Source: Terramyces sp. JEL0728 (taxonomy: Eukaryota; Chytridiomycota; Chytridiomycetes; Rhizophydiales; Terramycetaceae). Taken from it: a DNA stretch of 64,000 nucleotides. Made by a program: the position numbers and the translations under genes. This document shows, piece by piece, positions 1-64,000 of the stretch. The stretch spans positions 62,001 through 126,000 of the forward strand of contig JADIIU010000015.1 in the NCBI GenBank assembly GCA_027603945.1, in the 5' to 3' direction. Within the stretch, counting starts at the first letter, position 1. The number at the start of each line of letters is the position of its first letter. The notes beneath the pieces were generated by a model. That model made no database searches. It was not told the DNA's origin and saw only the letters and a list, made by a program, of their open reading frames with translations.

Positions 1-2
1 TT

Positions 3-1750
3 ACCTTTTTCTTGTGGATCAAAGCTTTGAAAATCGGATCCGCCTTCTATGGAACTCTGGCTGCCTTGTTTTACTTTTACATGGTATCAGCTTGGGGCGG
101 GTATGTTTTCATCATCAACTTAATTCCTCTGCATGCGTTCTGTTTGATTTTGATGGGAAGATTCTCCACAAGATTATATATATCTTACTCTTCTTTTTAT
201 GTAACCGGTACGCTTGCTTCAATGACTATTCCGTTTGTCGGTTTCCAACCTTTAAGAACTAGTGAACACATGGCTGCGTTTGGTGATAATCAACTAATAA
301 TAGGTGTCTTTGGTTTGTTGCAAATTCTTGCCTTTTGCGAAATGCTTAGAAGCCATCTTTCTGCTAACGAATTCAAATCTCTGTTCCAATTATTCATTGT
401 CACTGTTGCCGTTGGTGGGCTTGCGGCTATTGTTGGTTTAACTTATGCCGGATTGATTGCTCCATTTACTGGCCGTTTCTACTCGTTGTGGGATACAGGA
501 TATGCAAAAATTCACATTCCTATAATTGCCTCTGTATCAGAACATCAGCCTACTGCATGGCCGTCTTTCTTCTTTGATTTGCAACTGCTTGTTGCGGTCT
601 TCCCTGCCGGTCTATACTTTTGTTTCAAGGAGTTAAAGGACGAACATGTTTTCGTGTTGGTTTACGGACTGTTTGCTTCTTACTTTGCTGGTGTCATGGT
701 TCGTTTGATGCTCACTCTAACCCCAATCGTCTGTGTTGCGGCTGCTATTGCGTTCACCACTTTGTTTGATACCTACTTTGCCGACAATTCTGCAATTGCA
801 GTAGCCGAAGAGGAGTTGGAGAAAGAGCCAGCTAAAGAAAAGGAAGCTGAGCCAAAAACCCCAAGCAAGAAGGGAAAGAAGGAAGAAAAGAAAGTTGTCA
901 AAGAACAAAAAGTTCCGCATGGCTTGAAGATATCTTCGCTGAGATTAATTATCTTGATTCCATTCTTTGTTATTCTTGCAATGTTTGCTTGGCACTGTAC
1001 CTATGTCACTTCCACTGCATATTCTTCACCATCTGTTGTATTGGCATCCACTAACAGGGACGGATCTATGCACATCATTGATGATTTCCGTGAAGCATAC
1101 TTTTGGCTGAGACAAAACGTAATATCTTATTAACAAAGACTGATGAAAAAGCAAAGATTGCTTCATGGTGGGACTATGGATACCAAATTACCGGAATGTC
1201 CAATCGCACCACCCTCGTGGATAACAACACCTGGAATAACACTCACATTGCAACAGTAGGTAAAATCATGTCCTGTTCTGAAGAGGTTTCTTATGAAGTA
1301 ATGCAAAAATTGGATGTCGACTATCTCCTAGTCATATTTGGTGGCTTGATTGGTTATTCTGGTGATGATATCAACAAATTCCTCTGGATGATCAGAATTG
1401 GGGAAGGTGTGTTCCCAAATGACATTTCTGAAAGAAAGTTCTTTAACGACAGAGGAGAATATGCTGTAGGTGCAACTGCGACAAAGACGATGAAAGATTC
1501 CCTTATGTACAAAATGACCTACTACCGATTCGCAGAGTTGTTTGGAGGCAGAGGTGCAAAAGATAATGTCAGGGGACAGGAAATTCCGTCCACTCCTATC
1601 AAGCTATCTACTATTGAAGAAGCCTACACTACTGAAAATATGATTGTCCGTATTTATCAAGTCAAAAAGCCTGATAATATTGGTAGGCCTTTATCCGTTG
1701 CTTCTTCATTTGGAAAGAAGAGAAAGAGAAAGGCTAACCGTTCACAATAA
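3..1750 (+). CDS. STT3: Oligosaccharyltransferase catalytic subunit STT3 (5' partial)
   Basis: Catalytic subunit of the ER oligosaccharyltransferase, which moves the lipid-linked glycan onto Asn of nascent proteins. The window starts inside the gene; 568 codons remain. Visible hallmarks are SVSEHQPTAW (external loop, near 530-560), the DDFREAYFWLR stretch and the catalytic WWDYGYQ block just after 1160, followed by DNNTWNNTHIA and DINKFLWM. A charged Lys/Glu-rich insert lies at about 815-920. Two introns: 283-303 (21 nt, stop-free and in frame; its removal restores the conserved HMAAFGVFG) and 1119-1138 (20 nt). The stop TAA lies inside an AATAAA (1746-1751). Family assignment is very secure; the N-terminal exons are outside the window. 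Confidence 0.97.
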
Positions 1751-1791
1751 AACTCCAGTCAATTCCTCTTTTGAAAAATTTTCAGTAAAAT

Positions 1792-2314
1792 ATGCACGAT
1801 TCAACAGTTAAAGGAATTGAATTCGGAACAAAAGCATCAGGAAAAAACCTCCGCATACTAATTGGTAATCGCTTGTTGACAAGTTCATACTCGCTGGAAT
1901 TCCCCTATTGTTAACTTACTCGTTGAAGGAGCAAAGAGGACGCTATTGGAAAGTGGAGTTTCCCCAGAAAACATTGTACTACACAATGTCCCAGGAGCGT
2001 ATGAGCTTCCTTTTGCTACTCAAAAGCTGTTAAAGAAGAGCCAAGGTGCAGCAAAACCGTTTGATGCTGCGATTTCTGTTGGCGTATTAATCAAAGGATC
2101 TACTATGCATTTTGAATATATTGCCGATGCGACATCTCAAGGTTTAATGAGGATTGGATTGGATCTCGGAATTCCAGTTATATTCGGAGTCTTGACTTGT
2201 CTCAATGAAGAGCAAGCATTTGTCAGAGCAGGAGATTCTTCCAGAGGAGGCAATGCTCATAATCATGGAATCGACTGGGCACATACTGCTATTGAGATGG
2301 CGACTTTGGCGTAA
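1792..2314 (+). CDS. RIB4: 6,7-dimethyl-8-ribityllumazine synthase
   Basis: Penultimate step of riboflavin synthesis: condenses 5-amino-6-ribitylaminouracil with dihydroxybutanone phosphate. The 167-residue protein has the family length. Seen are the substrate-binding VPGAYELP, GVLIKGSTMHFEYI and the C-terminal NHGIDWAHTAIEMA, whose His/Gly region follows the yeast protein closely. A single 19-nt intron (1865-1883) splits the codon after LRILI; removal gives VHTRWN, the usual HARWN-like segment. The ATG is 41 bp after the STT3 stop. No targeting peptide is evident, so cytosolic. Presence of this enzyme argues for a fungus or relative rather than an animal, since animals lack the pathway. Confidence 0.96.
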
Positions 2315-2364
2315 TTTCATCCATTGTTCCCACAAAATAAAACAAAGTAAATCAACTTTTACCC

Positions 2365-3432
2365 ATGCATTCCAAAAGAGTTGTCAAGCCATTACCTAAT
2401 GAATTAATAGAATTGATATTGCGAAAAGTTCCCCAGTCGAAGCTTGTCGATACCATGTGTGTCAGCAAATCATGGCACAACTCCTCAAGTAGAATCCTGT
2501 ATTCAAAAGTCAAATTCACCAGTGTTGCTCAACGAGAAAAATTCTTCAGCTGTCTACAGAACATGGGTAGCTATAAACCATCTACCCGGTTTCGTCCAGC
2601 GTCAGCATTGCGTCATTCGCCAACTAAAACTTCCACAAAACATGATCCTTCGATGCCTCCGCCGGTAGTATTGCGAAGAAGAAGTTCTCTTCGGTCACAT
2701 ACAGTTGCTCCAATGGCAAAGTTAATCAAATGCCTAGATTTTGGGCTGGCACCTAATTCGCTTACGAGGTCAGAGCCTAATTTGCCATCTGCTAAATCAG
2801 TCCTTTCTACTCCAAAAACACCTGGTTTGCCTATATCTGCGCTGTCTTTAGAGTCGCCAATACCATTCAGTTCAGAACGAAGAGCATCTACGACCGAGCC
2901 GCCAAAATTCACCCGTCCATCTTCATCAAGGGTTGAAAATATCAGAGAAAAACCAGCTCTGCGTATAGAAACCGAATCTCAAATTTTGAAAATAGAAGAT
3001 TTGAAATCACCCTATGGATCATGGAGTCATAGATTCGTTTCCCCGTCATTACCATTAGTTGGACAACTGATACCCCACCTAAAGGGGCTATCGCTTAAAG
3101 GCTGCCATGTAAATGCAAGCGATTTCACAATTCTACTGGAAACACTCACTCAGCTAGAAATACTGGATGTTTCGTATTCTACTTTGAAAACTCCCGGTTT
3201 GTCACAAATATCTAGATTCTGCAGACACAGACTTGTCCATCTTGATATCAGCGGGATTTTCAAATTGGGAAGAAACAAGAGTGATACCATACTAGACATC
3301 TCTGCTTATTGTACTGGGTTGAAAAAGGTAGTGGCACTGGACTGCCCCGAAATATATGATGACATTTTGGAAGACTGCAAGGCGCTGAGCCAGAATAGGA
3401 TCGAGTTTGTTACTGGATCGTCATATGAATAA
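2365..3432 (+). CDS. F-box protein with leucine-rich C-terminal part
   Basis: 355 residues, apparently intronless. Residues 8-50 form an F-box (LPNELIELIL, then the conserved V/W positions of CVSKSWH), the segment that binds SKP1 in SCF ubiquitin ligases. Residues about 70-200 are Ser/Pro-rich and probably disordered. From residue 225 there are degenerate leucine-rich repeats (LKGLSLKGC, LEILDVSYS, LVHLDISG), probably the substrate-recognition part. The target cannot be read from sequence. The TAA stop is inside AATAAA (3428-3433) and lies only 8 bp from the convergent stop of the next gene. Confidence 0.8.
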   Translation: MHSKRVVKPLPNELIELILRKVPQSKLVDTMCVSKSWHNSSSRILYSKVKFTSVAQREKFFSCLQNMGSYKPSTRFRPASALRHSPTKTSTKHDPSMPPPVVLRRRSSLRSHTVAPMAKLIKCLDFGLAPNSLTRSEPNLPSAKSVLSTPKTPGLPISALSLESPIPFSSERRASTTEPPKFTRPSSSRVENIREKPALRIETESQILKIEDLKSPYGSWSHRFVSPSLPLVGQLIPHLKGLSLKGCHVNASDFTILLETLTQLEILDVSYSTLKTPGLSQISRFCRHRLVHLDISGIFKLGRNKSDTILDISAYCTGLKKVVALDCPEIYDDILEDCKALSQNRIEFVTGSSYE

Positions 3433-3445
3433 AAATATATTTATT
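3428..3445. terminator. Shared bidirectional poly(A) signal between convergent genes
   Basis: AATAAA at 3428-3433 overlaps the F-box stop codon on the plus strand. TTTATT at 3440-3445 is AATAAA on the minus strand and overlaps the GTPase stop. The two stops are 8 bp apart, so each 3' UTR must lie inside the other gene. Confidence 0.6.
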
Positions 3446-4201
3446 CCAGCCAGTCTACTGTGGATGTAACTGCGTCCAACGGCAGTCCTGCTCGAAGAGC
3501 ATGCTTGTATTGTATCTTTTGTTCTTGAGGCAGCACCATGCCCAGCTGCAGCCCAACCGGCACTTTATACCTTTCCTTTTTTTCAGGAATTAGATTAAAT
3601 AGGGAATTGACGATAGAGTGAAATATCTGATGGATAGAGTCAACATCGTCTGTGACACTATATTAGTAACAAGTACCTGGTTTCAAAATATTCCATTTCA
3701 TAGGACTGCGCAAACTCTGAAGCATCTTCGTACAGGATAACCCGTCTTCCCGGCTGATCAATCTTGTTTCCAATCAAATATGATCGAAAACAACAATAGT
3801 CGTTGCGCAACGCCTTCATACCTTCAATCCAAGGCGACAGCTCTTCTAAAGCGGTCTTTCTAGTAACTGTATCAATAATGATTACCATCAATAAAGAATA
3901 TTGTTGCTGCTAATCCAGCTATATATCGCGTTGTTTGTGGTATTTCTGATGGGTCATCTGTTGCGTTCCAGTACTCTACTCGAATAGTATCATCCCCAAT
4001 ACTGTACATCTTTGGGATGATATTGATTTTACTCTTTGGTTTCTCCACGTCTCGCTGAATCTCCTTTTCCAGTATCTTTTCCTTATCGCTTTCCAAAGAT
4101 CCAACTGTTGCGATACAAAAATTTGCATCTATGTGCGTAACATCTTGTGTTGCTAGTGTCGGCAGGGATTTATGAAAGAATGTTGACCCGCCAATATCCA
4201 T
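3441..4201 (-). CDS. IFT27/Rab-like small GTPase with degenerate P-loop
   Basis: 240 residues in three exons (introns 3867-3885 and 3658-3676, both 19 nt). Downstream GTPase features are present: a strand ending in FFIDVT, the guanine-specificity motif NKID, and an ETS in the SAK position, in an arrangement (NKxD, GRR, then FETS) resembling IFT27/RABL4. The P-loop near residues 5-12 reads GSTFFHKS, so His replaces the second invariant Gly, and the preceding beta-strand is missing. An in-frame TGA lies just upstream of the ATG. It may bind nucleotide poorly or need an unrecognised upstream exon. IFT27 works in intraflagellar transport, which fits other flagellar genes here; that identity is tentative. 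Confidence 0.6.
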
Positions 4202-4220
4202 TTTTTCTCAAAAAGTTAAA
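4202..4220. promoter_or_regulatory. 19-bp spacer between divergent start codons
   Basis: The ATG of the minus-strand GTPase (4201) and the ATG of the BLOC1S2-like gene (4221) are separated by only 19 bp of A/T-rich DNA. Core promoter elements for at least one gene must therefore overlap the other coding region. Confidence 0.5.
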
Positions 4221-4541
4221 ATGCAAGAACCATGGGTTTCTATAAAAGAAAGCTTCAAGGCAGAAATTACCAGTACCAAAATATTAACCAGGTCCAACTT
4301 CATCAATAGAGAGAATCAAAGAGCATAATAATAGAGGAGTGGAACAGTACAAGCAGCTGAACGCACAAGCGCAGGAACTAGTAATACAAGCACACGAGCT
4401 TCAAAAACTATGTAGTTGTTATTGATGATAGATGAGCAGATCAATATTTCGTTCAGCCAGTTGGATCAAATCGAGCACTCCATCGCCATGCATGAAAAAA
4501 TAGTTGCAGAAATGGAAGAATATGTAAATGAGTTGAAATAA
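4221..4541 (+). CDS. BLOC1S2-like short coiled-coil protein
   Basis: 93 residues in three exons (introns 4273-4291, 19 nt, and 4412-4431, 20 nt), too fragmented to appear as one open frame. The second half is a heptad-rich helix pair with the order LYEQI..SFSQLDQIE..., then a helix ending YVNELK. This matches the layout of BLOC1S2, where a YLDQI-type segment is followed by the last helix. Members of that family sit in BLOC-1/BORC complexes on endosomes and lysosomes. Similarity is judged by eye in a short coiled coil and could be another small coiled-coil subunit. AATAAA overlaps the stop (4537-4542). Confidence 0.5.
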
Positions 4542-4671
4542 ATGTGGTCAAGATAATCATATGTGGTTTGGCTTTATCTCAATAATTAGAGTGGCAAAGC
4601 AACAGGCTGTCATCGGATATGCTCTCAATCCACTCATACTTTTTCTAGTCGGCAAAGAAAAAGTAAAAGTG

Positions 4672-4683
4672 CTAGGGTTAGGG
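4672..4683 (+). promoter_or_regulatory. Telobox-like motif upstream of eS25
   Basis: CTAGGGTTAGGG lies about 56 bp before the eS25 ATG, followed by a T-tract. AGGGTTAGGG-type elements bound by Tbf1-like Myb proteins control ribosomal protein genes in several fungi. The motif is seen; the function is inferred. The other ribosomal protein gene here (eL42) has no obvious copy. Confidence 0.4.
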
Positions 4684-4738
4684 CTATTTTTTTTTTCTTC
4701 AATGGAATTTTCCTCTTGCTTTTTCTTCACTTTAAAAA

Positions 4739-5074
4739 ATGGCAGGTAGGACAGCACCAATAACAATTAGGAAAAAAGAAGTGGTCAAAAGGACGTGTAA
4801 AGGACAAGGCAAACAACGCAGTTGTCTTTGATAAACCAACTTACGACAGACTTTTCAAGGAAGTACCAACATACAAGCTCGTCACTCCATCCATTCTCGT
4901 CGATCGTCTTCGTCTTAACGGATCCGTAGCCCGTGCTGCTATCAAGGAACTTGAAAAGCAAGGAATTATCAAAGCTGTTACCTTACACGGTGCCCAAAAG
5001 ATTTACACTCGTGCTACCAAGGTAATTGTATTTATTAACTTTAGGCTGAAGATGAAGCTCCTGCTGAAGAATAA
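4739..5074 (+). CDS. RPS25: 40S ribosomal protein eS25
   Basis: Small-subunit protein of the cytosolic ribosome. Three exons encode 95 residues: MAG, then the basic [12 protein letters not shown] segment, then the winged-helix core with [20 protein letters not shown] and [12 protein letters not shown], ending in a short acidic tail. Introns are 4746-4770 (25 nt, after seven coding bases) and 5022-5044 (23 nt). Both are longer than the 19-21 nt norm of the window. The protein is slightly shorter than typical eS25 because the N-terminal extension is reduced. A telobox-like element and T-tract precede it. Confidence 0.95.
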
Positions 5075-5293
5075 GCTTTTGTAATATCAATAAACTTATC
5101 ACAATTTAAACCAGGTAGTATTATTGGATTGGAGAATTATTGGATATTTAGAGTGCATTAACACTCGCCTGAGTTTGTGGCAGTTGAGTATCGTTGGTGA
5201 GAATTTTGTTTGAGATATAAAGAGAGTTGGTGCGAATTTTGTTATAAAGAGGTTGATGGGAACCATGTCCGAAATATTTGTTTGAATCTTAAA

Positions 5294-7027
5294 ATGTCTA
5301 GTGAAATCAGCAAACAAGCAGCCCTCGAAGAAGCAAAGAACATTATTGTTCAAAATATAGAGCCAAAGAAGCGCAAATACACCAAAAGTACTTGCTACTA
5401 ATGTAGAAGCAAAGTTGCAAGAGAATCAGGATCCATCTGAAGTTAAACCAAAGCGCAAGTACAATAAAAGTAGCCTACAACTAATCTAGCTGCCAAACCT
5501 AATCAACCCCCAAAAGAAAAAAAGACTGTAGATTTTTTGTAATATTAGAGAGCTGAACGGATTAGAGATGGTGATCCCATTAGGAAATACACTAAAAAAG
5601 CCAAAAATGAATCTCCAGCTCCTACTTGGCCTGTATTTGATCCAGAAGTAGTTGCAGAATTTTCCAAATTATATCCAGACCGTGTTCACCAGATACCTAC
5701 ACACACTCACGCAGATACAGGGATTGCCTACATCAATGAAGCAAATCCAATGGTTCACGTCAATGACGCAAATATCAGAGATCGAGGTAATTAATTCTAA
5801 TCGCAGTTGCGATTACTGGGATGACACTATCTCCAGATGGCTCGTTTTTAGTTACATTCTGTAATGCAGGGACTGCATGTATTTGGGATATGAATACGTT
5901 TGAAAAATTGCAATGTTTAAAAGACGAATCGGAGGCCAATATAGATGAATTTTACACTGGCTGTTGGACATTGGATTCTAAACATATTATTATTGGCGGA
6001 AAACTAAAAGACAGACAGAGATGGTCGGAACCAGACGATGATAACCACATCTTGCCATGTCCACTTAAAGTTTTTGATGTAATCAAAGGAAAAGTAGTCC
6101 AGACATTTCACGGACATTTTGAAGAGGTTCTGTCGACAGACTTGATTGAATTTAAAGGCGATACGTATTTGCTATCCACCAGCCAAGACGGATACATTAT
6201 AATTTGGAAAATAGACCCAAATTTCAAGTAAATTGGCAATTTATACAGGGAACCTCCTGAAAAGAAACAAATCACGGATGGATATACATGTATGGCATTT
6301 ACAACTTCATTCTTACCAAATACCGGCAACAAGTACTTTATAGCTTCATGTGATGACAGCATTCGACTATACGATTTTGAAGAATCAAGAGTAAATATCT
6401 CTCATCTAGTTGTTGCAAACATTCCCAAACATATTTTCGTGTTATTGCGACTATAGCACTTTTCTTAATTGCTTAGATTACGAAGCCAGTCCTACTTGGG
6501 ATCAGTTTTCCGAGGACAATCCAATGTTTTCATTCTTGATTTGTCGTGGAGTAGAAGTTTTGGATGGGGAAGATGAAACAATAAGTATCTTTAATCTAAT
6601 CCAGATACAATTCCAAACTCTGTTAGTTTGTACAAAATGGTTTACCCAACAAAGAAAGATGACAAATTCCAACTTGAATTGGTCCGCAAATTCCAGCATC
6701 CAGAGTATAGATCTAATTCATGGCTGGTAAAACTGGCTACGAACGGGAGATATGTTGCTGCTCCAACCTATGACGGGAATATTTTCATCTTCCACTTGCT
6801 AACTGGACAGGTCGTTGCGATATTGAGAGATCATCAAGGTAGCTTTTATTAATCTAGAAATCGAACTTCGCGATGTATTGTTCCATCCGACAAAGAAACT
6901 ATTTCTATCCAGCGGAGATGACGGGATAGTCCATGTTTATTCGCAAGATCCAAAAGTGAACGCAACTACTTGTCTGGAAGATAGCTCGAGTGCTGAATTG
7001 GATGATAGCTCGAGCGTTGAATTTTAA
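5294..7027 (+). CDS. WD40-repeat protein with basic N-terminal repeats
   Basis: Nine exons, 524 residues. The N-terminal 100 residues carry three near-identical basic motifs (KKRKYTK, KRKYNK, IRKYTKKAK), AT-hook-like or nuclear localisation in character. The rest forms WD40 blades, for example TLSPDGSFLVTF..ACIWDM, LLSTSQDGYIIIWKI, FIASCDDSIRLYDF, YVAAPTYDGNIFIF and FLSSGDDGIVHVYS. Introns: 5388-5406, 5470-5489, 5528-5548, 5787-5806, 6228-6248, 6391-6409, 6585-6604 and 6839-6857 (19-21 nt). A nuclear or chromatin role is plausible from the basic repeats, but no orthologue is recognised. The first three introns fall between or within the basic motifs. Confidence 0.85.
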
Positions 7028-7216
7028 TATAATACGGCAACCTGTTTGATTATCGCTCCCAACAATGCATAAACCTAACGATCGAATCAAATATCGTCTT
7101 GAATTTGTATCGGCAAACTTGGCATGACCTTATTCTCCGCACTACAGAGCGCGGTAAGCATTATCACGCGTGTAATATCGCCATAGAACTTCGCGTTAAA
7201 AATAAATATTAGATAT

Positions 7217-7947
7217 ATGACTAGTAGAGAACCTGAAATTCCAGCACCACAGGCGCAACCAAACATCGTTGCTTTTTCCACAATACAGCATGAATTTAAT
7301 TCAATCGGAGTTTCGAATACATTTCACCCTTCAACCCATAGACTGAGACAAGCAGCAGCTCAGGCATTAGCAAGATCGCATCATAATAGATCAGGTAGAA
7401 TACAAATCCAGCAAATTTCTCCTAGAAGAGCGAGCTCTTCCAGTGGTACAGTCAACCCGTCCATTCATCCGCAATTCAGAAGTAAAACCGTTTGCAATCT
7501 ATACTGCAGCCATTGCGAATCTCGCTTGTGTGAAAGGGGAATGCGTGCTATTTTGTTGGGAAATACGTCTGTTGAGTTATATTCGACAGATAGGCCCCCT
7601 TTTGGCGTCGCACTGGTGGACAAGGACTACTTTACCAAGAATTGCTCGTAAATGCTTTGTATAACCTTAGATGCAGAATTCGCGATGCTGCTTGTCTAGG
7701 TTGTGGAAATGTTGTTGGATACCATGTAACTCACCCGTGTGATAGGTGCTTAGATTCGTGTAATAATGGTAGATATAATCTGACCTTAGGTCACTTTTGG
7801 ATGTTTTTGAGCGATGCTGTCTGGGCTAAAGATCGCTTGGAACAAAGCGGAAACACCATTCTAAAATGGTCCTCGCTTGCTGGAGTTGACGACCGACTGG
7901 ACATTGGTTCTCCAGCCGAAAATGAAAATAACGCCCTCTGCCGTTAA
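7217..7947 (+). CDS. FAM72: FAM72 family protein
   Basis: 228 residues in three exons. The C-terminal about 135 residues follow animal FAM72 closely: paired cysteines (YCSHCESRLCERGM), LLGNTSVELYSTD, YFTKNCSCRIRDAACLGCGN, VGYHVTHPCDRC, then CNNGHFWMF. In vertebrates FAM72A binds the uracil-DNA glycosylase UNG2; the fungal role is not established. The N-terminal 85 residues are Ser/Ala/Arg-rich and probably disordered. Introns: 7648-7670 (23 nt) and 7769-7789 (21 nt). The second is in frame and stop-free, so it reads through, but removing it restores the exact family sequence at CNNG/HFWMF. Zinc binding by the CxxC pairs is likely. Confidence 0.9.
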
Positions 7948-7981
7948 ATAATTTATACAAGAAGAATAAATCTTCAAAACT

Positions 7982-10630
7982 CTATTCTTTTATTGATTCG
8001 TCATTTGCCACCTTGTCTATATCTGAATCTGCCCGTTCTGTCTTTGCCGAAAGTATCTGCACCACTCTTTTCATTGCTTTGATTCCACTTTGTGAATTTA
8101 GGACGTCGTTGTTGTCCGGTATGACACCTGCTGCAAATTTGATCTTGGCACCTAGCGTTGCATCGTCTGTCAGAGCAAAGTGTCTAATATGATGAACAAG
8201 CAGTGCATTGGACTCTCTATCGCCCTCTATTTTTTGCTGATAAGATGTCAATCTGAAGGTTTCAAGTTCTGCACAAATCGAAAACATGTTGTAGTATTTT
8301 TGGAAATTGATCTTGCGAGTCACTTCAGACGACTCTTCTTCGTCCAAAAATGCTGGCGAGTTATTATGTATATGGATTAAATCTAAAAAGTACGGAACTA
8401 CGTAAGGGATATCTTACCCAAAAACGGAATGGCAGGAGGCGTTGTGCTTGTGATTGAATCCCAATATTCTTGATACCCATTTGAATAATCCATAAGCTGG
8501 ATAATTTCCCTGAAAATGTCCAAATATTTAGTCGGAAGCGCCTGAATTTAATTGAAAACTACCTCCCAAGCTTGCGACCATATCAGGACTGACGGCCGCT
8601 TTAAGCCATACGCAATAGCAAACGCGCTGTTATAATTACCCAATTCTAGACAATTGCGAGCAATTTTTAGCAATATTTTCAGTGCCGCAGTCTTCTTTTT
8701 GGTCGTGTCTTCTTTTAAAACCACTGTTGCAACGTACGAAACCAACTAGAGTTAACGTTACTTACAGTCCTAAACCAAGCACAGTAGTCCAACAAAGTCT
8801 TTAAAGGCAAGTTGTATCCACCACCAGCAATATCAGCAGGAACCGCCAAAAGTTGTAAATATGTATCTGGCTTGACTTGTCTGAATAGATAGTGCTCCAC
8901 CATAGTCAGATTATCAGCGAACGCATAGGGCTCCCATTCAAAGATTAAAGGTCTCGAGAAATCCGTGTTGGATCGATCCATGGTAAACATAGGAATATAC
9001 TGCGATGTGTACCACGATAAACGCTGCTGTTATGCAAAAAATACCTGTTCTCGAACAGCATGAACCAACTTTTGATTATTTCCAAACGACTCTGTTGCCA
9101 ATACATTGATAAAATCATTCAAAGCGCTGTACAGTTTGGGATTCACATGAAAATCATTCCAATGGTTTCTGATCCATACTAAAAGTATTCGAAGACTCCT
9201 TTGCTGTACAACTTTTTTCAGTTTACGATAATTTGCATCTGAAGCAGGTTTTTGGCCTGGTTCGACATCAGAATTGTACCACCCCGCAAGAGTCTCAAAC
9301 ACTTCCATACTGGACACGAAAAATCGGTAGTTTGCCAAAAATACTTCTGCAAAAGACATATCTTGATTAATCAAAGTAAACCTTGATCAACTGGGAATAG
9401 CAAGCTGTCCAGTAGACTTTTAACATCTCCAGCTGTTATCATAGCCATTCCTGAAAAGGTCGAATCATCATATACTACTCCATTTAGCACCTTTTCTGGA
9501 TTTTGATTCAACGTTTTGGGTGGGATTATTGCGGCTTTGTCTATATTAAATAAATTGGCGGTAGATCCAGTGTCTCCCTTTGTACTCCATGTTTGATCCC
9601 TTCTGGTCAAGTAATAGCATTTTGCTATCCACATCATCCTGTCAATTGGGTCACTAGCAGGGTTTTTTTTGCCAAAAATAGCCAGCAAGTCAAACTGAGA
9701 TGGGGTAGGGATGTCATCCAGCCTATTTTTGTACTGCAAATCATTGGCTATGATTAATTGAGAACTACCTTTCAATAGGTTCACGTAAAACTCTTTAAAG
9801 GTTTTCGGAGCAACAGGTTTGGTCATTTCAGGAGATAAATTAACATTGATATTTTCACCACTTCCCGTAAATGTAGACATTCGAGTATTTCGTAAATTGC
9901 TAATGGCTGTATATGGTGCAGTGATGTTTTCAGTGGGGGTACGCGCTCTTGGTCCATCATTATTCGGATTTACCGTTGAAGTTTCAACTGGGGTAGCCGA
10001 TGTAGATCTTTTTGAACGATATTTGGTGTGTTCGCTTATGGATTGTGGGTTATTTACAATGTCCTGCGTGAATGTGACTCCGGTTGTTAACAGGGAGGCT
10101 CTGGCGTTCTTCTGAGGTGTCGGCGTTACTAAAGCTGTATCAGACTCTTCCTTTTCTTCAAAATTCCCTCGATGTTTACTTGCTATCCGTTGGTGGTTCA
10201 AAAGTTCGATGGATTTGTGATGAGCTCGCTTCTGGCTTTGAGTCCGAGCAAATATCTGCGTTCTAAGTATTCCAACTCCTCCAAACGTTGCTGAAACTTC
10301 TGGAATCACAATATCTTCTATGCTCGTGTCATTTAATGGAAGTATTACCCCGTCAATCTTTATTTCAGGGTTCTCTGTTATATTCTGCAAGGCATCTGCT
10401 GAAAGACTGTATCTCATTTTCTTTCCGTCTAGGGAGTTTTCACTAATTGACGCTTCCTTCCCCTCCAGATTTCCTGCGCTTCCAATTACATCTTCGCTAT
10501 GGCGTCGTAACGGGGTTGTTGGCCGTTCTTCTTCAGGACTAGCTACTGTTGGATTTTGATTTTCCTTATCAGACTTTTCCAAAACTTCCTCTGGTTGTTT
10601 CTTTTTAGCTTTTCCTCGAAATAGGTTCAT
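7982..10630 (-). CDS. Ras guanine nucleotide exchange factor (CDC25 type)
   Basis: 848 residues in six exons; introns 9362-9381, 9024-9044, 8746-8765, 8542-8562 and 8398-8417 (20-21 nt). Residues 1-290 are Ser/Thr/Pro-rich and probably disordered, starting with a basic MNLFRGKAKKK. A RasGEF_N (REM) region follows, with FAEVFLANYRFF and LRILLVWIRNHWNDF. The catalytic CDC25 domain has MVEHYLFRQVKPDTYLQ, a helix KIARNCLELGNYNSAFAIAYGL and PPAIPFL followed by LDLIHI. It should load GTP on a Ras-family protein at a membrane. The 21-nt introns contain in-frame stops. Ends 35 bp from the convergent FAM72 stop. Confidence 0.92.
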
Positions 10631-10657
10631 ATTTCGCGGTATGAAGTTTTCAAAAAA
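10631..10657. promoter_or_regulatory. 27-bp spacer between divergent start codons
   Basis: Separates the RasGEF ATG (10630, minus) from the flavin-reductase ATG (10658, plus). A second ATG at 10641 opens a seven-codon plus-strand upstream ORF that overlaps the chosen start by four bases. It is a possible translational brake on the oxidoreductase. Confidence 0.4.
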
Positions 10658-11626
10658 ATGTTAAATTCATTCAGGCATTCGTTGCAAATCCGATGCAAAG
10701 CAACAATAGCAGCGCAGTTAAGGGAAACAATGCGAAAAGTTCCCAGTCCTGGTAGATTTTAATTTATTAGCAGTGATTGTCGTTTCTTGTAACGATGGCA
10801 AAGAAGCAAGGGGAATGACCTGCTCTTCATTTAATTCCATTTCGCTAAATCCGCCAGTTATTTCATTCAGCATTAAACGGCCCTCCACTACTTTGGAAGT
10901 GCTAAAGCTGTCACCAAAGTTTGCAGTCCATATATTATCATCAAAACAAATATCGCACTCAATCGCATTCTCATCACCAAAAACTCAATCGGATTTCTGC
11001 AAATTCCCTCATTACATGGACACTTTTAACAATGATCTTCCGATTCTGCAAGGTTGCGTTAGCGTACTAATATGCAAACCATTCAAGAAGGATATCGTGG
11101 GGGATCATGATGTCTGGTACGGCGAAATAGTAGATATCAGAGCGGATGGCATTAAGATCATTCAAGGCGAAAAGGAACCACTGAAACCGCTGTTGTATTT
11201 TGATTCAAATTATCGCAGTGTTGGAGATGAAGTATTTATTGAAGCATTCGAGAATAGCAAATTAGAATTCCAAGACTGGACGCATAGAGCGCATGTACGA
11301 ATGGCATGGATTTACATCCGCGACGATTCGTATTCACAAGAAGAGAGCTTTGCCATGATAAAGTAATCCAATTTAACCGCAGAAAAGGGATCGTACAGTA
11401 CAATCTGTCCAACCAGGAGCGAATCAGTCACGGGTATAATCATACAATCACCACGTTCTTTTCCAAACTGGTTGCTCTAGCTTTAGAGAACGACGTGAAA
11501 AATGGAAGCGGAAACGATGACTTTTTGGATTTCTTGGAACGATATCCAAAGCTCGACACTTTCAGTACCATTTTCAACTACTACGCCAAAGAAATACTAT
11601 ACAGCGACAAAGCAAAGACATCGTAA
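10658..11626 (+). CDS. Flavin reductase-like FMN-binding protein with C-terminal helical domain
   Basis: 309 residues in three exons (introns 10752-10770, 19 nt; 11363-11382, 20 nt). The first about 25 residues are Arg/Ser/Leu-rich and resemble a mitochondrial presequence. A flavin-reductase-like split-barrel follows: MRKVPSPAVIVVSC, GMTCSSFNSISLNPP, VSFSIKRPS-type segment, then HILSS. From about residue 220 there is a separate helical domain (THRAHVRMAWIYIRDD, then YNHTITTFF) that resembles a small conserved family known alone in bacteria; that recollection is not verified. Probably an FMN-dependent oxidoreductase of unknown substrate. An upstream ORF begins at 10641. Confidence 0.75.
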
Positions 11627-11758
11627 CCCTGCTTTAATCGTAGATACATTGAACCTTTAATCGAACCTACCATAGAATCACTTTCAAAATAAAATAGCAC
11701 TTCCAGTTTCCGCTATGAATTTCGTATATTTAAACTTAAAAGCTCCTTTGAAACTTGC

Positions 11759-13432
11759 ATGGGCTTAACAGGAGAAAGAATTAAACAGCTTCGAGATAAC
11801 TTTGGACAGTCCAAACCGACTCTCATTCGCAGCTACAGCAGAAACAAAAAACCAAAAGTGGAACCCATCAACCGCGATAATTGCAGTTTGTGTTTGGAAC
11901 GGTTTGAAACGGAATTCAATGGTAATTCAAATCGCAAATGTTATCAATTAAAGTGCTGTGGAAATTTCTTGCACAGAGAATGCTACTCCCAATACCGGCT
12001 AAATAAATTCGAGCAGTGTTTATTGTGCAGAGCAATGTTGCCTGATGTTTCCACAGAGCAAATATACAAATCATTTAACAAAGAAGATGAATCTTTAGTA
12101 GTAGCAAATATCGAAAACTCGATTGTCTTTCATCTAGAGACTGAAGGTGAACTGTACGATAATCAAATGGAATTACTGCTCAAAATTTCATCCGATACCA
12201 AACGTGATTCCGCATCTGGATTGGACCTGGTGTTTGTAGTGGATGTTTCTGGAAGTATGCAGGCTGTAAAGTTGGACCTGGTGAAGCAATCCATCATTTA
12301 CCTCATTGAACACCAGCTACAGGAAAGGGACAGATTAGCTATTATTACCTTTAATCAGCATGCCAAAGTTGTTTGCAATTTCACTTGTGTTAACAATGAA
12401 AACAAAGCTGAGCTATCTGCTCTGGTTAATGGCGCGCTGCATGCTGAAGGAGGGACTAGCATCATTGAAGGCATCAAAATGGCATTAGACATGCTTGATT
12501 GTCGATCGATTATCAACCATTCCAGCTGTATTTTGCTTTTTAGTGATGGTTCAGATACCAGGCAAGCAGACAAGCATTGCACATTTGATTATGTTGAAAA
12601 AGCCAAACAAAAAGGGTTGGCAATTCAATGTTTCGGCTACGGCCAAGACCACGATTACAAATATTTGAACGGCATTGCACTTTCTAGTGCCAATGGAAGT
12701 TATGTGTATATAGAATCACCAAATGAAATCAGCGCTGGGCTAGTTGGTGCAGTTGCTGGTATTTCGCCCGTCTGCCCTCAAGATTTAAAAATCATGATTG
12801 ACTGCCGCCCTTCAAAGATGACTGAACTCCACTGCGCTGCATATCCCTCCACGATTGAAGATGGAGTAGGCACAATACACTTGACAAACTTATTTGAGGG
12901 AGAAACCAGGAATATCACTTGTAGATTGGAGTTGTGCCCGAATTGGCATCTCAGCTGTGTAGGATATTTGATTTCAAATTTGCCATACATTAACCAAACG
13001 CCAATTCTAGCAAAACTAGCCAAACCATCGATAGAGCTTCAGAAACAAAAGGCAGAAGATTTATTGCGGCAATCACTTTCTACCTGCATTGCCCTTGCAG
13101 AAGATGGCGACTTTCTGCTTGCTCAAACGCATTTTCAACAGCAAAGAGATGCTCTCGTGAGGCGCCTAAAAGAGCTTCAATCTAAGCATCCACAATTGGA
13201 CTTTGCCATGTTGAATGATCTGCTATTCGATATAGATCAAGTTGCTTCAATCCTTGATCCCCAGATTTTTGAAAATGGAGGCAAAATGGGGGCAATTGCA
13301 AAATTGAGCCATTTAAAAACCGAACTGTCCCAACAAAGAACGTTGAGGCTTCAAAGTGAATATCGCTCGTTGAGACGATACGTTTCGGAAGGCACAAGAA
13401 CTGGTATTTACCGACATCTTACTTTAAAATAA
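11759..13432 (+). CDS. RING-type E3 ligase with vWA domain
   Basis: 557 residues, single exon. Residues 42-95 form a RING (CSLCLERFE..., KCCGNFLHRECYSQY, CLLC), indicating E2 binding. Residues about 155-335 are a von Willebrand A domain with an intact MIDAS site (DVSGS near residue 163, the GGTS loop, and FSDGSD). The remainder is alpha/beta with a C-terminal helical tail. The RING plus vWA order resembles the plant WAV3 group of ubiquitin ligases. TAA stop overlaps AATAAA. A short upstream ATG at 11715 opens an 18-codon frame that overlaps the start. Substrate unknown. Confidence 0.85.
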   Translation: MGLTGERIKQLRDNFGQSKPTLIRSYSRNKKPKVEPINRDNCSLCLERFETEFNGNSNRKCYQLKCCGNFLHRECYSQYRLNKFEQCLLCRAMLPDVSTEQIYKSFNKEDESLVVANIENSIVFHLETEGELYDNQMELLLKISSDTKRDSASGLDLVFVVDVSGSMQAVKLDLVKQSIIYLIEHQLQERDRLAIITFNQHAKVVCNFTCVNNENKAELSALVNGALHAEGGTSIIEGIKMALDMLDCRSIINHSSCILLFSDGSDTRQADKHCTFDYVEKAKQKGLAIQCFGYGQDHDYKYLNGIALSSANGSYVYIESPNEISAGLVGAVAGISPVCPQDLKIMIDCRPSKMTELHCAAYPSTIEDGVGTIHLTNLFEGETRNITCRLELCPNWHLSCVGYLISNLPYINQTPILAKLAKPSIELQKQKAEDLLRQSLSTCIALAEDGDFLLAQTHFQQQRDALVRRLKELQSKHPQLDFAMLNDLLFDIDQVASILDPQIFENGGKMGAIAKLSHLKTELSQQRTLRLQSEYRSLRRYVSEGTRTGIYRHLTLK

Positions 13433-13552
13433 AAGTAAATCTCTTTTGAGCGCATTGCTGTACGACGATCAGTCCCGCCCTAAAGATTTTGTGCCCCATC
13501 CTGTGGCGCAACGACCATTCCAACTTTGAATTTTTTTGTGCTTTCCATAATA

Positions 13553-14849
13553 ATGATCACATACAGGGATGACGAATTGCTGGATGATTTGATAGAACCC
13601 TACGAAACTAAAGCACCCGAGTTGATTGATCTCCTTTTATCCCATGGTAATTTCCCCTTAATTTTGACATGGAATTAAACCAAATGATGCTTGTATTGTA
13701 TCCATTATACATCGGACCGTCCGATTTAATGGATATTTTACTGGACAAGTTTGATTCGGTAAAGCACCTGAACAATAGCGCACTCAAAATCAGGTTTGTT
13801 GTACTTTATTCCAGGATTTGTTACTTTATAATGATGTGGGCGGATAATCACTGGAGTGATTTTGATAACAAAATGCGGTATACTTTGAAATTCTTGTCAA
13901 AAAGAGTTGCATTGGACGAAAGCTTCCTGGACATTTCAGAGCAATTGCTAGAAAAGAGCCGGAAGCCGTTAGAACAATGTGGATATAATTTTGGATTCAT
14001 GGAAAGGACAAGAAATGAACCTGCGCAAGCACCGAAAGGTGAAATCGCTGGCGAAAAAATAAACTGGGTTGCTGATATCGAAAGCGATATTATTGCCAAA
14101 CAGCTTACGCTATACGAGTGGGATCTATTCATAGGGATTAATGTAACATTAATTGACTGTAGCCCCGAGATTTTATTCAACAGCACAGAGGAAAAGCAAA
14201 AGTTACAACAGCATTAAGCAAAGCGATCCAACACTTCAACTTTATTTCTTCATTGTAATTGGAATTAATAGCAGGGTAAAGACTTTAATACTTGTGCAGG
14301 AATCCCTGGATGCAAGGACGCAGGTGCTTTTGAAGTTTATTAAAATTGCCAAAAATTTACGTACGACTAATAATTACAATACACTGATGGCAGTCATGGG
14401 AGGGCTAAATCATTCATCTGTCACACGTCTACACAAAACCCATGAGGCTGCCAGAAGCTACTCGCTCTACGAAGATTTTATCAGTTTACAAAGACTAGTA
14501 ACGGGGAATAATGGATATTTTGCCTATAGACAGGCGCTCAATATTAGTAATCTGCCTTGCATCCCATATATTGGGTTATTTTCAAGAGATATCGCCAGGA
14601 CTTCGGAATTCAAGGACAGGAACCCCAACTTGACCGAATCTATGGACATTACAAACGCAATATCGATGGGCGACACTTTAATGAGATTCCAGAGCTTCAA
14701 ATTAAGGTGGCTGTTGCTAATATAGGCCGTATAGCATCGTAAAAGACTCTAGACTTATAACAAACATTCTTTCATCCCTAACAATGACGGACGAGGTAAT
14801 TTATTTTGACAGAGATGGCTCTGAAACGCTCGAAACACTTAGAACCTAA
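13553..14849 (+). CDS. Short Ras-family GEF (second copy)
   Basis: 398 residues in six exons. A RasGEF_N segment (LYPLYIGPSDLMDILLDKF, then MMWADNHWSDFDN) leads into a CDC25 domain: IIAKQLTLYEWDLF, a KPRD-like PRDFIQQH, QVLLKFIKIAKNL, NNYNTLMAVMGGLN, LPCIPYIGLFSRDI. Introns: 13647-13666, 13794-13814 (21 nt, stop-free, in frame), 14143-14162, 14255-14274 and 14707-14725. The first candidate intron is 20 nt and in phase but ends in TG, not AG. The protein could instead start at ATG 13669, losing 32 residues. It lacks the long disordered N-terminus of the RasGEF at 7982-10630. Confidence 0.85.
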
Positions 14850-14898
14850 AGTAATTTAATTGTAATATAATTTTTGAAATTCAGTTTATATAAGAACA

Positions 14899-15933
14899 TT
14901 AGGAAAATGGAATACGGCCACTAAGTCTTTTCTGCAATTGCGGCGGGACAGGTTTCGCATTGGCATTTGCTGGTGATTTTGGTTCTGGAGCGCTAAATGT
15001 AGGAAAAGGCGGCAATCGCAGCGGAAATTCATCCATTTCCGGGACTTTTGACTTGGCATGCTCATACAAAGTAGTATATTGCGTAGAGGCATTTGCAGCC
15101 CAAGTGTCGACCGAAAGTTTGATTTCACTAATCTTGCTTTTCAACGCATCATTCTACATTAATCAAGCGTACTTCGGCTTTGAGCATTTCAACTACAGTT
15201 TGCGATGGAAACAAATCAGTTGAAGAGGAAAGTCTATTTAAACTAAGTTAGATCCAAATACTTTTCTGTCGAAGTGTATCTAGATTTTAGTTGGTTCGCC
15301 TTCAAATCCTCTACTTGCTTTTGAAGCTTATTTACAATGCATTCCTGCTCTTGCTCCAAAGTAATTTCCATTTGAACTTTTTCGCGCTGAAGTTGATTCA
15401 ATTTCTTTTGTAGCTGGTTTGTAATCTTTTCCTCTTCAGCTTCAACTTTGACCAAGAGGGCTTGTTTTTCTTTTTGCAACGTTTCAATTCGTTTTAATAG
15501 CGTGTTGGAAATAAATTCTTCCTCTTCTTCGGCAGAGGTCTGTAATTTACACATGGTTTTCTTTAAATCCCCATTTTGCGCACTTTTATTAATCCAGAAT
15601 ACCTTAATTTTTGGTTGCTTTCATGGACAGAGTGTAACTCGGACTGAGTTTCTCCCAACATAACTTCAAGCGCGGCAATACGTTGCGTTAAAGCTTCGGT
15701 GATTCCATGTTCGTCACTATTATCAAATTCAGGATACTGTATTCTCTGCAATTCCTTAATCTTTGAATCAAAAGCTTCACGTCGCTCTTTCCTTTGCTTC
15801 TCATAGCTTATCCAATTTTGCTGAATAGCATCGTTTTCCAACTTTGCCTGATATTACTTTTTAAATTTACCCTTTCCAAATCCGCTGCTAATCTATTATT
15901 TACTTCCGCGGCAGAGTTGAGATTGATTGACAT
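14899..15933 (-). CDS. CCDC6-like coiled-coil protein
   Basis: 317 residues in five exons; introns 15848-15870 (23 nt), 15583-15602, 15243-15261 and 15154-15172. The centre is a long coiled coil with the spaced signature EEEEEFISNTLLKRI, EEEKITNQLQKKLN and EQEQECIVNKLQKQ, the same three-part pattern as human CCDC6 (EEEFISNTLF..., EEEFLTNEL..., EQEFQVNKL...). A proline-rich tail follows, as in CCDC6. Human CCDC6 is a scaffold in checkpoint control; the fungal role is unknown. The start codon is 43 bp from the divergent TAM41 start. Confidence 0.8.
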
Positions 15934-15977
15934 TTAGTTTTACTTTGAAAATTCCTTACTTTTTTTGCGGACGGCAA

Positions 15978-17111
15978 ATGCTAGCAACCAAATTATTATT
16001 CAAGAGAAATTTTTCAGTAGCCAATGACCCTACATTGATGGAAAAACTGCAAGGAGTAATCAATGGGTTCAATGCCCCAATTAGATATGCGGTTGCTTAC
16101 GGGTCTGGGGCTTATGAGCAGAGAGGATACGAGAAAGCTAAAGCGGGAAAGGTATTTTCAAGATAATCATAGGATACAATGGTAGACTTTATATTCGGAG
16201 TCACTCACGCTGAGCACTGGCACTCTTTGAATTTGCGACAGCACCCACAGCACTACTCAGCGCTCAAACATTTCAAGGAAGGGACAATTGCGCATGTGCA
16301 AGAAAAATATGGTGCGAGGGTTTATTATAATCCGGACATTATAGTAAACGGGGTTGTAAATAATTTGTAATTATAGCGAATTAAATACGGGGTTGTCTCT
16401 ATGCACCATTTATTACGCGATTTAGAGGATTGGGAAACTTTATATCTCGCAGGAAGGCTGCAAAAACCAGTAAAGATACTCAGAGACGATGCCAAAGTCA
16501 AATTGGCCTCCAAGCAAAACCTTGAGAATGCAGTGCGCGTTGCTTTGCTGATGATGCCCGAAAGATTCACAGAAGAAGATTTGTTTTTGAAAATTGCTGG
16601 ATTATCATATCGTGGCGACTTTAGAATGCTATTTGGGGAAAATCCTCACAAAGTATACAATATTGTGTATGCACAAATCGATGCATTCCATCAAAAATAT
16701 GTTGACATTATCACGGATCTGCCAAATGTGAATTACTTGCCCGACGGCAGTTTAGAGGTATTTGCGGCTAACATCAGCAAGACATGTCTATAAAACTACG
16801 GGGGAGTCTCATTCAAAAACTGCCAAAGAATTTTCAAACGCTACTTCAACACCACTATCTCTGGTCGCTTTCAAAAGCTGGAGAAAAGTCTGTCAATCGT
16901 GAGGAGCCATTTTACTCCCAAAGCATAGCTGAATCGCCGCATATCTCAAGCTGTGTTTCAAAAAGTAATTTAATTTAACCTAGCTGTTCGAGACATTGTT
17001 GGATATCCGGCAATTACCCAGAGCATCAAAGGCATCTTCACCGCTGGCCTATCCAGAACATTCACCTATTCTATGGAAAAGATCAACAAGAAACTCACTG
17101 CTAAAAAATAA
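15978..17111 (+). CDS. TAM41: Mitochondrial CDP-diacylglycerol synthase TAM41
   Basis: Makes CDP-diacylglycerol for cardiolipin at the mitochondrial inner membrane. 350 residues in five exons; introns 16152-16172, 16356-16376, 16758-16777 and 16965-16983. Visible family blocks are VAYGSGAYEQRGY (nucleotidyltransferase motif), MVDFIFGVTHAEHWHSLNL, GARVYYNP, IKYGVVS, YLAGRLQKPVKIL, LPERFTEEDLF-like and AGLSYRGDFRM. The C-terminus (YPAITQSIKGIFTAG) also matches the family end. A short Arg/Ser-rich presequence precedes the fold. Stop overlaps AATAAA. Confidence 0.95.
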
Positions 17112-17148
17112 AATTACGTCACGCAAATCGCTTCCTCTAATTTTGAAT

Positions 17149-18226
17149 ATGAATACAGACTACTACAAGATTCTCAATCTCCAAAGAGACTGCCAAGATG
17201 CAGATATTAAAGCAGCCTATAGAAAACTCTCCCTAAAGGTTGAATTTGTTGTTGACAGTAGTTTCATCCAGAGCGAAACAACGCTCCAGGAACGAAGCAG
17301 ACATTTATGAATATAGCTGAAGCATACGATGTATTGTCGAACGGTACAATTTGCTCATGTAGTTCAGCGAAAAGCTGTTTACGACCAATATGGATCAAAA
17401 GGATTGAAAAACGGTATTCCACCGCGAGATGGTTCCTAGTAATTAATATAGAATACGAAGGCAGTAGTCAAGGATACGAATTCCATGGGGATGCAGAAAA
17501 AGTATTTAACGGATTCTTTGGCACTAAAAATCCGTTTGCGGATTTCTTTGTTGGGCAAGTAGACTCAAATGCAACTACATTTGGAAAGAAATTCAATGGG
17601 TTGCACGGTCTTGCAATGAACAAGTCGATTTTTGCTCCTACGCAAGATCCAGCTTTGGATTTCGATATTAACCTTACCCTTGAAGAACTGTACACCGGCA
17701 CACTAAAGAAAATCAAAGTCTCCCGTAAAGTATTTTAATTTAATGCAGCTATTGAATGATGACGGGATGACTACAAATGTAAGGGAAAAGATTTTGACAG
17801 TGGAGATTTTCCCTGGATGGAAGGCAGGAACTAAAATCATTTTCCCAAAAGAAGGTGACCAAGGACCAAACAAGATTCCAGCTGATATTGCCTTTGTCGT
17901 TAAAGAAACCAAACACGAAAGATTTACCAGAAAAGGAGATGATTTGGTTTTTGTTGCTGAAGTGCCGCTAGTCAATGCTTTAGTCGGCCATCATGTCGAA
18001 ATTATCACTTTGGACGAGCGAATCCTTCGCATACCGGTGAATGAAACCATAAAGTAAATATTATTGACATAGCTTGGAGACTGTAAAGACAATCTACGGA
18101 GAAGGAATGCCGAATTCTAAAACAAAAAAGAAGGGAAATTTGATAATCAAATTCAAACCTACTTTCCCTAAATCTTTGACTGATCAACAAAAAGATTTAT
18201 TGAAGAATACTTTTAACATGAAATAA
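17149..18226 (+). CDS. DNAJB13: DNAJB13-like radial-spoke J-domain protein
   Basis: 325 residues in six exons; introns 17239-17261 (23 nt), 17344-17362, 17432-17451, 17730-17748 and 18054-18072. An N-terminal J domain is followed by FHGDAEKVFNGFFGTKNPF, a segment characteristic of DNAJB13, then the two C-terminal substrate-binding domains (LTLEELYTGTLKKIKVSRK, GDQGPNKIPADIAFVVKE). The catalytic HPD of the J domain is HPE here; human DNAJB13 also departs from HPD. DNAJB13 is an axonemal radial-spoke component, so this supports a motile flagellum. A cytosolic Sis1-type chaperone is the main alternative, but the altered HPD speaks against it. Confidence 0.85.
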
Positions 18227-18302
18227 ACTTTCCTTATTTGTAATTCGGCAGTGTCGCTGTTTGTTTTGTTTTTTAGGTGTAAACAATAACTTGACAGGTC
18301 GC

Positions 18303-19462
18303 ATGGCTAAGAAGGGCAAAAAGGGAGGAAAGCGGCCAAAATCCAAGAAGGGAAAAGAAACCGCCATACCTGCTGGTAAAGTAAATGAATTTTTGACGGT
18401 GATCAAGTATCCATTTTCTAAATTAGAATCGAAGCGAGCAAATTGAGTATGGCACACTTTCGACACCAGTACCTGAAAATGTATTTTGAAGTTTACATAG
18501 AAAAGAGGAAATGAAGATATCAAGGGATGTGTTTACTAAATTGGAGCAAAACCAATTTCGGAATATTAACGTTGTTCTGACAGATATGGACGAAGCAGAT
18601 TTAAAGCGAAAGGAAATGAGCAAATTGGATATCAAGATGCAAAAAGAAATGGCAAATCAAATGGATAATGAATCAAGGTTGCAACAATCGCGAATGAAAG
18701 GTAAGAGGAATTGACAGCAGATCTTCAATTAGTTATTGATCGACTAGAGCGAGACTTGGATTCTAAAGCTGATGATTTGAATGGGCTGGCTGAATTCAGA
18801 ACAAAATCTGAGCAGCAGTTGAATGAAATTATCCAGGAATGGAAAGATAGACAAGCAGCAGCGGTAAAGGATCATGAAATTGCCATGAAAAAGCTATTGT
18901 CAAGACATGAGACGTGTGTCCACAATAACAACATCAGAGCAGAGAGAATAATCAATGCAGCAGAAGGTGTCGCTAGCGGAGTACATTTATTTAATTGTAG
19001 AGGGAACTCGAGAGGATGAGCGAAATCGCATTTGAAGAAGAGCGTCTACACGTGCGATTAAAGGAGCAAATCGAGCTTCTCAAGAGCGACCAAAAGAAGC
19101 TCAGATCAATGGTCGGCCAGATGGAACAAGCTAATATGGAATTGATAAAGCACAACCTGTCAATTGACTATGACTTGCAGTTCCTTGAAGAACAAGATGA
19201 AATTAGCGTTATAGATTCAATGAAAGAAAAGATACCAGGACTACCACCGCTCAAGGAAGAATGGAAAAGGAAATTTAAAACAGTCAAAATTGACGTTCCA
19301 AACAAAGAAACTGCAAATGAAATTGTAGTGCTGGAAATGGTAAAAAGGAAAAAGGAAAATATGGGAATTTCAGGAACCAAAGCCAGCCTACAACCTCCAG
19401 CCGATCTTGGCCCTACACGTTACTATTCGCCATTAAACCAAACACCATTAAAATCTGTTTAA
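18303..19462 (+). CDS. Basal-body-type coiled-coil protein (BBOF1/DUF4515-like candidate)
   Basis: 359 residues in five exons; introns 18407-18426, 18481-18500, 18701-18720 and 18981-19000, all 20 nt. The N-terminus is very basic and Gly/Lys-rich (MAKKGKKGGKRPKSKKGKE), then about 270 residues of almost continuous coiled coil, then a short Pro-rich tail. This composition is typical of ciliary coiled-coil proteins such as BBOF1 (CCDC176) and dynein-regulatory-complex subunits. The assignment rests on layout rather than motifs. It lies right after the DNAJB13-like gene. Confidence 0.5.
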
Positions 19463-19584
19463 AAGGAGTTTTATTTAATTGAATAAACCAGTGATGTGAT
19501 TGCAAATTCTTGTAACAATTGAATTTATTTTTAATAGGGATGTACACATTTACAATCATCTACCAGTCTAGTTTGAATCAAAGC

Positions 19585-20133
19585 TTAAAATAGCTGGAAC
19601 AGGTGCTTGAGGATATTTCGTTTTTGGCATTGGTTTTCATAAACTTCTTCCTCCTCTTCATCTTTATCGAATATAGATTTGCGCTTTTGCGAGGATAGCT
19701 GTTCATGGATAGAGAGCATTTGGAATTCGAATCGGGTTTCTTTGAATTGCATTTTGGATATGGTATCGCGACGCATCTGCTTGCTTTTATACTTTTTTCA
19801 TGTAATCGGTGACACATTCTCGTTTTTCCGTGCATTTTTCCGATGTCCGGTTTTGATCGGGTTTCGCTTTATCCGAAAACCAACGGCCTTATTGATAGCA
19901 GAATTGCATGAAATTTGTGGGAACAGTGTTTGGTGTAGTCTGTTAGGAGAGCATAAATTATTGTAAAAGATATCTGTGAGGTTCTCTCTTGGCTTTGAGG
20001 GACGAACAATGTTTTTTTGTGGAGAACGCTGATTGGCCAAATATCCGTTCGGGTGAAATCCCTTCTTAAAATCGCGCAATCGGCAAAACAACTCGTACCG
20101 GATTGCGCGATACCCGACGACCCTAACAGACAT
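19585..20133 (-). CDS. Hypothetical basic/acidic protein
   Basis: Unrecognised. A 106-codon open stretch (MSVRVVGYRAIRYELF...) can be joined by a 24-nt intron (19792-19815) to a second exon ending 19585, giving 174 residues. The first exon is Arg/Asn/Pro-rich. The second begins KQMRRDTISK, is helical and has a run of five acidic residues (DEEEEE). The intron is at the long end for the window and lacks a clear TAAY motif, so the join is uncertain. The two parts could be separate or non-coding. Confidence 0.35.
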
Positions 20134-20548
20134 TCGTATTATTCCGCAATAACTTTGTAGCACTGAAAAGTCTAATTGGTAATCCTTGCGGCCTGAGATT
20201 AATCACTGTGCATTGGATTTAAGCCCGATTGCATTGCTGGAATGGCAGCACAAGTCACTCTTGATATATCAGGTGGCAGAATATAGTTCCAACATAGGAC
20301 AGCTGATTGCACATTAGTCTTTTACCAGTCGCGACAATTCAGCGTGTAATAAGGCGGCTAACAGGCTCGTTATTCATTTTGAATCAAATAAGCTTTTTCG
20401 CCAAAATGAGGCTGAATTGGCAGGACGATCCACAACTTTCAATTAGCGATAAGCATGCTGGTGGAGCAGATCACTGCGATCCTCAGCCATGTCGTTGTCG
20501 GCGACAATTTAAAAAAAGCATATTTCGAATGCAGCGAGTATTTTTATT
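20134..20548. other. Intergenic stretch with no supported gene
   Basis: 415 bp. A plus-strand frame 20406-20648 (80 codons, start ATG) runs through part of it but has no recognisable features and overlaps the minus-strand gene at 20549-20751. No tRNA-like fold or repeat was noticed. Confidence 0.4.
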
Positions 20549-20751
20549 TCAAATATTCAATACAGCTTCTATGGTATCTAAAACGTATAATAACTATTTA
20601 CAACATGCTTTACAGGAAAAAGGTTTGGACGAACAGCACCTCGCTTGATATTTTGCTTACGATTCTTGTAATAGCGTTCCAATACTCGTTCGCGGGCTGC
20701 GGCTACTTCTTCGTAAATTTCATCAATGCTTCGTTGTTTCATGGTGTTCAT
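20549..20751 (-). CDS. Small hypothetical protein, 60 residues
   Basis: Two exons joined by a typical 20-nt intron (20594-20613, GTAAAG...AATAG). Residues 1-35 are an amphipathic charged helix (RSIDEIYEEVAAARERVLER), followed by a basic NRKQNIKRG segment and a hydrophobic end. AATAAA follows the stop directly. The intron form and poly(A) signal support a real gene. No family is recognised; it may be a small mitochondrial or complex-associated subunit. Confidence 0.4.
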
Positions 20752-21046
20752 TTCGCCCGTTGCTTTTAGGCTTTAAGGAACGAGAAAATTGTGCTATTTA
20801 ACTTACGCCCCAAGTCACCTGACTGGTATTTATGCAATTAAGCCACGTAAGAGCCTTTTTGGTTCCATTCCTTTCCACACATGATCTCTATTTGAGGTGA
20901 TAAGGGAGAATTTTTTTGATTTGTTGGAAATAAGGAACAAAAGTGGTGCGATTGCGCAACTTTATAATCCCGTGCGATTGCTCAATCCCATCTATTCTTG
21001 TAAATGCACTTTATTCAAAATTAATATTCCGATTCAGCCCATTGAT
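20752..21046. other. Intergenic region with short direct repeat
   Basis: 295 bp upstream of the 60-residue gene and downstream of MoaC. It holds two copies of GTGCGATTGC about 30 bp apart (near 20945 and 20973). Nothing else is supported. Confidence 0.4.
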
Positions 21047-21601
21047 TCACCTTTCATACGGCCCTTTCCCACCATACTTGGACAACAGAAATACATCTGT
21101 TATCACGATCCCCTTGTTTATCGCCTTGCACATATCATAGATAGTGCAAGCTGCCACAGATACAGCGATAATCGCTTCCATCTCCACGCCAGTCTTTCCA
21201 TCACAAATGGTTTTACTCTCAATCAAAACCGAATGGTCGCCTTCATTCAGTGTGAAGTGCAATTCCACTTTGGACAGGTTCAACTGATGGCATAGTGGTA
21301 TCAAACTGCTTGTCTGCTTTGCGGCTTGGATTCCTGATATTTGTGCTACCGTCAGCACATCTCCTTTTTTTATCTGGTTGTCTTTTACTGCATAAAACGC
21401 TTCTTTTCCCAAGAGAACTTTTCCTTGAGCATGTGCTGTCCTGCTAGTGATTGACTTTTCGCTGATATCAACCATAGCTGCCTTTCCTTGCTGATCCACA
21501 TGCGTAAATGAAGATTGCAATCTGACTGGCGGGATATTCAATTTCGACTGGAGGATCGTTTTGATTGAGCATGTACGTAATTGGCGAAAACGAGAAATCA
21601 T
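21047..21601 (-). CDS. Cyclic pyranopterin monophosphate synthase (MoaC)
   Basis: Second half-reaction of the first step of molybdenum cofactor synthesis, converting the MoaA product to cPMP. 184 residues, no intron. Core motifs: MVDISEK, ARAEG-type region (TAHAQGKV), AAKQTSSLIPLCHQL (with the catalytic CHQL), ICDGKTGVEMEAI, and TIYDMCKAINKG. The first about 30 residues are Arg/Gln-rich and fit a mitochondrial presequence. In animals MoaA and MoaC are made from one MOCS1 locus; here MoaC stands alone. ATG 21601 chosen because the frame further upstream lacks ATG. Ends with TGA. Confidence 0.95.
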   Translation of the reverse strand: MISRFRQLRTCSIKTILQSKLNIPPVRLQSSFTHVDQQGKAAMVDISEKSITSRTAHAQGKVLLGKEAFYAVKDNQIKKGDVLTVAQISGIQAAKQTSSLIPLCHQLNLSKVELHFTLNEGDHSVLIESKTICDGKTGVEMEAIIAVSVAACTIYDMCKAINKGIVITDVFLLSKYGGKGPYER

Positions 21602-21723
21602 AATTCTCAATTCGCGATTTCAAAAAAATAAATCCGTAGACTTTAAATCAAAATTGAATACGTGCCTCTAATTGAAGATTACAGCTGTGGATTCAAACCA
21701 AAAGATATAATTATATTTACAGA

Positions 21724-21945
21724 TTAATTTGGTTTGTCCGCTTTACAGTCTTTAGTCCTGAGCATCCCGTGTATTCTGATCCCTTTCGGCTGCTGTGAAT
21801 TGCTCGTGTATTTATAAGATGGCGATTGGGGTGTATTTGGTGTTTTGGGTGTTTCTTTACCGTGAGTGGGTGCGGTATTTATAGATAATTTAGGAAGCTT
21901 CTTTTTGCTTTTAGTATCTGGCAATCTAGCAGTAACTTCAGACAT
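21724..21945 (-). CDS. Small disordered hypothetical protein
   Basis: 73 residues, Pro/Lys/Thr/Ser-rich with TPKTPNTPQSP-type repeats resembling proline-directed kinase sites. No domain. It starts 45 bp from the divergent TFIIIC gene. The coding status is plausible from its position and low-complexity composition, but it could be a chance frame. Confidence 0.4.
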   Translation of the reverse strand: MSEVTARLPDTKSKKKLPKLSINTAPTHGKETPKTPNTPQSPSYKYTSNSQQPKGIRIHGMLRTKDCKADKPN

Positions 21946-21990
21946 GGTATATTTCTAATAGCGTGGAAGATTTTTTTTGTTTATCAAATA

Positions 21991-24889
21991 ATGGATGATC
22001 GGATTGTGACAAATTCAAGCAGATGGCAAGTAGATACGGATATTAATTACCAACTGGATACGATGGCTCATGAATTATCTGGATATACTGATTTAAACGA
22101 ACCTGAAGAGGACGACATGCCGCTCGGAATCCAGTACGTTTTGTTAAAACAGGCACTTAATGCAGGACGCGATGCATCAAGCAGGGCATTTTGAAAACTA
22201 CAATCAGCTATTATATGAGGATGAAGAGGATGATGCAAAGATGGAGATTGACGAGCATTTCGGACCAGATAATGAAAGTTTGTTGTCGCAAAATGTAGCC
22301 AGTTACAAACCAGTGAAAAGAAAGAGAAATAGAAAAAGGGTAGGCCATCACTAACGAGAAAATCCCAAAAAGCTATGCAAGTTTATCGGACGAATTGAAT
22401 GAAATGATGCAGCAAGCGAATCTCAGCTATATTATGGGAGATGAGGAGCAAGCACTGAATATTCTTCGAAAAGTTATCCATGAACGGCCGGATGCGCATG
22501 AAGCTTGGCTGTCTCTAGGTTATCCATCGTTTATTCAGGAATGATTTATAATAGACGTGAAGAAACCCAAAAGATGCTGGAGTGCAATATGCTAGCAGCG
22601 CATTTATCTCCAAAGAATGGCCATCTGTGGAAAATGCTGGGATGCACTTCACAGGAATTGAATAATATTGAACAGGCGACGTATTGCTTTAAAAAGGCGG
22701 TCAAATTTGATTCAGCAGACATTGAATCTCTTTGGGAACTATGTATGATATATTTGGAGCAAAAGCAAGACAGTCTGGCGATCGAAGGGTTTAATAAACT
22801 CTTGTTGATTGACAACACCAATCCTATGGTAATCAAAGAAGTTGCCAAGTTGTACAGAGAAAAGGGAGAGCAAGAGAAAGCTTTGCAGCTGTATGAAAAT
22901 TTGGAATTTCTAGATCAAAATATACCACTAAATTTGGACAAACCACTTGACGATGAATTTGAAATGGAGGAAGAGGAAGAAATAGAGGTGATGGGAACCA
23001 AAGCAATAGTGAAACAACGATTTGGATTTGAGGAAATTGATATGACGATGGACCTGTTGGTTGATTTGCAAGATTACGAAAAAGCAATTTTCGCAATGAA
23101 AAGAGGAGTAGCTAGATTACACGGATCAGATATAACGGATATCGACTATGAATCTGAACTGCAATATGAAGAAGACTATGACATCCCTTTGGAATTGTTG
23201 GTTAAGCTTGGCATTTGCCGATTTTTGCTGGGAGACGTTAGTGCTGCAAAAGTAGGTTCAATTTCACATAGATGCAATTTGAAAAACTATTTAATATTGA
23301 GGTAGATCAATATGCTCTGCTAATTTTCCATGTCGCGGAACTGTACATGAACAACGGCCAACATGAAGAAGCATTGAGATATCTCAAACATCTCTCAACC
23401 GGCATTGACTCGGATTCACCCATCATTTGGTCAAAAATTGCACAGTGCTACTTGGAATTAGAAGAATACGAAATGGCAATCGAAATGTATGAGCAAGTCT
23501 TGACATACAACCCTGATGATCTGGACATTCAAAATGCAATCATCAAGATTTACGAAGATATGGGCCAAAATGACAATGCAGAAAAGAGGCAAAAGAGATG
23601 TAATTTGTATTAAGGCTAGTTACAAGAGAATACGACAAACGCCATTCAGTGTTGACCACTTATATTCAACCGGTTTTCCAAAGCCGTGTAGATTATCAAT
23701 CGCTATTCAAATATCAAACATCCGTAAAACGAGTCGAGCCAAAGAAAATACCAGCCGATCATGGCAATAGAGATGAAGAAAACAGCTTCTTGGTTTTAAA
23801 GTTGAGGCAGCTTTCCCATTCTTTGGATATCGAAGGCAAAAGGGTAACTATCTCTAACAACAGCTGGAATATATCCGCACTTCAAAGAAGCTTATTTCCC
23901 AATTCGAAAATAATCCCAAACATTTTGTCAGAAAGTACACGAGAGATGCGCTACTGCTCAGAGATTACAAATCCCATTTTTTGGCAAATGATGACACTGT
24001 TGACCCGGAACATGAATTGAAAATGGATAAAACATTTGAAGGGATCAAATACTCTGAGTGGTACAAGTTGATCATCGAGGTGCGTTTTAACTAATGAAGC
24101 ATGTGCGTTTATTAGCAGTCGAGGGGAGAGACGGAGAAGCATTCCAAGTGTTGAAAAATGCACACAACTCGGAGATCTACTTTCCTGATTATAAAAAGCG
24201 CCAACAGCTGAAACTATTATGTATTGGTAAGGGGTCGTTAACAAGCAATTTCGATCTACAATAACAATGCTGAAAGGGCAGCGCAATACTGCAGATGGTA
24301 TTGCCATGAAGGTCCGTATCTAGCTGACGGAGTTCGATTATACTGTGCAGTCTTGTCAGAGTAAAAGTTTCTTGACAATAGATCTACCACAGCTTTTGCA
24401 AATAGTGCTACTCAAAAATATTTAATGAGACATATAGCCAAATTGACTAGTGCTGAAGAAGAGGCACATGCGCACTTGTATACTCTGTTTGGACACACAC
24501 ATTTGATTAGCAAAAACTACCAAATGTCAATCCAGTACTACTTGAAAGCCAGAAGCATCCTGCCAGACGACCCGGTTATCAATCTGTGTCTAGGTGTATC
24601 TTTTATCCACCGTGCCTTCCATAAAGCTGAAAGGAGGAGCGATCATCTGATCAAAGGATTTACTTTTTTGACACACTACAGAAGGCTGAAAAATGATTGT
24701 GAAAGTGATTATAACATCGCCAGGGCGTTCCATCACATTGGCCTCCTGCATATCGCAACACCGTTTTACGAAAGGTGCCTGCAGACAGAGTATTCTCTTG
24801 AAGCCGCATACAACCTCCATCTAATCTACGTCGAGTGTGGGTCATATCAGCTGGCAAAGCAGATATTGAAGCAGTACTGCACATTCTAA
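21991..24889 (+). CDS. TFIIIC TPR subunit (Tfc4/Sfc4/GTF3C3)
   Basis: 906 residues in ten exons; introns 22134-22152, 22340-22358, 22519-22538, 23252-23271, 23600-23619, 23844-23863, 24080-24099, 24227-24245 and 24361-24381. Acidic N-terminus, a basic patch (KRKRNRKR) before residue 120, then tetratricopeptide repeats in two blocks (LNEMMQQANLSYIMGDEEQA, WKMLGCTSQELNNIEQATYCF, WSKIAQCYLELEEYEMAIEMY). The C-terminus NIARAFHHIGLLHIATPFYERCL matches the conserved Tfc4 end. The subunit bridges TFIIIC bound at tRNA-gene box A to TFIIIB for RNA polymerase III. Nine micro-introns all join in phase. Confidence 0.92.
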
Positions 24890-24924
24890 AATTAAAACAT
24901 ATTTTATTAAACATCTAGAAAATA

Positions 24925-25371
24925 TTAATTATAGTCGCTATCCATAAAACGATTTCGCTTTTGTTCTGGGTAAAAATCATTCATTCTTGCAAAAGAATTC
25001 TGTTCGCTCCCCCACCTGCGTTTATTAGAGTCTTGCTGAAAAGTTTCTGGAGGTGTAGGCAAGTTTTCTGGCAATATTGGATTGAAAATAGGTATATGTG
25101 GAACTTGTATTTCATGATCGGCAGTATGCTTTGTATTGGTCATTTCGGTATGCTTGCTCTGAATAAATCTCATCAACTCTTGTACAGACACTGTTTGGTT
25201 GTTTGACTTTTCAACGAAATCCCATACGTCAGACAGAGCGGTTTCGTAGCCAGAGTTGTATGAGCGTTTGGACTGGTTGAGTGATTCTTTGTAGAGCAGA
25301 GCTACTGAATTTGCAGCGACTTTAAAAGCATTCATCATATCAGCCTCATTGTTTTTGTGGTCCTTGTCCAT
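24925..25371 (-). CDS. HAPSTR1 (C16orf72)-like protein
   Basis: 148 residues. The segment MNAFKVAANSVALLYKES followed by Q..RSYNSGYETAL, a VWDFVEK helix and QELMRFI corresponds closely to the human C16orf72/HAPSTR1 core (FQNAATAVTNLYKES, HQRSFDIG, LISFL). A short KR-rich C-terminus (QKRNRFMDSD) also matches the human THKRNR end. In human cells HAPSTR1 works with the ligase HUWE1 in stress signalling. The middle is Pro-rich. ATG 25371 is used since the open frame further upstream begins without ATG. Confidence 0.75.
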   Translation of the reverse strand: MDKDHKNNEADMMNAFKVAANSVALLYKESLNQSKRSYNSGYETALSDVWDFVEKSNNQTVSVQELMRFIQSKHTEMTNTKHTADHEIQVPHIPIFNPILPENLPTPPETFQQDSNKRRWGSEQNSFARMNDFYPEQKRNRFMDSDYN

Positions 25372-25723
25372 TTTTGCAGTTGAGAAGTAAAGTTTTTTCT
25401 TTGATTGGCTGTTTGAGGGAACGGTCACGTGCTACACAGACAAGTATCTGCTGTGATATATCTACTAGATATTAGCATGCAGGTGGAAATATATCCCAAG
25501 CCTATCACTTGTGAAGATCTGCGTGGAGGATGGTTTTGAACAGGTCAAGCCCATGGATAAAACTTTGACTGCAGTAATCCGAAAGAGTTCTCGCAGTCAT
25601 CTCATCAAATTATCTGCTTTCTAAAACATGTTTGTTTCTTTCATTTTCAAGTTTATATCATAATCATCATATTAGTTTATTCCAGTCTTTATAGATGAGA
25701 TTATATTAAAATAATATAAAATA
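25372..25723. other. Intergenic region with a decayed copy of the TTC27 5' end
   Basis: 352 bp without a supported gene. The part at 25574-25622 resembles 26776-26834 (see the pseudogene entry). The remainder is A/T-rich 3' flank of the orphan gene at 25724. Confidence 0.45.
25574..25622 (+). pseudogene. Degenerate duplicate of TTC27 5' segment
   Basis: The first 21 bases (GTAATCCGAAAGAGTTCTCGC) differ by one base from those at 26776, and the following 28 bases align to 26807-26834 with small gaps. In the downstream copy the matching sequence reads as an intron followed by an exon of TTC27 (YLISNHPAFQ); here the exon frame is broken by deletions. Confidence 0.5.
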
Positions 25724-26215
25724 TTAAACAGCGTCTAAGCTTACTCTTTTTTCCAGTAAAGCGTCCTTTAGTTCTATCAAGTTTTTCAAATCTTCACTCT
25801 TTTTACTATGTTCTTCTACAACCATCTTTCTTTTTTCCAGTAAAGCGTCCTTTTGTACTATCAAGCTTTTCATACCTATATTTATATTCCTCTTTTCTGC
25901 GACATCCTTTGATAATTTCTGTATTTGCTGTTGGTATGCTTCATCTGTAATTGCTGGCAACAATAACAATAGTGCACCACAACAGTAAGATTCATCGTTG
26001 CAACCTTCAAAGTTTAACAACCAACTCATGGCAAACCACAACACCACAAGCGCCAATAGAAAAAGTGGGAAACAGTTTGAAATAAGTACATCTTGGTATT
26101 TGGATGAATCTTTGATAATCAAACACAATCCAGGGAGATTGGAGATAACCAAAAATATAAATAATCGTATCATAATTTTGAAGTTGCTGATCCTAATTTC
26201 TTTAGTTCTATCCAT
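25724..26215 (-). CDS. Orphan two-helix membrane protein with coiled-coil repeat
   Basis: 163 residues. Two hydrophobic segments (residues about 15-33, IMIRLFIFLVISNLPGLCLI; about 49-68, FPLFLLALVVLWFAMSWLL) are followed by a Cys pair and a charged coiled coil. The coil contains a 28-residue direct repeat ending KDALLEKR. The underlying DNA repeats too (25746-25781, 25830-25865). No family is recognised. Composition is more A/T-rich than neighbours and no micro-intron is apparent, both unusual here. Lies between two copies of the TTC27 5' segment, so it may be a recent arrival. Confidence 0.55.
   Translation of the reverse strand: MDRTKEIRISNFKIMIRLFIFLVISNLPGLCLIIKDSSKYQDVLISNCFPLFLLALVVLWFAMSWLLNFEGCNDESYCCGALLLLLPAITDEAYQQQIQKLSKDVAEKRNINIGMKSLIVQKDALLEKRKMVVEEHSKKSEDLKNLIELKDALLEKRVSLDAV
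25746..25865. repeat. Imperfect direct repeat within the orphan membrane gene
   Basis: Two copies of about 36 bp (25746-25781 and 25830-25865) begin with the identical CTTTTTTCCAGTAAAGCG, spaced 84 bp (28 codons), with a few substitutions near the end. They encode the repeated KDALLEKR coiled-coil heptads. Confidence 0.75.
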
Positions 26216-26393
26216 ATTGTCGCTCAATTAGTTGAATTGCAGTGAAAGTTGGTTATATGAACTACCTAATGTTAAAGTTAATATAACGTGATATCCTATT
26301 TTATAACATGATCCACGAAATTCCATTGTAAAGAATAATGTCACATGCAAACTCTTAGACACACGTGACTTTTTGTTATAAATTAGGGTTTCA

Positions 26394-26639
26394 ATGATTC
26401 GCCACAAAATGGTGTTTCCTTTAAATATAAGGGAAAAAAGTGGGCCAGATAGTGATGAATTACTCGAACTCATAAAGATAATAGGAACAGACAAGGAAGA
26501 TCATGTGAAGAATAACTTCAAGAGTGTTCATAATGCTTTGAATTATATATACAAAGATAGAAATGAAGGAGAGAAGATTAACTCTTCAATACTATTTGAA
26601 AATACTGAAATCGAACTTTGCTATACAAAAGGGCGTTAA
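26394..26639 (+). CDS. Orphan 81-residue hypothetical protein
   Basis: Continuous frame from ATG 26394 encoding a charged, helix-rich protein (SGPDSDELLELIKIIGTDKE...). No recognised motif, signal peptide or membrane segment. It lies in the same A/T-rich cassette as the divergent membrane protein gene at 25724-26215 and has no micro-intron. Coding status moderately supported. Confidence 0.4.
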   Translation: MIRHKMVFPLNIREKSGPDSDELLELIKIIGTDKEDHVKNNFKSVHNALNYIYKDRNEGEKINSSILFENTEIELCYTKGR

Positions 26640-26728
26640 TAAAACTCATTGTCAAGATTTGTACATTTATTCAATTCAAATTCCATGTGTATTGGAGCAG
26701 ATATATCAAGCAATGAGCCATAGTATTT

Positions 26729-26916
26729 GATGTGAGAGAGATTGAATGGATTCAAGACATCCTTATTCGATTGCCGTAATCCGAAAGGGTTCTCGCGTGC
26801 ATTCAGTTATCTCATATCAAATCATCCTGCTTTCCAAACAGCTTTAAAGCATAACCTTCCAATTTGTTCTAGAGAAATCCTGGCATTAACTTGCAATTTT
26901 TTGAAAAAAACAAAAA
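26729..26916 (+). other. Probable 5' coding portion of TTC27 (out of frame with the main model)
   Basis: Reading GTG AGA GAG ATT GAA TGG... then a 31-nt intron candidate (26776-26806) gives IEWIQDILIRLP joined to YLISNHPAFQTALKHNLPI and on to CNFLKKTK. This has the length and character of the TTC27 N-terminus that precedes the WTGP motif. It is one base out of frame with MIIQHEF at 26917, the shift falling in the A-rich run 26904-26917. Either a homopolymer base is missing or the start lies downstream. No ATG was found in frame upstream. Confidence 0.4.
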
Positions 26917-29291
26917 ATGATTATCCAGCATGAATTCAAGGATTATTATTTTCAGAGTATTAATGAGACCAAAGACTTTATCTTGTCAAAGGAAATCAAA
27001 TACGAATTAGCGGAATCTTGTCTGAATGCATTCATTCAAGCTGGATGGACTGGACCAAGCTTGGAATTTAAAACTAACGAGCATATCAAAGTAAATATTT
27101 CTTAATTACAGAATGCGCCAGCTGTAATTGATTGTAATATTAGGATTGGGATAAAATTTGGTTGCAGGAATTGACTTTTGATGGAGAAGATTGCTACCCA
27201 TTGGTCCAAGAACCATTCTTATTGTGGGTTGCAAAAATTGTGTTTTTGGAGAGCGACAGAGTAATCTCTATTAATCTAGCTGCTGCTAAAATACCGCACC
27301 GCATTCATGATCCAGCGAATTCTGGATAACCCGTCTTTTACTCTGCAAAATATCATTTTGGAATCATTAAATTCATGTATTTGGCTATTAAATTAGATGA
27401 GCCAGAAGATAGCGCAGAAGCGAGAGCTAGATACTACTTGGAATTGGGAGTTGTTCACCATTACTATGCACAAGATCAAAAAGCATTCAATTATTTCAAG
27501 CAGGCACAAGAGGCATCCGGCTTGCAATGGGATATGACTGGTGTACTTGGAAAGAGAACGAAATTCCAAACCTTTGAAACTTCACAGCTTGTTATTGAAG
27601 CATCGTCAAAGTTATCCACAAACGAATCTGCCAAGAACACTCCTAAAAAGCTTGAATTGAATGATGACACTTTATTAGAAACAATTGAATTTACAGAGTC
27701 GGAAAAAGACAATGATAAATTATCTGGAAACTTGAATGCTATCGATCAAACTATTTTACTAGGCTTCTGTCTAAATGTCAAAAACACTAACCCGACTGAT
27801 GGTCTAACTACTGAAGAAATGTTCCCGTATGTTACTAGAGTATTGAAGAATCCAAATAACTGGATGATTACTACTATGGCGTTGATTCTCCGCTCCAGAT
27901 TGGAATCAAAAAAATCAAGAACTGTTGAAAGATCGGTTTTACAGTTGCAAACGCTAGTAGACCAATGGAAACATTTACCAGAGGATGCCCCAGTAGAAGA
28001 ACGTTTAGCCCATTTTTACTCTTTGTTGCTTCCTTCAAAATGGGAAATGGAGAAAGAACTGGGAGAAAGATATGTTTCTATTGGAGTTACTAGATCTGCC
28101 CTGGAAATCTTTGAAAGACTAGAGCTATGGGAAAATGTTATTCAATGTCATCAAATGCTCGAACAGACAAAGAAAGCTGAAGAATTAATAAGAAGTCTGT
28201 TAGAAACGAATAATTCGCCAAAGTTATGGTGTTTATTGGGTGATGTTACTGAAGAAGTTTCGCACTATGAAAAAGCATGGGAAATATCTGGAAACCGGTT
28301 TGCAAGGGCAATGAGATCGCTTGGATCTTATTATTTCCGTGTTGAAAATGTAAATATTGTTGATTCTAGTATCAAAAGAGCTTGGAGTGTTATCAAAAAG
28401 CTGTTGCTCTAAATGCTCTGTTTGAAAGTTCATGGTTTGTTTTGGGCTGTGCAGCATTAAGAGTTGAAAATGATGAAGTGGCAGCCCAAGCGTTTGCTAG
28501 AGTAACAACACTAGATTCTGATAATGCTGAAGCATGGAACAACTTGGCATCCATATACATCAAGCAAAAGAAACTCGTTGAAGCCTTCAGATGTTTAAGG
28601 GAGGCATTAAAGAGCAAATATGATGCAGGAAACATCTGGGAAAACTATCTGTTTGTTGCAGTAGATATTGGAGAATTTTCTGAAGCTATCAGAGCAGCCG
28701 AAAGAGTCTTTAGTATTCGTATTGAAAGTGAAAAATTAAAGAACACAGCTGTTGATGCTCCAGTAACTTGGATTAATCCTAGGTTATCGATGTTATTGCA
28801 ACTGCGATTATCAAAGGTGTTTCAGATGCCAATGAGCAAAGCAGCAGCAAGCATGCTGGTAAATTTGCCAGCCTCTTGGATCTCATCACATCCAAATACT
28901 CTAGTTACAAAGTATTTGAAATATGTGCAAAGTTTTACAAGTACACTGGCGAATTAGATCTATGGCTAGACTGTTCTATCAAAGGGTATCGCCATTTATT
29001 ACACGATCCATTGGTGAATGAAAACGCTGAGGCATTCAGGATACTTGCACATGCCGCAGTTGAGCTCTCTAATCGTTACTGCCAGTGCAAAGATTTAAAG
29101 TACAAGAATAGAATGGGAGAAGATGTATCTGTATGTGCCGATTGGGCATACCAAGCCAAAATGGCTGTCAAGTCAGTTATTAGCAAGACAAAGGTAATGT
29201 GACTCTCATTTAGGCAACGTACGATGGAACCAGTGCTTATGAAGCGCTTCAAGAACAGTTGAAATTTGCGATTGAAAAGTCAAGAGAATAA
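26917..29291 (+). CDS. TTC27: TTC27 (Emw1-like) tetratricopeptide protein
   Basis: 744 residues from ATG 26917 in eight exons; introns 27091-27111, 27124-27143, 27261-27279, 27377-27396, 28350-28369, 28763-28782 and 29194-29213. Matches to human TTC27 are dense: GWTGPSLEF, LTGVLGKRTKFQ-like (MTGVLGKRTKF), LELNDDTLLETI, ALILRSRLE, SALEIFERLELWENVI, LWCLLGDV, the TPR core DSDNAEAWNNLASIYIK, and WENYLFVAVDIGEFSEAIRA. The yeast homologue acts in cell-wall integrity; molecular function is poorly defined. The second exon is only 12 nt (27112-27123) between two micro-introns. The 5' end is probably longer (see 26729-26916). Confidence 0.93.
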
Positions 29292-29461
29292 ATTATAATT
29301 GAATACGCGATTTATCTTATTGGTGTTCTAGTTACTGCGCAACAATTATCCTTACCAATGTTTCTCCATGTTCATTGGCTGAAAAAAATTATCCGGAGTG
29401 GCGCAGGGCAAAGCTGGATTGTTCAAGTAAAAAAAATCAGCGAGTTCTTTTACGTTTTAAA

Positions 29462-29883
29462 ATGGTAAGACAGAGATTGTCGTGATATTTTGCAGTTTTC
29501 AGCGACGATTCAGCAACATAGAGCAGTAACTAATGCTAGGTCAACATCCCAAAGACTCGCAACACCTTCTGCAAAGGAAAGGAATGCAGAAAGCACACTC
29601 CACACAAAGTTACTCAATACAAGACCGGTAAAGCTTCACTTTTCGCACAAGGAAAGCGTCGTTATGACAGAAAACAATCCGGATTTGGTGGTCAAACTAA
29701 GCCTGTGTTCCACAAAAAGGCCAAGACTACCAAGAAGATTGTATTGCGTCTTGAATGCTCCGTCTGCAAATATAAGCATCAATTAGCTATTAAACGTTGT
29801 AAGCACTTTGAATTGGGTGGTGACAAGAAGAACAAGGTAAGATTAAGCGTGACTAATCTCAGGGTGCTGCTCTTCAATTCTAA
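29462..29883 (+). CDS. RPL42: 60S ribosomal protein eL42
   Basis: Exactly the family length, 106 residues. Exon 1 is only the ATG; a 75-nt intron follows (29465-29539), then [19 protein letters not shown], a [10 protein letters not shown] segment, [10 protein letters not shown] and [15 protein letters not shown], and after a 26-nt intron (29837-29862) the end GAALQF. Two CxxC-type pairs form the zinc site. The first intron is by far the longest of the window and sits directly after the start codon, as often in ribosomal protein genes. Highly secure. Confidence 0.97.
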
Positions 29884-29978
29884 GTTTATCAGTTGTCGTA
29901 ATATATACTGTTACAAATTAAGAGTGGATTTCAAGTTTTTAAAGTGAGGAACATGCGTTCATGTAACCAGTGTCTCGG

Positions 29979-31036
29979 ATGGGATTTATAATGCTAGACG
30001 TATTGCGGTTTAATGAGTGGCTAGATTCTTTAATGCAATCTGACAAACAAACCACTCCTGACCAGTATTTCACATCCACCACACCTCCGGCGAATCTGAA
30101 ATCAATTTCAAGCAAAGTCCAAGAATTCATCACTTTGAATAAGCAGAAAGACAAAAGGATTGTGCTAATTACCTCTGGCGGAACCACGGGTAATTTGTTT
30201 TTAACGAGTTCCTCTTGAAAACCAAACAGTAAGGTTCCTGGATAATTTCAGTGCAGGAACTAGAGGTGCAACATCTGCAGAACACTTTATTGAAGCAGGT
30301 TACGCTGTGATTTTTCTGCATCGTCAATACTCGTTGGAACCATATACACGCCATTACACCCACTCAACAAACTGTTTCTTGGATCTATTAGAAGTAGATA
30401 ACAACAATGTCAAGGTTACTGCAGACCACGTAAAGGAATTGAAAACCATTATCGGAAAATACAACAAAGCCAAGAGCGAATCACTGCTGCTAAAGATTAA
30501 TTTCACTACGGTATCCGAGTATTTGTTTTTGCTGAAGGAGTTTACTTTGTTGCTGGATCAAATGGGCAAAATGGCCGTAATTGAAATTAATTACAGATGT
30601 TTTACTTGGCTGCTGCAGTTTCTGATTTCTTTATCCCGCAGTACAAGATGGTAACTCCCAGCTTATTTAGGTCGAGCACAAAATTCAATCGAGCAATGGA
30701 GGGCTTTCTCTTGTCCTTGATCAGGTACCAAAAATCATTCAGCCGCTGGTAAAGGAATGGGCTAAAAATGCATTCACAGTCTCTTTCAAACTAGAAACCG
30801 ATTCAGATTTGCTGGTCAGTAAATCCAAAGGAGCACTCGCGAAATATGGCCACCAAATTGTGATTGGGAATATGCTCCACACTCGCAAGCATATTGTGTG
30901 GTTCATCGGAAAAGATTTTGAAAAGGAAATCAGACTATCCGATGACGAAGTCAAGAGTGAAGCGGAGATTGAAAGGTATATCATCGAGGAGCTGATTCAG
31001 CTGCATAACAGATGGATATCTACAAAGGCACTTTGA
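29979..31036 (+). CDS. PPCS: Phosphopantothenate-cysteine ligase
   Basis: Joins cysteine to 4'-phosphopantothenate in coenzyme A synthesis. 332 residues in four exons; introns 30190-30208, 30577-30596 and 30651-30670. Seen: nucleotide loop TSGGTTVPLE, NFSAGTRGATSAEHFI, the hallmark LAAAVSDFFIP (its small exon is 54 nt between two 20-nt introns), EHKIQSSNGGL, SFKLETD, and the ALAKYGHQIVIGN stretch. This is the eukaryotic stand-alone type, not fused to a decarboxylase as in bacteria. ATG 29979 begins the frame; 29991 is also possible. Confidence 0.95.
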
Positions 31037-31202
31037 GTACGGACACGCTCATTGCATTCTTTAATAAAATCAATATGGAATCATTAAACCTGTAGCTGGG
31101 AGTATTTGAAATTTACCGTCTTGTCCTCTTCACGTTCTGTGCTCGGGATCTCCCAAAAGAGAATCCAAAAATTCCTCCACCAGAATTTTGTAGAAATTTA
31201 GA

Positions 31203-34200
31203 ATGTACGGAGATAGCGACACCTCTTCGTCAATAGAAATAGATTATATTGTAGCACAAACAACGACTACAGCGAAATTAGAAACATTTCAACCTTACCC
31301 AAATACTGTTTATTCACCGATTACTGTTTCGAATATACCAACTTCTAGTTTTGGACCAAGTAGTGTGGAAACACCACCCCAATCAACCGTTAGCACCAGT
31401 ACCGTTGCGAATGTGACTGTTACAAAAAGCGTCGATTCCACCCGCCAATCGGCCACAAGCACTTCAACTTCAACTGATGCACCAATACTTCAATCATCCA
31501 CGCCAATTGGATCAATTATGCTGGCAGTTTGTATTCCAATTGCATTGATATTGATTGCGGTTGTAGGATTTGTTTACAAGAGGAAAAAGTCGGGGGATCA
31601 AGATAAAGCAAGCTTGCCAAGGGAAGGAGGATATCCTGGAGATAACAATGCAGCAATTCCACCAATTGTTCCCGTTGATTGGGATAACATGTCAACTAGA
31701 TCTTCAAATATTTCCAATTCTGTGATAATATCAAAGCAAGGGAGTGTTTCTTCGTTACCAAATAGTGAAATTTACACTGATGAGAATTTACCTGCGAAAA
31801 GTTTACATCAGAGCAGCTATCCGCTGTTATCTCCAGAAAATTCATTAACTAGATCGGCAACATTGAACTCGCTTCCAGTTGTTCCAACGAATCTACAGGA
31901 GGACATTACACGATCTAGTGAAAAACTTCAAACTCCAGTTATCATCCCCTCTGCTATCAGTTTGGCGAAGCAAGTTCCTAAAACCCCAAATAATACACCA
32001 GTGGAAGGTGGGACATTTGAACTTCCTGTGCTTGACCTTTCGTCGAAATTGCAAACCTGGTCTGATTCTGGGGTAAACGTTTCTCCTACTAGCAGTATTT
32101 TATTTTTTACATAGATGTAAAGGGAATATTTCACAAGTCCTTCGCCGCTTCAACTCAGTTACTAAATAGTAGTGCTGCTCCAGTTGCTGTCAATAGGGCA
32201 GAAATTGATGAATCAAGCAAAATTGGTGGCCAAAAATACGAAAGCTTACCGGAATATCCAAGAGTGTCTGTGGATGGCGATGATAATACTGATAGACTGA
32301 AATATACAAATGTAAAGAGCCCTCAAACATCAGAACTTAAAGTTGACCTTTTAATTTCGGATCTGCTATCCAACTTCAAGAGTGAAAGTAAGTTTTTGTT
32401 GACGAAAGCACATACAGAATATTCAGAGGTTAAAGAGAAGGGTGAAATTACACCCGCGTTGGATGAAAAGATCAAATCAGAAGCAGTGTTCCAAAACAAG
32501 ATTGGCGGACGCGATGAACTGAATGTCCTGATTGTTCAAGATGCACAAAGCCTGGAAAACTGTTCTATCAAAAATGGAATTCCAGATGAAGCGCAGTCTC
32601 CCATTAATGAATTTTACCATGCTGTGTTGAAAACATCATCTGATAATCTGAAAGTAGAGAATAATGTTGATTACCTCAACATAAGCAGTGTAGATAGACA
32701 AAGCCAATCTTCCGATTCTATTATTGAAGACTATTATGTGGAAACACCAATGTCAAGCTCAAAAGAAATTGAAATTTTATTGGAAGAATCTCTTGTTGAA
32801 TTCTCAGATGATTGTACCGACCGCTTTCATAGCAAAAGCAACGAAAATTTAGGGGATGGAATTTCAATAGACTTTTCATTAGATTCTCTTTCTCTCAAAG
32901 ATGAAATTGACGATACTCACCAATTTGCTGTCGAACAAGACCTTCTTGCAAATGAACCAGAGTCAGATAATTCTCAGCCAAGTATCCTTGCAGAACGAAA
33001 AGTCGCTGCTATTGAAGCTGGCGCAATGGAAATTTCCAAAGAATTCCCTGAAATCCAAGAATTTGACCAAGTAGATTTGCCAGTCGCTTTGGAATCCGTT
33101 CCGTTCACAGAAGGAGTGGAGAGCACGATAGAACAAGCAGCGGATGGCTTGAATGGAATGATCCCAGAAAAAAAGCTAGTCCACGATAGTCAAGATATAC
33201 CACCGAAAGACACGGAAATTGATGAATATTCCATCAAAGGAGACGATTTACCATTGCTCAATCACGATTTTCAAGACCCACAGTTGTACAACGACAATGG
33301 CCATATTTCTGCTATGGTTGAATTAGACTCTCCTCACGAGCTTACCATAGATCTGCCCAAGGTAGATATCACCGAGATAAACCAGAAAGATACCGTGTCT
33401 GACGATGGAACTGCTCGTGGAGATAATATTTCATCGATTTCACAGAGATTTGAAACCGAGGAACCTCAAAAGCCAAGTGACATATATGGTCAACATCAAG
33501 TGGACTTGGACATTACAGAACCAATGAACAAGTTGGAAGAAATATATGCCGATATAAAAATTGCGACGGCTGCAACAATTGTGAACAAACAAGTCGAAGA
33601 GTCGGAAAATATTCCTACCGATTCCAAATTGGAGATTTCTCCAAAAACAGTGCCACTTGCTGAAGTTGCATACGAGATACATAGCGATAAAGACACTGCA
33701 ACGATTTTAATCGATGCCGAGCCACTCCTCGAAACTGTTTTCTTGGATAACGCAAATGTAGAATGTGAAGAGGATGAAGATCACCCCCACGTATTGAATG
33801 TGGTTGTCAAAGAACCAGCCATTGCCTATGTCCCCTCCAAAGTTCAGATTTCAGTCATTGAGCATCAACCAGCAATGCTGGCTCCTGGAGAAGAAACAAA
33901 ACTGGTTCATTTGATGTTAGATGAAGAAGATACAATATCAGTAGGTGGGGTGCACGCTCAAAAGGTTTCGTCCCAAGAAGGTATTTCTAAATTGATAATA
34001 GTTCCTGTTATTCAAATTGCAGCCGATTCACCAGAGGCAGACAAATTTGATAAAAATATATCTCAAACCCCATCTCACTATGGAAATTGGACTCTAAATT
34101 TAGAGCACGGCGATCAACTCTCTAGGAGTGAATTTGGAAGTAATTCAATTAGAGACAACAATTTTGCCCCAAAAGTAGCTGGCGAAATCGAAGCTTGGAT

Positions 34201-35920
34201 AGAGGCAAAGTTGAAAGAGCCATTTGAACCAATAGATTCGCCTCCAGAATGTCGATATGGAGATGGAACCACTAGCTTCGTCTCAGCAGATTCAATCAGA
34301 GACTTTACGACTTTTAGCCATACTGCAGATTCAATCTATGACAGAAAAACAATCAAAGTCAAAAAGGGCTTAGCATTGGTCGAAACTCAAGATCCTACTG
34401 TTGAAGCCCAATCGGATATCTATGATGCAGACACTGTCCCGTCTAGCAACAACGATCAGGCTGTAAATTCTGGAGTGGTTGATGGCAATTCTTCTTTTGG
34501 AGTGGATGACGACGCATTCTATTTCCAAACAAAATCTTCCATAAATGTTAGCAGACCCCCAGAAATGACGTTGGAATCAATCTCAGATGCGGATCATCCG
34601 GCTCTTCCCACTCAACAAAACCATAGCACTATCCACCAAGCTGCAGTACCTATTAGTAATGTGGAAAAGAATTTTGTCACTCCTGACAGTGAATTAGAAA
34701 TGGCTGTTCCAAACGACTATTCCGCTGCAAGCGGTTACATTTCCAACGAACACGAGAAAGCTTCTGCAACTTTCGAAATAATACCTCAGAACACATACTC
34801 TGCATTGGCATATCCAGATAATAGCGTGAATGCGGTTGAATATTTAGAAAACAGTGGAATAGATAACCCTCTATCAACTCCAGATATTGCAGACTTAGTG
34901 ACTGATGGTCAGCTACCACTTATTGAAAATCCAACCAATAAATTTGAAACCGGCTCCGTTGCAGTAGTTGGCGCAGAATCACTTGAATACTCTAGCACTA
35001 CTCCAATTAGTCAGATTGGCAGCGTGGAGAACGAAGAATCTGTGGGGACACCGAAAATTGTACTTGAAGATTTTTGTCAGGTAAATATTGATCAATCTGT
35101 TCGTGAAGGTCCTAAACAAAAGTCTCCAGCGGAAATACAGATCCAGTTAGAGACAAATGACCAAATTGATACCAAATCCAAAATAGATCTTGGAAATCCC
35201 ACTGAATTTGCAACAAACAATGCTGAAGTAGAAGAGCTTAACGCACAAGAGTTTGTTGAAAAGGAAACTCTGCCAAAACATCCACCTCTAATGGAAACTG
35301 CCATTGACTTTACGCAGGAGAGGCAAATAGCTGACAATACACCACTGAAGCGCTATTCAAGCTACGAATCATTCTATACTGCCAACGACACGTTTTTGTC
35401 TGACAGCCAGTCTTTCTATACCAGCAGAGAACTCCAATCCGACTCGATGAGTTTTTATTCAGCAAGAAACTCTGGAAGTTTGTCTATCACAAGTGACGGG
35501 TTGAGCTTTTACAGTGCACAAGGTTCGTCCGAAACATCAAATAGAAATAGCCGACAAGTTGGCTTGAACAGAATAGCAAGAGATGCTAGAGCTCCACGAT
35601 TTTCCAGAGATGTTTCTTCGCTGCGATCGTTTTCGTCATTCGACTCGATTAAAAGAAACCACAAAAATTTGATCCGCCAATCAATCACCCCTAGCGAAGC
35701 ATCAGAAGATAGAAGCCGATTATCATTCATTTCACTGTCCGCAGATGAAACCAATATAGCCATACCAAAGGAGTTGGAATATCGAGATGATTTGTCGGAA
35801 ATATCCTTAACATCACAGCAATCCAAAGCAACAACAAAGTCATTTGATATGAATCAAATGGCCAATGGCATGCTTGCTGGTTTCATCTCAAAGATTTTAA
35901 AGAATCCCTTTGATATGTAG
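31203..35920 (+). CDS. Large single-pass membrane protein with mucin-like ectodomain and acidic tail
   Basis: 1,565 residues, one 20-nt intron (32095-32114). Residues 1-100 are Ser/Thr/Pro-rich, probably O-glycosylated and outside the cell; there is no classical signal peptide. One transmembrane helix lies at about 102-125 (IGSIMLAVCIPIALILIAVVGFVY), followed by a stop-transfer KRKK. The 1,400-residue cytoplasmic tail is acidic and low in complexity. Near the C-terminus, motifs of the type SFYTA, SFYTS, SFYSA recur four to five times (about 35360-35530), then a basic Arg/Ser segment. The layout recalls Mid2/Msb2-type surface sensors of fungi, but without sequence identity I can state. Orthology unknown. 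Confidence 0.8.
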
Positions 35921-35980
35921 AAATAAAGCTTTTTAATCATTTTGACATAACGCGAAAATATTAGTTTTCATTTTGGCGAC

Positions 35981-38714
35981 ATGTTAAAGTTATTTGCCAA
36001 ATTGCTTTTGGTTGAATTAACAGCCGCGTTGAACTATTCGGAGCTGACCGACTTGTGGCAAACATTACCAAACACCTACACTTTGTTTGAGGACAGCAAA
36101 TTTCAATATACATTTAAATGGAACGTAACGAATGTGGGATCCGCAGATGAACAGATATATGGAGCATTAACGCTTGTATCTACGGTTCCAAACTACCTGG
36201 ACTATTCGTGGATTGGGCTAGGGTTCGCCGAGACTATGAGGCAGGCGCAATCTATAGTTTGCCACAACTATAACGGAACTGTAGTCTTTCATCAGCATAC
36301 TGGACAACCAACTTATCTGGCGCCGGTACTTGAATATTAATGTAGTACTTGGATGTTCCAAACACCAACCCTCTTGTTGGCATTGCAGGATATGTTGATT
36401 CTGCAACTCACGCGTGTGTTTTTAAGCGTCCAACTCATCCAGCCAACACTTATTACAGGGCTATTGATGTTGTGAATACAATTCCAATGATATGGGCATT
36501 CAGACCGAAAAATCCAGATCTGAATTATCGTGGAACACATTTCAAAATGCATGAAATTAATCACATGGGCAGTTTAAGATCTCAATTAAATGCGGGGCAG
36601 ATAATTCAATCTCCAATTCGAAGTAACACAGTAGCGAAAATCCATGGACTTGGGCTGGGAGTTGTATGGTTTGGAATATTTCCTGCAGGAGTCTATGTTG
36701 CTCGATATTGCAAATCACAACCGTGGTGGCTTGTTTTCAAAGTCAGGAACCAAGTATTTGGTGTAGTGGCAGCAATAGTTTTAATACTAATCAATGTGGT
36801 GTACATGTCACAAATTACGTATCCGATCCATCAAATATTTGGATTCTGTATTTTAGGATTGCTAGGGATGCAGGCCATGATAGGCTGGACTACATTTTTT
36901 GGCTTTTCCTTGGCAAGGATTGCAAAGTATCTTAAAGTCTGGAAGATATTCCATAGATCAACCGGAATCATTGTAATGTTGGCTGGCTGGATTCAAATTG
37001 GTATCCCTAATTAATTTAGCCATGGGTATAAATATTATCTATCCGTTTATTGAGCCAAACGACAGCTCTCCGTGGATTGCGTACATAGTTATTTGCGCAT
37101 TCTGGCTAGCTGTATTTATAATAACCGAAATTTACTACCAATTTAAAATTTCCAACGAATCATATATTCCCACCTTGACCAAAGCCAACAAGATTTCAAT
37201 AACTCAAGATCCACAGATTGTCAAAACATCTTCTATCAAGGGAATCAAATCTAAAAAAGAGAAAAACAATGACAATTCTCTTGCAAAATATACTTGGGAG
37301 TCTTTGGGAAACGCGATCCTGGAAGGGTATTTGTTAACTTACTTAGGAAACTGTTGGTAGTTGCAAATGGCAAATACGTGATCGATATTTCGAAATGGAT
37401 AAATTCACATCCTGGAGGTCAAATTATATTGCAAACCGTTGCTGGTACTGACATTTCTTCAGACTACTATTTAGAGTCGGGGTTCGATGCCGAAAACTTT
37501 ATTCCAAAAAAGCTGGTTCCTTCAAGGAAGCTGGAAAGAACTCCTTCGCAGACAAATATGAATAAAAGCTTTGATGGGATTAATTTGGATGAGGAAATGA
37601 AGGCTTCATCCAACTTTTCAAAGAAAGAGTGGAAATTAATTCAGGCAGCAAGAAAAACGCATGTTCATTCAAAATTAGCGATTCAAAGACTTTCTCAGCT
37701 TACAGTCGGAGAAATTTCCACTGCCTCCAAAGAAAGAGTTTTTGACCCGTACGAATTCAGAAGGTATGCTCTTACAGAAATTGAAACGCTCAAAGAAGAC
37801 CCAGAAGCTGTTTCAATATTCAAGTTTTGTTTGCTGTATCCGTACGACACCAGAGTGAGCGAGCCGACTATTTTCTTGCCTGGACAACACATTGAAATTT
37901 TGATCAAGGTTGGTGGAGAATGGGTACTCCGCAGGTACACTCCAACAGCCGGAAACTTGACGTCAGTGGAATTGGTAATTAAAAAGGCACCTTACGGAAA
38001 GATGACGAGTGCGCTATTTTCCGCATTTCCAGGAGAAGGGCAGTTCCGAATCAGAGGGCCGTTTGGAATTCCGTTCTTCAGGGATATACCTATGCCTCCA
38101 AAAGAAAACAAGTTCAACGACCCTCCTGCAAAAATCAACTACGGGGTCGACCACGTAATATTTATTGCAGGCGGCAGCGGTATAACTCCATTTATTCAAC
38201 TAATCAACCAAGCTTTGCTGCCAATCGATGTTCCAATAGATGTACCAAATTTCTAAACTAGATTACTGAAAAATACACTCCCCAGAAATCCGATGAGTTG
38301 AAGGTAAATCCAGGCGACAATGTTCATGTAAAGTACCATTACTTGGACGGATGGTGCTTTGGTATGAATTTGACAACAAACAAGGCTGGAACATTCCCAG
38401 TTCGTTGTACCAAACCCCGCCAATCAACAAAAATCAATTTGTTGGCTGTGTGTGCAAGTCCAAACGATTATATCGGCGTTGATTTGGTGGAGGGTGCTAA
38501 AATTGGATTTCCAGATTACCTCAAAGTGTTCCAGTTTAACAAAAACACGGTTACTGATATTCCTAAAGCTTTGTCTTTGCAGAATTTTGCCAATCAGTCA
38601 AAAAGAGTTATCATATGTGGCCCACCAGAGATGTGCTCTGCAGTGTCTGATGTTTTGCAATCCAATCAGGCTGCAATCGGGCTTGATTGGCAAAATGTTT
38701 CAATTCTTGAATAA
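35981..38714 (+). CDS. DOMON - cytochrome b561 - cytochrome b5 - flavin reductase fusion with SH3-like insert
   Basis: 884 residues in five exons; introns 36326-36345, 37001-37019, 37327-37346 and 38242-38261. A signal peptide (residues 1-17) is followed by a DOMON heme/sugar fold, then b561-type membrane helices with spaced His (KIHGLG, YPIHQIFG, IFHRSTG), a cytochrome b5 domain (HPGG at 37408-37419), and a ferredoxin reductase-type module with RRYTP (FAD), GGSGITP and CGPPEM (NADH). Between GGSGITP and the next strand there is an SH3-like segment (YTPQKSDEL, GDNVHV, DGWCFGMN, GTFP). It probably moves electrons from cytosolic NADH across a membrane to an outside acceptor such as ferric iron or extracellular quinones. 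The acceptor is inferred. Confidence 0.9.
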
Positions 38715-38734
38715 TTATTAATTCTAAAAAAGGT

Positions 38735-40741
38735 TTATTGGTTAATTTCTGCATACATTGCGTCTATTTGTGCTTGATATTTGAGTTTACCTTCGTGTCT
38801 CTTGAATTTGAACGTTGGAGACAAGAGACCATTTTCGGCGCTGAATACTTCACTATCTAAATGTACAGCTTTGATACTTTCGAAGCCTTGTAGACCATTA
38901 GCACGACCATATGCAGACAATTCCTTGCAAATGGATTTTGCAACAGCCTTGTTGGCAACTAGCTCTTCAAATGTGCCTTGAATACCCAAAGTTTGTGCGT
39001 GGTCTGCAATAGCCCTTTCCTCTGGGACAACGATAGCAACTAAGGTTGATTGAAGAGAGTCGCCGTATACGAAACACTGCGCAACAATCTCGTGGTTTCC
39101 GTACACAGTTTCAATCTTGTCAGGAGCGATATATTCACCTTGGGCCAATTTAAAGATATTTTTGACCCTGTCAATAATAACTAATCTTCCTTGTTCGTCC
39201 CATTGGCCAATATCTCCGGAAAGCAACCATCCGTCTTCGGTAAGCGCTTCAGCAGTCTTTTCGGGACTCTTGTAGTAGCCTTTGAAAACACTAGGTCCTT
39301 TGATACAGATTTCACCTCTTGGGAACGGCTTGTCTTGGGAAGTGTAGTTCATTTCAGGCACATCGCGTAAACGGACAGCACAGACCGGCAAAGGAACGCC
39401 AATGTGGCCAGATGAGGTGTCGATCCCAAGAGTAGTTGTAGCACTAGCAGCATTTTCAGTTTGGCCATACCCTTGCACTAAAACAGCGCCGAAAGCACAT
39501 TGCAAAAATTCAACAACTTCCGAAGAAATTGGTGCGGCACCAGTAATCATCAAGTTCACTCTTCCACCTAATTTGGATTTAATTTCTATGGTTAAATTTT
39601 AAATACTGTCAAAGACCAACTTGTCCCAAATATTGTGAGTGAAGATTCCTTTGGCCAAGTTCTTTTTCTTGGTTGACAAAGCAGTCTTGAAGAGAACGCT
39701 CTTGACTGGCCCGGAAGCCTTAACTCCAGCCATAACTTTGTCATAAATCTTGTTGTATAAACGAGGTACAGAAACGAAAATTGTTGGTTTGAGAACTTCG
39801 ACATCGTCCAAAAGTTTGGCAGTATCTCCTTGGTAGAAACCAACAGAGGCACCAACATAAATCAACGTGGTGATAACAACCCTTTCAAAGATGTGGGCAA
39901 GTGGCAAGTATGAGATGTGCAAATCGCCAGTGTGGAACTTTCTAACGTGGTTGCTTTTGTTCATTTCAAGATATCCGGTCAAGAAAGACAAGATGTTTCC
40001 GTGTGACAGTAATACACCTTTTGGTAATCCAGTAGTTCCTGAAGTGAAGCAAATAGTAGCAATATCTTCAGTACCTACAACAGCTTTTTCAGCTGGGTTT
40101 TCAGCTCCAAGTTTTTCAAGTTCTACAAGAGTAAGGACACTCAAGTTGGCGGCTTTTGCTTTTTCCAGGAATGCATCGTTTACGGAATCCATAATGATAA
40201 TGTGCTTCAAATGAGGTAATTTTGAAGAAATTTCAACCAACTTTTGGGCCTTGTCCAAAGTAGCAGCAACCAAAGGAGTTTCAGTGACGTTCAAGATGTA
40301 ATCCAATGCTTCAGCTCCGAGAGTGTCGTATAATGGCACAGTAACTAATCCGTACACAAAGCATGCTTGTTCTGCAATAATCCATTCAGCTCTATTGACA
40401 GAGAATAAGCCGACATTTTGGTTTTGCTTGAGACCAAGTTTAACCAAGCCAGCTCCAGCATTGACGACTCTGGACAATACATCTTCGTAGGATACCCATT
40501 CGTAATCACCAGCTTTTCCATCAACCATCTTTCTGGTTCCCATAAAGTTTCCTTTCCCTATAATTACTATAGAATTACCAGCACGCTCGACCCCTTTCAA
40601 CAGATTTTGATGAAGGTTGTGGATTCCTTCTGGATGCCCAACAATTTGGGATGTGGTAGAGTATACTCTGCGTGGAACCCCATGGCCTGGAAGCACAGGG
40701 AATGAATCGTCTTCGATCGTATATTTTACTTTTGGGGCCAT
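38735..40741 (-). CDS. Long-chain acyl-CoA synthetase
   Basis: 661 residues, one 21-nt intron (39586-39606) with an in-frame stop. Activates long-chain fatty acids with ATP and CoA. Seen: AMP-binding loop TSGTTGLPKG, YLPLAHIFER, the VSVPRLYNKIYDKV helix, MITGAAPISSEVVEFL, QGYGQTENAA, and the hinge/adenylate motif LSGDIGQWDEQGRLVIIDR with KLAQGEYI. The N-terminus lacks a membrane anchor, unlike many ACSL proteins. Its stop TAA overlaps AATAAA (38734-38739 on the minus strand) and is 20 bp from the convergent reductase stop. Confidence 0.95.
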
Positions 40742-41484
40742 TTGTGGATAGGATTGGTGCCGCCTTTTATAAATTCGATCGTTTCACCAGCTGAAAAAGG
40801 CATGTGACAATTAAGGTTGCACAACATCTCAACCACAAAAAGCCACCGGTAAAACAGAATTTAAAAATGGTAGGATATTCTAAATAATATCAAGAATAAT
40901 TTTGGTTTCTAGTTTCTTTTTTTCTGTTTATTTGTCAATTCATTCAATGGGTTTGGTGATTGGATTTACCGCACTTCTCAAAAAGGAAGCTCTGTGCTAC
41001 GAGAGCAAAATAGGTCCCCAGCGAATCGCAGATTAAATGCGAATGTCAATGCTTAATATTGCCTTGTTTTAATGTAAAAAAGTGTTTGTTGGCAATCCAG
41101 CAATCAGGAAACCCGATGGCAGCCAGCGTATAGCAAAAGTAGCAAATTGACTTGGCGCTGAGTTCCCCTACCGGCCGGCTAAACATTCTGCGAAAGACCA
41201 CAAAACGACCACTTATTCACTGCTCATAATTGATTTTCCACCATGGCCGTACAGGTTTGAAACTAATTCTGGTGAGACCTTTTATCCTGCAACCTAATAA
41301 TATCTTTTTTAAATTGAGATTTAATTTTGCTTGGCAGTTCTGGTTCGTTTGTGCCTAATCTGGAAGTCTGCACATAATTATGAACAGAAACCGGTGTCTT
41401 GCTAAAGCTACTATAGAGGATGTAAATAAGGAAGATCTAATATTAAATTTTGGTGTTTATTTTTGTCGCGCTTCTTGAAATTGG
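40742..41484. other. 743-bp region without a firm gene
   Basis: The largest stretch in the window without a recognised gene. At 40867 an ATG is followed at once by GTAGG and preceded by a T/A-rich leader very like those of eS25 and eL42. Removing a 43-nt intron (40870-40912) opens 48 codons to 41056 (a hydrophobic start, then Arg/Asn-rich), which I do not recognise. A second ATG-GCC-GTA-CAG-GT at 41243 resembles a tiny first exon. It could hold a non-coding RNA or a long 5' UTR of CDH1. Confidence 0.35.
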
Positions 41485-43020
41485 ATGGATCAGTGCAGCT
41501 CAAAAAGATTAAACGAATCTTACGACGATGATTATCTGGATAAACGAATAAAGTTTGACGAAAAATTAGTAAATCGTAAGTATAGCTTAATTTAGAAACT
41601 CCCAGAAAGAAATTATCGGACAGGTATTCAGCGCTAATACAGATTTATTCCAACTCCAGATCCAGAGATAATCGCAAAGTATCATTACATCTCCGGTGTA
41701 GACAAGACGCCTACAAAATGCAGGGTAAAGAATCATCCAGACAGCGATCAGTCCAAGAAAGGCAAGTGAAAATTGACGCAGATGAATATAGATATACAAC
41801 GTACAAGGAAGTGATTGTCAACGAAACCTTACCGTCCGCATCAACCCTATCTGACGATGAACACACTCCAAAATCTCTCTTTTCATATACAGATTTCGGC
41901 ACTCCGACGCCAAAAAGAACTGTACATTTGTCATTTTCATCGTCGCAGCTAAAACTATCCAGTCAAAAAGCCCTGCAGACACCAAAAAAAATGACCAGGT
42001 TTATATCAAAGACACCGTATAAAGTGTTGGACGCTCCGGAACTGCAGGACGATTTTTACCTGAATTTGGTTGATTGGTCCAGCAACAATATGCTCGGAGT
42101 CGGATTAGGCACTTGCGTTTACCTCTGGAGCGCAAGTACAAGCAAAGTCGTCAAACTCTGCGACCTTGGACCATACGATTCCATAACATCGGTGAATTGG
42201 ATTCAAAGGGTCTGTGTTATTAATCCAGGGTTCGCATATCGCAGTTGGGACAAATAGAGGGTTAATACAGCTATGGGATGTAGTAAAGATGAAGAAAATT
42301 AGACAGTTTAACGGACACAAAGCTAGAGTTGGTAAGCAGCAACTAATAAGGATCCCTAGCGTGGAACTCTAATATTTTGTCATCTGGGAGTAGAGATCGA
42401 GCTATTTTCCATCGGGATGTCAGGGATTCAAAAGACTATATTTCAGTCCTAAATGGACATAGACAAGAGGTATGCGGTCTGAAATGGAGTCCCGAAAGCA
42501 GCCAACTGGCGTCAGGCGGGAACGACAACAAACTATTTATCTGGGATATTAGAAACTCTTCTCCCATATTAACATTTAGCCAGCATATCGCAGCCGTTAA
42601 AGCTATCGCTTGGTCTCCTCACACAGTAACACCAAATTAATCTAGCATGGGTTATTAGCTTCCGGCGGTGGTACAGCAGATAGAAACATCAAATTCTGGA
42701 ACACATCAACTGGAACTCTAATAAACTCTTGCGATACAGGATCACAAGTCTGCAACTTGGCATGGTCAAAGAACTCTCAAGAATTAGTCAGCACACATGG
42801 ATACAGCCAAAACCAAATCAACGTTTGGAAATATTCAACAATGACGCAGATTGCAACACTGACAGGACATACTTATAGAGTCCTGTACCTTGCAATGTCT
42901 CCAGATGGACAAAATATAGTTACTGGGGCTGGAGATGAAACTCTACGGTTTTGGCAAGTGTTCAACAAGTCAAAACAAAGAAATAGTGATCATGATGATT
43001 ACAAAATTACTATTCGATAA
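41485..43020 (+). CDS. FZR1: APC/C activator CDH1/FZR1
   Basis: 471 residues in seven exons; introns 41576-41595, 41624-41642, 41679-41701 (23 nt), 42210-42228, 42332-42350 and 42626-42645. N-terminal C-box-like region (DRFIP), then [21 protein letters not shown] and seven WD40 blades, including [55 protein letters not shown] and [13 protein letters not shown]. The C-terminal IR tail that docks on APC3 is intact. [10 protein letters not shown] and the blade order fit FZR1/CDH1 better than CDC20. It targets mitotic cyclins to the anaphase-promoting complex at mitotic exit and G1. Confidence 0.95.
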
Positions 43021-43050
43021 TAATTTATTTTAAACTAATAGAATTTTATA

Positions 43051-45194
43051 TTATTCCAATTCAGTGTCGATTGATTTTGATTTCAGGTGTCGTTTCGGTC
43101 GTTGAGTTAATAGTGTGTTTATACTGAGTTGCAATTCTTTCATCTATTGTCAAGTATGGTTACTCTAATAGCGGTTTCCTCGTCTTTAGTATCTAGCTCT
43201 TCATCTCGCTGTCTAATTTCGTCCTTGAGTCTTTGAATCAATGCTGATCTGGTTCCAACTTGCTTCTTTAGCTTTTCAATATCATCATGGTACTCTTTAA
43301 TAGCCTTTTCACTCGTTTTGTTTAGATTCAATAGTTCTGTTATTCTGTTAAGAAGCGATGATTCTTGAGCCCTGATTTCCTCCATCTTTGATCTTGTTTG
43401 ATTTACTTCATTCGACATTTTGATATTCTTTGTACTCAGCTCTGAAATCTCTTGTTGAAGGAGTCCTTTTTGCTCATAGTACTTTTTCAACTCTGCTTCC
43501 ATCTCCTTTCTGGTTTGTGACAGACTGAGGTTGCTGGTATGCAAATCGGCAACCAAAGATTCTTTTTGGGTTAAAAGTGTTTTCACTTGGCTTTCCAGCT
43601 CTTTTCTTTGCAGTTCCTAAATTAGAATGTGGCAACCTGTTCTTTTCTCACTCGCAACTCAATTTCCGATGCTTGATCCAACCAATGTTTCTTTTCATGC
43701 ATAAATCTTTGTTTTTGCAATTCCATTTCCTCTTCAATTTTGATTTTTTCCTGTTCAGCTGCTCGTAACTTGTCTTGTACCCGTTTTACCTTTTCAGCCA
43801 TTTCATTATCTTTAACGTCTTGCAGGTTCATCATTTTAGTATGGTGGGTAGCATCCAACCTTTGGAGTTTTTCTATTATTAAATAAGCGATACCTTCCCA
43901 GAGCTGGGCCAGGCTCCTTTCTTTGTCTTTAGCGCCTTGCAGTTCTTCCAATAGTATATGCTTGTCCTTTTTCAATAGCTGCACGTCCAATTCAGCTTTC
44001 TTATACTTTGCGTCCAATTCCAAATACCTGCCATTCGACTCTATTATAATCTGTTGGCTCTTGTCTTCTAGTTTCAGCCTTTTCTTTGTTAATTAGGTTT
44101 ACTTCTCTCTCGTTAACCAGGTCCCGCTGTAATTCTGCCATTTGTGATTGCACCTGAAGCCTTTCCTTGATTATATCTTCTTCAAATTGCTTTCTTTCGT
44201 TTTCCAATCGCTCCACTCTTACTTGTGATATTCTATATGCTTCCTGCATGCTATGTATTTCGTGGCTTGCCAACGATAGTTTATCAGAAAGGTTTTTCGA
44301 ATGGTAATCGGTCTTGCTCAACTTTTCTTCCAAGCTATGCATCGCCTCTTGATGAGAAGCACTGAGTGTGTGGATTGTAGTCGAAAGAGTTTCGGCATGC
44401 ACTTTGGTGTGGTAATCATGTTGCCATTTCTCTCTATTCTTTTCCAGCGATACACTCACACTTTTGTAAATGTCATCTGGGATTTCATTTCCTGCAAGTT
44501 CTATATCTTGAATAGTCCTATTCCATTTCAAAAGGTCGATAAACGAACGTCCGCCAACAATCCCGACATTGTTCCATCGCAAATCTATATTAAATGGCAC
44601 ATACCCAACTTTTTTAATGTTGTATTGTGTTTGAGGCTAACAGCAAGCGCTTGAGCTGAATGAGGTCCGATTTTGTTATTTCTCAAATCTAACAATGCCA
44701 GCGTTTCATTCATTGATAGAGCTTCGGCAATAGATTTGACACCAGTATCCCAAATCCCAATACAATTCCACTCAAGATACAAACATTCCAGTGAAGAGTT
44801 GACTTTGAGCATTTGTCCAAGCGCAATAGCACCGTCAGATCTAATACTGTTTCCTCGTAAATCTAAATAGTTTATGCTTGTATTGGTCTTCAAAGCCTGT
44901 GCAATTATGATACAACCTACATTAATTTCGTTTACCATCATCACCTAAAAAAGCATCTGCCAGTACTACTTTGGTGAAGAAAGAGTTGTTTGCTAACGCA
45001 GAGGTAAGCGCAGAACAAGACTTTAGTGTGAGCGATTGTCCAGACAGGTCCAATATTTCATACGTCTTTTTTGGTTTATTTGTACTACCTTCATTCTCCT
45101 TTAGCCGAGCTTGAATAATATTCATGATACTGGTTTGCGGTTCTATTGATAGCTCTGCACAGCTCTCCAAATAACAGTGTTGAAATTGCTGCAT
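43051..45194 (-). CDS. LRRC45: LRRC45-like centriole/centrosome linker protein
   Basis: 680 residues in six exons (human LRRC45 is about 670); introns 44917-44935, 44585-44604, 44006-44027 (22 nt), 43617-43636 and 43144-43163. N-terminal leucine-rich repeats of the RNI type (LDLRGNSIRSDGA, LYLEWNCIG, LALLDLRNNKIG, LDLRWNNVG) are followed from residue 230 by about 450 residues of coiled coil. The opening CAELSIEP...LDLSGQSLT matches the LRRC45 start. In animals it is a centrosome linker and ciliary component. The last intron is easy to miss: without it the frame ends 30 residues early at 43140. Confidence 0.85.
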
Positions 45195-45223
45195 TTAAAC
45201 AAGCAAACGCGTAAAATGAGAGT

Positions 45224-46667
45224 TTATTTTTTTGATTTTCGCTTTCGCAATATTCTGGTATTAGATTCAGTGTCATCAGTTTCAGTTACAAAGGATTTGT
45301 CTAGGATGTTGCTGATCTGTGACTCATCCATCTGTGGTTCAAGTAACTGTTCGTGAGGAGTTGTATTAGGCTCTGGTTCAGATGTAGCACTTGAGAGAGG
45401 TGCATCACTATTAGGTTCATCGACATTTGGCACTTGAGCAGCAGTTGCATCGTTAGTAAGATCAGAATTGGCAGCAATGGCATCGGCTGGTTGATTGGTC
45501 CTTTCGAAAATCCCGATAGTTCTAGGGTCTCCTACTGTCCGATATGGCTCATTAAACACCATAGAATCCTGTCGGTCTATTCCATCGAGAATGGATCCGT
45601 CAACGCTATTTGCACTCGCAACGCTTTCAGAGTACCTTCTATCATGGCCAGCTGTTTGCACCCTTCTTACCCCAAAGGAGAGCGCTTTTGCAGAAGGTTT
45701 CTTGACAGTTAAATGCTTGCACCCCATGCATCTAAATTCTATGTTAAAAACGAGTACTGGCTTCCAAATATTCTTCAGGCAAAACCAATCCATTATGCAT
45801 AAAACATTGCTCGCAAATTAAGGCGTATTTATGCTGCGGTCCTTCTGTATCACCAACTAGAACATCTAATGCTTTGTCAAACCAACTTTTAGATTCAACA
45901 TGAGACACTATATCAAGCTATATTTACCCTGCGGTGTTAGTGGTACTATAGACGGCTGGTTTAACCCTGGCGTTGAAGGAGTTGGGCCAATTGGGGTCTG
46001 ACTTTGTGTAAAGTTTGAACTCGGAATCTGTCTGACAGGCGTAACTTGTATTTGAGGAATTTGTTGCCCGGGGGTTTGAGGAAGCTGGTTTGGCATTGTC
46101 GCAGATGGTCTTTGTGCCAGATTGATGGGTTGTGCTGTAATTAATAAATATTACGTTGCTTTTTATCCTTCTTTGGAGTCTCATATCTTTCTATTAGGCC
46201 CTTGGTCATATAATATGAAGTCTTTTTCTTTAATTCTTCAATTTTCCCATGCTGCTGTTTCTGTAGTTCTTTTAGCGATTCAACTTGGTTATAGTGCAAC
46301 CTCAAATACCATTTCTGTAGTAGCAATCTTACTCCGTAGATACTATATTAACTGATTTTACATGAATGGCCCTGCAATTGCCAATCCAAGGATTATCGGC
46401 TGGCCAGTCAGCGATCCGGTTTTTGACACTACGAACAATACAAAGCAAATCGCAAAGTACGATAATATCGAATAAAATACCCAGGAATTCACAACTCGCT
46501 GTTTTGCTGAACTGATGGCTGATATTTGCAACTACTGTTTAGATTCAAGATACTTGAGCTTTTCTGATATCCTTGTCGATGTCCTCCAGTATGGTTTCAT
46601 AATCAATGTCTTCCTATTATGAGTTTATCCTGACCTTCTTTCTCAGCCATCCAAAGAGCGACACCAT
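45224..46667 (-). CDS. LNPK: Lunapark (ER three-way junction protein)
   Basis: 440 residues in seven exons; introns 46614-46634, 46532-46553 (22 nt), 46343-46361, 46135-46154, 45908-45927 and 45739-45757. N-terminus MVSLFGWLRKKEDIDYE matches the lunapark start, followed by a coiled segment, two hydrophobic hairpin helices (VFYSILSYFAICFVLFVV; IILGLAIAGPFIIYGV), a second coil and a Pro/Gln-rich linker. The lunapark zinc module follows: DKALDVLVGDTEG, YALICEQCFMHNGLVLPEE, then FRCMGCK (a Cys4 site). The C-terminal tail is acidic then basic (RKRKSKK). It stabilises three-way junctions of the tubular ER. Six introns all join in phase. Confidence 0.95.
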
Positions 46668-47644
46668 TTTTAAGAGTGGGAAAAACAAGAAATTTATACA
46701 CATGGAATTGGGGTTGCGCTACGAACATGACTAGATTGCGGATAGCGAGAATGCGTTCCGTATTCAAACAAATTTGGAGAGCATTTATCGCTGACAAGCA
46801 ATTGGTACCAGAGTTTGTTGGATTTGAAATATGGATCGAACCTTTAGGTGCTTCTAGATTATTGCTCCTGAACATTGTGTGCCAACTAGGCAAATTCAGG
46901 CTCCAATGAATTACGCAATAATACCATCAGTTGCCAATATGCAGTCACTCTAAGAATAGCGGATGGAATGGCCCAATGTTTATCCAGCTTGATAGACGAG
47001 TTACGCTCATGTTTAACCGAAATTGTGGAAGCTCAATACCAGTCTACTTGTCAATAGTGTCAAATGATGGAGTATTACAAAACGGAGTTTATCGCAAAGG
47101 CATTGATGAACTGACAATTTTGATGTTTGGACAACCCATGTGCAAGTACCAGTTGCCTGGAGACCATAATCACAAGTCAATAAAATTTGCAAATATACAA
47201 GGCAGCATTGGACCAACGATATCTCCCATCTTTGGTATACTAAGAATTACATCATTGCCGATTGATCGAGCCTGCGAATAAGCAGAATCAAATAGAAGCC
47301 ATTGAGTTGGGATCAAAGCACAATCCCGAAATTTCATTCCAATTCCTAGTTCGGAGACTTCCTTGGACGCTTCCGGTAAACTATTCTTTTTTATTGCAAT
47401 TCAGATTCACTAGATCTCCCAATCTCCAGTTGCACTGAAATATAATCAAGGAGTGTTCTTGGTATATTATTAATCCACAAGGCGATAGCACCTCGCAGCC
47501 GATAAGATAGATTATGAACACTCTTCCGCGAAATCTCCCATCACTTCCAGAAACGCGGATTTTTCAGCCAATCAAATTGCTTGAGAGGATCCAAATCCTT
47601 GCCCAACCTGTGGAAAAATAACTTGCAAAAAATTAAATCAAAAA
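46668..47644 (+). other. Unresolved segment with interrupted coding signal
   Basis: 977 bp with several partial plus-strand frames but no clean gene model. The best is 46931-47234 (WNGPMFIQLDRRVTLMF, then VYLSIVSNDGVLQNGVYRKG). It extends coherently on both sides only if 16 nt (46944-46959) and 10 nt (47235-47244) are skipped; both begin GT and end AG but are shorter than any other intron here. A typical 20-nt intron candidate lies at 47462-47481. It may be a fast-evolving gene, a decaying gene, or sequence errors. No family recognised. Confidence 0.3.
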
Positions 47645-48589
47645 ATGTGTCAAGACAATGATGATTATGAATCGCTTCCTACTACCAGTCTAGCGCTTAA
47701 TATGGTTGCTGGAGCAGTCGCCGGAATTACTGAACACACTGTAACATATCCATTCGATGTTCTAAAAACCAGAATGCAATTTCAACACTCGATATATCAA
47801 ACTGTTACCCAATCAATGAGTAGAATTTACACTACAGAAGGGCTTTCTTCTTTATGGAGAGGGATTAATTCTGTAATTTTGGGTGCTGGTCCAGCCCATG
47901 CTCTGTATTTTGGAACCTATGAAATAGGAAAGAAGGTATTCAGACCGTTTGACAAATCTGAAGATCATCATTTGGTTCATGGTACTTGATTATTAATTAT
48001 AGCTGGTGCCGGTGCTTTGGCTACTATTGCCCATGATGGGTTCAATACTCCATTTGATGTGGTGAAACAGAGAATGCAAATCAGCACACAGTACAGGGGA
48101 ATTTATGACTGCGCTTCCACTGTTTACAGAGCAGAAGGAATTAATGCATTTTACATCTCATTCCCTACTACTCTAATGATGAACATTCCATTCCAAATGA
48201 TACAATTCACTACATACGAATACATGTGCAAAAGACTGAACCCTACCGATACGTATAACCCGCTAAGTCATTGCATGTCCGGCGCCTGTGCTGGTGCAGC
48301 TGCTGCATTCTTTACAAATCCGCTTGATGTCGCTAAAACTGCATTGCAAACCAGAGGGTTGGCAACAGGAAGATTCCGCAACGTCACTGGGTTATTTGAT
48401 TCCTTTAAATTAATTTATCAAAGAGACGGGATGGTTGGATTTGCAAGGGGGACCCAAGCAAGAATGTTGTCGCACATTCCTTCCACTGCTGTTGCGTGGA
48501 CAACTGTAATTTTTAACTAACCATAGTATGAATTCTTGAAAATGTTTTTAACTTCCCCTAAAATGATTACAGCAGAAGTTAGCATATAA
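47645..48589 (+). CDS. Mitoferrin-type mitochondrial iron carrier
   Basis: 300 residues in three exons (introns 47982-48002 and 48506-48526, both 21 nt with in-frame stops). Three tandem carrier repeats, each with the PxD/ExxK signature (YPFDVLKTRMQ, TPFDVVKQRMQ, NPLDVAKTALQTRG). Mitoferrin/MRS3 features are GAGPAHALYFGTYE, a HDGFNTPFDVVKQRMQ-type second repeat and IPSTAVAWTTYEF at the end. It probably imports Fe2+ across the inner membrane for heme and Fe-S synthesis. A general SLC25 carrier is the fallback. Confidence 0.93.
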
Positions 48590-49072
48590 TAAACAATCTG
48601 TAATTTTTAGTCCTTTTCATTGTCCCAGACACACCAAATTCAAGAGAACCTGGCAAGACTATGCTGAACAAGGCGCTTCTGAATTCCAGACAACTGCTAT
48701 TGGGTTTCCATGGCCGCGCAGTTTGATCACCTATTGATATTTGTCAAGTCCGGTGTCCGACTATTTATATTCCAACAGACTGTTCAAGTCCAGCATCTGA
48801 TTGTGTTTCAGCTCGTGGCACTTGGTTGGCAATTTATGGTGATTCTCGCGGTTAATCACTATTACTCACTCCAATATTCGTATGGTAGAAATAATTTCAA
48901 GTATGTTTCACCATATTACAAGTTACTCTTTAACATACAATTGTATGTCCGCAGATTGGTTGATCATTTGCTACTTTTGAGGCTTCAATCACTGAATGTC
49001 TGTGTCTGGCCGTTGAAAAAAGTTTCCACCGTGAACGGATTGATCACAGCAATATCTGTTCGAATATAACGA
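48590..49072 (+). other. Intergenic region with decayed-looking coding fragments
   Basis: 483 bp. Two fragments look protein-like in different frames: 48611-48731 (CPRHTKFKRTWQDYAEQG...) and about 48735-48850, Cys-rich with TWLAIYGDSR, which recalls GDS-type esterases. They are separated by stops and no 19-23 nt intron connects them. A 119-codon frame 48710-49069 overlaps but is hydrophobic without features. A pseudogene is the simplest reading. Confidence 0.3.
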
Positions 49073-52000
49073 ATGTTTTCATTTTTTAAAAAGATTGTCC
49101 CTCAGCAACCTCTACCCCAGAGTGAAAATCGAAATGCGGAGCAGAATTCTTTTTCCAACGACCAAATAGAAATGGAAAAAGAACCTCATGTACTAGTCAA
49201 ATGCATCCTCAAAGAAAACCAGGAATTAAAAATTATAGACAACCAGATAAGAGTCAACAATAAATTCACTTTTGTGCTCGATGGGTTCGTTGCAGTGGAA
49301 GAATTGCAGACTTTCAAGAATCTAGTCATTCTAGAGTCGGAAGAGTTTGATTCCATTGCAGAAATACTGAATGCCTCAAACACGCTTGTGTTGAGGGATA
49401 AGCCCAATACGAAAATGTTCTGCTTCAACAACACATTAGGGTTTGACTTGATATCACTGGAAAACGAATTCAGCACATACGACGTCTCTTTGGAGCAGAA
49501 ACTGGAACTATATTCCCTGTACAAAGCAAAATATTCCGAATACCACTTTGGCTTGACAAGCAGTGAACAGACTATTGTCAAACTAAATATACTGCCAATT
49601 AAGCATTCTAGCTGCTTGTCTATTTTGGAATTTATGGAAATTTACCATTCGGAAATACATGACTTGTTCCTAACAAAGCTCGCAGGAACATTGCCAAAGT
49701 ACTGATTTGCTAATGTTAGAAATGATTTGGTTGTAGTGCTGCGTATAAGTCAAGATTCGTACCGACTATCTGAAACTCTCCACTTGCTTGAAATCGGCCA
49801 ACGAATCCGGCTTGGCTATTTAGGGTTCGACAAATTGGAAATGGAAGAGAATTACGGTATGGATACATCAAAATATCTCTTGGGGCGATCAAGCAGAATG
49901 TCTGAATACTTTGATATACCGGAATTCACTCCGGACAGTCTAGATGAGCTGCATTCTAGAATTTTAGAGAAAGTGAATAAAGAACAGGAAATCGCAGATG
50001 AGCAGGAAGTGGAACACACAGTAAATAATCCATTGCTTGATCCAAGTTATATGGCTATGGACGAATCATTGGAACTGCCACTTAAAGACACTTCATATCC
50101 AAAGCTACTTTCCATCAATCACGATTCTGTTATTCACGACTATGAACCAAATTCTGAAATTTTACTGCAAGAGACTCTGCCAAGATCATTAAATGCTGAT
50201 TTGAAAGCCGAGAATGAACGCTTAGTAAGCCAAGTTCAGTATCTCAAGAATGAACTGTTACTATTCAAAAGCAGTGTTGTAGAGAATGCCCTCAAATCCA
50301 CCTCGCATTCTACTTTTGATGATGTGTCCGATTTGACTATTGAAAGTACCAAAGACTACAGTAGACTGGAACTGGAATTGGCACTGCAGGAAATGACTAG
50401 AGTGGCAAAGCATTTCATGAACAAAAGCGATGATCAGTCAATTGCCGATCAAGAAATCCACAAAAATGTCACTGCTGTCCCAGTTACCGAGGTTTCAATG
50501 ACCGACCTTCAAGCGCAAAACAAACACTTGTCGGTCGCCTTAGAAGCAAAGAGCAAGGCTAGTCTTGATCTGGAAAACAAGATTAGAATCATGCGTGACA
50601 AGTATCATGCAAAGGATGCTGAATTCGAAAAGGAACGATTGCACAACGAAAAACAAAAAATGAAAATGGACAGAGCTTTGGAAAATATTAAACAACTACA
50701 AGATCAATTAATTATCCAAAATACGAATGCTTCTATTTCAGTTGAAACTGTTCTCGTTCCAAATGATTTCCATAGCCCTGACACCACCCAAGAAATCACA
50801 GATTTTGTAGATTTACAAAGAACTTTTGAAGAAGCTTGTCTGGAGCATCAAATAAAAGAACAGCAGGTGTTCATCATCAACCAGTGGCTAGTCGCAGATT
50901 CCATGATTACTGCTTCAAAGTATGCCAACAATATTCAGCAGTGTGAACAACTTGCATCGGAAAACACCAAGTGGTACAACGAAAACGTAGTCTTGAATGA
51001 AAAGGTGCAAGCACTGGAAATTCAAAATGTCCATCTTGAACAATCACAAGCAAGTATGTCCAAGACTGTCGAGAACTACAAAGAAGCTTTCCGTGCATTA
51101 AAGGAAAAGGAAAATTCAGTGGTTGGATCGAGAGATGTCGTGTCAAGAATCCCAGTATCTCGATTTACAAATGGAAGAAACAGCCCTACTTTATCCAATG
51201 TATCTGAAGATAGCGTATCAGTATTGACAGTTGCTAGTGCACCTGCCTATTACAAAACTCCCAAAATGCAAGAAAGAATTGCAGAAAGAGTTCGCACATT
51301 TACCGAAATATCAGACAGAATAAGGGATACAAATATCCCTGTTCCAAAACACAGGGAGCGCCATTCTTTAGATTCTGGAATGATATCCAGAACACAGAAT
51401 CTTGTCCAACAGAAACATTTCCAAGATCAGCTTACTCATGAATGGGTTAGCAGGGAATCAGAGAATATCGCCGACCAATTATACATTGCAAAAGCAACAA
51501 TTCAAGCTCTGGAACAAAAAATTGTTGCTGCATCCAAAGAAATAACCGAACTCAAAGAACTAGGAGTGAGAAGTACACAAAGCGCTGAAGAATTAAACGA
51601 CTTGACCAATCTCAATCAAGAAAACCAACAAAAAATTGAGTTTCTGCAAAGCGAAATCAAACGATTAGAGTCTGAACTTTATGCTGAACGCAAAGTAAGT
51701 TCCGACTAATGTAGATTAAACGAGAACTTGAAGAGCATTTGACTATTTTCGAAAAGGAAATGATGGCAGTTTTAGAAAAGCAAGTAAAGTCTATCGAGTG
51801 TCAAACTGATGAATCCGATTTGCCAAGGCTGGAGGTTATGTCAAGAGAGACTCAGATTGCTATCCCTTGTGTTGAAGTAGAAGCACAGACAGATCCTGAT
51901 AAACTGCTTAATGAATTGGAAATGCAAAAAGTTCGCTACCAAAATGAGTTACAAAGTTTGGCTGATCTTGAAGCAATCAACAAACAGATGCTAGTTAGTG

Positions 52001-55000
52001 CCAATCAGCGATTTGACTTGGAAAGAACGAATTTGCAAGAGCAAGTCCATGTGTTGACTGTTGAGTGCGACAGCTCGCGAAAGGTATTCTTTCTCTAAAC
52101 TAGAAAATTGATAATCTGACAAACGATCGTGTTAAATTGCAAGAAAAGTATGATGTTTTATTTGCTAAAAATCACATTCATGATAATGTCCGTTCTGTTG
52201 AAATTGCACCTGAAGAAATTAGTGATCAAGAGGATGAAAACCAATCGTTGCTTGGCACTAGAGACTTGGTCCCAGTAAAAGACGATTCCAAATCAGTCAG
52301 CGATGGACAGTTAAAACAGCTTGAGCAACGATTAGCAGTTGCGAATAATAATCAATTTGAACTGAAATCAAAGGTCGCCGAATTGGAAAAAGTAAGAAAT
52401 CGTTAATGTAGAAACTTGATGCAAATGCTCAAGAGTATGAAAAGGAAAGAAACGGATTGTTACAAGCAACTGCAGGGTTGAATGCAAAGAATGACAGACT
52501 GGATCAAAAATTATCTCAGGTTGAACAGAATTACCAAAAGTACCTAGATGAAACTCAACCGCGATTGAAAAACATGAAATACGATCTTGATAGTCTACGA
52601 GAAGTTTACTCGGAAACTAAAGGATTGTTGGACAATACTAAAGATGATTTGGAGGTTTTGATGGTCGAAAATAGCAGTTTAAAGTTGAAATATGCAGAAT
52701 TAGAAGCTGTAAATGGCCACCAGAGATCTACCCTCAGCGATTTAGACACAGAACTAGAAATTTGTTATCAAAAAATCAAAAATTTAGAAAAGGATCTGAA
52801 AAACGCTACAACTAGTATCGATTCTCTTCAATTGATGATTGCTAGTCAAAATTATCAGGATCAGATATCTGCTTTAAAATCAGAGCTGCAAAAGTGTCAA
52901 TCAGACTATAACCAAGCCATTGTGCTTTCTCACTGGAATCTTGGACATGCGCAAATACAGGCTAGCGAGGTGCACGACACGACCACTGTCAAAGCAGCCC
53001 AGGCGTCAGAATCAAGTGACTTTATTCGAAAGCAGAGGCAATTAGGTGTTGACTATACACATGATGATAACGTCGCACCAGATATGTTGGTTGAACGTCC
53101 ACTTTCAAGGGCATTGACAAGCACCGGTGACAATGAAACATCTTATGTGACTGCAGATAGCGGTGTATTGGATAGCCAAGTTGGTCTCCAAGAGAAAATC
53201 GATGTGCTGCAGGAGCAAATTCAAGCATTGCATGTTGCAAACTCTAAACTGGACCAAGAAATTATAAACTCAAATTGGTTACTGGGTGAAATTGGCATCC
53301 AAAATGTCCGGTATAATGAACAGGAAGCGCTCGTGAATGATTTGAAACCCCAAACAGATGGCTTGAAGCAACTTTTGGCAAGTAGAATGGACTCGATAAC
53401 TAACTTGAAAAACAAACTCTCACAGAAAGAGGTTGCATTTGCTTGGAATTTTGCCCAACATATTATTGATAACAACAGACAGGTTTGCAGTGCTCAAAAG
53501 GAGTTGGATGACGCTCTTGTTCAAAAAGAAAATGATTTTGCGCTCCTTGCAGCCATTGCATTCGTTTTCATTTCATTGGTTTTTGGAACTCAATCTGGGG
53601 TTAATGCACCAGAACCAAGACCTAGAAACAACCAAGAAGTTACACTGAAAGCGAATGATGACCAGATTTTGATTGAAAAATTGTGGAATTTGGGAGAAAG
53701 AGGTATTATGATGCAGAAACTTACTCTGCTTCAAAACAACTTTGATAGATTGTCGGCAATTCATGGTGTGGCCAAAAGAGATATTGAAGCAGATACGCAT
53801 TCGACTGAAGAATTAAAGAAGAATCAACCAAAGATTCAAGAGCTTGATGGCCAGGCTAAAGAACAGAATAATGATACGCGAATTCTTGACTCTGTAGAGC
53901 AATATATATTGGATATGGAATCTAAAATGGAATCCCTTGAACTTTCAGTTGAAAAATATCATCATTTGAAAGCAACAGAGAAGGAAGATTTCAATTCAAT
54001 TGTTCATTTGCTCAATATTTTGGAAAAGAGTCTATCAGTAGATAATTTTAAAGTAAACAGCACTGTTCCTGGCCGTATTGCGATTATTATCAACGAAATA
54101 GAACGAAAGAAGATGAAATTGGAAGATTCAAGCAAAATACTAGAGGAAGAACTCTCTCGTCGTACTAGCATGCTAGACCTGTCAGAAAATAAATACATGG
54201 ATGTGTGTGCGAAATACGACAAGGTAATTTCTGACCAGGATAGCTCTTTTAGTCAGCTTTATATAACGAATATTTGGAACTTGGCAAGTGTGGAAATTCT
54301 GAATAGCCAAATTGTAGAAAATGGCAATAATCGCTCGACTTTAGAAAAGCAACGGGAATCTCTTGATAAGGAACTGGCTGACACTATTTCTGCATATGAA
54401 TCATATATTCTCCAACACAAACAAAGTAGCGATCAACAAGAACAAATTATGCGGGCAAATAGTGAAATCCTGAATAGTTGGAATCAAGCCTCTACTCTAA
54501 TACTGAACAGTCGTGGCAAAGAGTACGCAACAAATATTGCACACAGTGAAAATACTGCAAGAGACCTGGTTGATACTAGACACAACCAAAACACTTCAAG
54601 AGATACCTTGCTGATTGACTCAAAAGATATGGATCAACTGCACATTATTAATTGTTGGAACCAATGCTGCATTGAAATCCTTAATCAGAAAATAGCTGAA
54701 CTCTCGAAAAAGAATGACCATCTGCATGAAACCAAGATTGCAGCAGATTATGAATTATCAAAACACCAAAAATTATCAAAAGACATGTCCAAAAAACATC
54801 AAGACCTGATTATTCATTACCAGACAGTAGCGTTGGTGAAAGATAAAGATATTTCCCAGCAATATATACAGAGTATTTGGCAACAAGCCAGCTTGGAGAT
54901 TCTTAGACAGGAATTTCATGCGCTGTCGAATGAAAATTCCGCCAGTTTAGCTTCGGATTTAGGGCAGCCATCAAGCACTGATGAAGTTCAAACTGCAGAA

Positions 55001-57790
55001 AAGTCACAAAAATCGATCGATTCGTTGGCAATACTTGAAAAAGAATTAAGTTTGCCATCCTCAGACACGAATTCTAAGCCGAGAGACTCTGTACTAGAAA
55101 ATATTCAGCCAAACACAATGGATAAAGAGCAACTTGCAAACCTGTTCATCCAAAAATGCTGGTTGCAAGGGGAAATAGGTATTTTACACTGCGATATGCA
55201 GAATTTGGCAGACTTTGATCTTGATCAGCTACATATTCCGCGCCTTGATATATCTTCATTCAACTCTGAAGACATTTTCTTGGTGGACACTTCAGGACAA
55301 ACTCGCTCAATATTAAATACTGTCCCGGGAATAGCATCGTCCGACTCAAATTTAAATTCCATTATAAATAACACTTCTGATGATACAGAGTCTGTTTTCT
55401 GGCCAACTGTGTCCGACTTTTGGAGATCTCATCAGTTGCACGCTGAACACAAAATGGAAACTAAAATCCTAACAGATTCGAATTCGGTATTAACGAGCCA
55501 ACTATATAGTGTGATAGAAAGAAACCAAGTCTACCATAACAGCGAACAGGATTTGAAGCAGGAGTTGAATGCACTGAGGAATCAACATGAAAAGGAATCT
55601 ACCAGAAATATCAGCCGGCAGTATTCAAATGAAATTTTGGGGATGCGTATGGAAGTTGATAACATGCGAATGGATCTAGGAAAGGCGAATATCCAAATCT
55701 TGAAATCCAAAAAATACATACGAGAATTGGAAGGAGTCTCGAAAAATCTCCGACAAGAATTGAAAGAATGGGGATTGCAAAATGAACAGAAATATGTTGA
55801 GTGGGCTTGGATGTATGCCGAGGTTCAAATTCAGATCTCTGATTATTTGAACGACAGTCAAGCTGCCTCCAAAGTTAACCTGTGGGAAAATACAGATGAT
55901 ATTATTCCAAAGGGGCTGAGCACTGAAACACTAGCAATGTTGAAATCTATAGATCAATATGATTTTAATGCTCGTGAAATCAAAATAGATGACTTGCAAA
56001 ATCCCATTCCTCCAAGGTCTATTGTATATCAGGATAACACATTCAAACTCCAGATGGACAAATTTGCCGAGTATTTTCAACTCCTCCTTGACAATGTACA
56101 AGTTTTACCCGAAAAGAAGGCTATTCTTGAGAAGCTTACTTTCAAAATCCAGGATATGTTCAACAAACAGTCTCGCAGATTACAAAAAAAGAATGACATT
56201 CATAAAAGAGCAATGGCAGAGTTGGACTCGCTTCAAACATTAAGCAACAGCCAAAAGTTGGAAAACCTTTTAAAATTGTATAGATACTACATTGTACAAG
56301 TTGCACTAGATAGGGACCGGGTGCTAAATAGGTTGAAGCGCGTCAACCTGATGCAAATAGCACAAAAGTCCACCAATAGGAGCATACACAAATCTGCCAG
56401 CGTGCAGTACATTGGCATCTCAAGGAGGCTATCCTATCAATCCAATCTACAGCTTAGACGCTTTTCGAGTGTTAGAGTTACAGGTGACTCCAAAGAATTG
56501 GAGATTAAAATGGATAATCCTCTGGGACGAGCTAGAAAAGCTGATGTGCCAAAAATGACAACTATTCCAGAAGATTCTGTGCCAGAAATTCCTCCGTATA
56601 TGGTTGAAGTTCAAGGTATAGCGCAAACTAAGAAACTTCAAAGCAGGATGGCCTCTCTCCAAGAACAAATCAAACGCGATCATTTTGTCATCGAGCAGCT
56701 AAAAGCTGACTTGGGGTATTACCTTCCTCTTGGTAATTACAGCACAATGTTTGCAAAGGTCAGGAGGCAGGTTGATGATCAACGCAAAGTCATAGCAATG
56801 CTTGAAAGCAAATTGTTTGATTTGGCTTATGGAACTCTAGAAAGTAATAAGTTGGCAAGACCTGAAAATTCCCAAATCAACAAGGAAAATAATAAAGGCA
56901 AGCCGGAAATGCAAACTCCTTTGCTGGATGGAAAGCATGCTGAAGTTTATAACTCCCAGAAATCTCCAATTAGTGATACCACAGTAAGGGATTTAAAGAC
57001 ACCAACTATTAGGGATATTAAGGCGCTGACTGCTAAAACACCTACTCTCAAGGATCAAACTGGCGATATTAACACCCTTGCAGTTGAAAGCAAGATTGGC
57101 AAAGATTGTGTTGTACCAGAAAGCCATCCTTTGTATCGGAAATCTGGGGTAGAAGCCGTTGAAAGATCAAACACGATTACAACATTTGACTTTAGTGACT
57201 CGGAATGGTACGAAGTCCTTCCAACTTTGGAATATGGAGGTATTGTGGAAAATATTACTTTGTTTCCACCAAAGAAAAAGGCTTTCAAAACCACCAGAGA
57301 AGTCAGCCAGCAACTTCCCCCTTCTCTTGTTGCAGAACTAGCCAACCCGATTCCACAAGAAACCATTCCTTCGCCTCCTACTTCCTTGATCTCGGTTCCA
57401 CCGCAGCAAGATGTCGTATCTGCCACGTCAACCCCAACAATTTTATCCGATGTTACAAGTTTAGCCAATCTTAAACACAATTTAGTAAAATTGGCAAAGG
57501 ACAACCGCCAATCGAGTGCCTCTGAATCAACCAAAGTAAACGATAGATTAGCCAGTCCGCTAAAATCAGAAATTGGCCAGCCTCAAAATAGAGTAATCAT
57601 TAATGATAGCTTGCAAAGGGTGAATGAAAGTTTACAAAGAAGAAATAACATTATGAACCAGAAATATCAATCCTCTTTCCCATCAGACAATAATGTACCA
57701 AATCAAGTAGCGGCGCGTACCTTGACCGAACCCAAGCTACCAAAAGTATCCCGAATGTCAGGACTAAGAAGAAAGTTTAGTTTTGAATAG
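49073..57790 (+). CDS. Giant coiled-coil protein with kinesin-like head
   Basis: 2,878 residues in five exons; introns 49699-49719, 51695-51714, 52084-52103 and 52392-52411. Residues 1-260 resemble a degenerate kinesin motor domain: an opening HVLVKCILKENQELKI and FTFVLDGFV, and an end VVVLRISQDSYRLSETLHLL in the place of the usual ETLSTLRFA. No Walker A (GxxxxGKS/T) is present, so it is probably not an ATPase. The rest is long coiled coil with a Trp-centred motif (W, N or Q, small residue, then I/L six residues on) recurring about eleven times between 50878 and 55840. The basic Ser-rich tail has TPT-type repeats (KTPTIRDI, AKTPTLKD). Possible microtubule or basal-body scaffold; function inferred. 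Confidence 0.7.
52927..55840 (+). repeat. Recurring Trp motif in the giant coiled-coil protein
   Basis: Copies at about 52927 (SHWNLGHAQIQ), 53268 (SNWLLGEIGIQ), 53431 (FAWNFAQHIID), 53672 (KLWNLGERGIM), 54262 (NIWNLASVEIL), 54468 (NSWNQASTLIL), 54644 (NCWNQCCIEIL), 54868 (SIWQQASLEIL), 55148 (KCWLQGEIGIL) and 55795 (WAWMYAEVQIQ), plus an outlier at 50878 (NQWLVADSMIT). Tryptophan is otherwise nearly absent from the coil. Confidence 0.8.
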
Positions 57791-57907
57791 ATACTAAATT
57801 TTGTACATTTTTACTTTGTTTTTTTGTTTAAGCGTACATTGTCCACCATGGATGTTACATGTCTCATCTCATCCACTTGGAAATCATACTTTATTATTTA
57901 GCTAGAT

Positions 57908-59365
57908 ATGCGTCAAGGACGACTGCAGGCATCCACATTAGCCAACATCTGGAAATCGTTAGATCCAAGCAACGACCCAATTACCTCCAGTTCTACCAAA
58001 GATAAAGTTTCCATAAATACTTTAGAGCCATTACAGAAACAGTATATACCACAAACTGCAGATTCCCCATTGTTTAGATTAATTTCTGTATCTACTAGCT
58101 CTGACGATTTGGTACTAGCAGAGTGCACACCTCAGGATAGAAATAGCCAATCTGCAACTCTCACTGGAGGTTCTCAAAATTTGTCCGGCAGACCTGCGCA
58201 TTCAGCTCAGGTTAGAGGATTCAGCGTTCCAAATATTACTTCGACAAGCTTGGAGCTGCTAAATCAACGGGTGGTACAATCAACTTCAAATTTATATGGA
58301 TGTTCAAGCGCAATAGAACCTATTCAACTGCCTGAACGTCCCTGTACACCAGAACCTACAGAAAGGGAACCACAGATTTTTGGTTCAATTGTAAATCAAA
58401 CCTCACAGTCATCGTTAAATCGAAGTGTATCTTTCACAACCAATTTGCCAAAGAGCAATCCCTTAGATTGGAAAGACGAGTATGCTCATATTGATATTGA
58501 TTGGTCGATGCAAGCAATGGATGTGCTATACAACGCTGCTTTTTATGACTACATTCGTGATGAGCGAAATGTAGACCTTTCAGCAATTAGATTAAGCAGA
58601 ATTATCAAAGATTATAAGCCAAGACAAGTAGCAAATGCCCTGTTATGGATGATCCAAGGTTGGTCTGTAGAAACAACGTCAAAACTATTAAGAATTATAT
58701 TTTCTGACTGGTTGCCTGATTTAGCGGGGTAAACTTGATTAACCCAGCTGTGTTTTTTCGCTAATTAGCCGTAACTGGCCTAGAACTCCACAGTGTAGTC
58801 TGTGTGTTGCTTACTTGTTAATGTCAGAACCTGCAAACACAGCAGCCCTATTTTTACGATCCTTGATGCAGAATTGGACTAGGAAGGAAAGCATTGATTT
58901 AGTTACATATCTCGACGCCATTTTGAAGTGGAATACGGAATATCTTCAAGAGGTTATGGCTGTTTATGCAAATCCAATTTTGCCATCTCTCCCTCTCCTG
59001 CCTAAGCCGGCAGAAGTTGAAGATAAAGTTGAAAAGTTTAAATCAAGTATAGAAGAGACGTCCCATAAATTAGTAAGTAGATTATCTTATTCAAGCAATA
59101 GATGCTCGCCAATGCCCGGTTAGCCGTGGCAGAATATCAATTAGCTCTTTTTACCCATTGGTCCAGCTGCATCAAATGCCAAGCAAAAGAAGAATGCAGC
59201 GTATTGAGCAAACTTACTTTACCAAATTACAACTCGTCTCAACATGACCTGGGACTTGATCAGATTTCCAATTTTTCAGAAAGTGATAGTGGGTCAGCTT
59301 GGACTTCCCAAGTGATAGATTTTTCTAAAATGGAGAAGGATAACAGTGGTTCAGAGTCAGAATAA
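57908..59365 (+). CDS. Unknown protein with Trp-rich helical repeats
   Basis: 469 residues in three exons (introns 58729-58747, 19 nt; 59073-59101, 29 nt). Residues 1-200 are Ser/Thr/Pro-rich and disordered. Residues about 200-400 are helical, with aromatic-ended helices spaced 25-35 residues apart (ALLWMIQGW, LRIIFSDW, FSLISRNW, FLRSLMQNW, LDAILKW), suggesting a solenoid. No named family recognised. The 29-nt intron is longer than usual and its choice rests on frame. The TAA stop overlaps AATAAA and is 4 bp from the convergent mannosidase stop. Confidence 0.7.
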
Positions 59366-59374
59366 ATCTTTATT
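59361..59374. terminator. Palindromic bidirectional poly(A) signal
   Basis: AATAAATCTTTATT: AATAAA on the plus strand overlaps one stop and TTTATT is AATAAA on the minus strand overlapping the other. The stops of the two convergent genes (59365 and 59370) are 4 bp apart. Confidence 0.65.
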
Positions 59375-62300
59375 CAATTTTGATCAACAATGTAATAAGT
59401 TTGAACGGAAGATATTCAAGCTCGATAATTTTTCCATCGGTATCCAATGCTTCGAGCTTTTCTTCAATGACATTTGAGAGATAGGCTTTAGAGATTTTAA
59501 AGGAGCTTATGTTAGCGTTATTTACCTTGAAAGAGTAACCTTGCCTCTACCTCCACAGGCTTCATACAATCGTACGACAAAGTATTGGTTTTGATCAAAT
59601 TTCTCTGCTGGTTTGATTGTGTCAATTACGATATTTTTGTGATTAACCTCAAAGAAGGAATTGTCAAGAACAGGTTTGCTACCAGACACAATTTCCAATG
59701 GAACATTGTATTGGTAAGCTTCTTGTACTACATCCGATTCCAAAAAGGATCCTTTGTGTGGCAGAATTGCGTAACTAAATGTTTGTCGCCCAAGGTCGGC
59801 CTCTTCATCTGGAGATTTCGGAGATCTCAATATGGACATGGAAATAGTGTTTTTATGGACTGAGAAGCCGTATTTACTAAGTTAGACACAGTTTACGAGT
59901 CATTCAACAAGGCAACACCAAATCCAAACTCAGAGTAGTCAACATACTTGTGGGCACAGACTTCGAATTTAGCCATATCCCAAGAATTGTTGAAATGAGT
60001 AGGGCGTTGAATATATCCAAACTGGGTTTCAAAGGTGGCATAATCGCACTCCACGTTAACAGGGAATTCAACTTTGATAATTTTTCGGCTTTCTTGCCAA
60101 AAGATTTCATTTTCAAAGGTAATGAGTTTACTTCCAGCCGAAATCGTGATTTTTTGTTCCAAAGTGCTGGTTTTTGAAATTGGATGGATGACCTTTAATA
60201 TTACGCAAAGTGGTCCAGCTTCTGATACAGTAACTTTACCAACCCCTGCTTCCCAAGCCTTTTCTAAATGATAAATTTCAACGTCCCAAGCATCCCAATA
60301 GAGTGGGATATCTTCGTAGAACTTGAAGACATTTCCTAAAGCATTTGGAAGAATGGATTCCCTGCCAACCTCCCTGTCGATCAATGAAAAGAGTCTTCCG
60401 TGTTCGTCAAAGGAAGCTTGAATCAATCCATTATCGACGATAAACCGATTTGGCAAGGTTTCAACTAATGTCAATACATTCAAAAACCTAAAACAAAATC
60501 TTCAGATGTGGTTTTTGTTATAGGGTTTTGGTTCACCACCTCAACTAGATTATAAGATCAGTTCTTATAGCTAGTTTGGCGAAAAAGATTTACCTACCTT
60601 TTACTTGATTTTCAGTTGCTAACGAAGCGGTGGAAACAAGGTTACTGGAAAATGCCGGAATTGGCTGGACTAGAAGTTAGCCACAAATTACTGAACTCGA
60701 ATCCGTATTGTCTATCCGACGTATATTGCTGGTAGGATACACCATCAACAGCAGGAACTTTGACAACACTTGACTTTAGCGGCCAGGAAGTGAAATTGCT
60801 AGCGATTAAAGCATTTCCTTCTCCATGCAACAGCTTAATGGCTTCGTTCTTTAGGTTTGTCCCGGAAAGGGTAATGTCTTCATAAAACTGTGTAAGAAAT
60901 GCTTTACCTTCAGCGCATCGACATAGACCAGACCAATAGATGATCCAGGTAATACATCATGGAATTGATTTAGCAATAAAAGCTTCCACAATCTGTCAAT
61001 TTCGGCTTTGGGATATGTGCTACTCTTCTTTGTCGCAATGCATAACGACCATAGGAGCTCAACAGCGCGCAAGAGATATTCAGAATACCTATTGTATTTC
61101 TTTACCAGCCCGTGGGTAGTATAAGTCCCACGGTGCAATTCAAAGTATAATTCCCCTTTCCAAGTATTCAAGCCATTGGACGTTTCTTCCAGCTCTTCAT
61201 AAAATTTGTTTGGATCGCCAAATTTGGTCTGGGAAGGAAGACCTTCAATGTTTCCGAACCGCTTGATTCTTTCAATCATTGGCAACAGCGGACCTCCACC
61301 GCCATCGCCATTTCTTTGGTTACTATGCTTTTACCCATATAACAATAAGGATTTATTGCTGTATTGCTTGTCCTTGTTGTTTGCCACTGCAAAAACCGCA
61401 TCTTTCACGGAGGCTTGTGCTGTGTATGTATCCGCAGGTGAAAAGTGAGTCAAGACACTAGTGCCATCCAATCCTTTCCAGTAGAAAGATGTATGTGGGA
61501 ACTTGTTGATGTTATTCCATGAAAGTTTTTGAGTGAAAAAGTACTTTAATCCAGCACTGGTTAGAATTTGGGGTAATTGAGAAGAGTATCCGAATGTATC
61601 TGGGAGCCAGAATACACTGTGTCTGAATCCAAACTTTTCATTAAAGTAATTCTGCCCGTACAAAAACTATTTTAGTTTAGGCTTACCTGTCGACAAAATG
61701 CTTCACCAGATGGAACATTGCAGTCCATTTCTACCCAGGTTCCTCCAATGGGAACAAATCTGCCGGTTTTGACTAATCCAACGATTTTTTCAAAAAGACT
61801 TGGATACAACTGTTCAAGCCATTCGAACTGTTGCGCTTGCTATTCATTAGAAATGTTTACAGATGCTGCAAAAGTGTATTCTGGGTTTTGCTCTAACAGT
61901 CTGCACTGAGTTGCCCAACTTCTTGCGATTTTTCTTTTGGTTTCGTCGTATGGCCATAACCAAGCAGAGTCTATCATTATTGCGATTTACCAATGTGGCA
62001 GTTGCCGATTGCAGTGATTGCGTGGGATACATGTCCCAACTCTTTTTTGCGTATTTTAAAGAATTTAGTTCCAATTTCCTTGGCTGCAACTAAAGTGCTT
62101 GGCTCGTCATTTCTAATTGCATTTACAATTGAATTAGCAGTAGATAAAGCATCATTCCCCAGTTGGGATTCAACAGGCATTTCTTTGATTATGCCCAACA
62201 AAACCTCGAGATCCCAGTAGATTGAACGTGCCAATTCGTTGTAGCAAACCAACTTTACAGTTTTCAGAGCAAAACTCCTGTTAGGATCAGGAGCGTTTAT

Positions 62301-62799
62301 CAAACCGTTGAATCCAGCTCCAAACATGCCATTTGCGCCGACTTCAACGTATAAGGTGAATTTCTAATTAATTAACATCTACCTGTCCTGCTGGTGCACC
62401 ATTTGTCAAATCAAAATCAACGTGACGATCTATTCCAAAATCGCCAGTAAGTCCTTGCAGTGGTTCTCCCCTATCGCTCCACACTAATCCTTCGCAACTT
62501 GGATCAAAGATCAAGTATACTTTGCGATTTTCCATCGATTTCGGAATAGTAATTTCCAATTTAAACCAATGAGTAGACCAAGTTGGAGTAATTAGATCTC
62601 CAACCTTTGCTGGAACGTATTCACCTTTCATCGCTTGGGCAAACGGGATTCTCTGCAGGTTTGGTACAGCAAATTTGGTGATGCCGACTGATTCATCAAC
62701 GATTTCTTCAAGGAATGATTGAAGATTGACATCGTAGAACATGTCGGACTTGAAGTACTTTTCGATGCGCTCAACTGTGATATTCCGGTGTTTGAGCAT
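59370..62799 (-). CDS. AMS1: GH38 alpha-mannosidase (Ams1/MAN2C1 type)
   Basis: 1,056 residues in twelve exons. Retaining alpha-mannosidase that trims free oligosaccharides in cytosol or vacuole. Signatures: [13 protein letters not shown] (zinc site, exon joined at 61971-61990), [38 protein letters not shown] (nucleophile region), [51 protein letters not shown], and the C-terminal [18 protein letters not shown]. No signal peptide, as in Ams1. Introns: 62364-62382, 61971-61990, 61840-61860, 61667-61686, 61314-61334, 60888-60907, 60670-60691, 60545-60597 (53 nt), 60465-60487, 59877-59896, 59506-59525. Confidence 0.95.
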
Positions 62800-62908
62800 T
62801 TCAGATTCGAAAGTTAAAACGTCACGATCTGTGGCTCCAATTTATACCAACATGCGGTTTAGTCTTTTCCACCCACTTTTAGAATCACAAACCACTTATT
62901 AAGCACAC

Positions 62909-64000
62909 ATGACTGAACACAACCAAGCGGAATTTGAAGCCATCGAACTGCAAGCGGATGCAACGTTTCTAAATGCCAATTACAAATATGAGCTGGTTGC
63001 GGGTGGTGTAAATATATTCAGGAATAATGCATTACACCTTGCATTGAAAGGAGAATACTACATTATGGAACCTGTTGCTTGCGGAATTTGTTGCACTGAT
63101 TGTGCCAGGCCGTACCTACCTTATGTGCTACCCCAAATCATTGGACATGAAGTTGTGGTAAGAATCCCAAAATCCATTGCCCGTGACAATGCAGAATTTG
63201 GCGTAGTGGAAATCAACAATTCGCACAAGTCCCATGGGGATAAACAGCCTTGTTCATTTTGCGAGAATGGATTGTGCAGTCAATGTCCATCACGAATCAC
63301 AATGGGCATCAATACATGGCCAGGCGGATTAGCTAAATACATTGTAGTGCCAAGATATAACCTGTATCAACTGCCACCTAGTTTGAAGTTATCCCCAACT
63401 ACCGCAACATTAATTGAGCCGTTCGCAGCGGCACTACATGGTGTGAATACTGTTTCGAAAAAAGGCAAGGACTACGCTGTCTTGGGTGCGGGAAAACTAG
63501 GATTGCTTACCATTGCCGCTCTGAATTTATCGAGGAATGATTTTGAAAAAGAAATTACAATTACTGCAATTTTACGCAGCAGCAATAATCAGGAAGAAGC
63601 CATTCTGTTTGGAGCTGACAAGGTGTTAATCACCTACGGTAAAGGAATAACAGATAAGTTTGATGTTGTTTTTGATACAACTGGCTCTTCAGAAGGTTTG
63701 CAGTGTGCTGTCGGTATTGCCCAAAGAGAAGTGCATTTGAAGAGTACCCATGGCCAGCCAATGCTAGGATTCAAGCACTTTACTGAAATGGTAGTTGCTG
63801 AAATCAGTCTACTGCCATTTTCATTAGAGGCTCTGGCTTATAATATCAAATCCCCTTATTCCAACGCAAATATTTATGTTGCAGAATCGGTATCAGATGA
63901 AATTACCAGGGCAATTACTAATACCAACCGGAATGTATATCAAAACACTCCAGCAAATGCAGATACTTGGCTGGAAAATAGTAGTGGCTCTGCATTACTG
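62909..64000 (+). CDS. Zinc-dependent medium-chain dehydrogenase (3' partial)
   Basis: 364 codons open to the window edge with no stop and no intron. N-terminal GroES-like domain with catalytic zinc residues (CGICCTDCARP, then IIGHEVV), a structural-zinc-type Cys cluster (CSFCENGLCSQCPS), NTWPGGLAKYIVVP, and a Rossmann fold opening YAVLGAGKLGLLTIAA. Belongs to the alcohol/threonine/polyol dehydrogenase superfamily. The substrate cannot be told. The segment after residue 250 diverges from common members. Starts 109 bp from the divergent mannosidase start. Confidence 0.85.
   Translation, partial: MTEHNQAEFEAIELQADATFLNANYKYELVAGGVNIFRNNALHLALKGEYYIMEPVACGICCTDCARPYLPYVLPQIIGHEVVVRIPKSIARDNAEFGVVEINNSHKSHGDKQPCSFCENGLCSQCPSRITMGINTWPGGLAKYIVVPRYNLYQLPPSLKLSPTTATLIEPFAAALHGVNTVSKKGKDYAVLGAGKLGLLTIAALNLSRNDFEKEITITAILRSSNNQEEAILFGADKVLITYGKGITDKFDVVFDTTGSSEGLQCAVGIAQREVHLKSTHGQPMLGFKHFTEMVVAEISLLPFSLEALAYNIKSPYSNANIYVAESVSDEITRAITNTNRNVYQNTPANADTWLENSSGSALL

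Follow-up and report, generated by a model that had tools for sequence, protein, structure and literature searches.

The genes of the chytrid Terramyces sp. JEL0728 are interrupted by segments of 19-23 nt which are almost certainly U2-type spliceosomal introns of its nuclear genome, converged on about the smallest size that the spliceosome accepts. The preliminary description had read them as spliceosomal introns of a fungal-type genome. The organism is indeed a fungus (Chytridiomycota), and the reading is supported by GT-AG ends, a YTRAY branch motif, restored reading frames, seamless homologous junctions and the presence of genes for U2 snRNA (with GTAGTA), SF1 and U2AF.

Number, length and anatomy of the introns

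A gene finder that at the outset favoured no intron length or motif, and was then trained, was applied to 264 kb on two contigs; models scoring below 12 were dropped from the resulting set and those below 8 from the list for the window (the whole 64-kb stretch analysed). It placed 452 introns in the 264 kb, 421 of them at 19-23 nt, and 123 of the 157 gene models bear introns. In the window it called 115 introns (109 at 19-23 nt); after hand correction there are 114, of which 111 measure 19-23 nt and 104 fall within 19-21 nt (Table 1). Earlier estimates of about 110 introns, roughly 95% of them at 19-23 nt, are thus borne out. The finder learned its length and branch priors from these very data, and independent evidence therefore comes only from the agnostic run, from homology and from the raw map. 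That exon sums are divisible by three, a point cited earlier in support, is not independent evidence because gene models are built that way; the seamless homologous junctions left on removal do stand.

Of 122 calls with GT-AG ends, 49 were 19-21 nt long, against 0-6 of 80-98 calls for seven decoy dinucleotide pairs. The pattern GT(A/G)...motif...AG occurs in the window 41, 40 and 33 times at 19, 20 and 21 nt, where a third-order Markov model predicts 12-14; in 200 kb of another contig the counts at 19-22 nt are 96, 134, 93 and 72 against 45 +/- 7. Fourteen further contigs (54.8 kb) hold 54 motif sites where about 2 are expected. Six of the 23 loci were excluded from this last test as overlapping, near-copies or on contig 1; two retained loci on C184, possibly mutual copies, contribute 6 of the 54 sites. 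The class had been described as genome-wide, and a narrow length peak below 25 nt is present at genome scale, by the 452-intron set on two contigs and by the strict motif on the 14 others.

The signals had been given as GTA, a TAAY/TGAC-like motif, a short tail and AG; they are seen here as GTA, YTRAY and AG with near-fixed spacing. In 351 of the 452 introns 2 or 3 nt separate the end of YTRAY from AG, and its T and A are present in 449 and 450 of the 452 (figures partly fitted by the model); a strong branch consensus is also found in the raw map and in 22 homology-supported introns. T is preferred over G at intron position +5. Nearly all motif-perfect sites (166 of 173) are called as introns; the other seven comprise five on the strand opposite a gene, an intergenic one and one within a same-strand gene model. 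In a map made without gene models (GTA start; each cell giving the position of the branch A in the intron and the nucleotides from A to the end of AG), four cells stand out: (14,5) with 55 sites, (14,6) with 47, (15,5) with 39 and (15,6) with 32, over a background of 1.68 +/- 1.5 per cell. These are introns of 19, 20, 20 and 21 nt, in which the 5' splice site and branch point, previously said almost to touch, are spaced so that the branch A is nucleotide 14 or 15 and AG ends 5 or 6 nt on. The two intervals vary independently of each other (Fisher p = 1.0), and there is a floor at 19 nt: cell (14,4) holds 2 sites versus 16 in (15,4), p = 1e-4.

Exceptions are few. Longer true introns had been raised as a reason for doubt; one was found, a 133-nt intron in the mannosidase gene shown by homology, whereas most sites stay at 19-23 nt. 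It shows that the splicing machinery handles more than tiny introns. The other length exceptions in the window are a probable 25-nt intron (eS25) and a putative 52-nt one (RasGEF gene). The finder overlooked FAM72 and mis-called four introns: the 133-nt intron was split in two, a 14-nt call in g14 was replaced by a 23-nt intron, and calls of 15 nt in g29 (at 54224) and 97 nt in g11 were dropped on judgement, without homology.

Table 1. Intron-bearing genes of the window, with intron positions (lengths in nt in brackets where given)
Gene	Span	Strand	Introns	Evidence
STT3 oligosaccharyltransferase (cut by window edge)	3..1750	+	283-303 (21), 1119-1138 (20)	both junctions ungapped vs 8i9p_Lh
Lumazine synthase	1792..2314	+	1865-1883 (19)	junction ungapped vs 2jfb
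Ras-family-like protein	3441..4201	-	3867-3885 (19), 3658-3676 (19)	gene finder, Pfam Ras
Small ORF g5	4221..4541	+	4273-4291 (19), 4412-4431 (20)	gene finder only
Ribosomal protein eS25	4739..5074	+	4746-4770 (25, probable), 5022-5044 (23)	gene finder, alignment
g7 (WD40-like by reading)	5294..7027	+	5388-5406, 5470-5489, 5528-5548, 5787-5806, 6228-6248, 6391-6409, 6585-6604, 6839-6857	gene finder only
FAM72 (Pfam YPEH2ZP)	7217..7947	+	7648-7670 (23), 7769-7789 (21)	one Pfam stretch across both junctions, 175 bits
g8	7982..10630	-	9748-9768, 9362-9381, 9024-9044, 8746-8765, 8542-8562, 8398-8417	gene finder only
g9	10815..11692	+	11363-11382, 11623-11643	gene finder only
RasGEF protein g11 (3' end of model unreliable)	13669..15251	+	13794-13814, 14143-14162, 14255-14274, 14707-14725, 14796-14814; candidate 14851-14902 (52)	gene finder; Pfam RasGEF one stretch, residues 135-302
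g12 (coiled coil by reading)	14899..15933	-	15848-15870, 15717-15737, 15583-15602, 15243-15261, 15154-15172	gene finder only
TAM41 phosphatidate cytidylyltransferase	15978..17111	+	16152-16172, 16356-16376, 16758-16777, 16965-16983	gene finder, alignment
g14, DNAJB13/RSP16-like DnaJ protein	17149..18226	+	17239-17261 (23, corrected), 17344-17362, 17432-17451, 17730-17748, 18054-18072	alignment
g15 (coiled coil by reading)	18303..19462	+	18407-18426, 18481-18500, 18701-18720, 18981-19000	gene finder only
g17, TFIIIC subunit tfc4	22063..24889	+	22134-22152, 22340-22358, 22519-22538, 23252-23271, 23600-23619, 23844-23863, 24080-24099, 24227-24245, 24361-24381	gene finder; deposited model agrees at 6/9
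g20	26917..29291	+	27091-27111, 27124-27143, 27261-27279, 27377-27396, 28350-28369, 28763-28782, 29194-29213	gene finder only
DFP-domain protein	29979..31036	+	30190-30208, 30577-30596, 30651-30670	gene finder, Pfam
g22	31203..35920	+	32095-32114, 32388-32408, 33981-34001	gene finder only
g23 (cytochrome b5 / oxidoreductase-like by reading)	35981..38714	+	36326-36345, 37001-37019, 37327-37346, 38242-38261	gene finder only
g24 (acyl-CoA ligase-like by reading)	38735..40741	-	40558-40578, 39586-39606	gene finder only
Cdh1/Fizzy-related	41485..43020	+	41576-41595, 41624-41642, 41679-41701, 42210-42228, 42332-42350, 42626-42645	alignment vs 4ui9_R
g26 (coiled coil by reading)	43051..45125	-	44917-44935, 44585-44604, 44084-44102, 43873-43893, 43617-43636, 43144-43163	gene finder only
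Lunapark-like	45224..46667	-	46614-46634, 46532-46553, 46343-46361, 46135-46154, 45908-45927, 45739-45757	gene finder, Pfam
Mitochondrial carrier	47645..48589	+	47982-48002, 48506-48526	gene finder, Pfam
g29 (long coiled coil by reading)	49073..57790	+	49699-49719, 51695-51714, 52084-52103, 52392-52411	gene finder only
g30	57908..59123	+	58729-58747	gene finder only
Alpha-mannosidase 2C1	59370..62799	-	62364-62382, 61971-61990, 61840-61860, 61667-61686, 61314-61334, 60888-60907, 60670-60691, 59877-59896, 59506-59525, 60465-60597 (133)	homology

Homologous junctions and deposited models

Removal of the introns leaves seamless junctions in STT3, lumazine synthase, Cdh1, DNAJB13 and mannosidase wherever the alignment covers them, and a Pfam match spans those of FAM72. 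Three junctions singled out in the preliminary description are correct: HI/DSAWLWP in mannosidase (20 nt, 61971-61990), HMAAF/GVFG in STT3 (21 nt) and CNNG/HFWMF in FAM72 (21 nt). In mannosidase, alignment with four other chytrid genera leaves eight of the nine micro-intron junctions free of gaps in every genus, and the ninth (60670-60691) in three of the four. The last three junctions of Cdh1 are ungapped; the first three lie outside the alignment. Three DNAJB13-like junctions are clean and one is beside a gap; the corrected 23-nt one was placed by inspection only. Support is partial for TAM41, where one of the four junctions is clean, another adjoins a 3-aa gap and the remaining two fall at the alignment edge or beyond it, and for eS25 (both near alignment ends).

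Public Terramyces proteins splice 14 of the 18 micro-introns compared (eight of nine in mannosidase, six of nine in g17), and the introns are therefore already annotated. It is very improbable that the true introns are mostly longer and conventional and that the micro-introns are fragments made by the gene finder, even though the finder did split the 133-nt intron into two false ones and deposited models differ in both genes. At three g17 sites of 19 nt, residues are absent from the deposited model. At 24227-24245 it and that of Boothiomyces JEL0866 each lack two residues, as expected of an intron with 6 nt more, and JEL0866 is also shorter at the first of the three sites; Boothiomyces macroporosus, however, agrees with the 19-nt splice at two of the three. 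One deposited mannosidase intron apparently runs from the donor of the 22-nt intron to the acceptor of the 133-nt one, but this costs 43 residues that Boothiomyces partly retains. Moreover, when 12-150 nt were equally allowed, lengths outside 18-23 nt were no commoner with GT-AG (0.5 per length) than with decoys (0.53-0.72).

Read unspliced, the junctions meet stops or frame changes, as would also be seen if the gaps were frameshifts or insertions introduced by faulty sequencing or assembly, or the result of pseudogene decay. This is less probable still: errors would not place GTA, YTRAY and AG at fixed spacing, would not occur in so many gene models, and would not leave conserved proteins seamless on removal. 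Cases of translational bypassing and of DNA elimination are known from other systems, but that the segments are kept in mRNA and skipped in translation, or eliminated from DNA, is just as improbable: the signals match U2-type splicing, splicing factors are encoded, and 27 of the 105 called introns whose length is divisible by three have no in-frame stop and would need no such device.

Splicing machinery and possible recognition

The preliminary description had proposed inspecting U1, U2, SF1/BBP and U2AF for reductions. U2 snRNA matches all 192 model positions (140 bits) and contains GTAGTA; SF1 is encoded with SF1-HH, KH and zinc knuckles, and a U2AF-like gene with RRMs, whose own model has four introns of 19-20 nt. 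A genome search gave no match to U1 or RED (RED_N); control genomes were equally silent and absence is not claimed. For U6, two sub-cut-off 27-bit matches to the Rfam model are copies of one repeat. The human U6 sequence found nothing and two of four patterns had no match; no control gave a working signal, so absence is not claimed here either. Of the pattern matches, one with 3 mismatches has a counterpart in a control, and one lies inside a stretch that reads as protein-coding. Within the 64-kb window, nothing matched Rfam at gathering score.

Judged by its sequence, YTRAY can pair with the GTAGTA of U2. A typical intron, which would be excised from RNA, has GTA at its 5' end, then YTRAY, whose adenosine at nucleotide 14 or 15 would be the reacting one, and lastly an AG that ends 5 or 6 nt on; U2 (GUAGUA) and SF1/BBP would read YTRAY. 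Recognition would be by intron definition, because there is no space for a polypyrimidine tract past the branch point; U2AF may sit on a T-rich stretch preceding that point. A lariat loop of 14-15 nt would result. The length peak probably marks a steric optimum, and some feature presumably allows the 5' splice site and the branch point to be engaged at so short a distance. A more specific proposal is tentative and rather doubtful: that changed U1/U6 contacts or B-complex proteins have adapted the structure of the Terramyces spliceosome to measure two intervals with a 19-nt floor, one of 13-14 nt between the first base of the intron and the branch point and one of 5-6 nt between the branch point and the exon. 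Such changes might be reflected in the T preference at +5 and in the fact that no recognisable U1 or U6 was found.

Tiny introns in other organisms

The two precedents named earlier agree with the cited passages. Chlorarachniophyte nucleomorph GT-AG introns are 18-21 nt in Bigelowiella natans and mostly 18-23 nt, 19 being commonest, in Lotharella oceanica (PMC6461891, PMC4035089). They share uniform tiny size, GT-AG ends and a phase-0 excess with those of Terramyces, but are reported there without obvious 5' or branch motifs, whereas Terramyces has strong GTA and YTRAY. Nucleomorphs are what remains of endosymbiont nuclei, and their U1 and U5 are shortened; for Terramyces such an origin was rejected on account of a 15-Mb genome with chytrid proteins, and its U2 is a full match. 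Stentor coeruleus has introns of 15-16 nt, A/U-rich, with the branch A at nucleotide 10 and a 5-nt tail (PMC9505925). Uniform tiny size, A/U-richness, the 5-nt tail and, in the commonest Stentor intron, a GUAAUU start are common to both. Stentor, however, is reported to have no strong branch consensus and introns in 18% of its genes, against a branch A at 14 or 15, strong YTRAY and introns in 123 of 157 gene models in Terramyces. The weak or absent branch consensus of nucleomorphs and Stentor is thus not shared by Terramyces.

Trichomonas type B introns are likewise short, uniform and spliceosomal, at about 25 nt with a minimum of 23 nt, but number 24 in an intron-poor genome (PMC12316389), against hundreds per 264 kb. 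Cryptococcus neoformans, also a fungus with many short introns, has a mean of 56 nt, nearly three times longer, with bins from 20-40 nt to >500 nt (PMC11913375). According to PMC6692369, human extract needs about 50 nt from 5' splice site to branch site and the human B complex forms a 17-nt extended U6-intron helix; neither fits the Terramyces micro-introns.

Among the open-licence PMC titles and abstracts listed, no description of intron size in Terramyces or Boothiomyces was found, nor anything on tiny chytrid introns in passages of PMC6572847, PMC9698843, PMC10459994 and PMC11649378. Public models of this chytrid family lose or alter residues at several micro-introns, which is a warning for annotation; spliced-read aligners with a longer minimum intron would probably miss Terramyces introns. 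If the reading is true, an intron-rich fungus with 19-21-nt introns adds to the minimal-intron cases known from relict algal nuclei and from a heterotrich ciliate. Its branch consensus is readable, and the spacing limits of the spliceosome may therefore be read directly as two near-fixed intervals, which is hard in the other cases.

An intron class of 19-21 nt

Terramyces sp. JEL0728 (Chytridiomycota, Rhizophydiales) has an assembly of 15.0 Mb in 231 contigs. The preliminary description of a 'fungal-type' genome is borne out by the spliced genes for alpha-mannosidase 2C1 and for the TFIIIC subunit tfc4, which match deposited proteins of this chytrid. The genome is very compact; in a 264-kb sample (the window and 200 kb of another contig) gene models cover 224 kb, with 2.9 introns per gene. 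WD40 matches with identical scores recur inside single contigs (C29, C44 and C210; see table), which suggests recent segmental duplications or assembly duplicates.

The gene finder was started agnostically: any GT...AG of 12-120 nt was admitted at a single flat penalty, together with a coding model, and neither length nor motif was presumed. Of the 82 calls, 37 were already 19-21 nt long, and this was the length peak. After iterative training there were 452 introns in the 264 kb, 421 of them 19-23 nt long. The window held 115, and its corrected tally is 114: 30 of 19 nt, 49 of 20, 25 of 21, two of 22, five of 23, and one each of 25, 52 and 133 nt. Iterative training can feed on itself; two checks free of this were therefore made. 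The first, a raw map of every GTA...YTAAY...AG triple, used no gene models. Four cells stand out, those in which the branch adenosine is nucleotide 14 or 15 and the intron ends 5 or 6 nt beyond it; they hold 55, 47, 39 and 32 sites, against 1.68 +/- 1.5 per background cell. In the second, GT-AG and seven decoy dinucleotide pairs were decoded by one agnostic procedure. At 19-21 nt, GT-AG gave 49 of 122 calls and the decoys 0-6 of 80-98; outside this range GT-AG was not commoner than the decoys. Motif-perfect sites were called as introns in 166 of 173 cases, and the seven uncalled sites comprise five antisense, one intergenic and one inside a same-strand gene model.

On 14 further contigs (54.8 kb in total, at loci taken from protein- and RNA-family searches and thus not a random sample) there are 54 motif sites where about two are expected. 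With the unbiased GT-AG peak, the map and the decoys, this confirms the micro-intron class that had been proposed: the 19-21-nt introns of Terramyces are a real, genome-wide class. By extrapolation, if the density of 452 per 264 kb holds, the whole genome would contain about 25,000 introns.

Features discussed, with locations and junction support (C numbers are contigs of G000, the Terramyces assembly; other positions are in the window)
Feature	Location	Observation
Window	G000:C15:62001-126000	
WD40 pair	C44:46714 and 82621	identical score
WD40 pair	C29:29236 and 56212	identical score
WD40 pair	C29:103787 and 131137	identical score, opposite strands
WD40 pair	C210:10348 and 12707	identical score
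U6-like loci L030, L031	C199:4823, C111:34941	near-identical, 27 bits
RasGEF gene g11 and putative coiled-coil gene g12	13669-15933	convergent, models overlap
DNAJB13/RSP16-type gene	17149-18226	3/5 junctions ungapped; one adjoins a gap, one finder mis-call
Part of putative coiled-coil gene g29	54150-54350	hydrophobic stretch adjoins the dropped 15-nt call
Mannosidase long intron	60465-60597	133 nt; join shown by Boothiomyces proteins
Mannosidase micro-introns		8/9 junctions ungapped in 4/4 of Globomyces, Kappamyces, Powellomyces, Spizellomyces
Mannosidase ninth micro-intron		22 nt, poorly conserved region; ungapped in 3/4 genera
STT3		2/2 ungapped
Lumazine synthase		1/1 ungapped
Cdh1		3/6 ungapped; three outside alignment
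TAM41		1/4 ungapped; one adjoins a gap, two at or past alignment edge
FAM72		both junctions inside a single Pfam stretch
eS25		two junctions close to alignment ends, weak support

Junctions, public models and exceptions

Junctions were scored as ungapped or not by aligning the spliced products with proteins of other genera (table); the introns of all other window genes are calls of the gene finder alone. Micro-introns are not unknown to the databases, since public Terramyces models splice 14 of the 18 compared (mannosidase 8/9, TFIIIC 6/9). All three TFIIIC sites at odds with the public model are 19 nt; Boothiomyces macroporosus agrees with the 19-nt splice at two of them, and Boothiomyces JEL0866 sides with the public Terramyces model at the first site and at the third. 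A description of Terramyces micro-introns was not found in the open-licence PMC literature searched. The deposited B. macroporosus mannosidase (P0003 in protein alignment A1) is short by 6 and 17 residues exactly at Terramyces micro-intron places, a hint that Boothiomyces too has tiny introns at these places and that its models misplace them.

The finder's two-intron reading of the long mannosidase intron was rejected for a single intron. The deposited Terramyces model joins over a wider span there, and so its protein (1013 residues) has no counterpart for 43 residues of the spliced product (1056), which it otherwise equals. A 25-nt eS25 intron is probable; the 52-nt RasGEF intron is an unverified finder prediction. 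In the DnaJ gene the finder called 14 nt for an intron that is really 23 nt, and this call was rejected. This gene, for a radial spoke chaperone, is expected in a fungus whose zoospores bear flagella. For g11 the 3' end is provisional, and g29 possibly holds an unrecognised in-frame intron.

Anatomy and splicing machinery

The consensus is AAG|GTAATT...YTRAY-NN(N)-AG, and the interior is 40% T. At position +5, 44-48% of the 19-, 20- and 21-nt introns have T and 19-21% have G. With branch sites picked under a distance prior, which the raw map did not use, 378 of 426 introns have their branch A at nucleotide 14 or 15, and 374 have a tail of 5 or 6 nt. Without the prior, and with ties shared, the branch A lies at 14-15 in 17.5 of 22 homology-supported introns, one of which, the corrected DnaJ intron, was placed by inspection. 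Branch position and tail length vary independently of each other (p = 1.0). Cell (14,4) is near-empty beside a filled (15,4) (p = 1e-4), which shows a length floor at 19 nt. Phases 0/1/2 number 191/133/102. In the raw map of the 264 kb, counted for tails of 3-14 nt, branch row 13 has just 8 sites, rows 11 and 12 have 24 and 29, and some distant rows (22, 31) have 10; the sparse row may be chance or avoidance of near-miss sites.

The micro-introns are very probably spliceosomal, their excision itself being predicted from sequence. U2 snRNA gives a full-length model match (140 bits) with GTAGTA kept. SF1 carries the expected helix-hairpin, KH and zinc-knuckle domains, and its gene model includes micro-introns, plus a 63-nt intron that is an unverified prediction. 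One gene is U2AF-like: two segments of it, aligned to positions 68-471 and 468-507 out of 510 in the large-subunit family, score 252 bits where the cut-off is 310. The alignment passes through four stops, which lie in or about the four 19-20-nt introns modelled for the gene; the spliced protein has two RRM stretches in Pfam. Searches of the Terramyces genome did not find U1, U6 or RED. The control genomes were silent for all three as well, so these negatives may reflect divergence, introns within the gene, an assembly gap or a weak first filter. Loci L030 and L031, which mimic U6, are probably copies of one repeat.

Comparison with known tiny introns

Human extract is reported to need about 50 nt between 5' splice site and branch, and Smu1 and RED to assist short introns (PMC6692369); the distance read from the Terramyces sequence is 14-15 nt. 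Chlorarachniophyte nucleomorph introns are 18-23 nt and are reported to lack clear 5' or branch motifs (PMC6461891, PMC4035089), and Stentor introns are 15-16 nt, with the branch A at nucleotide 10 and a strong branch consensus lacking (PMC9505925). The introns of Terramyces would work alike, but they retain strong signals and lie in an ordinary fungal nucleus.
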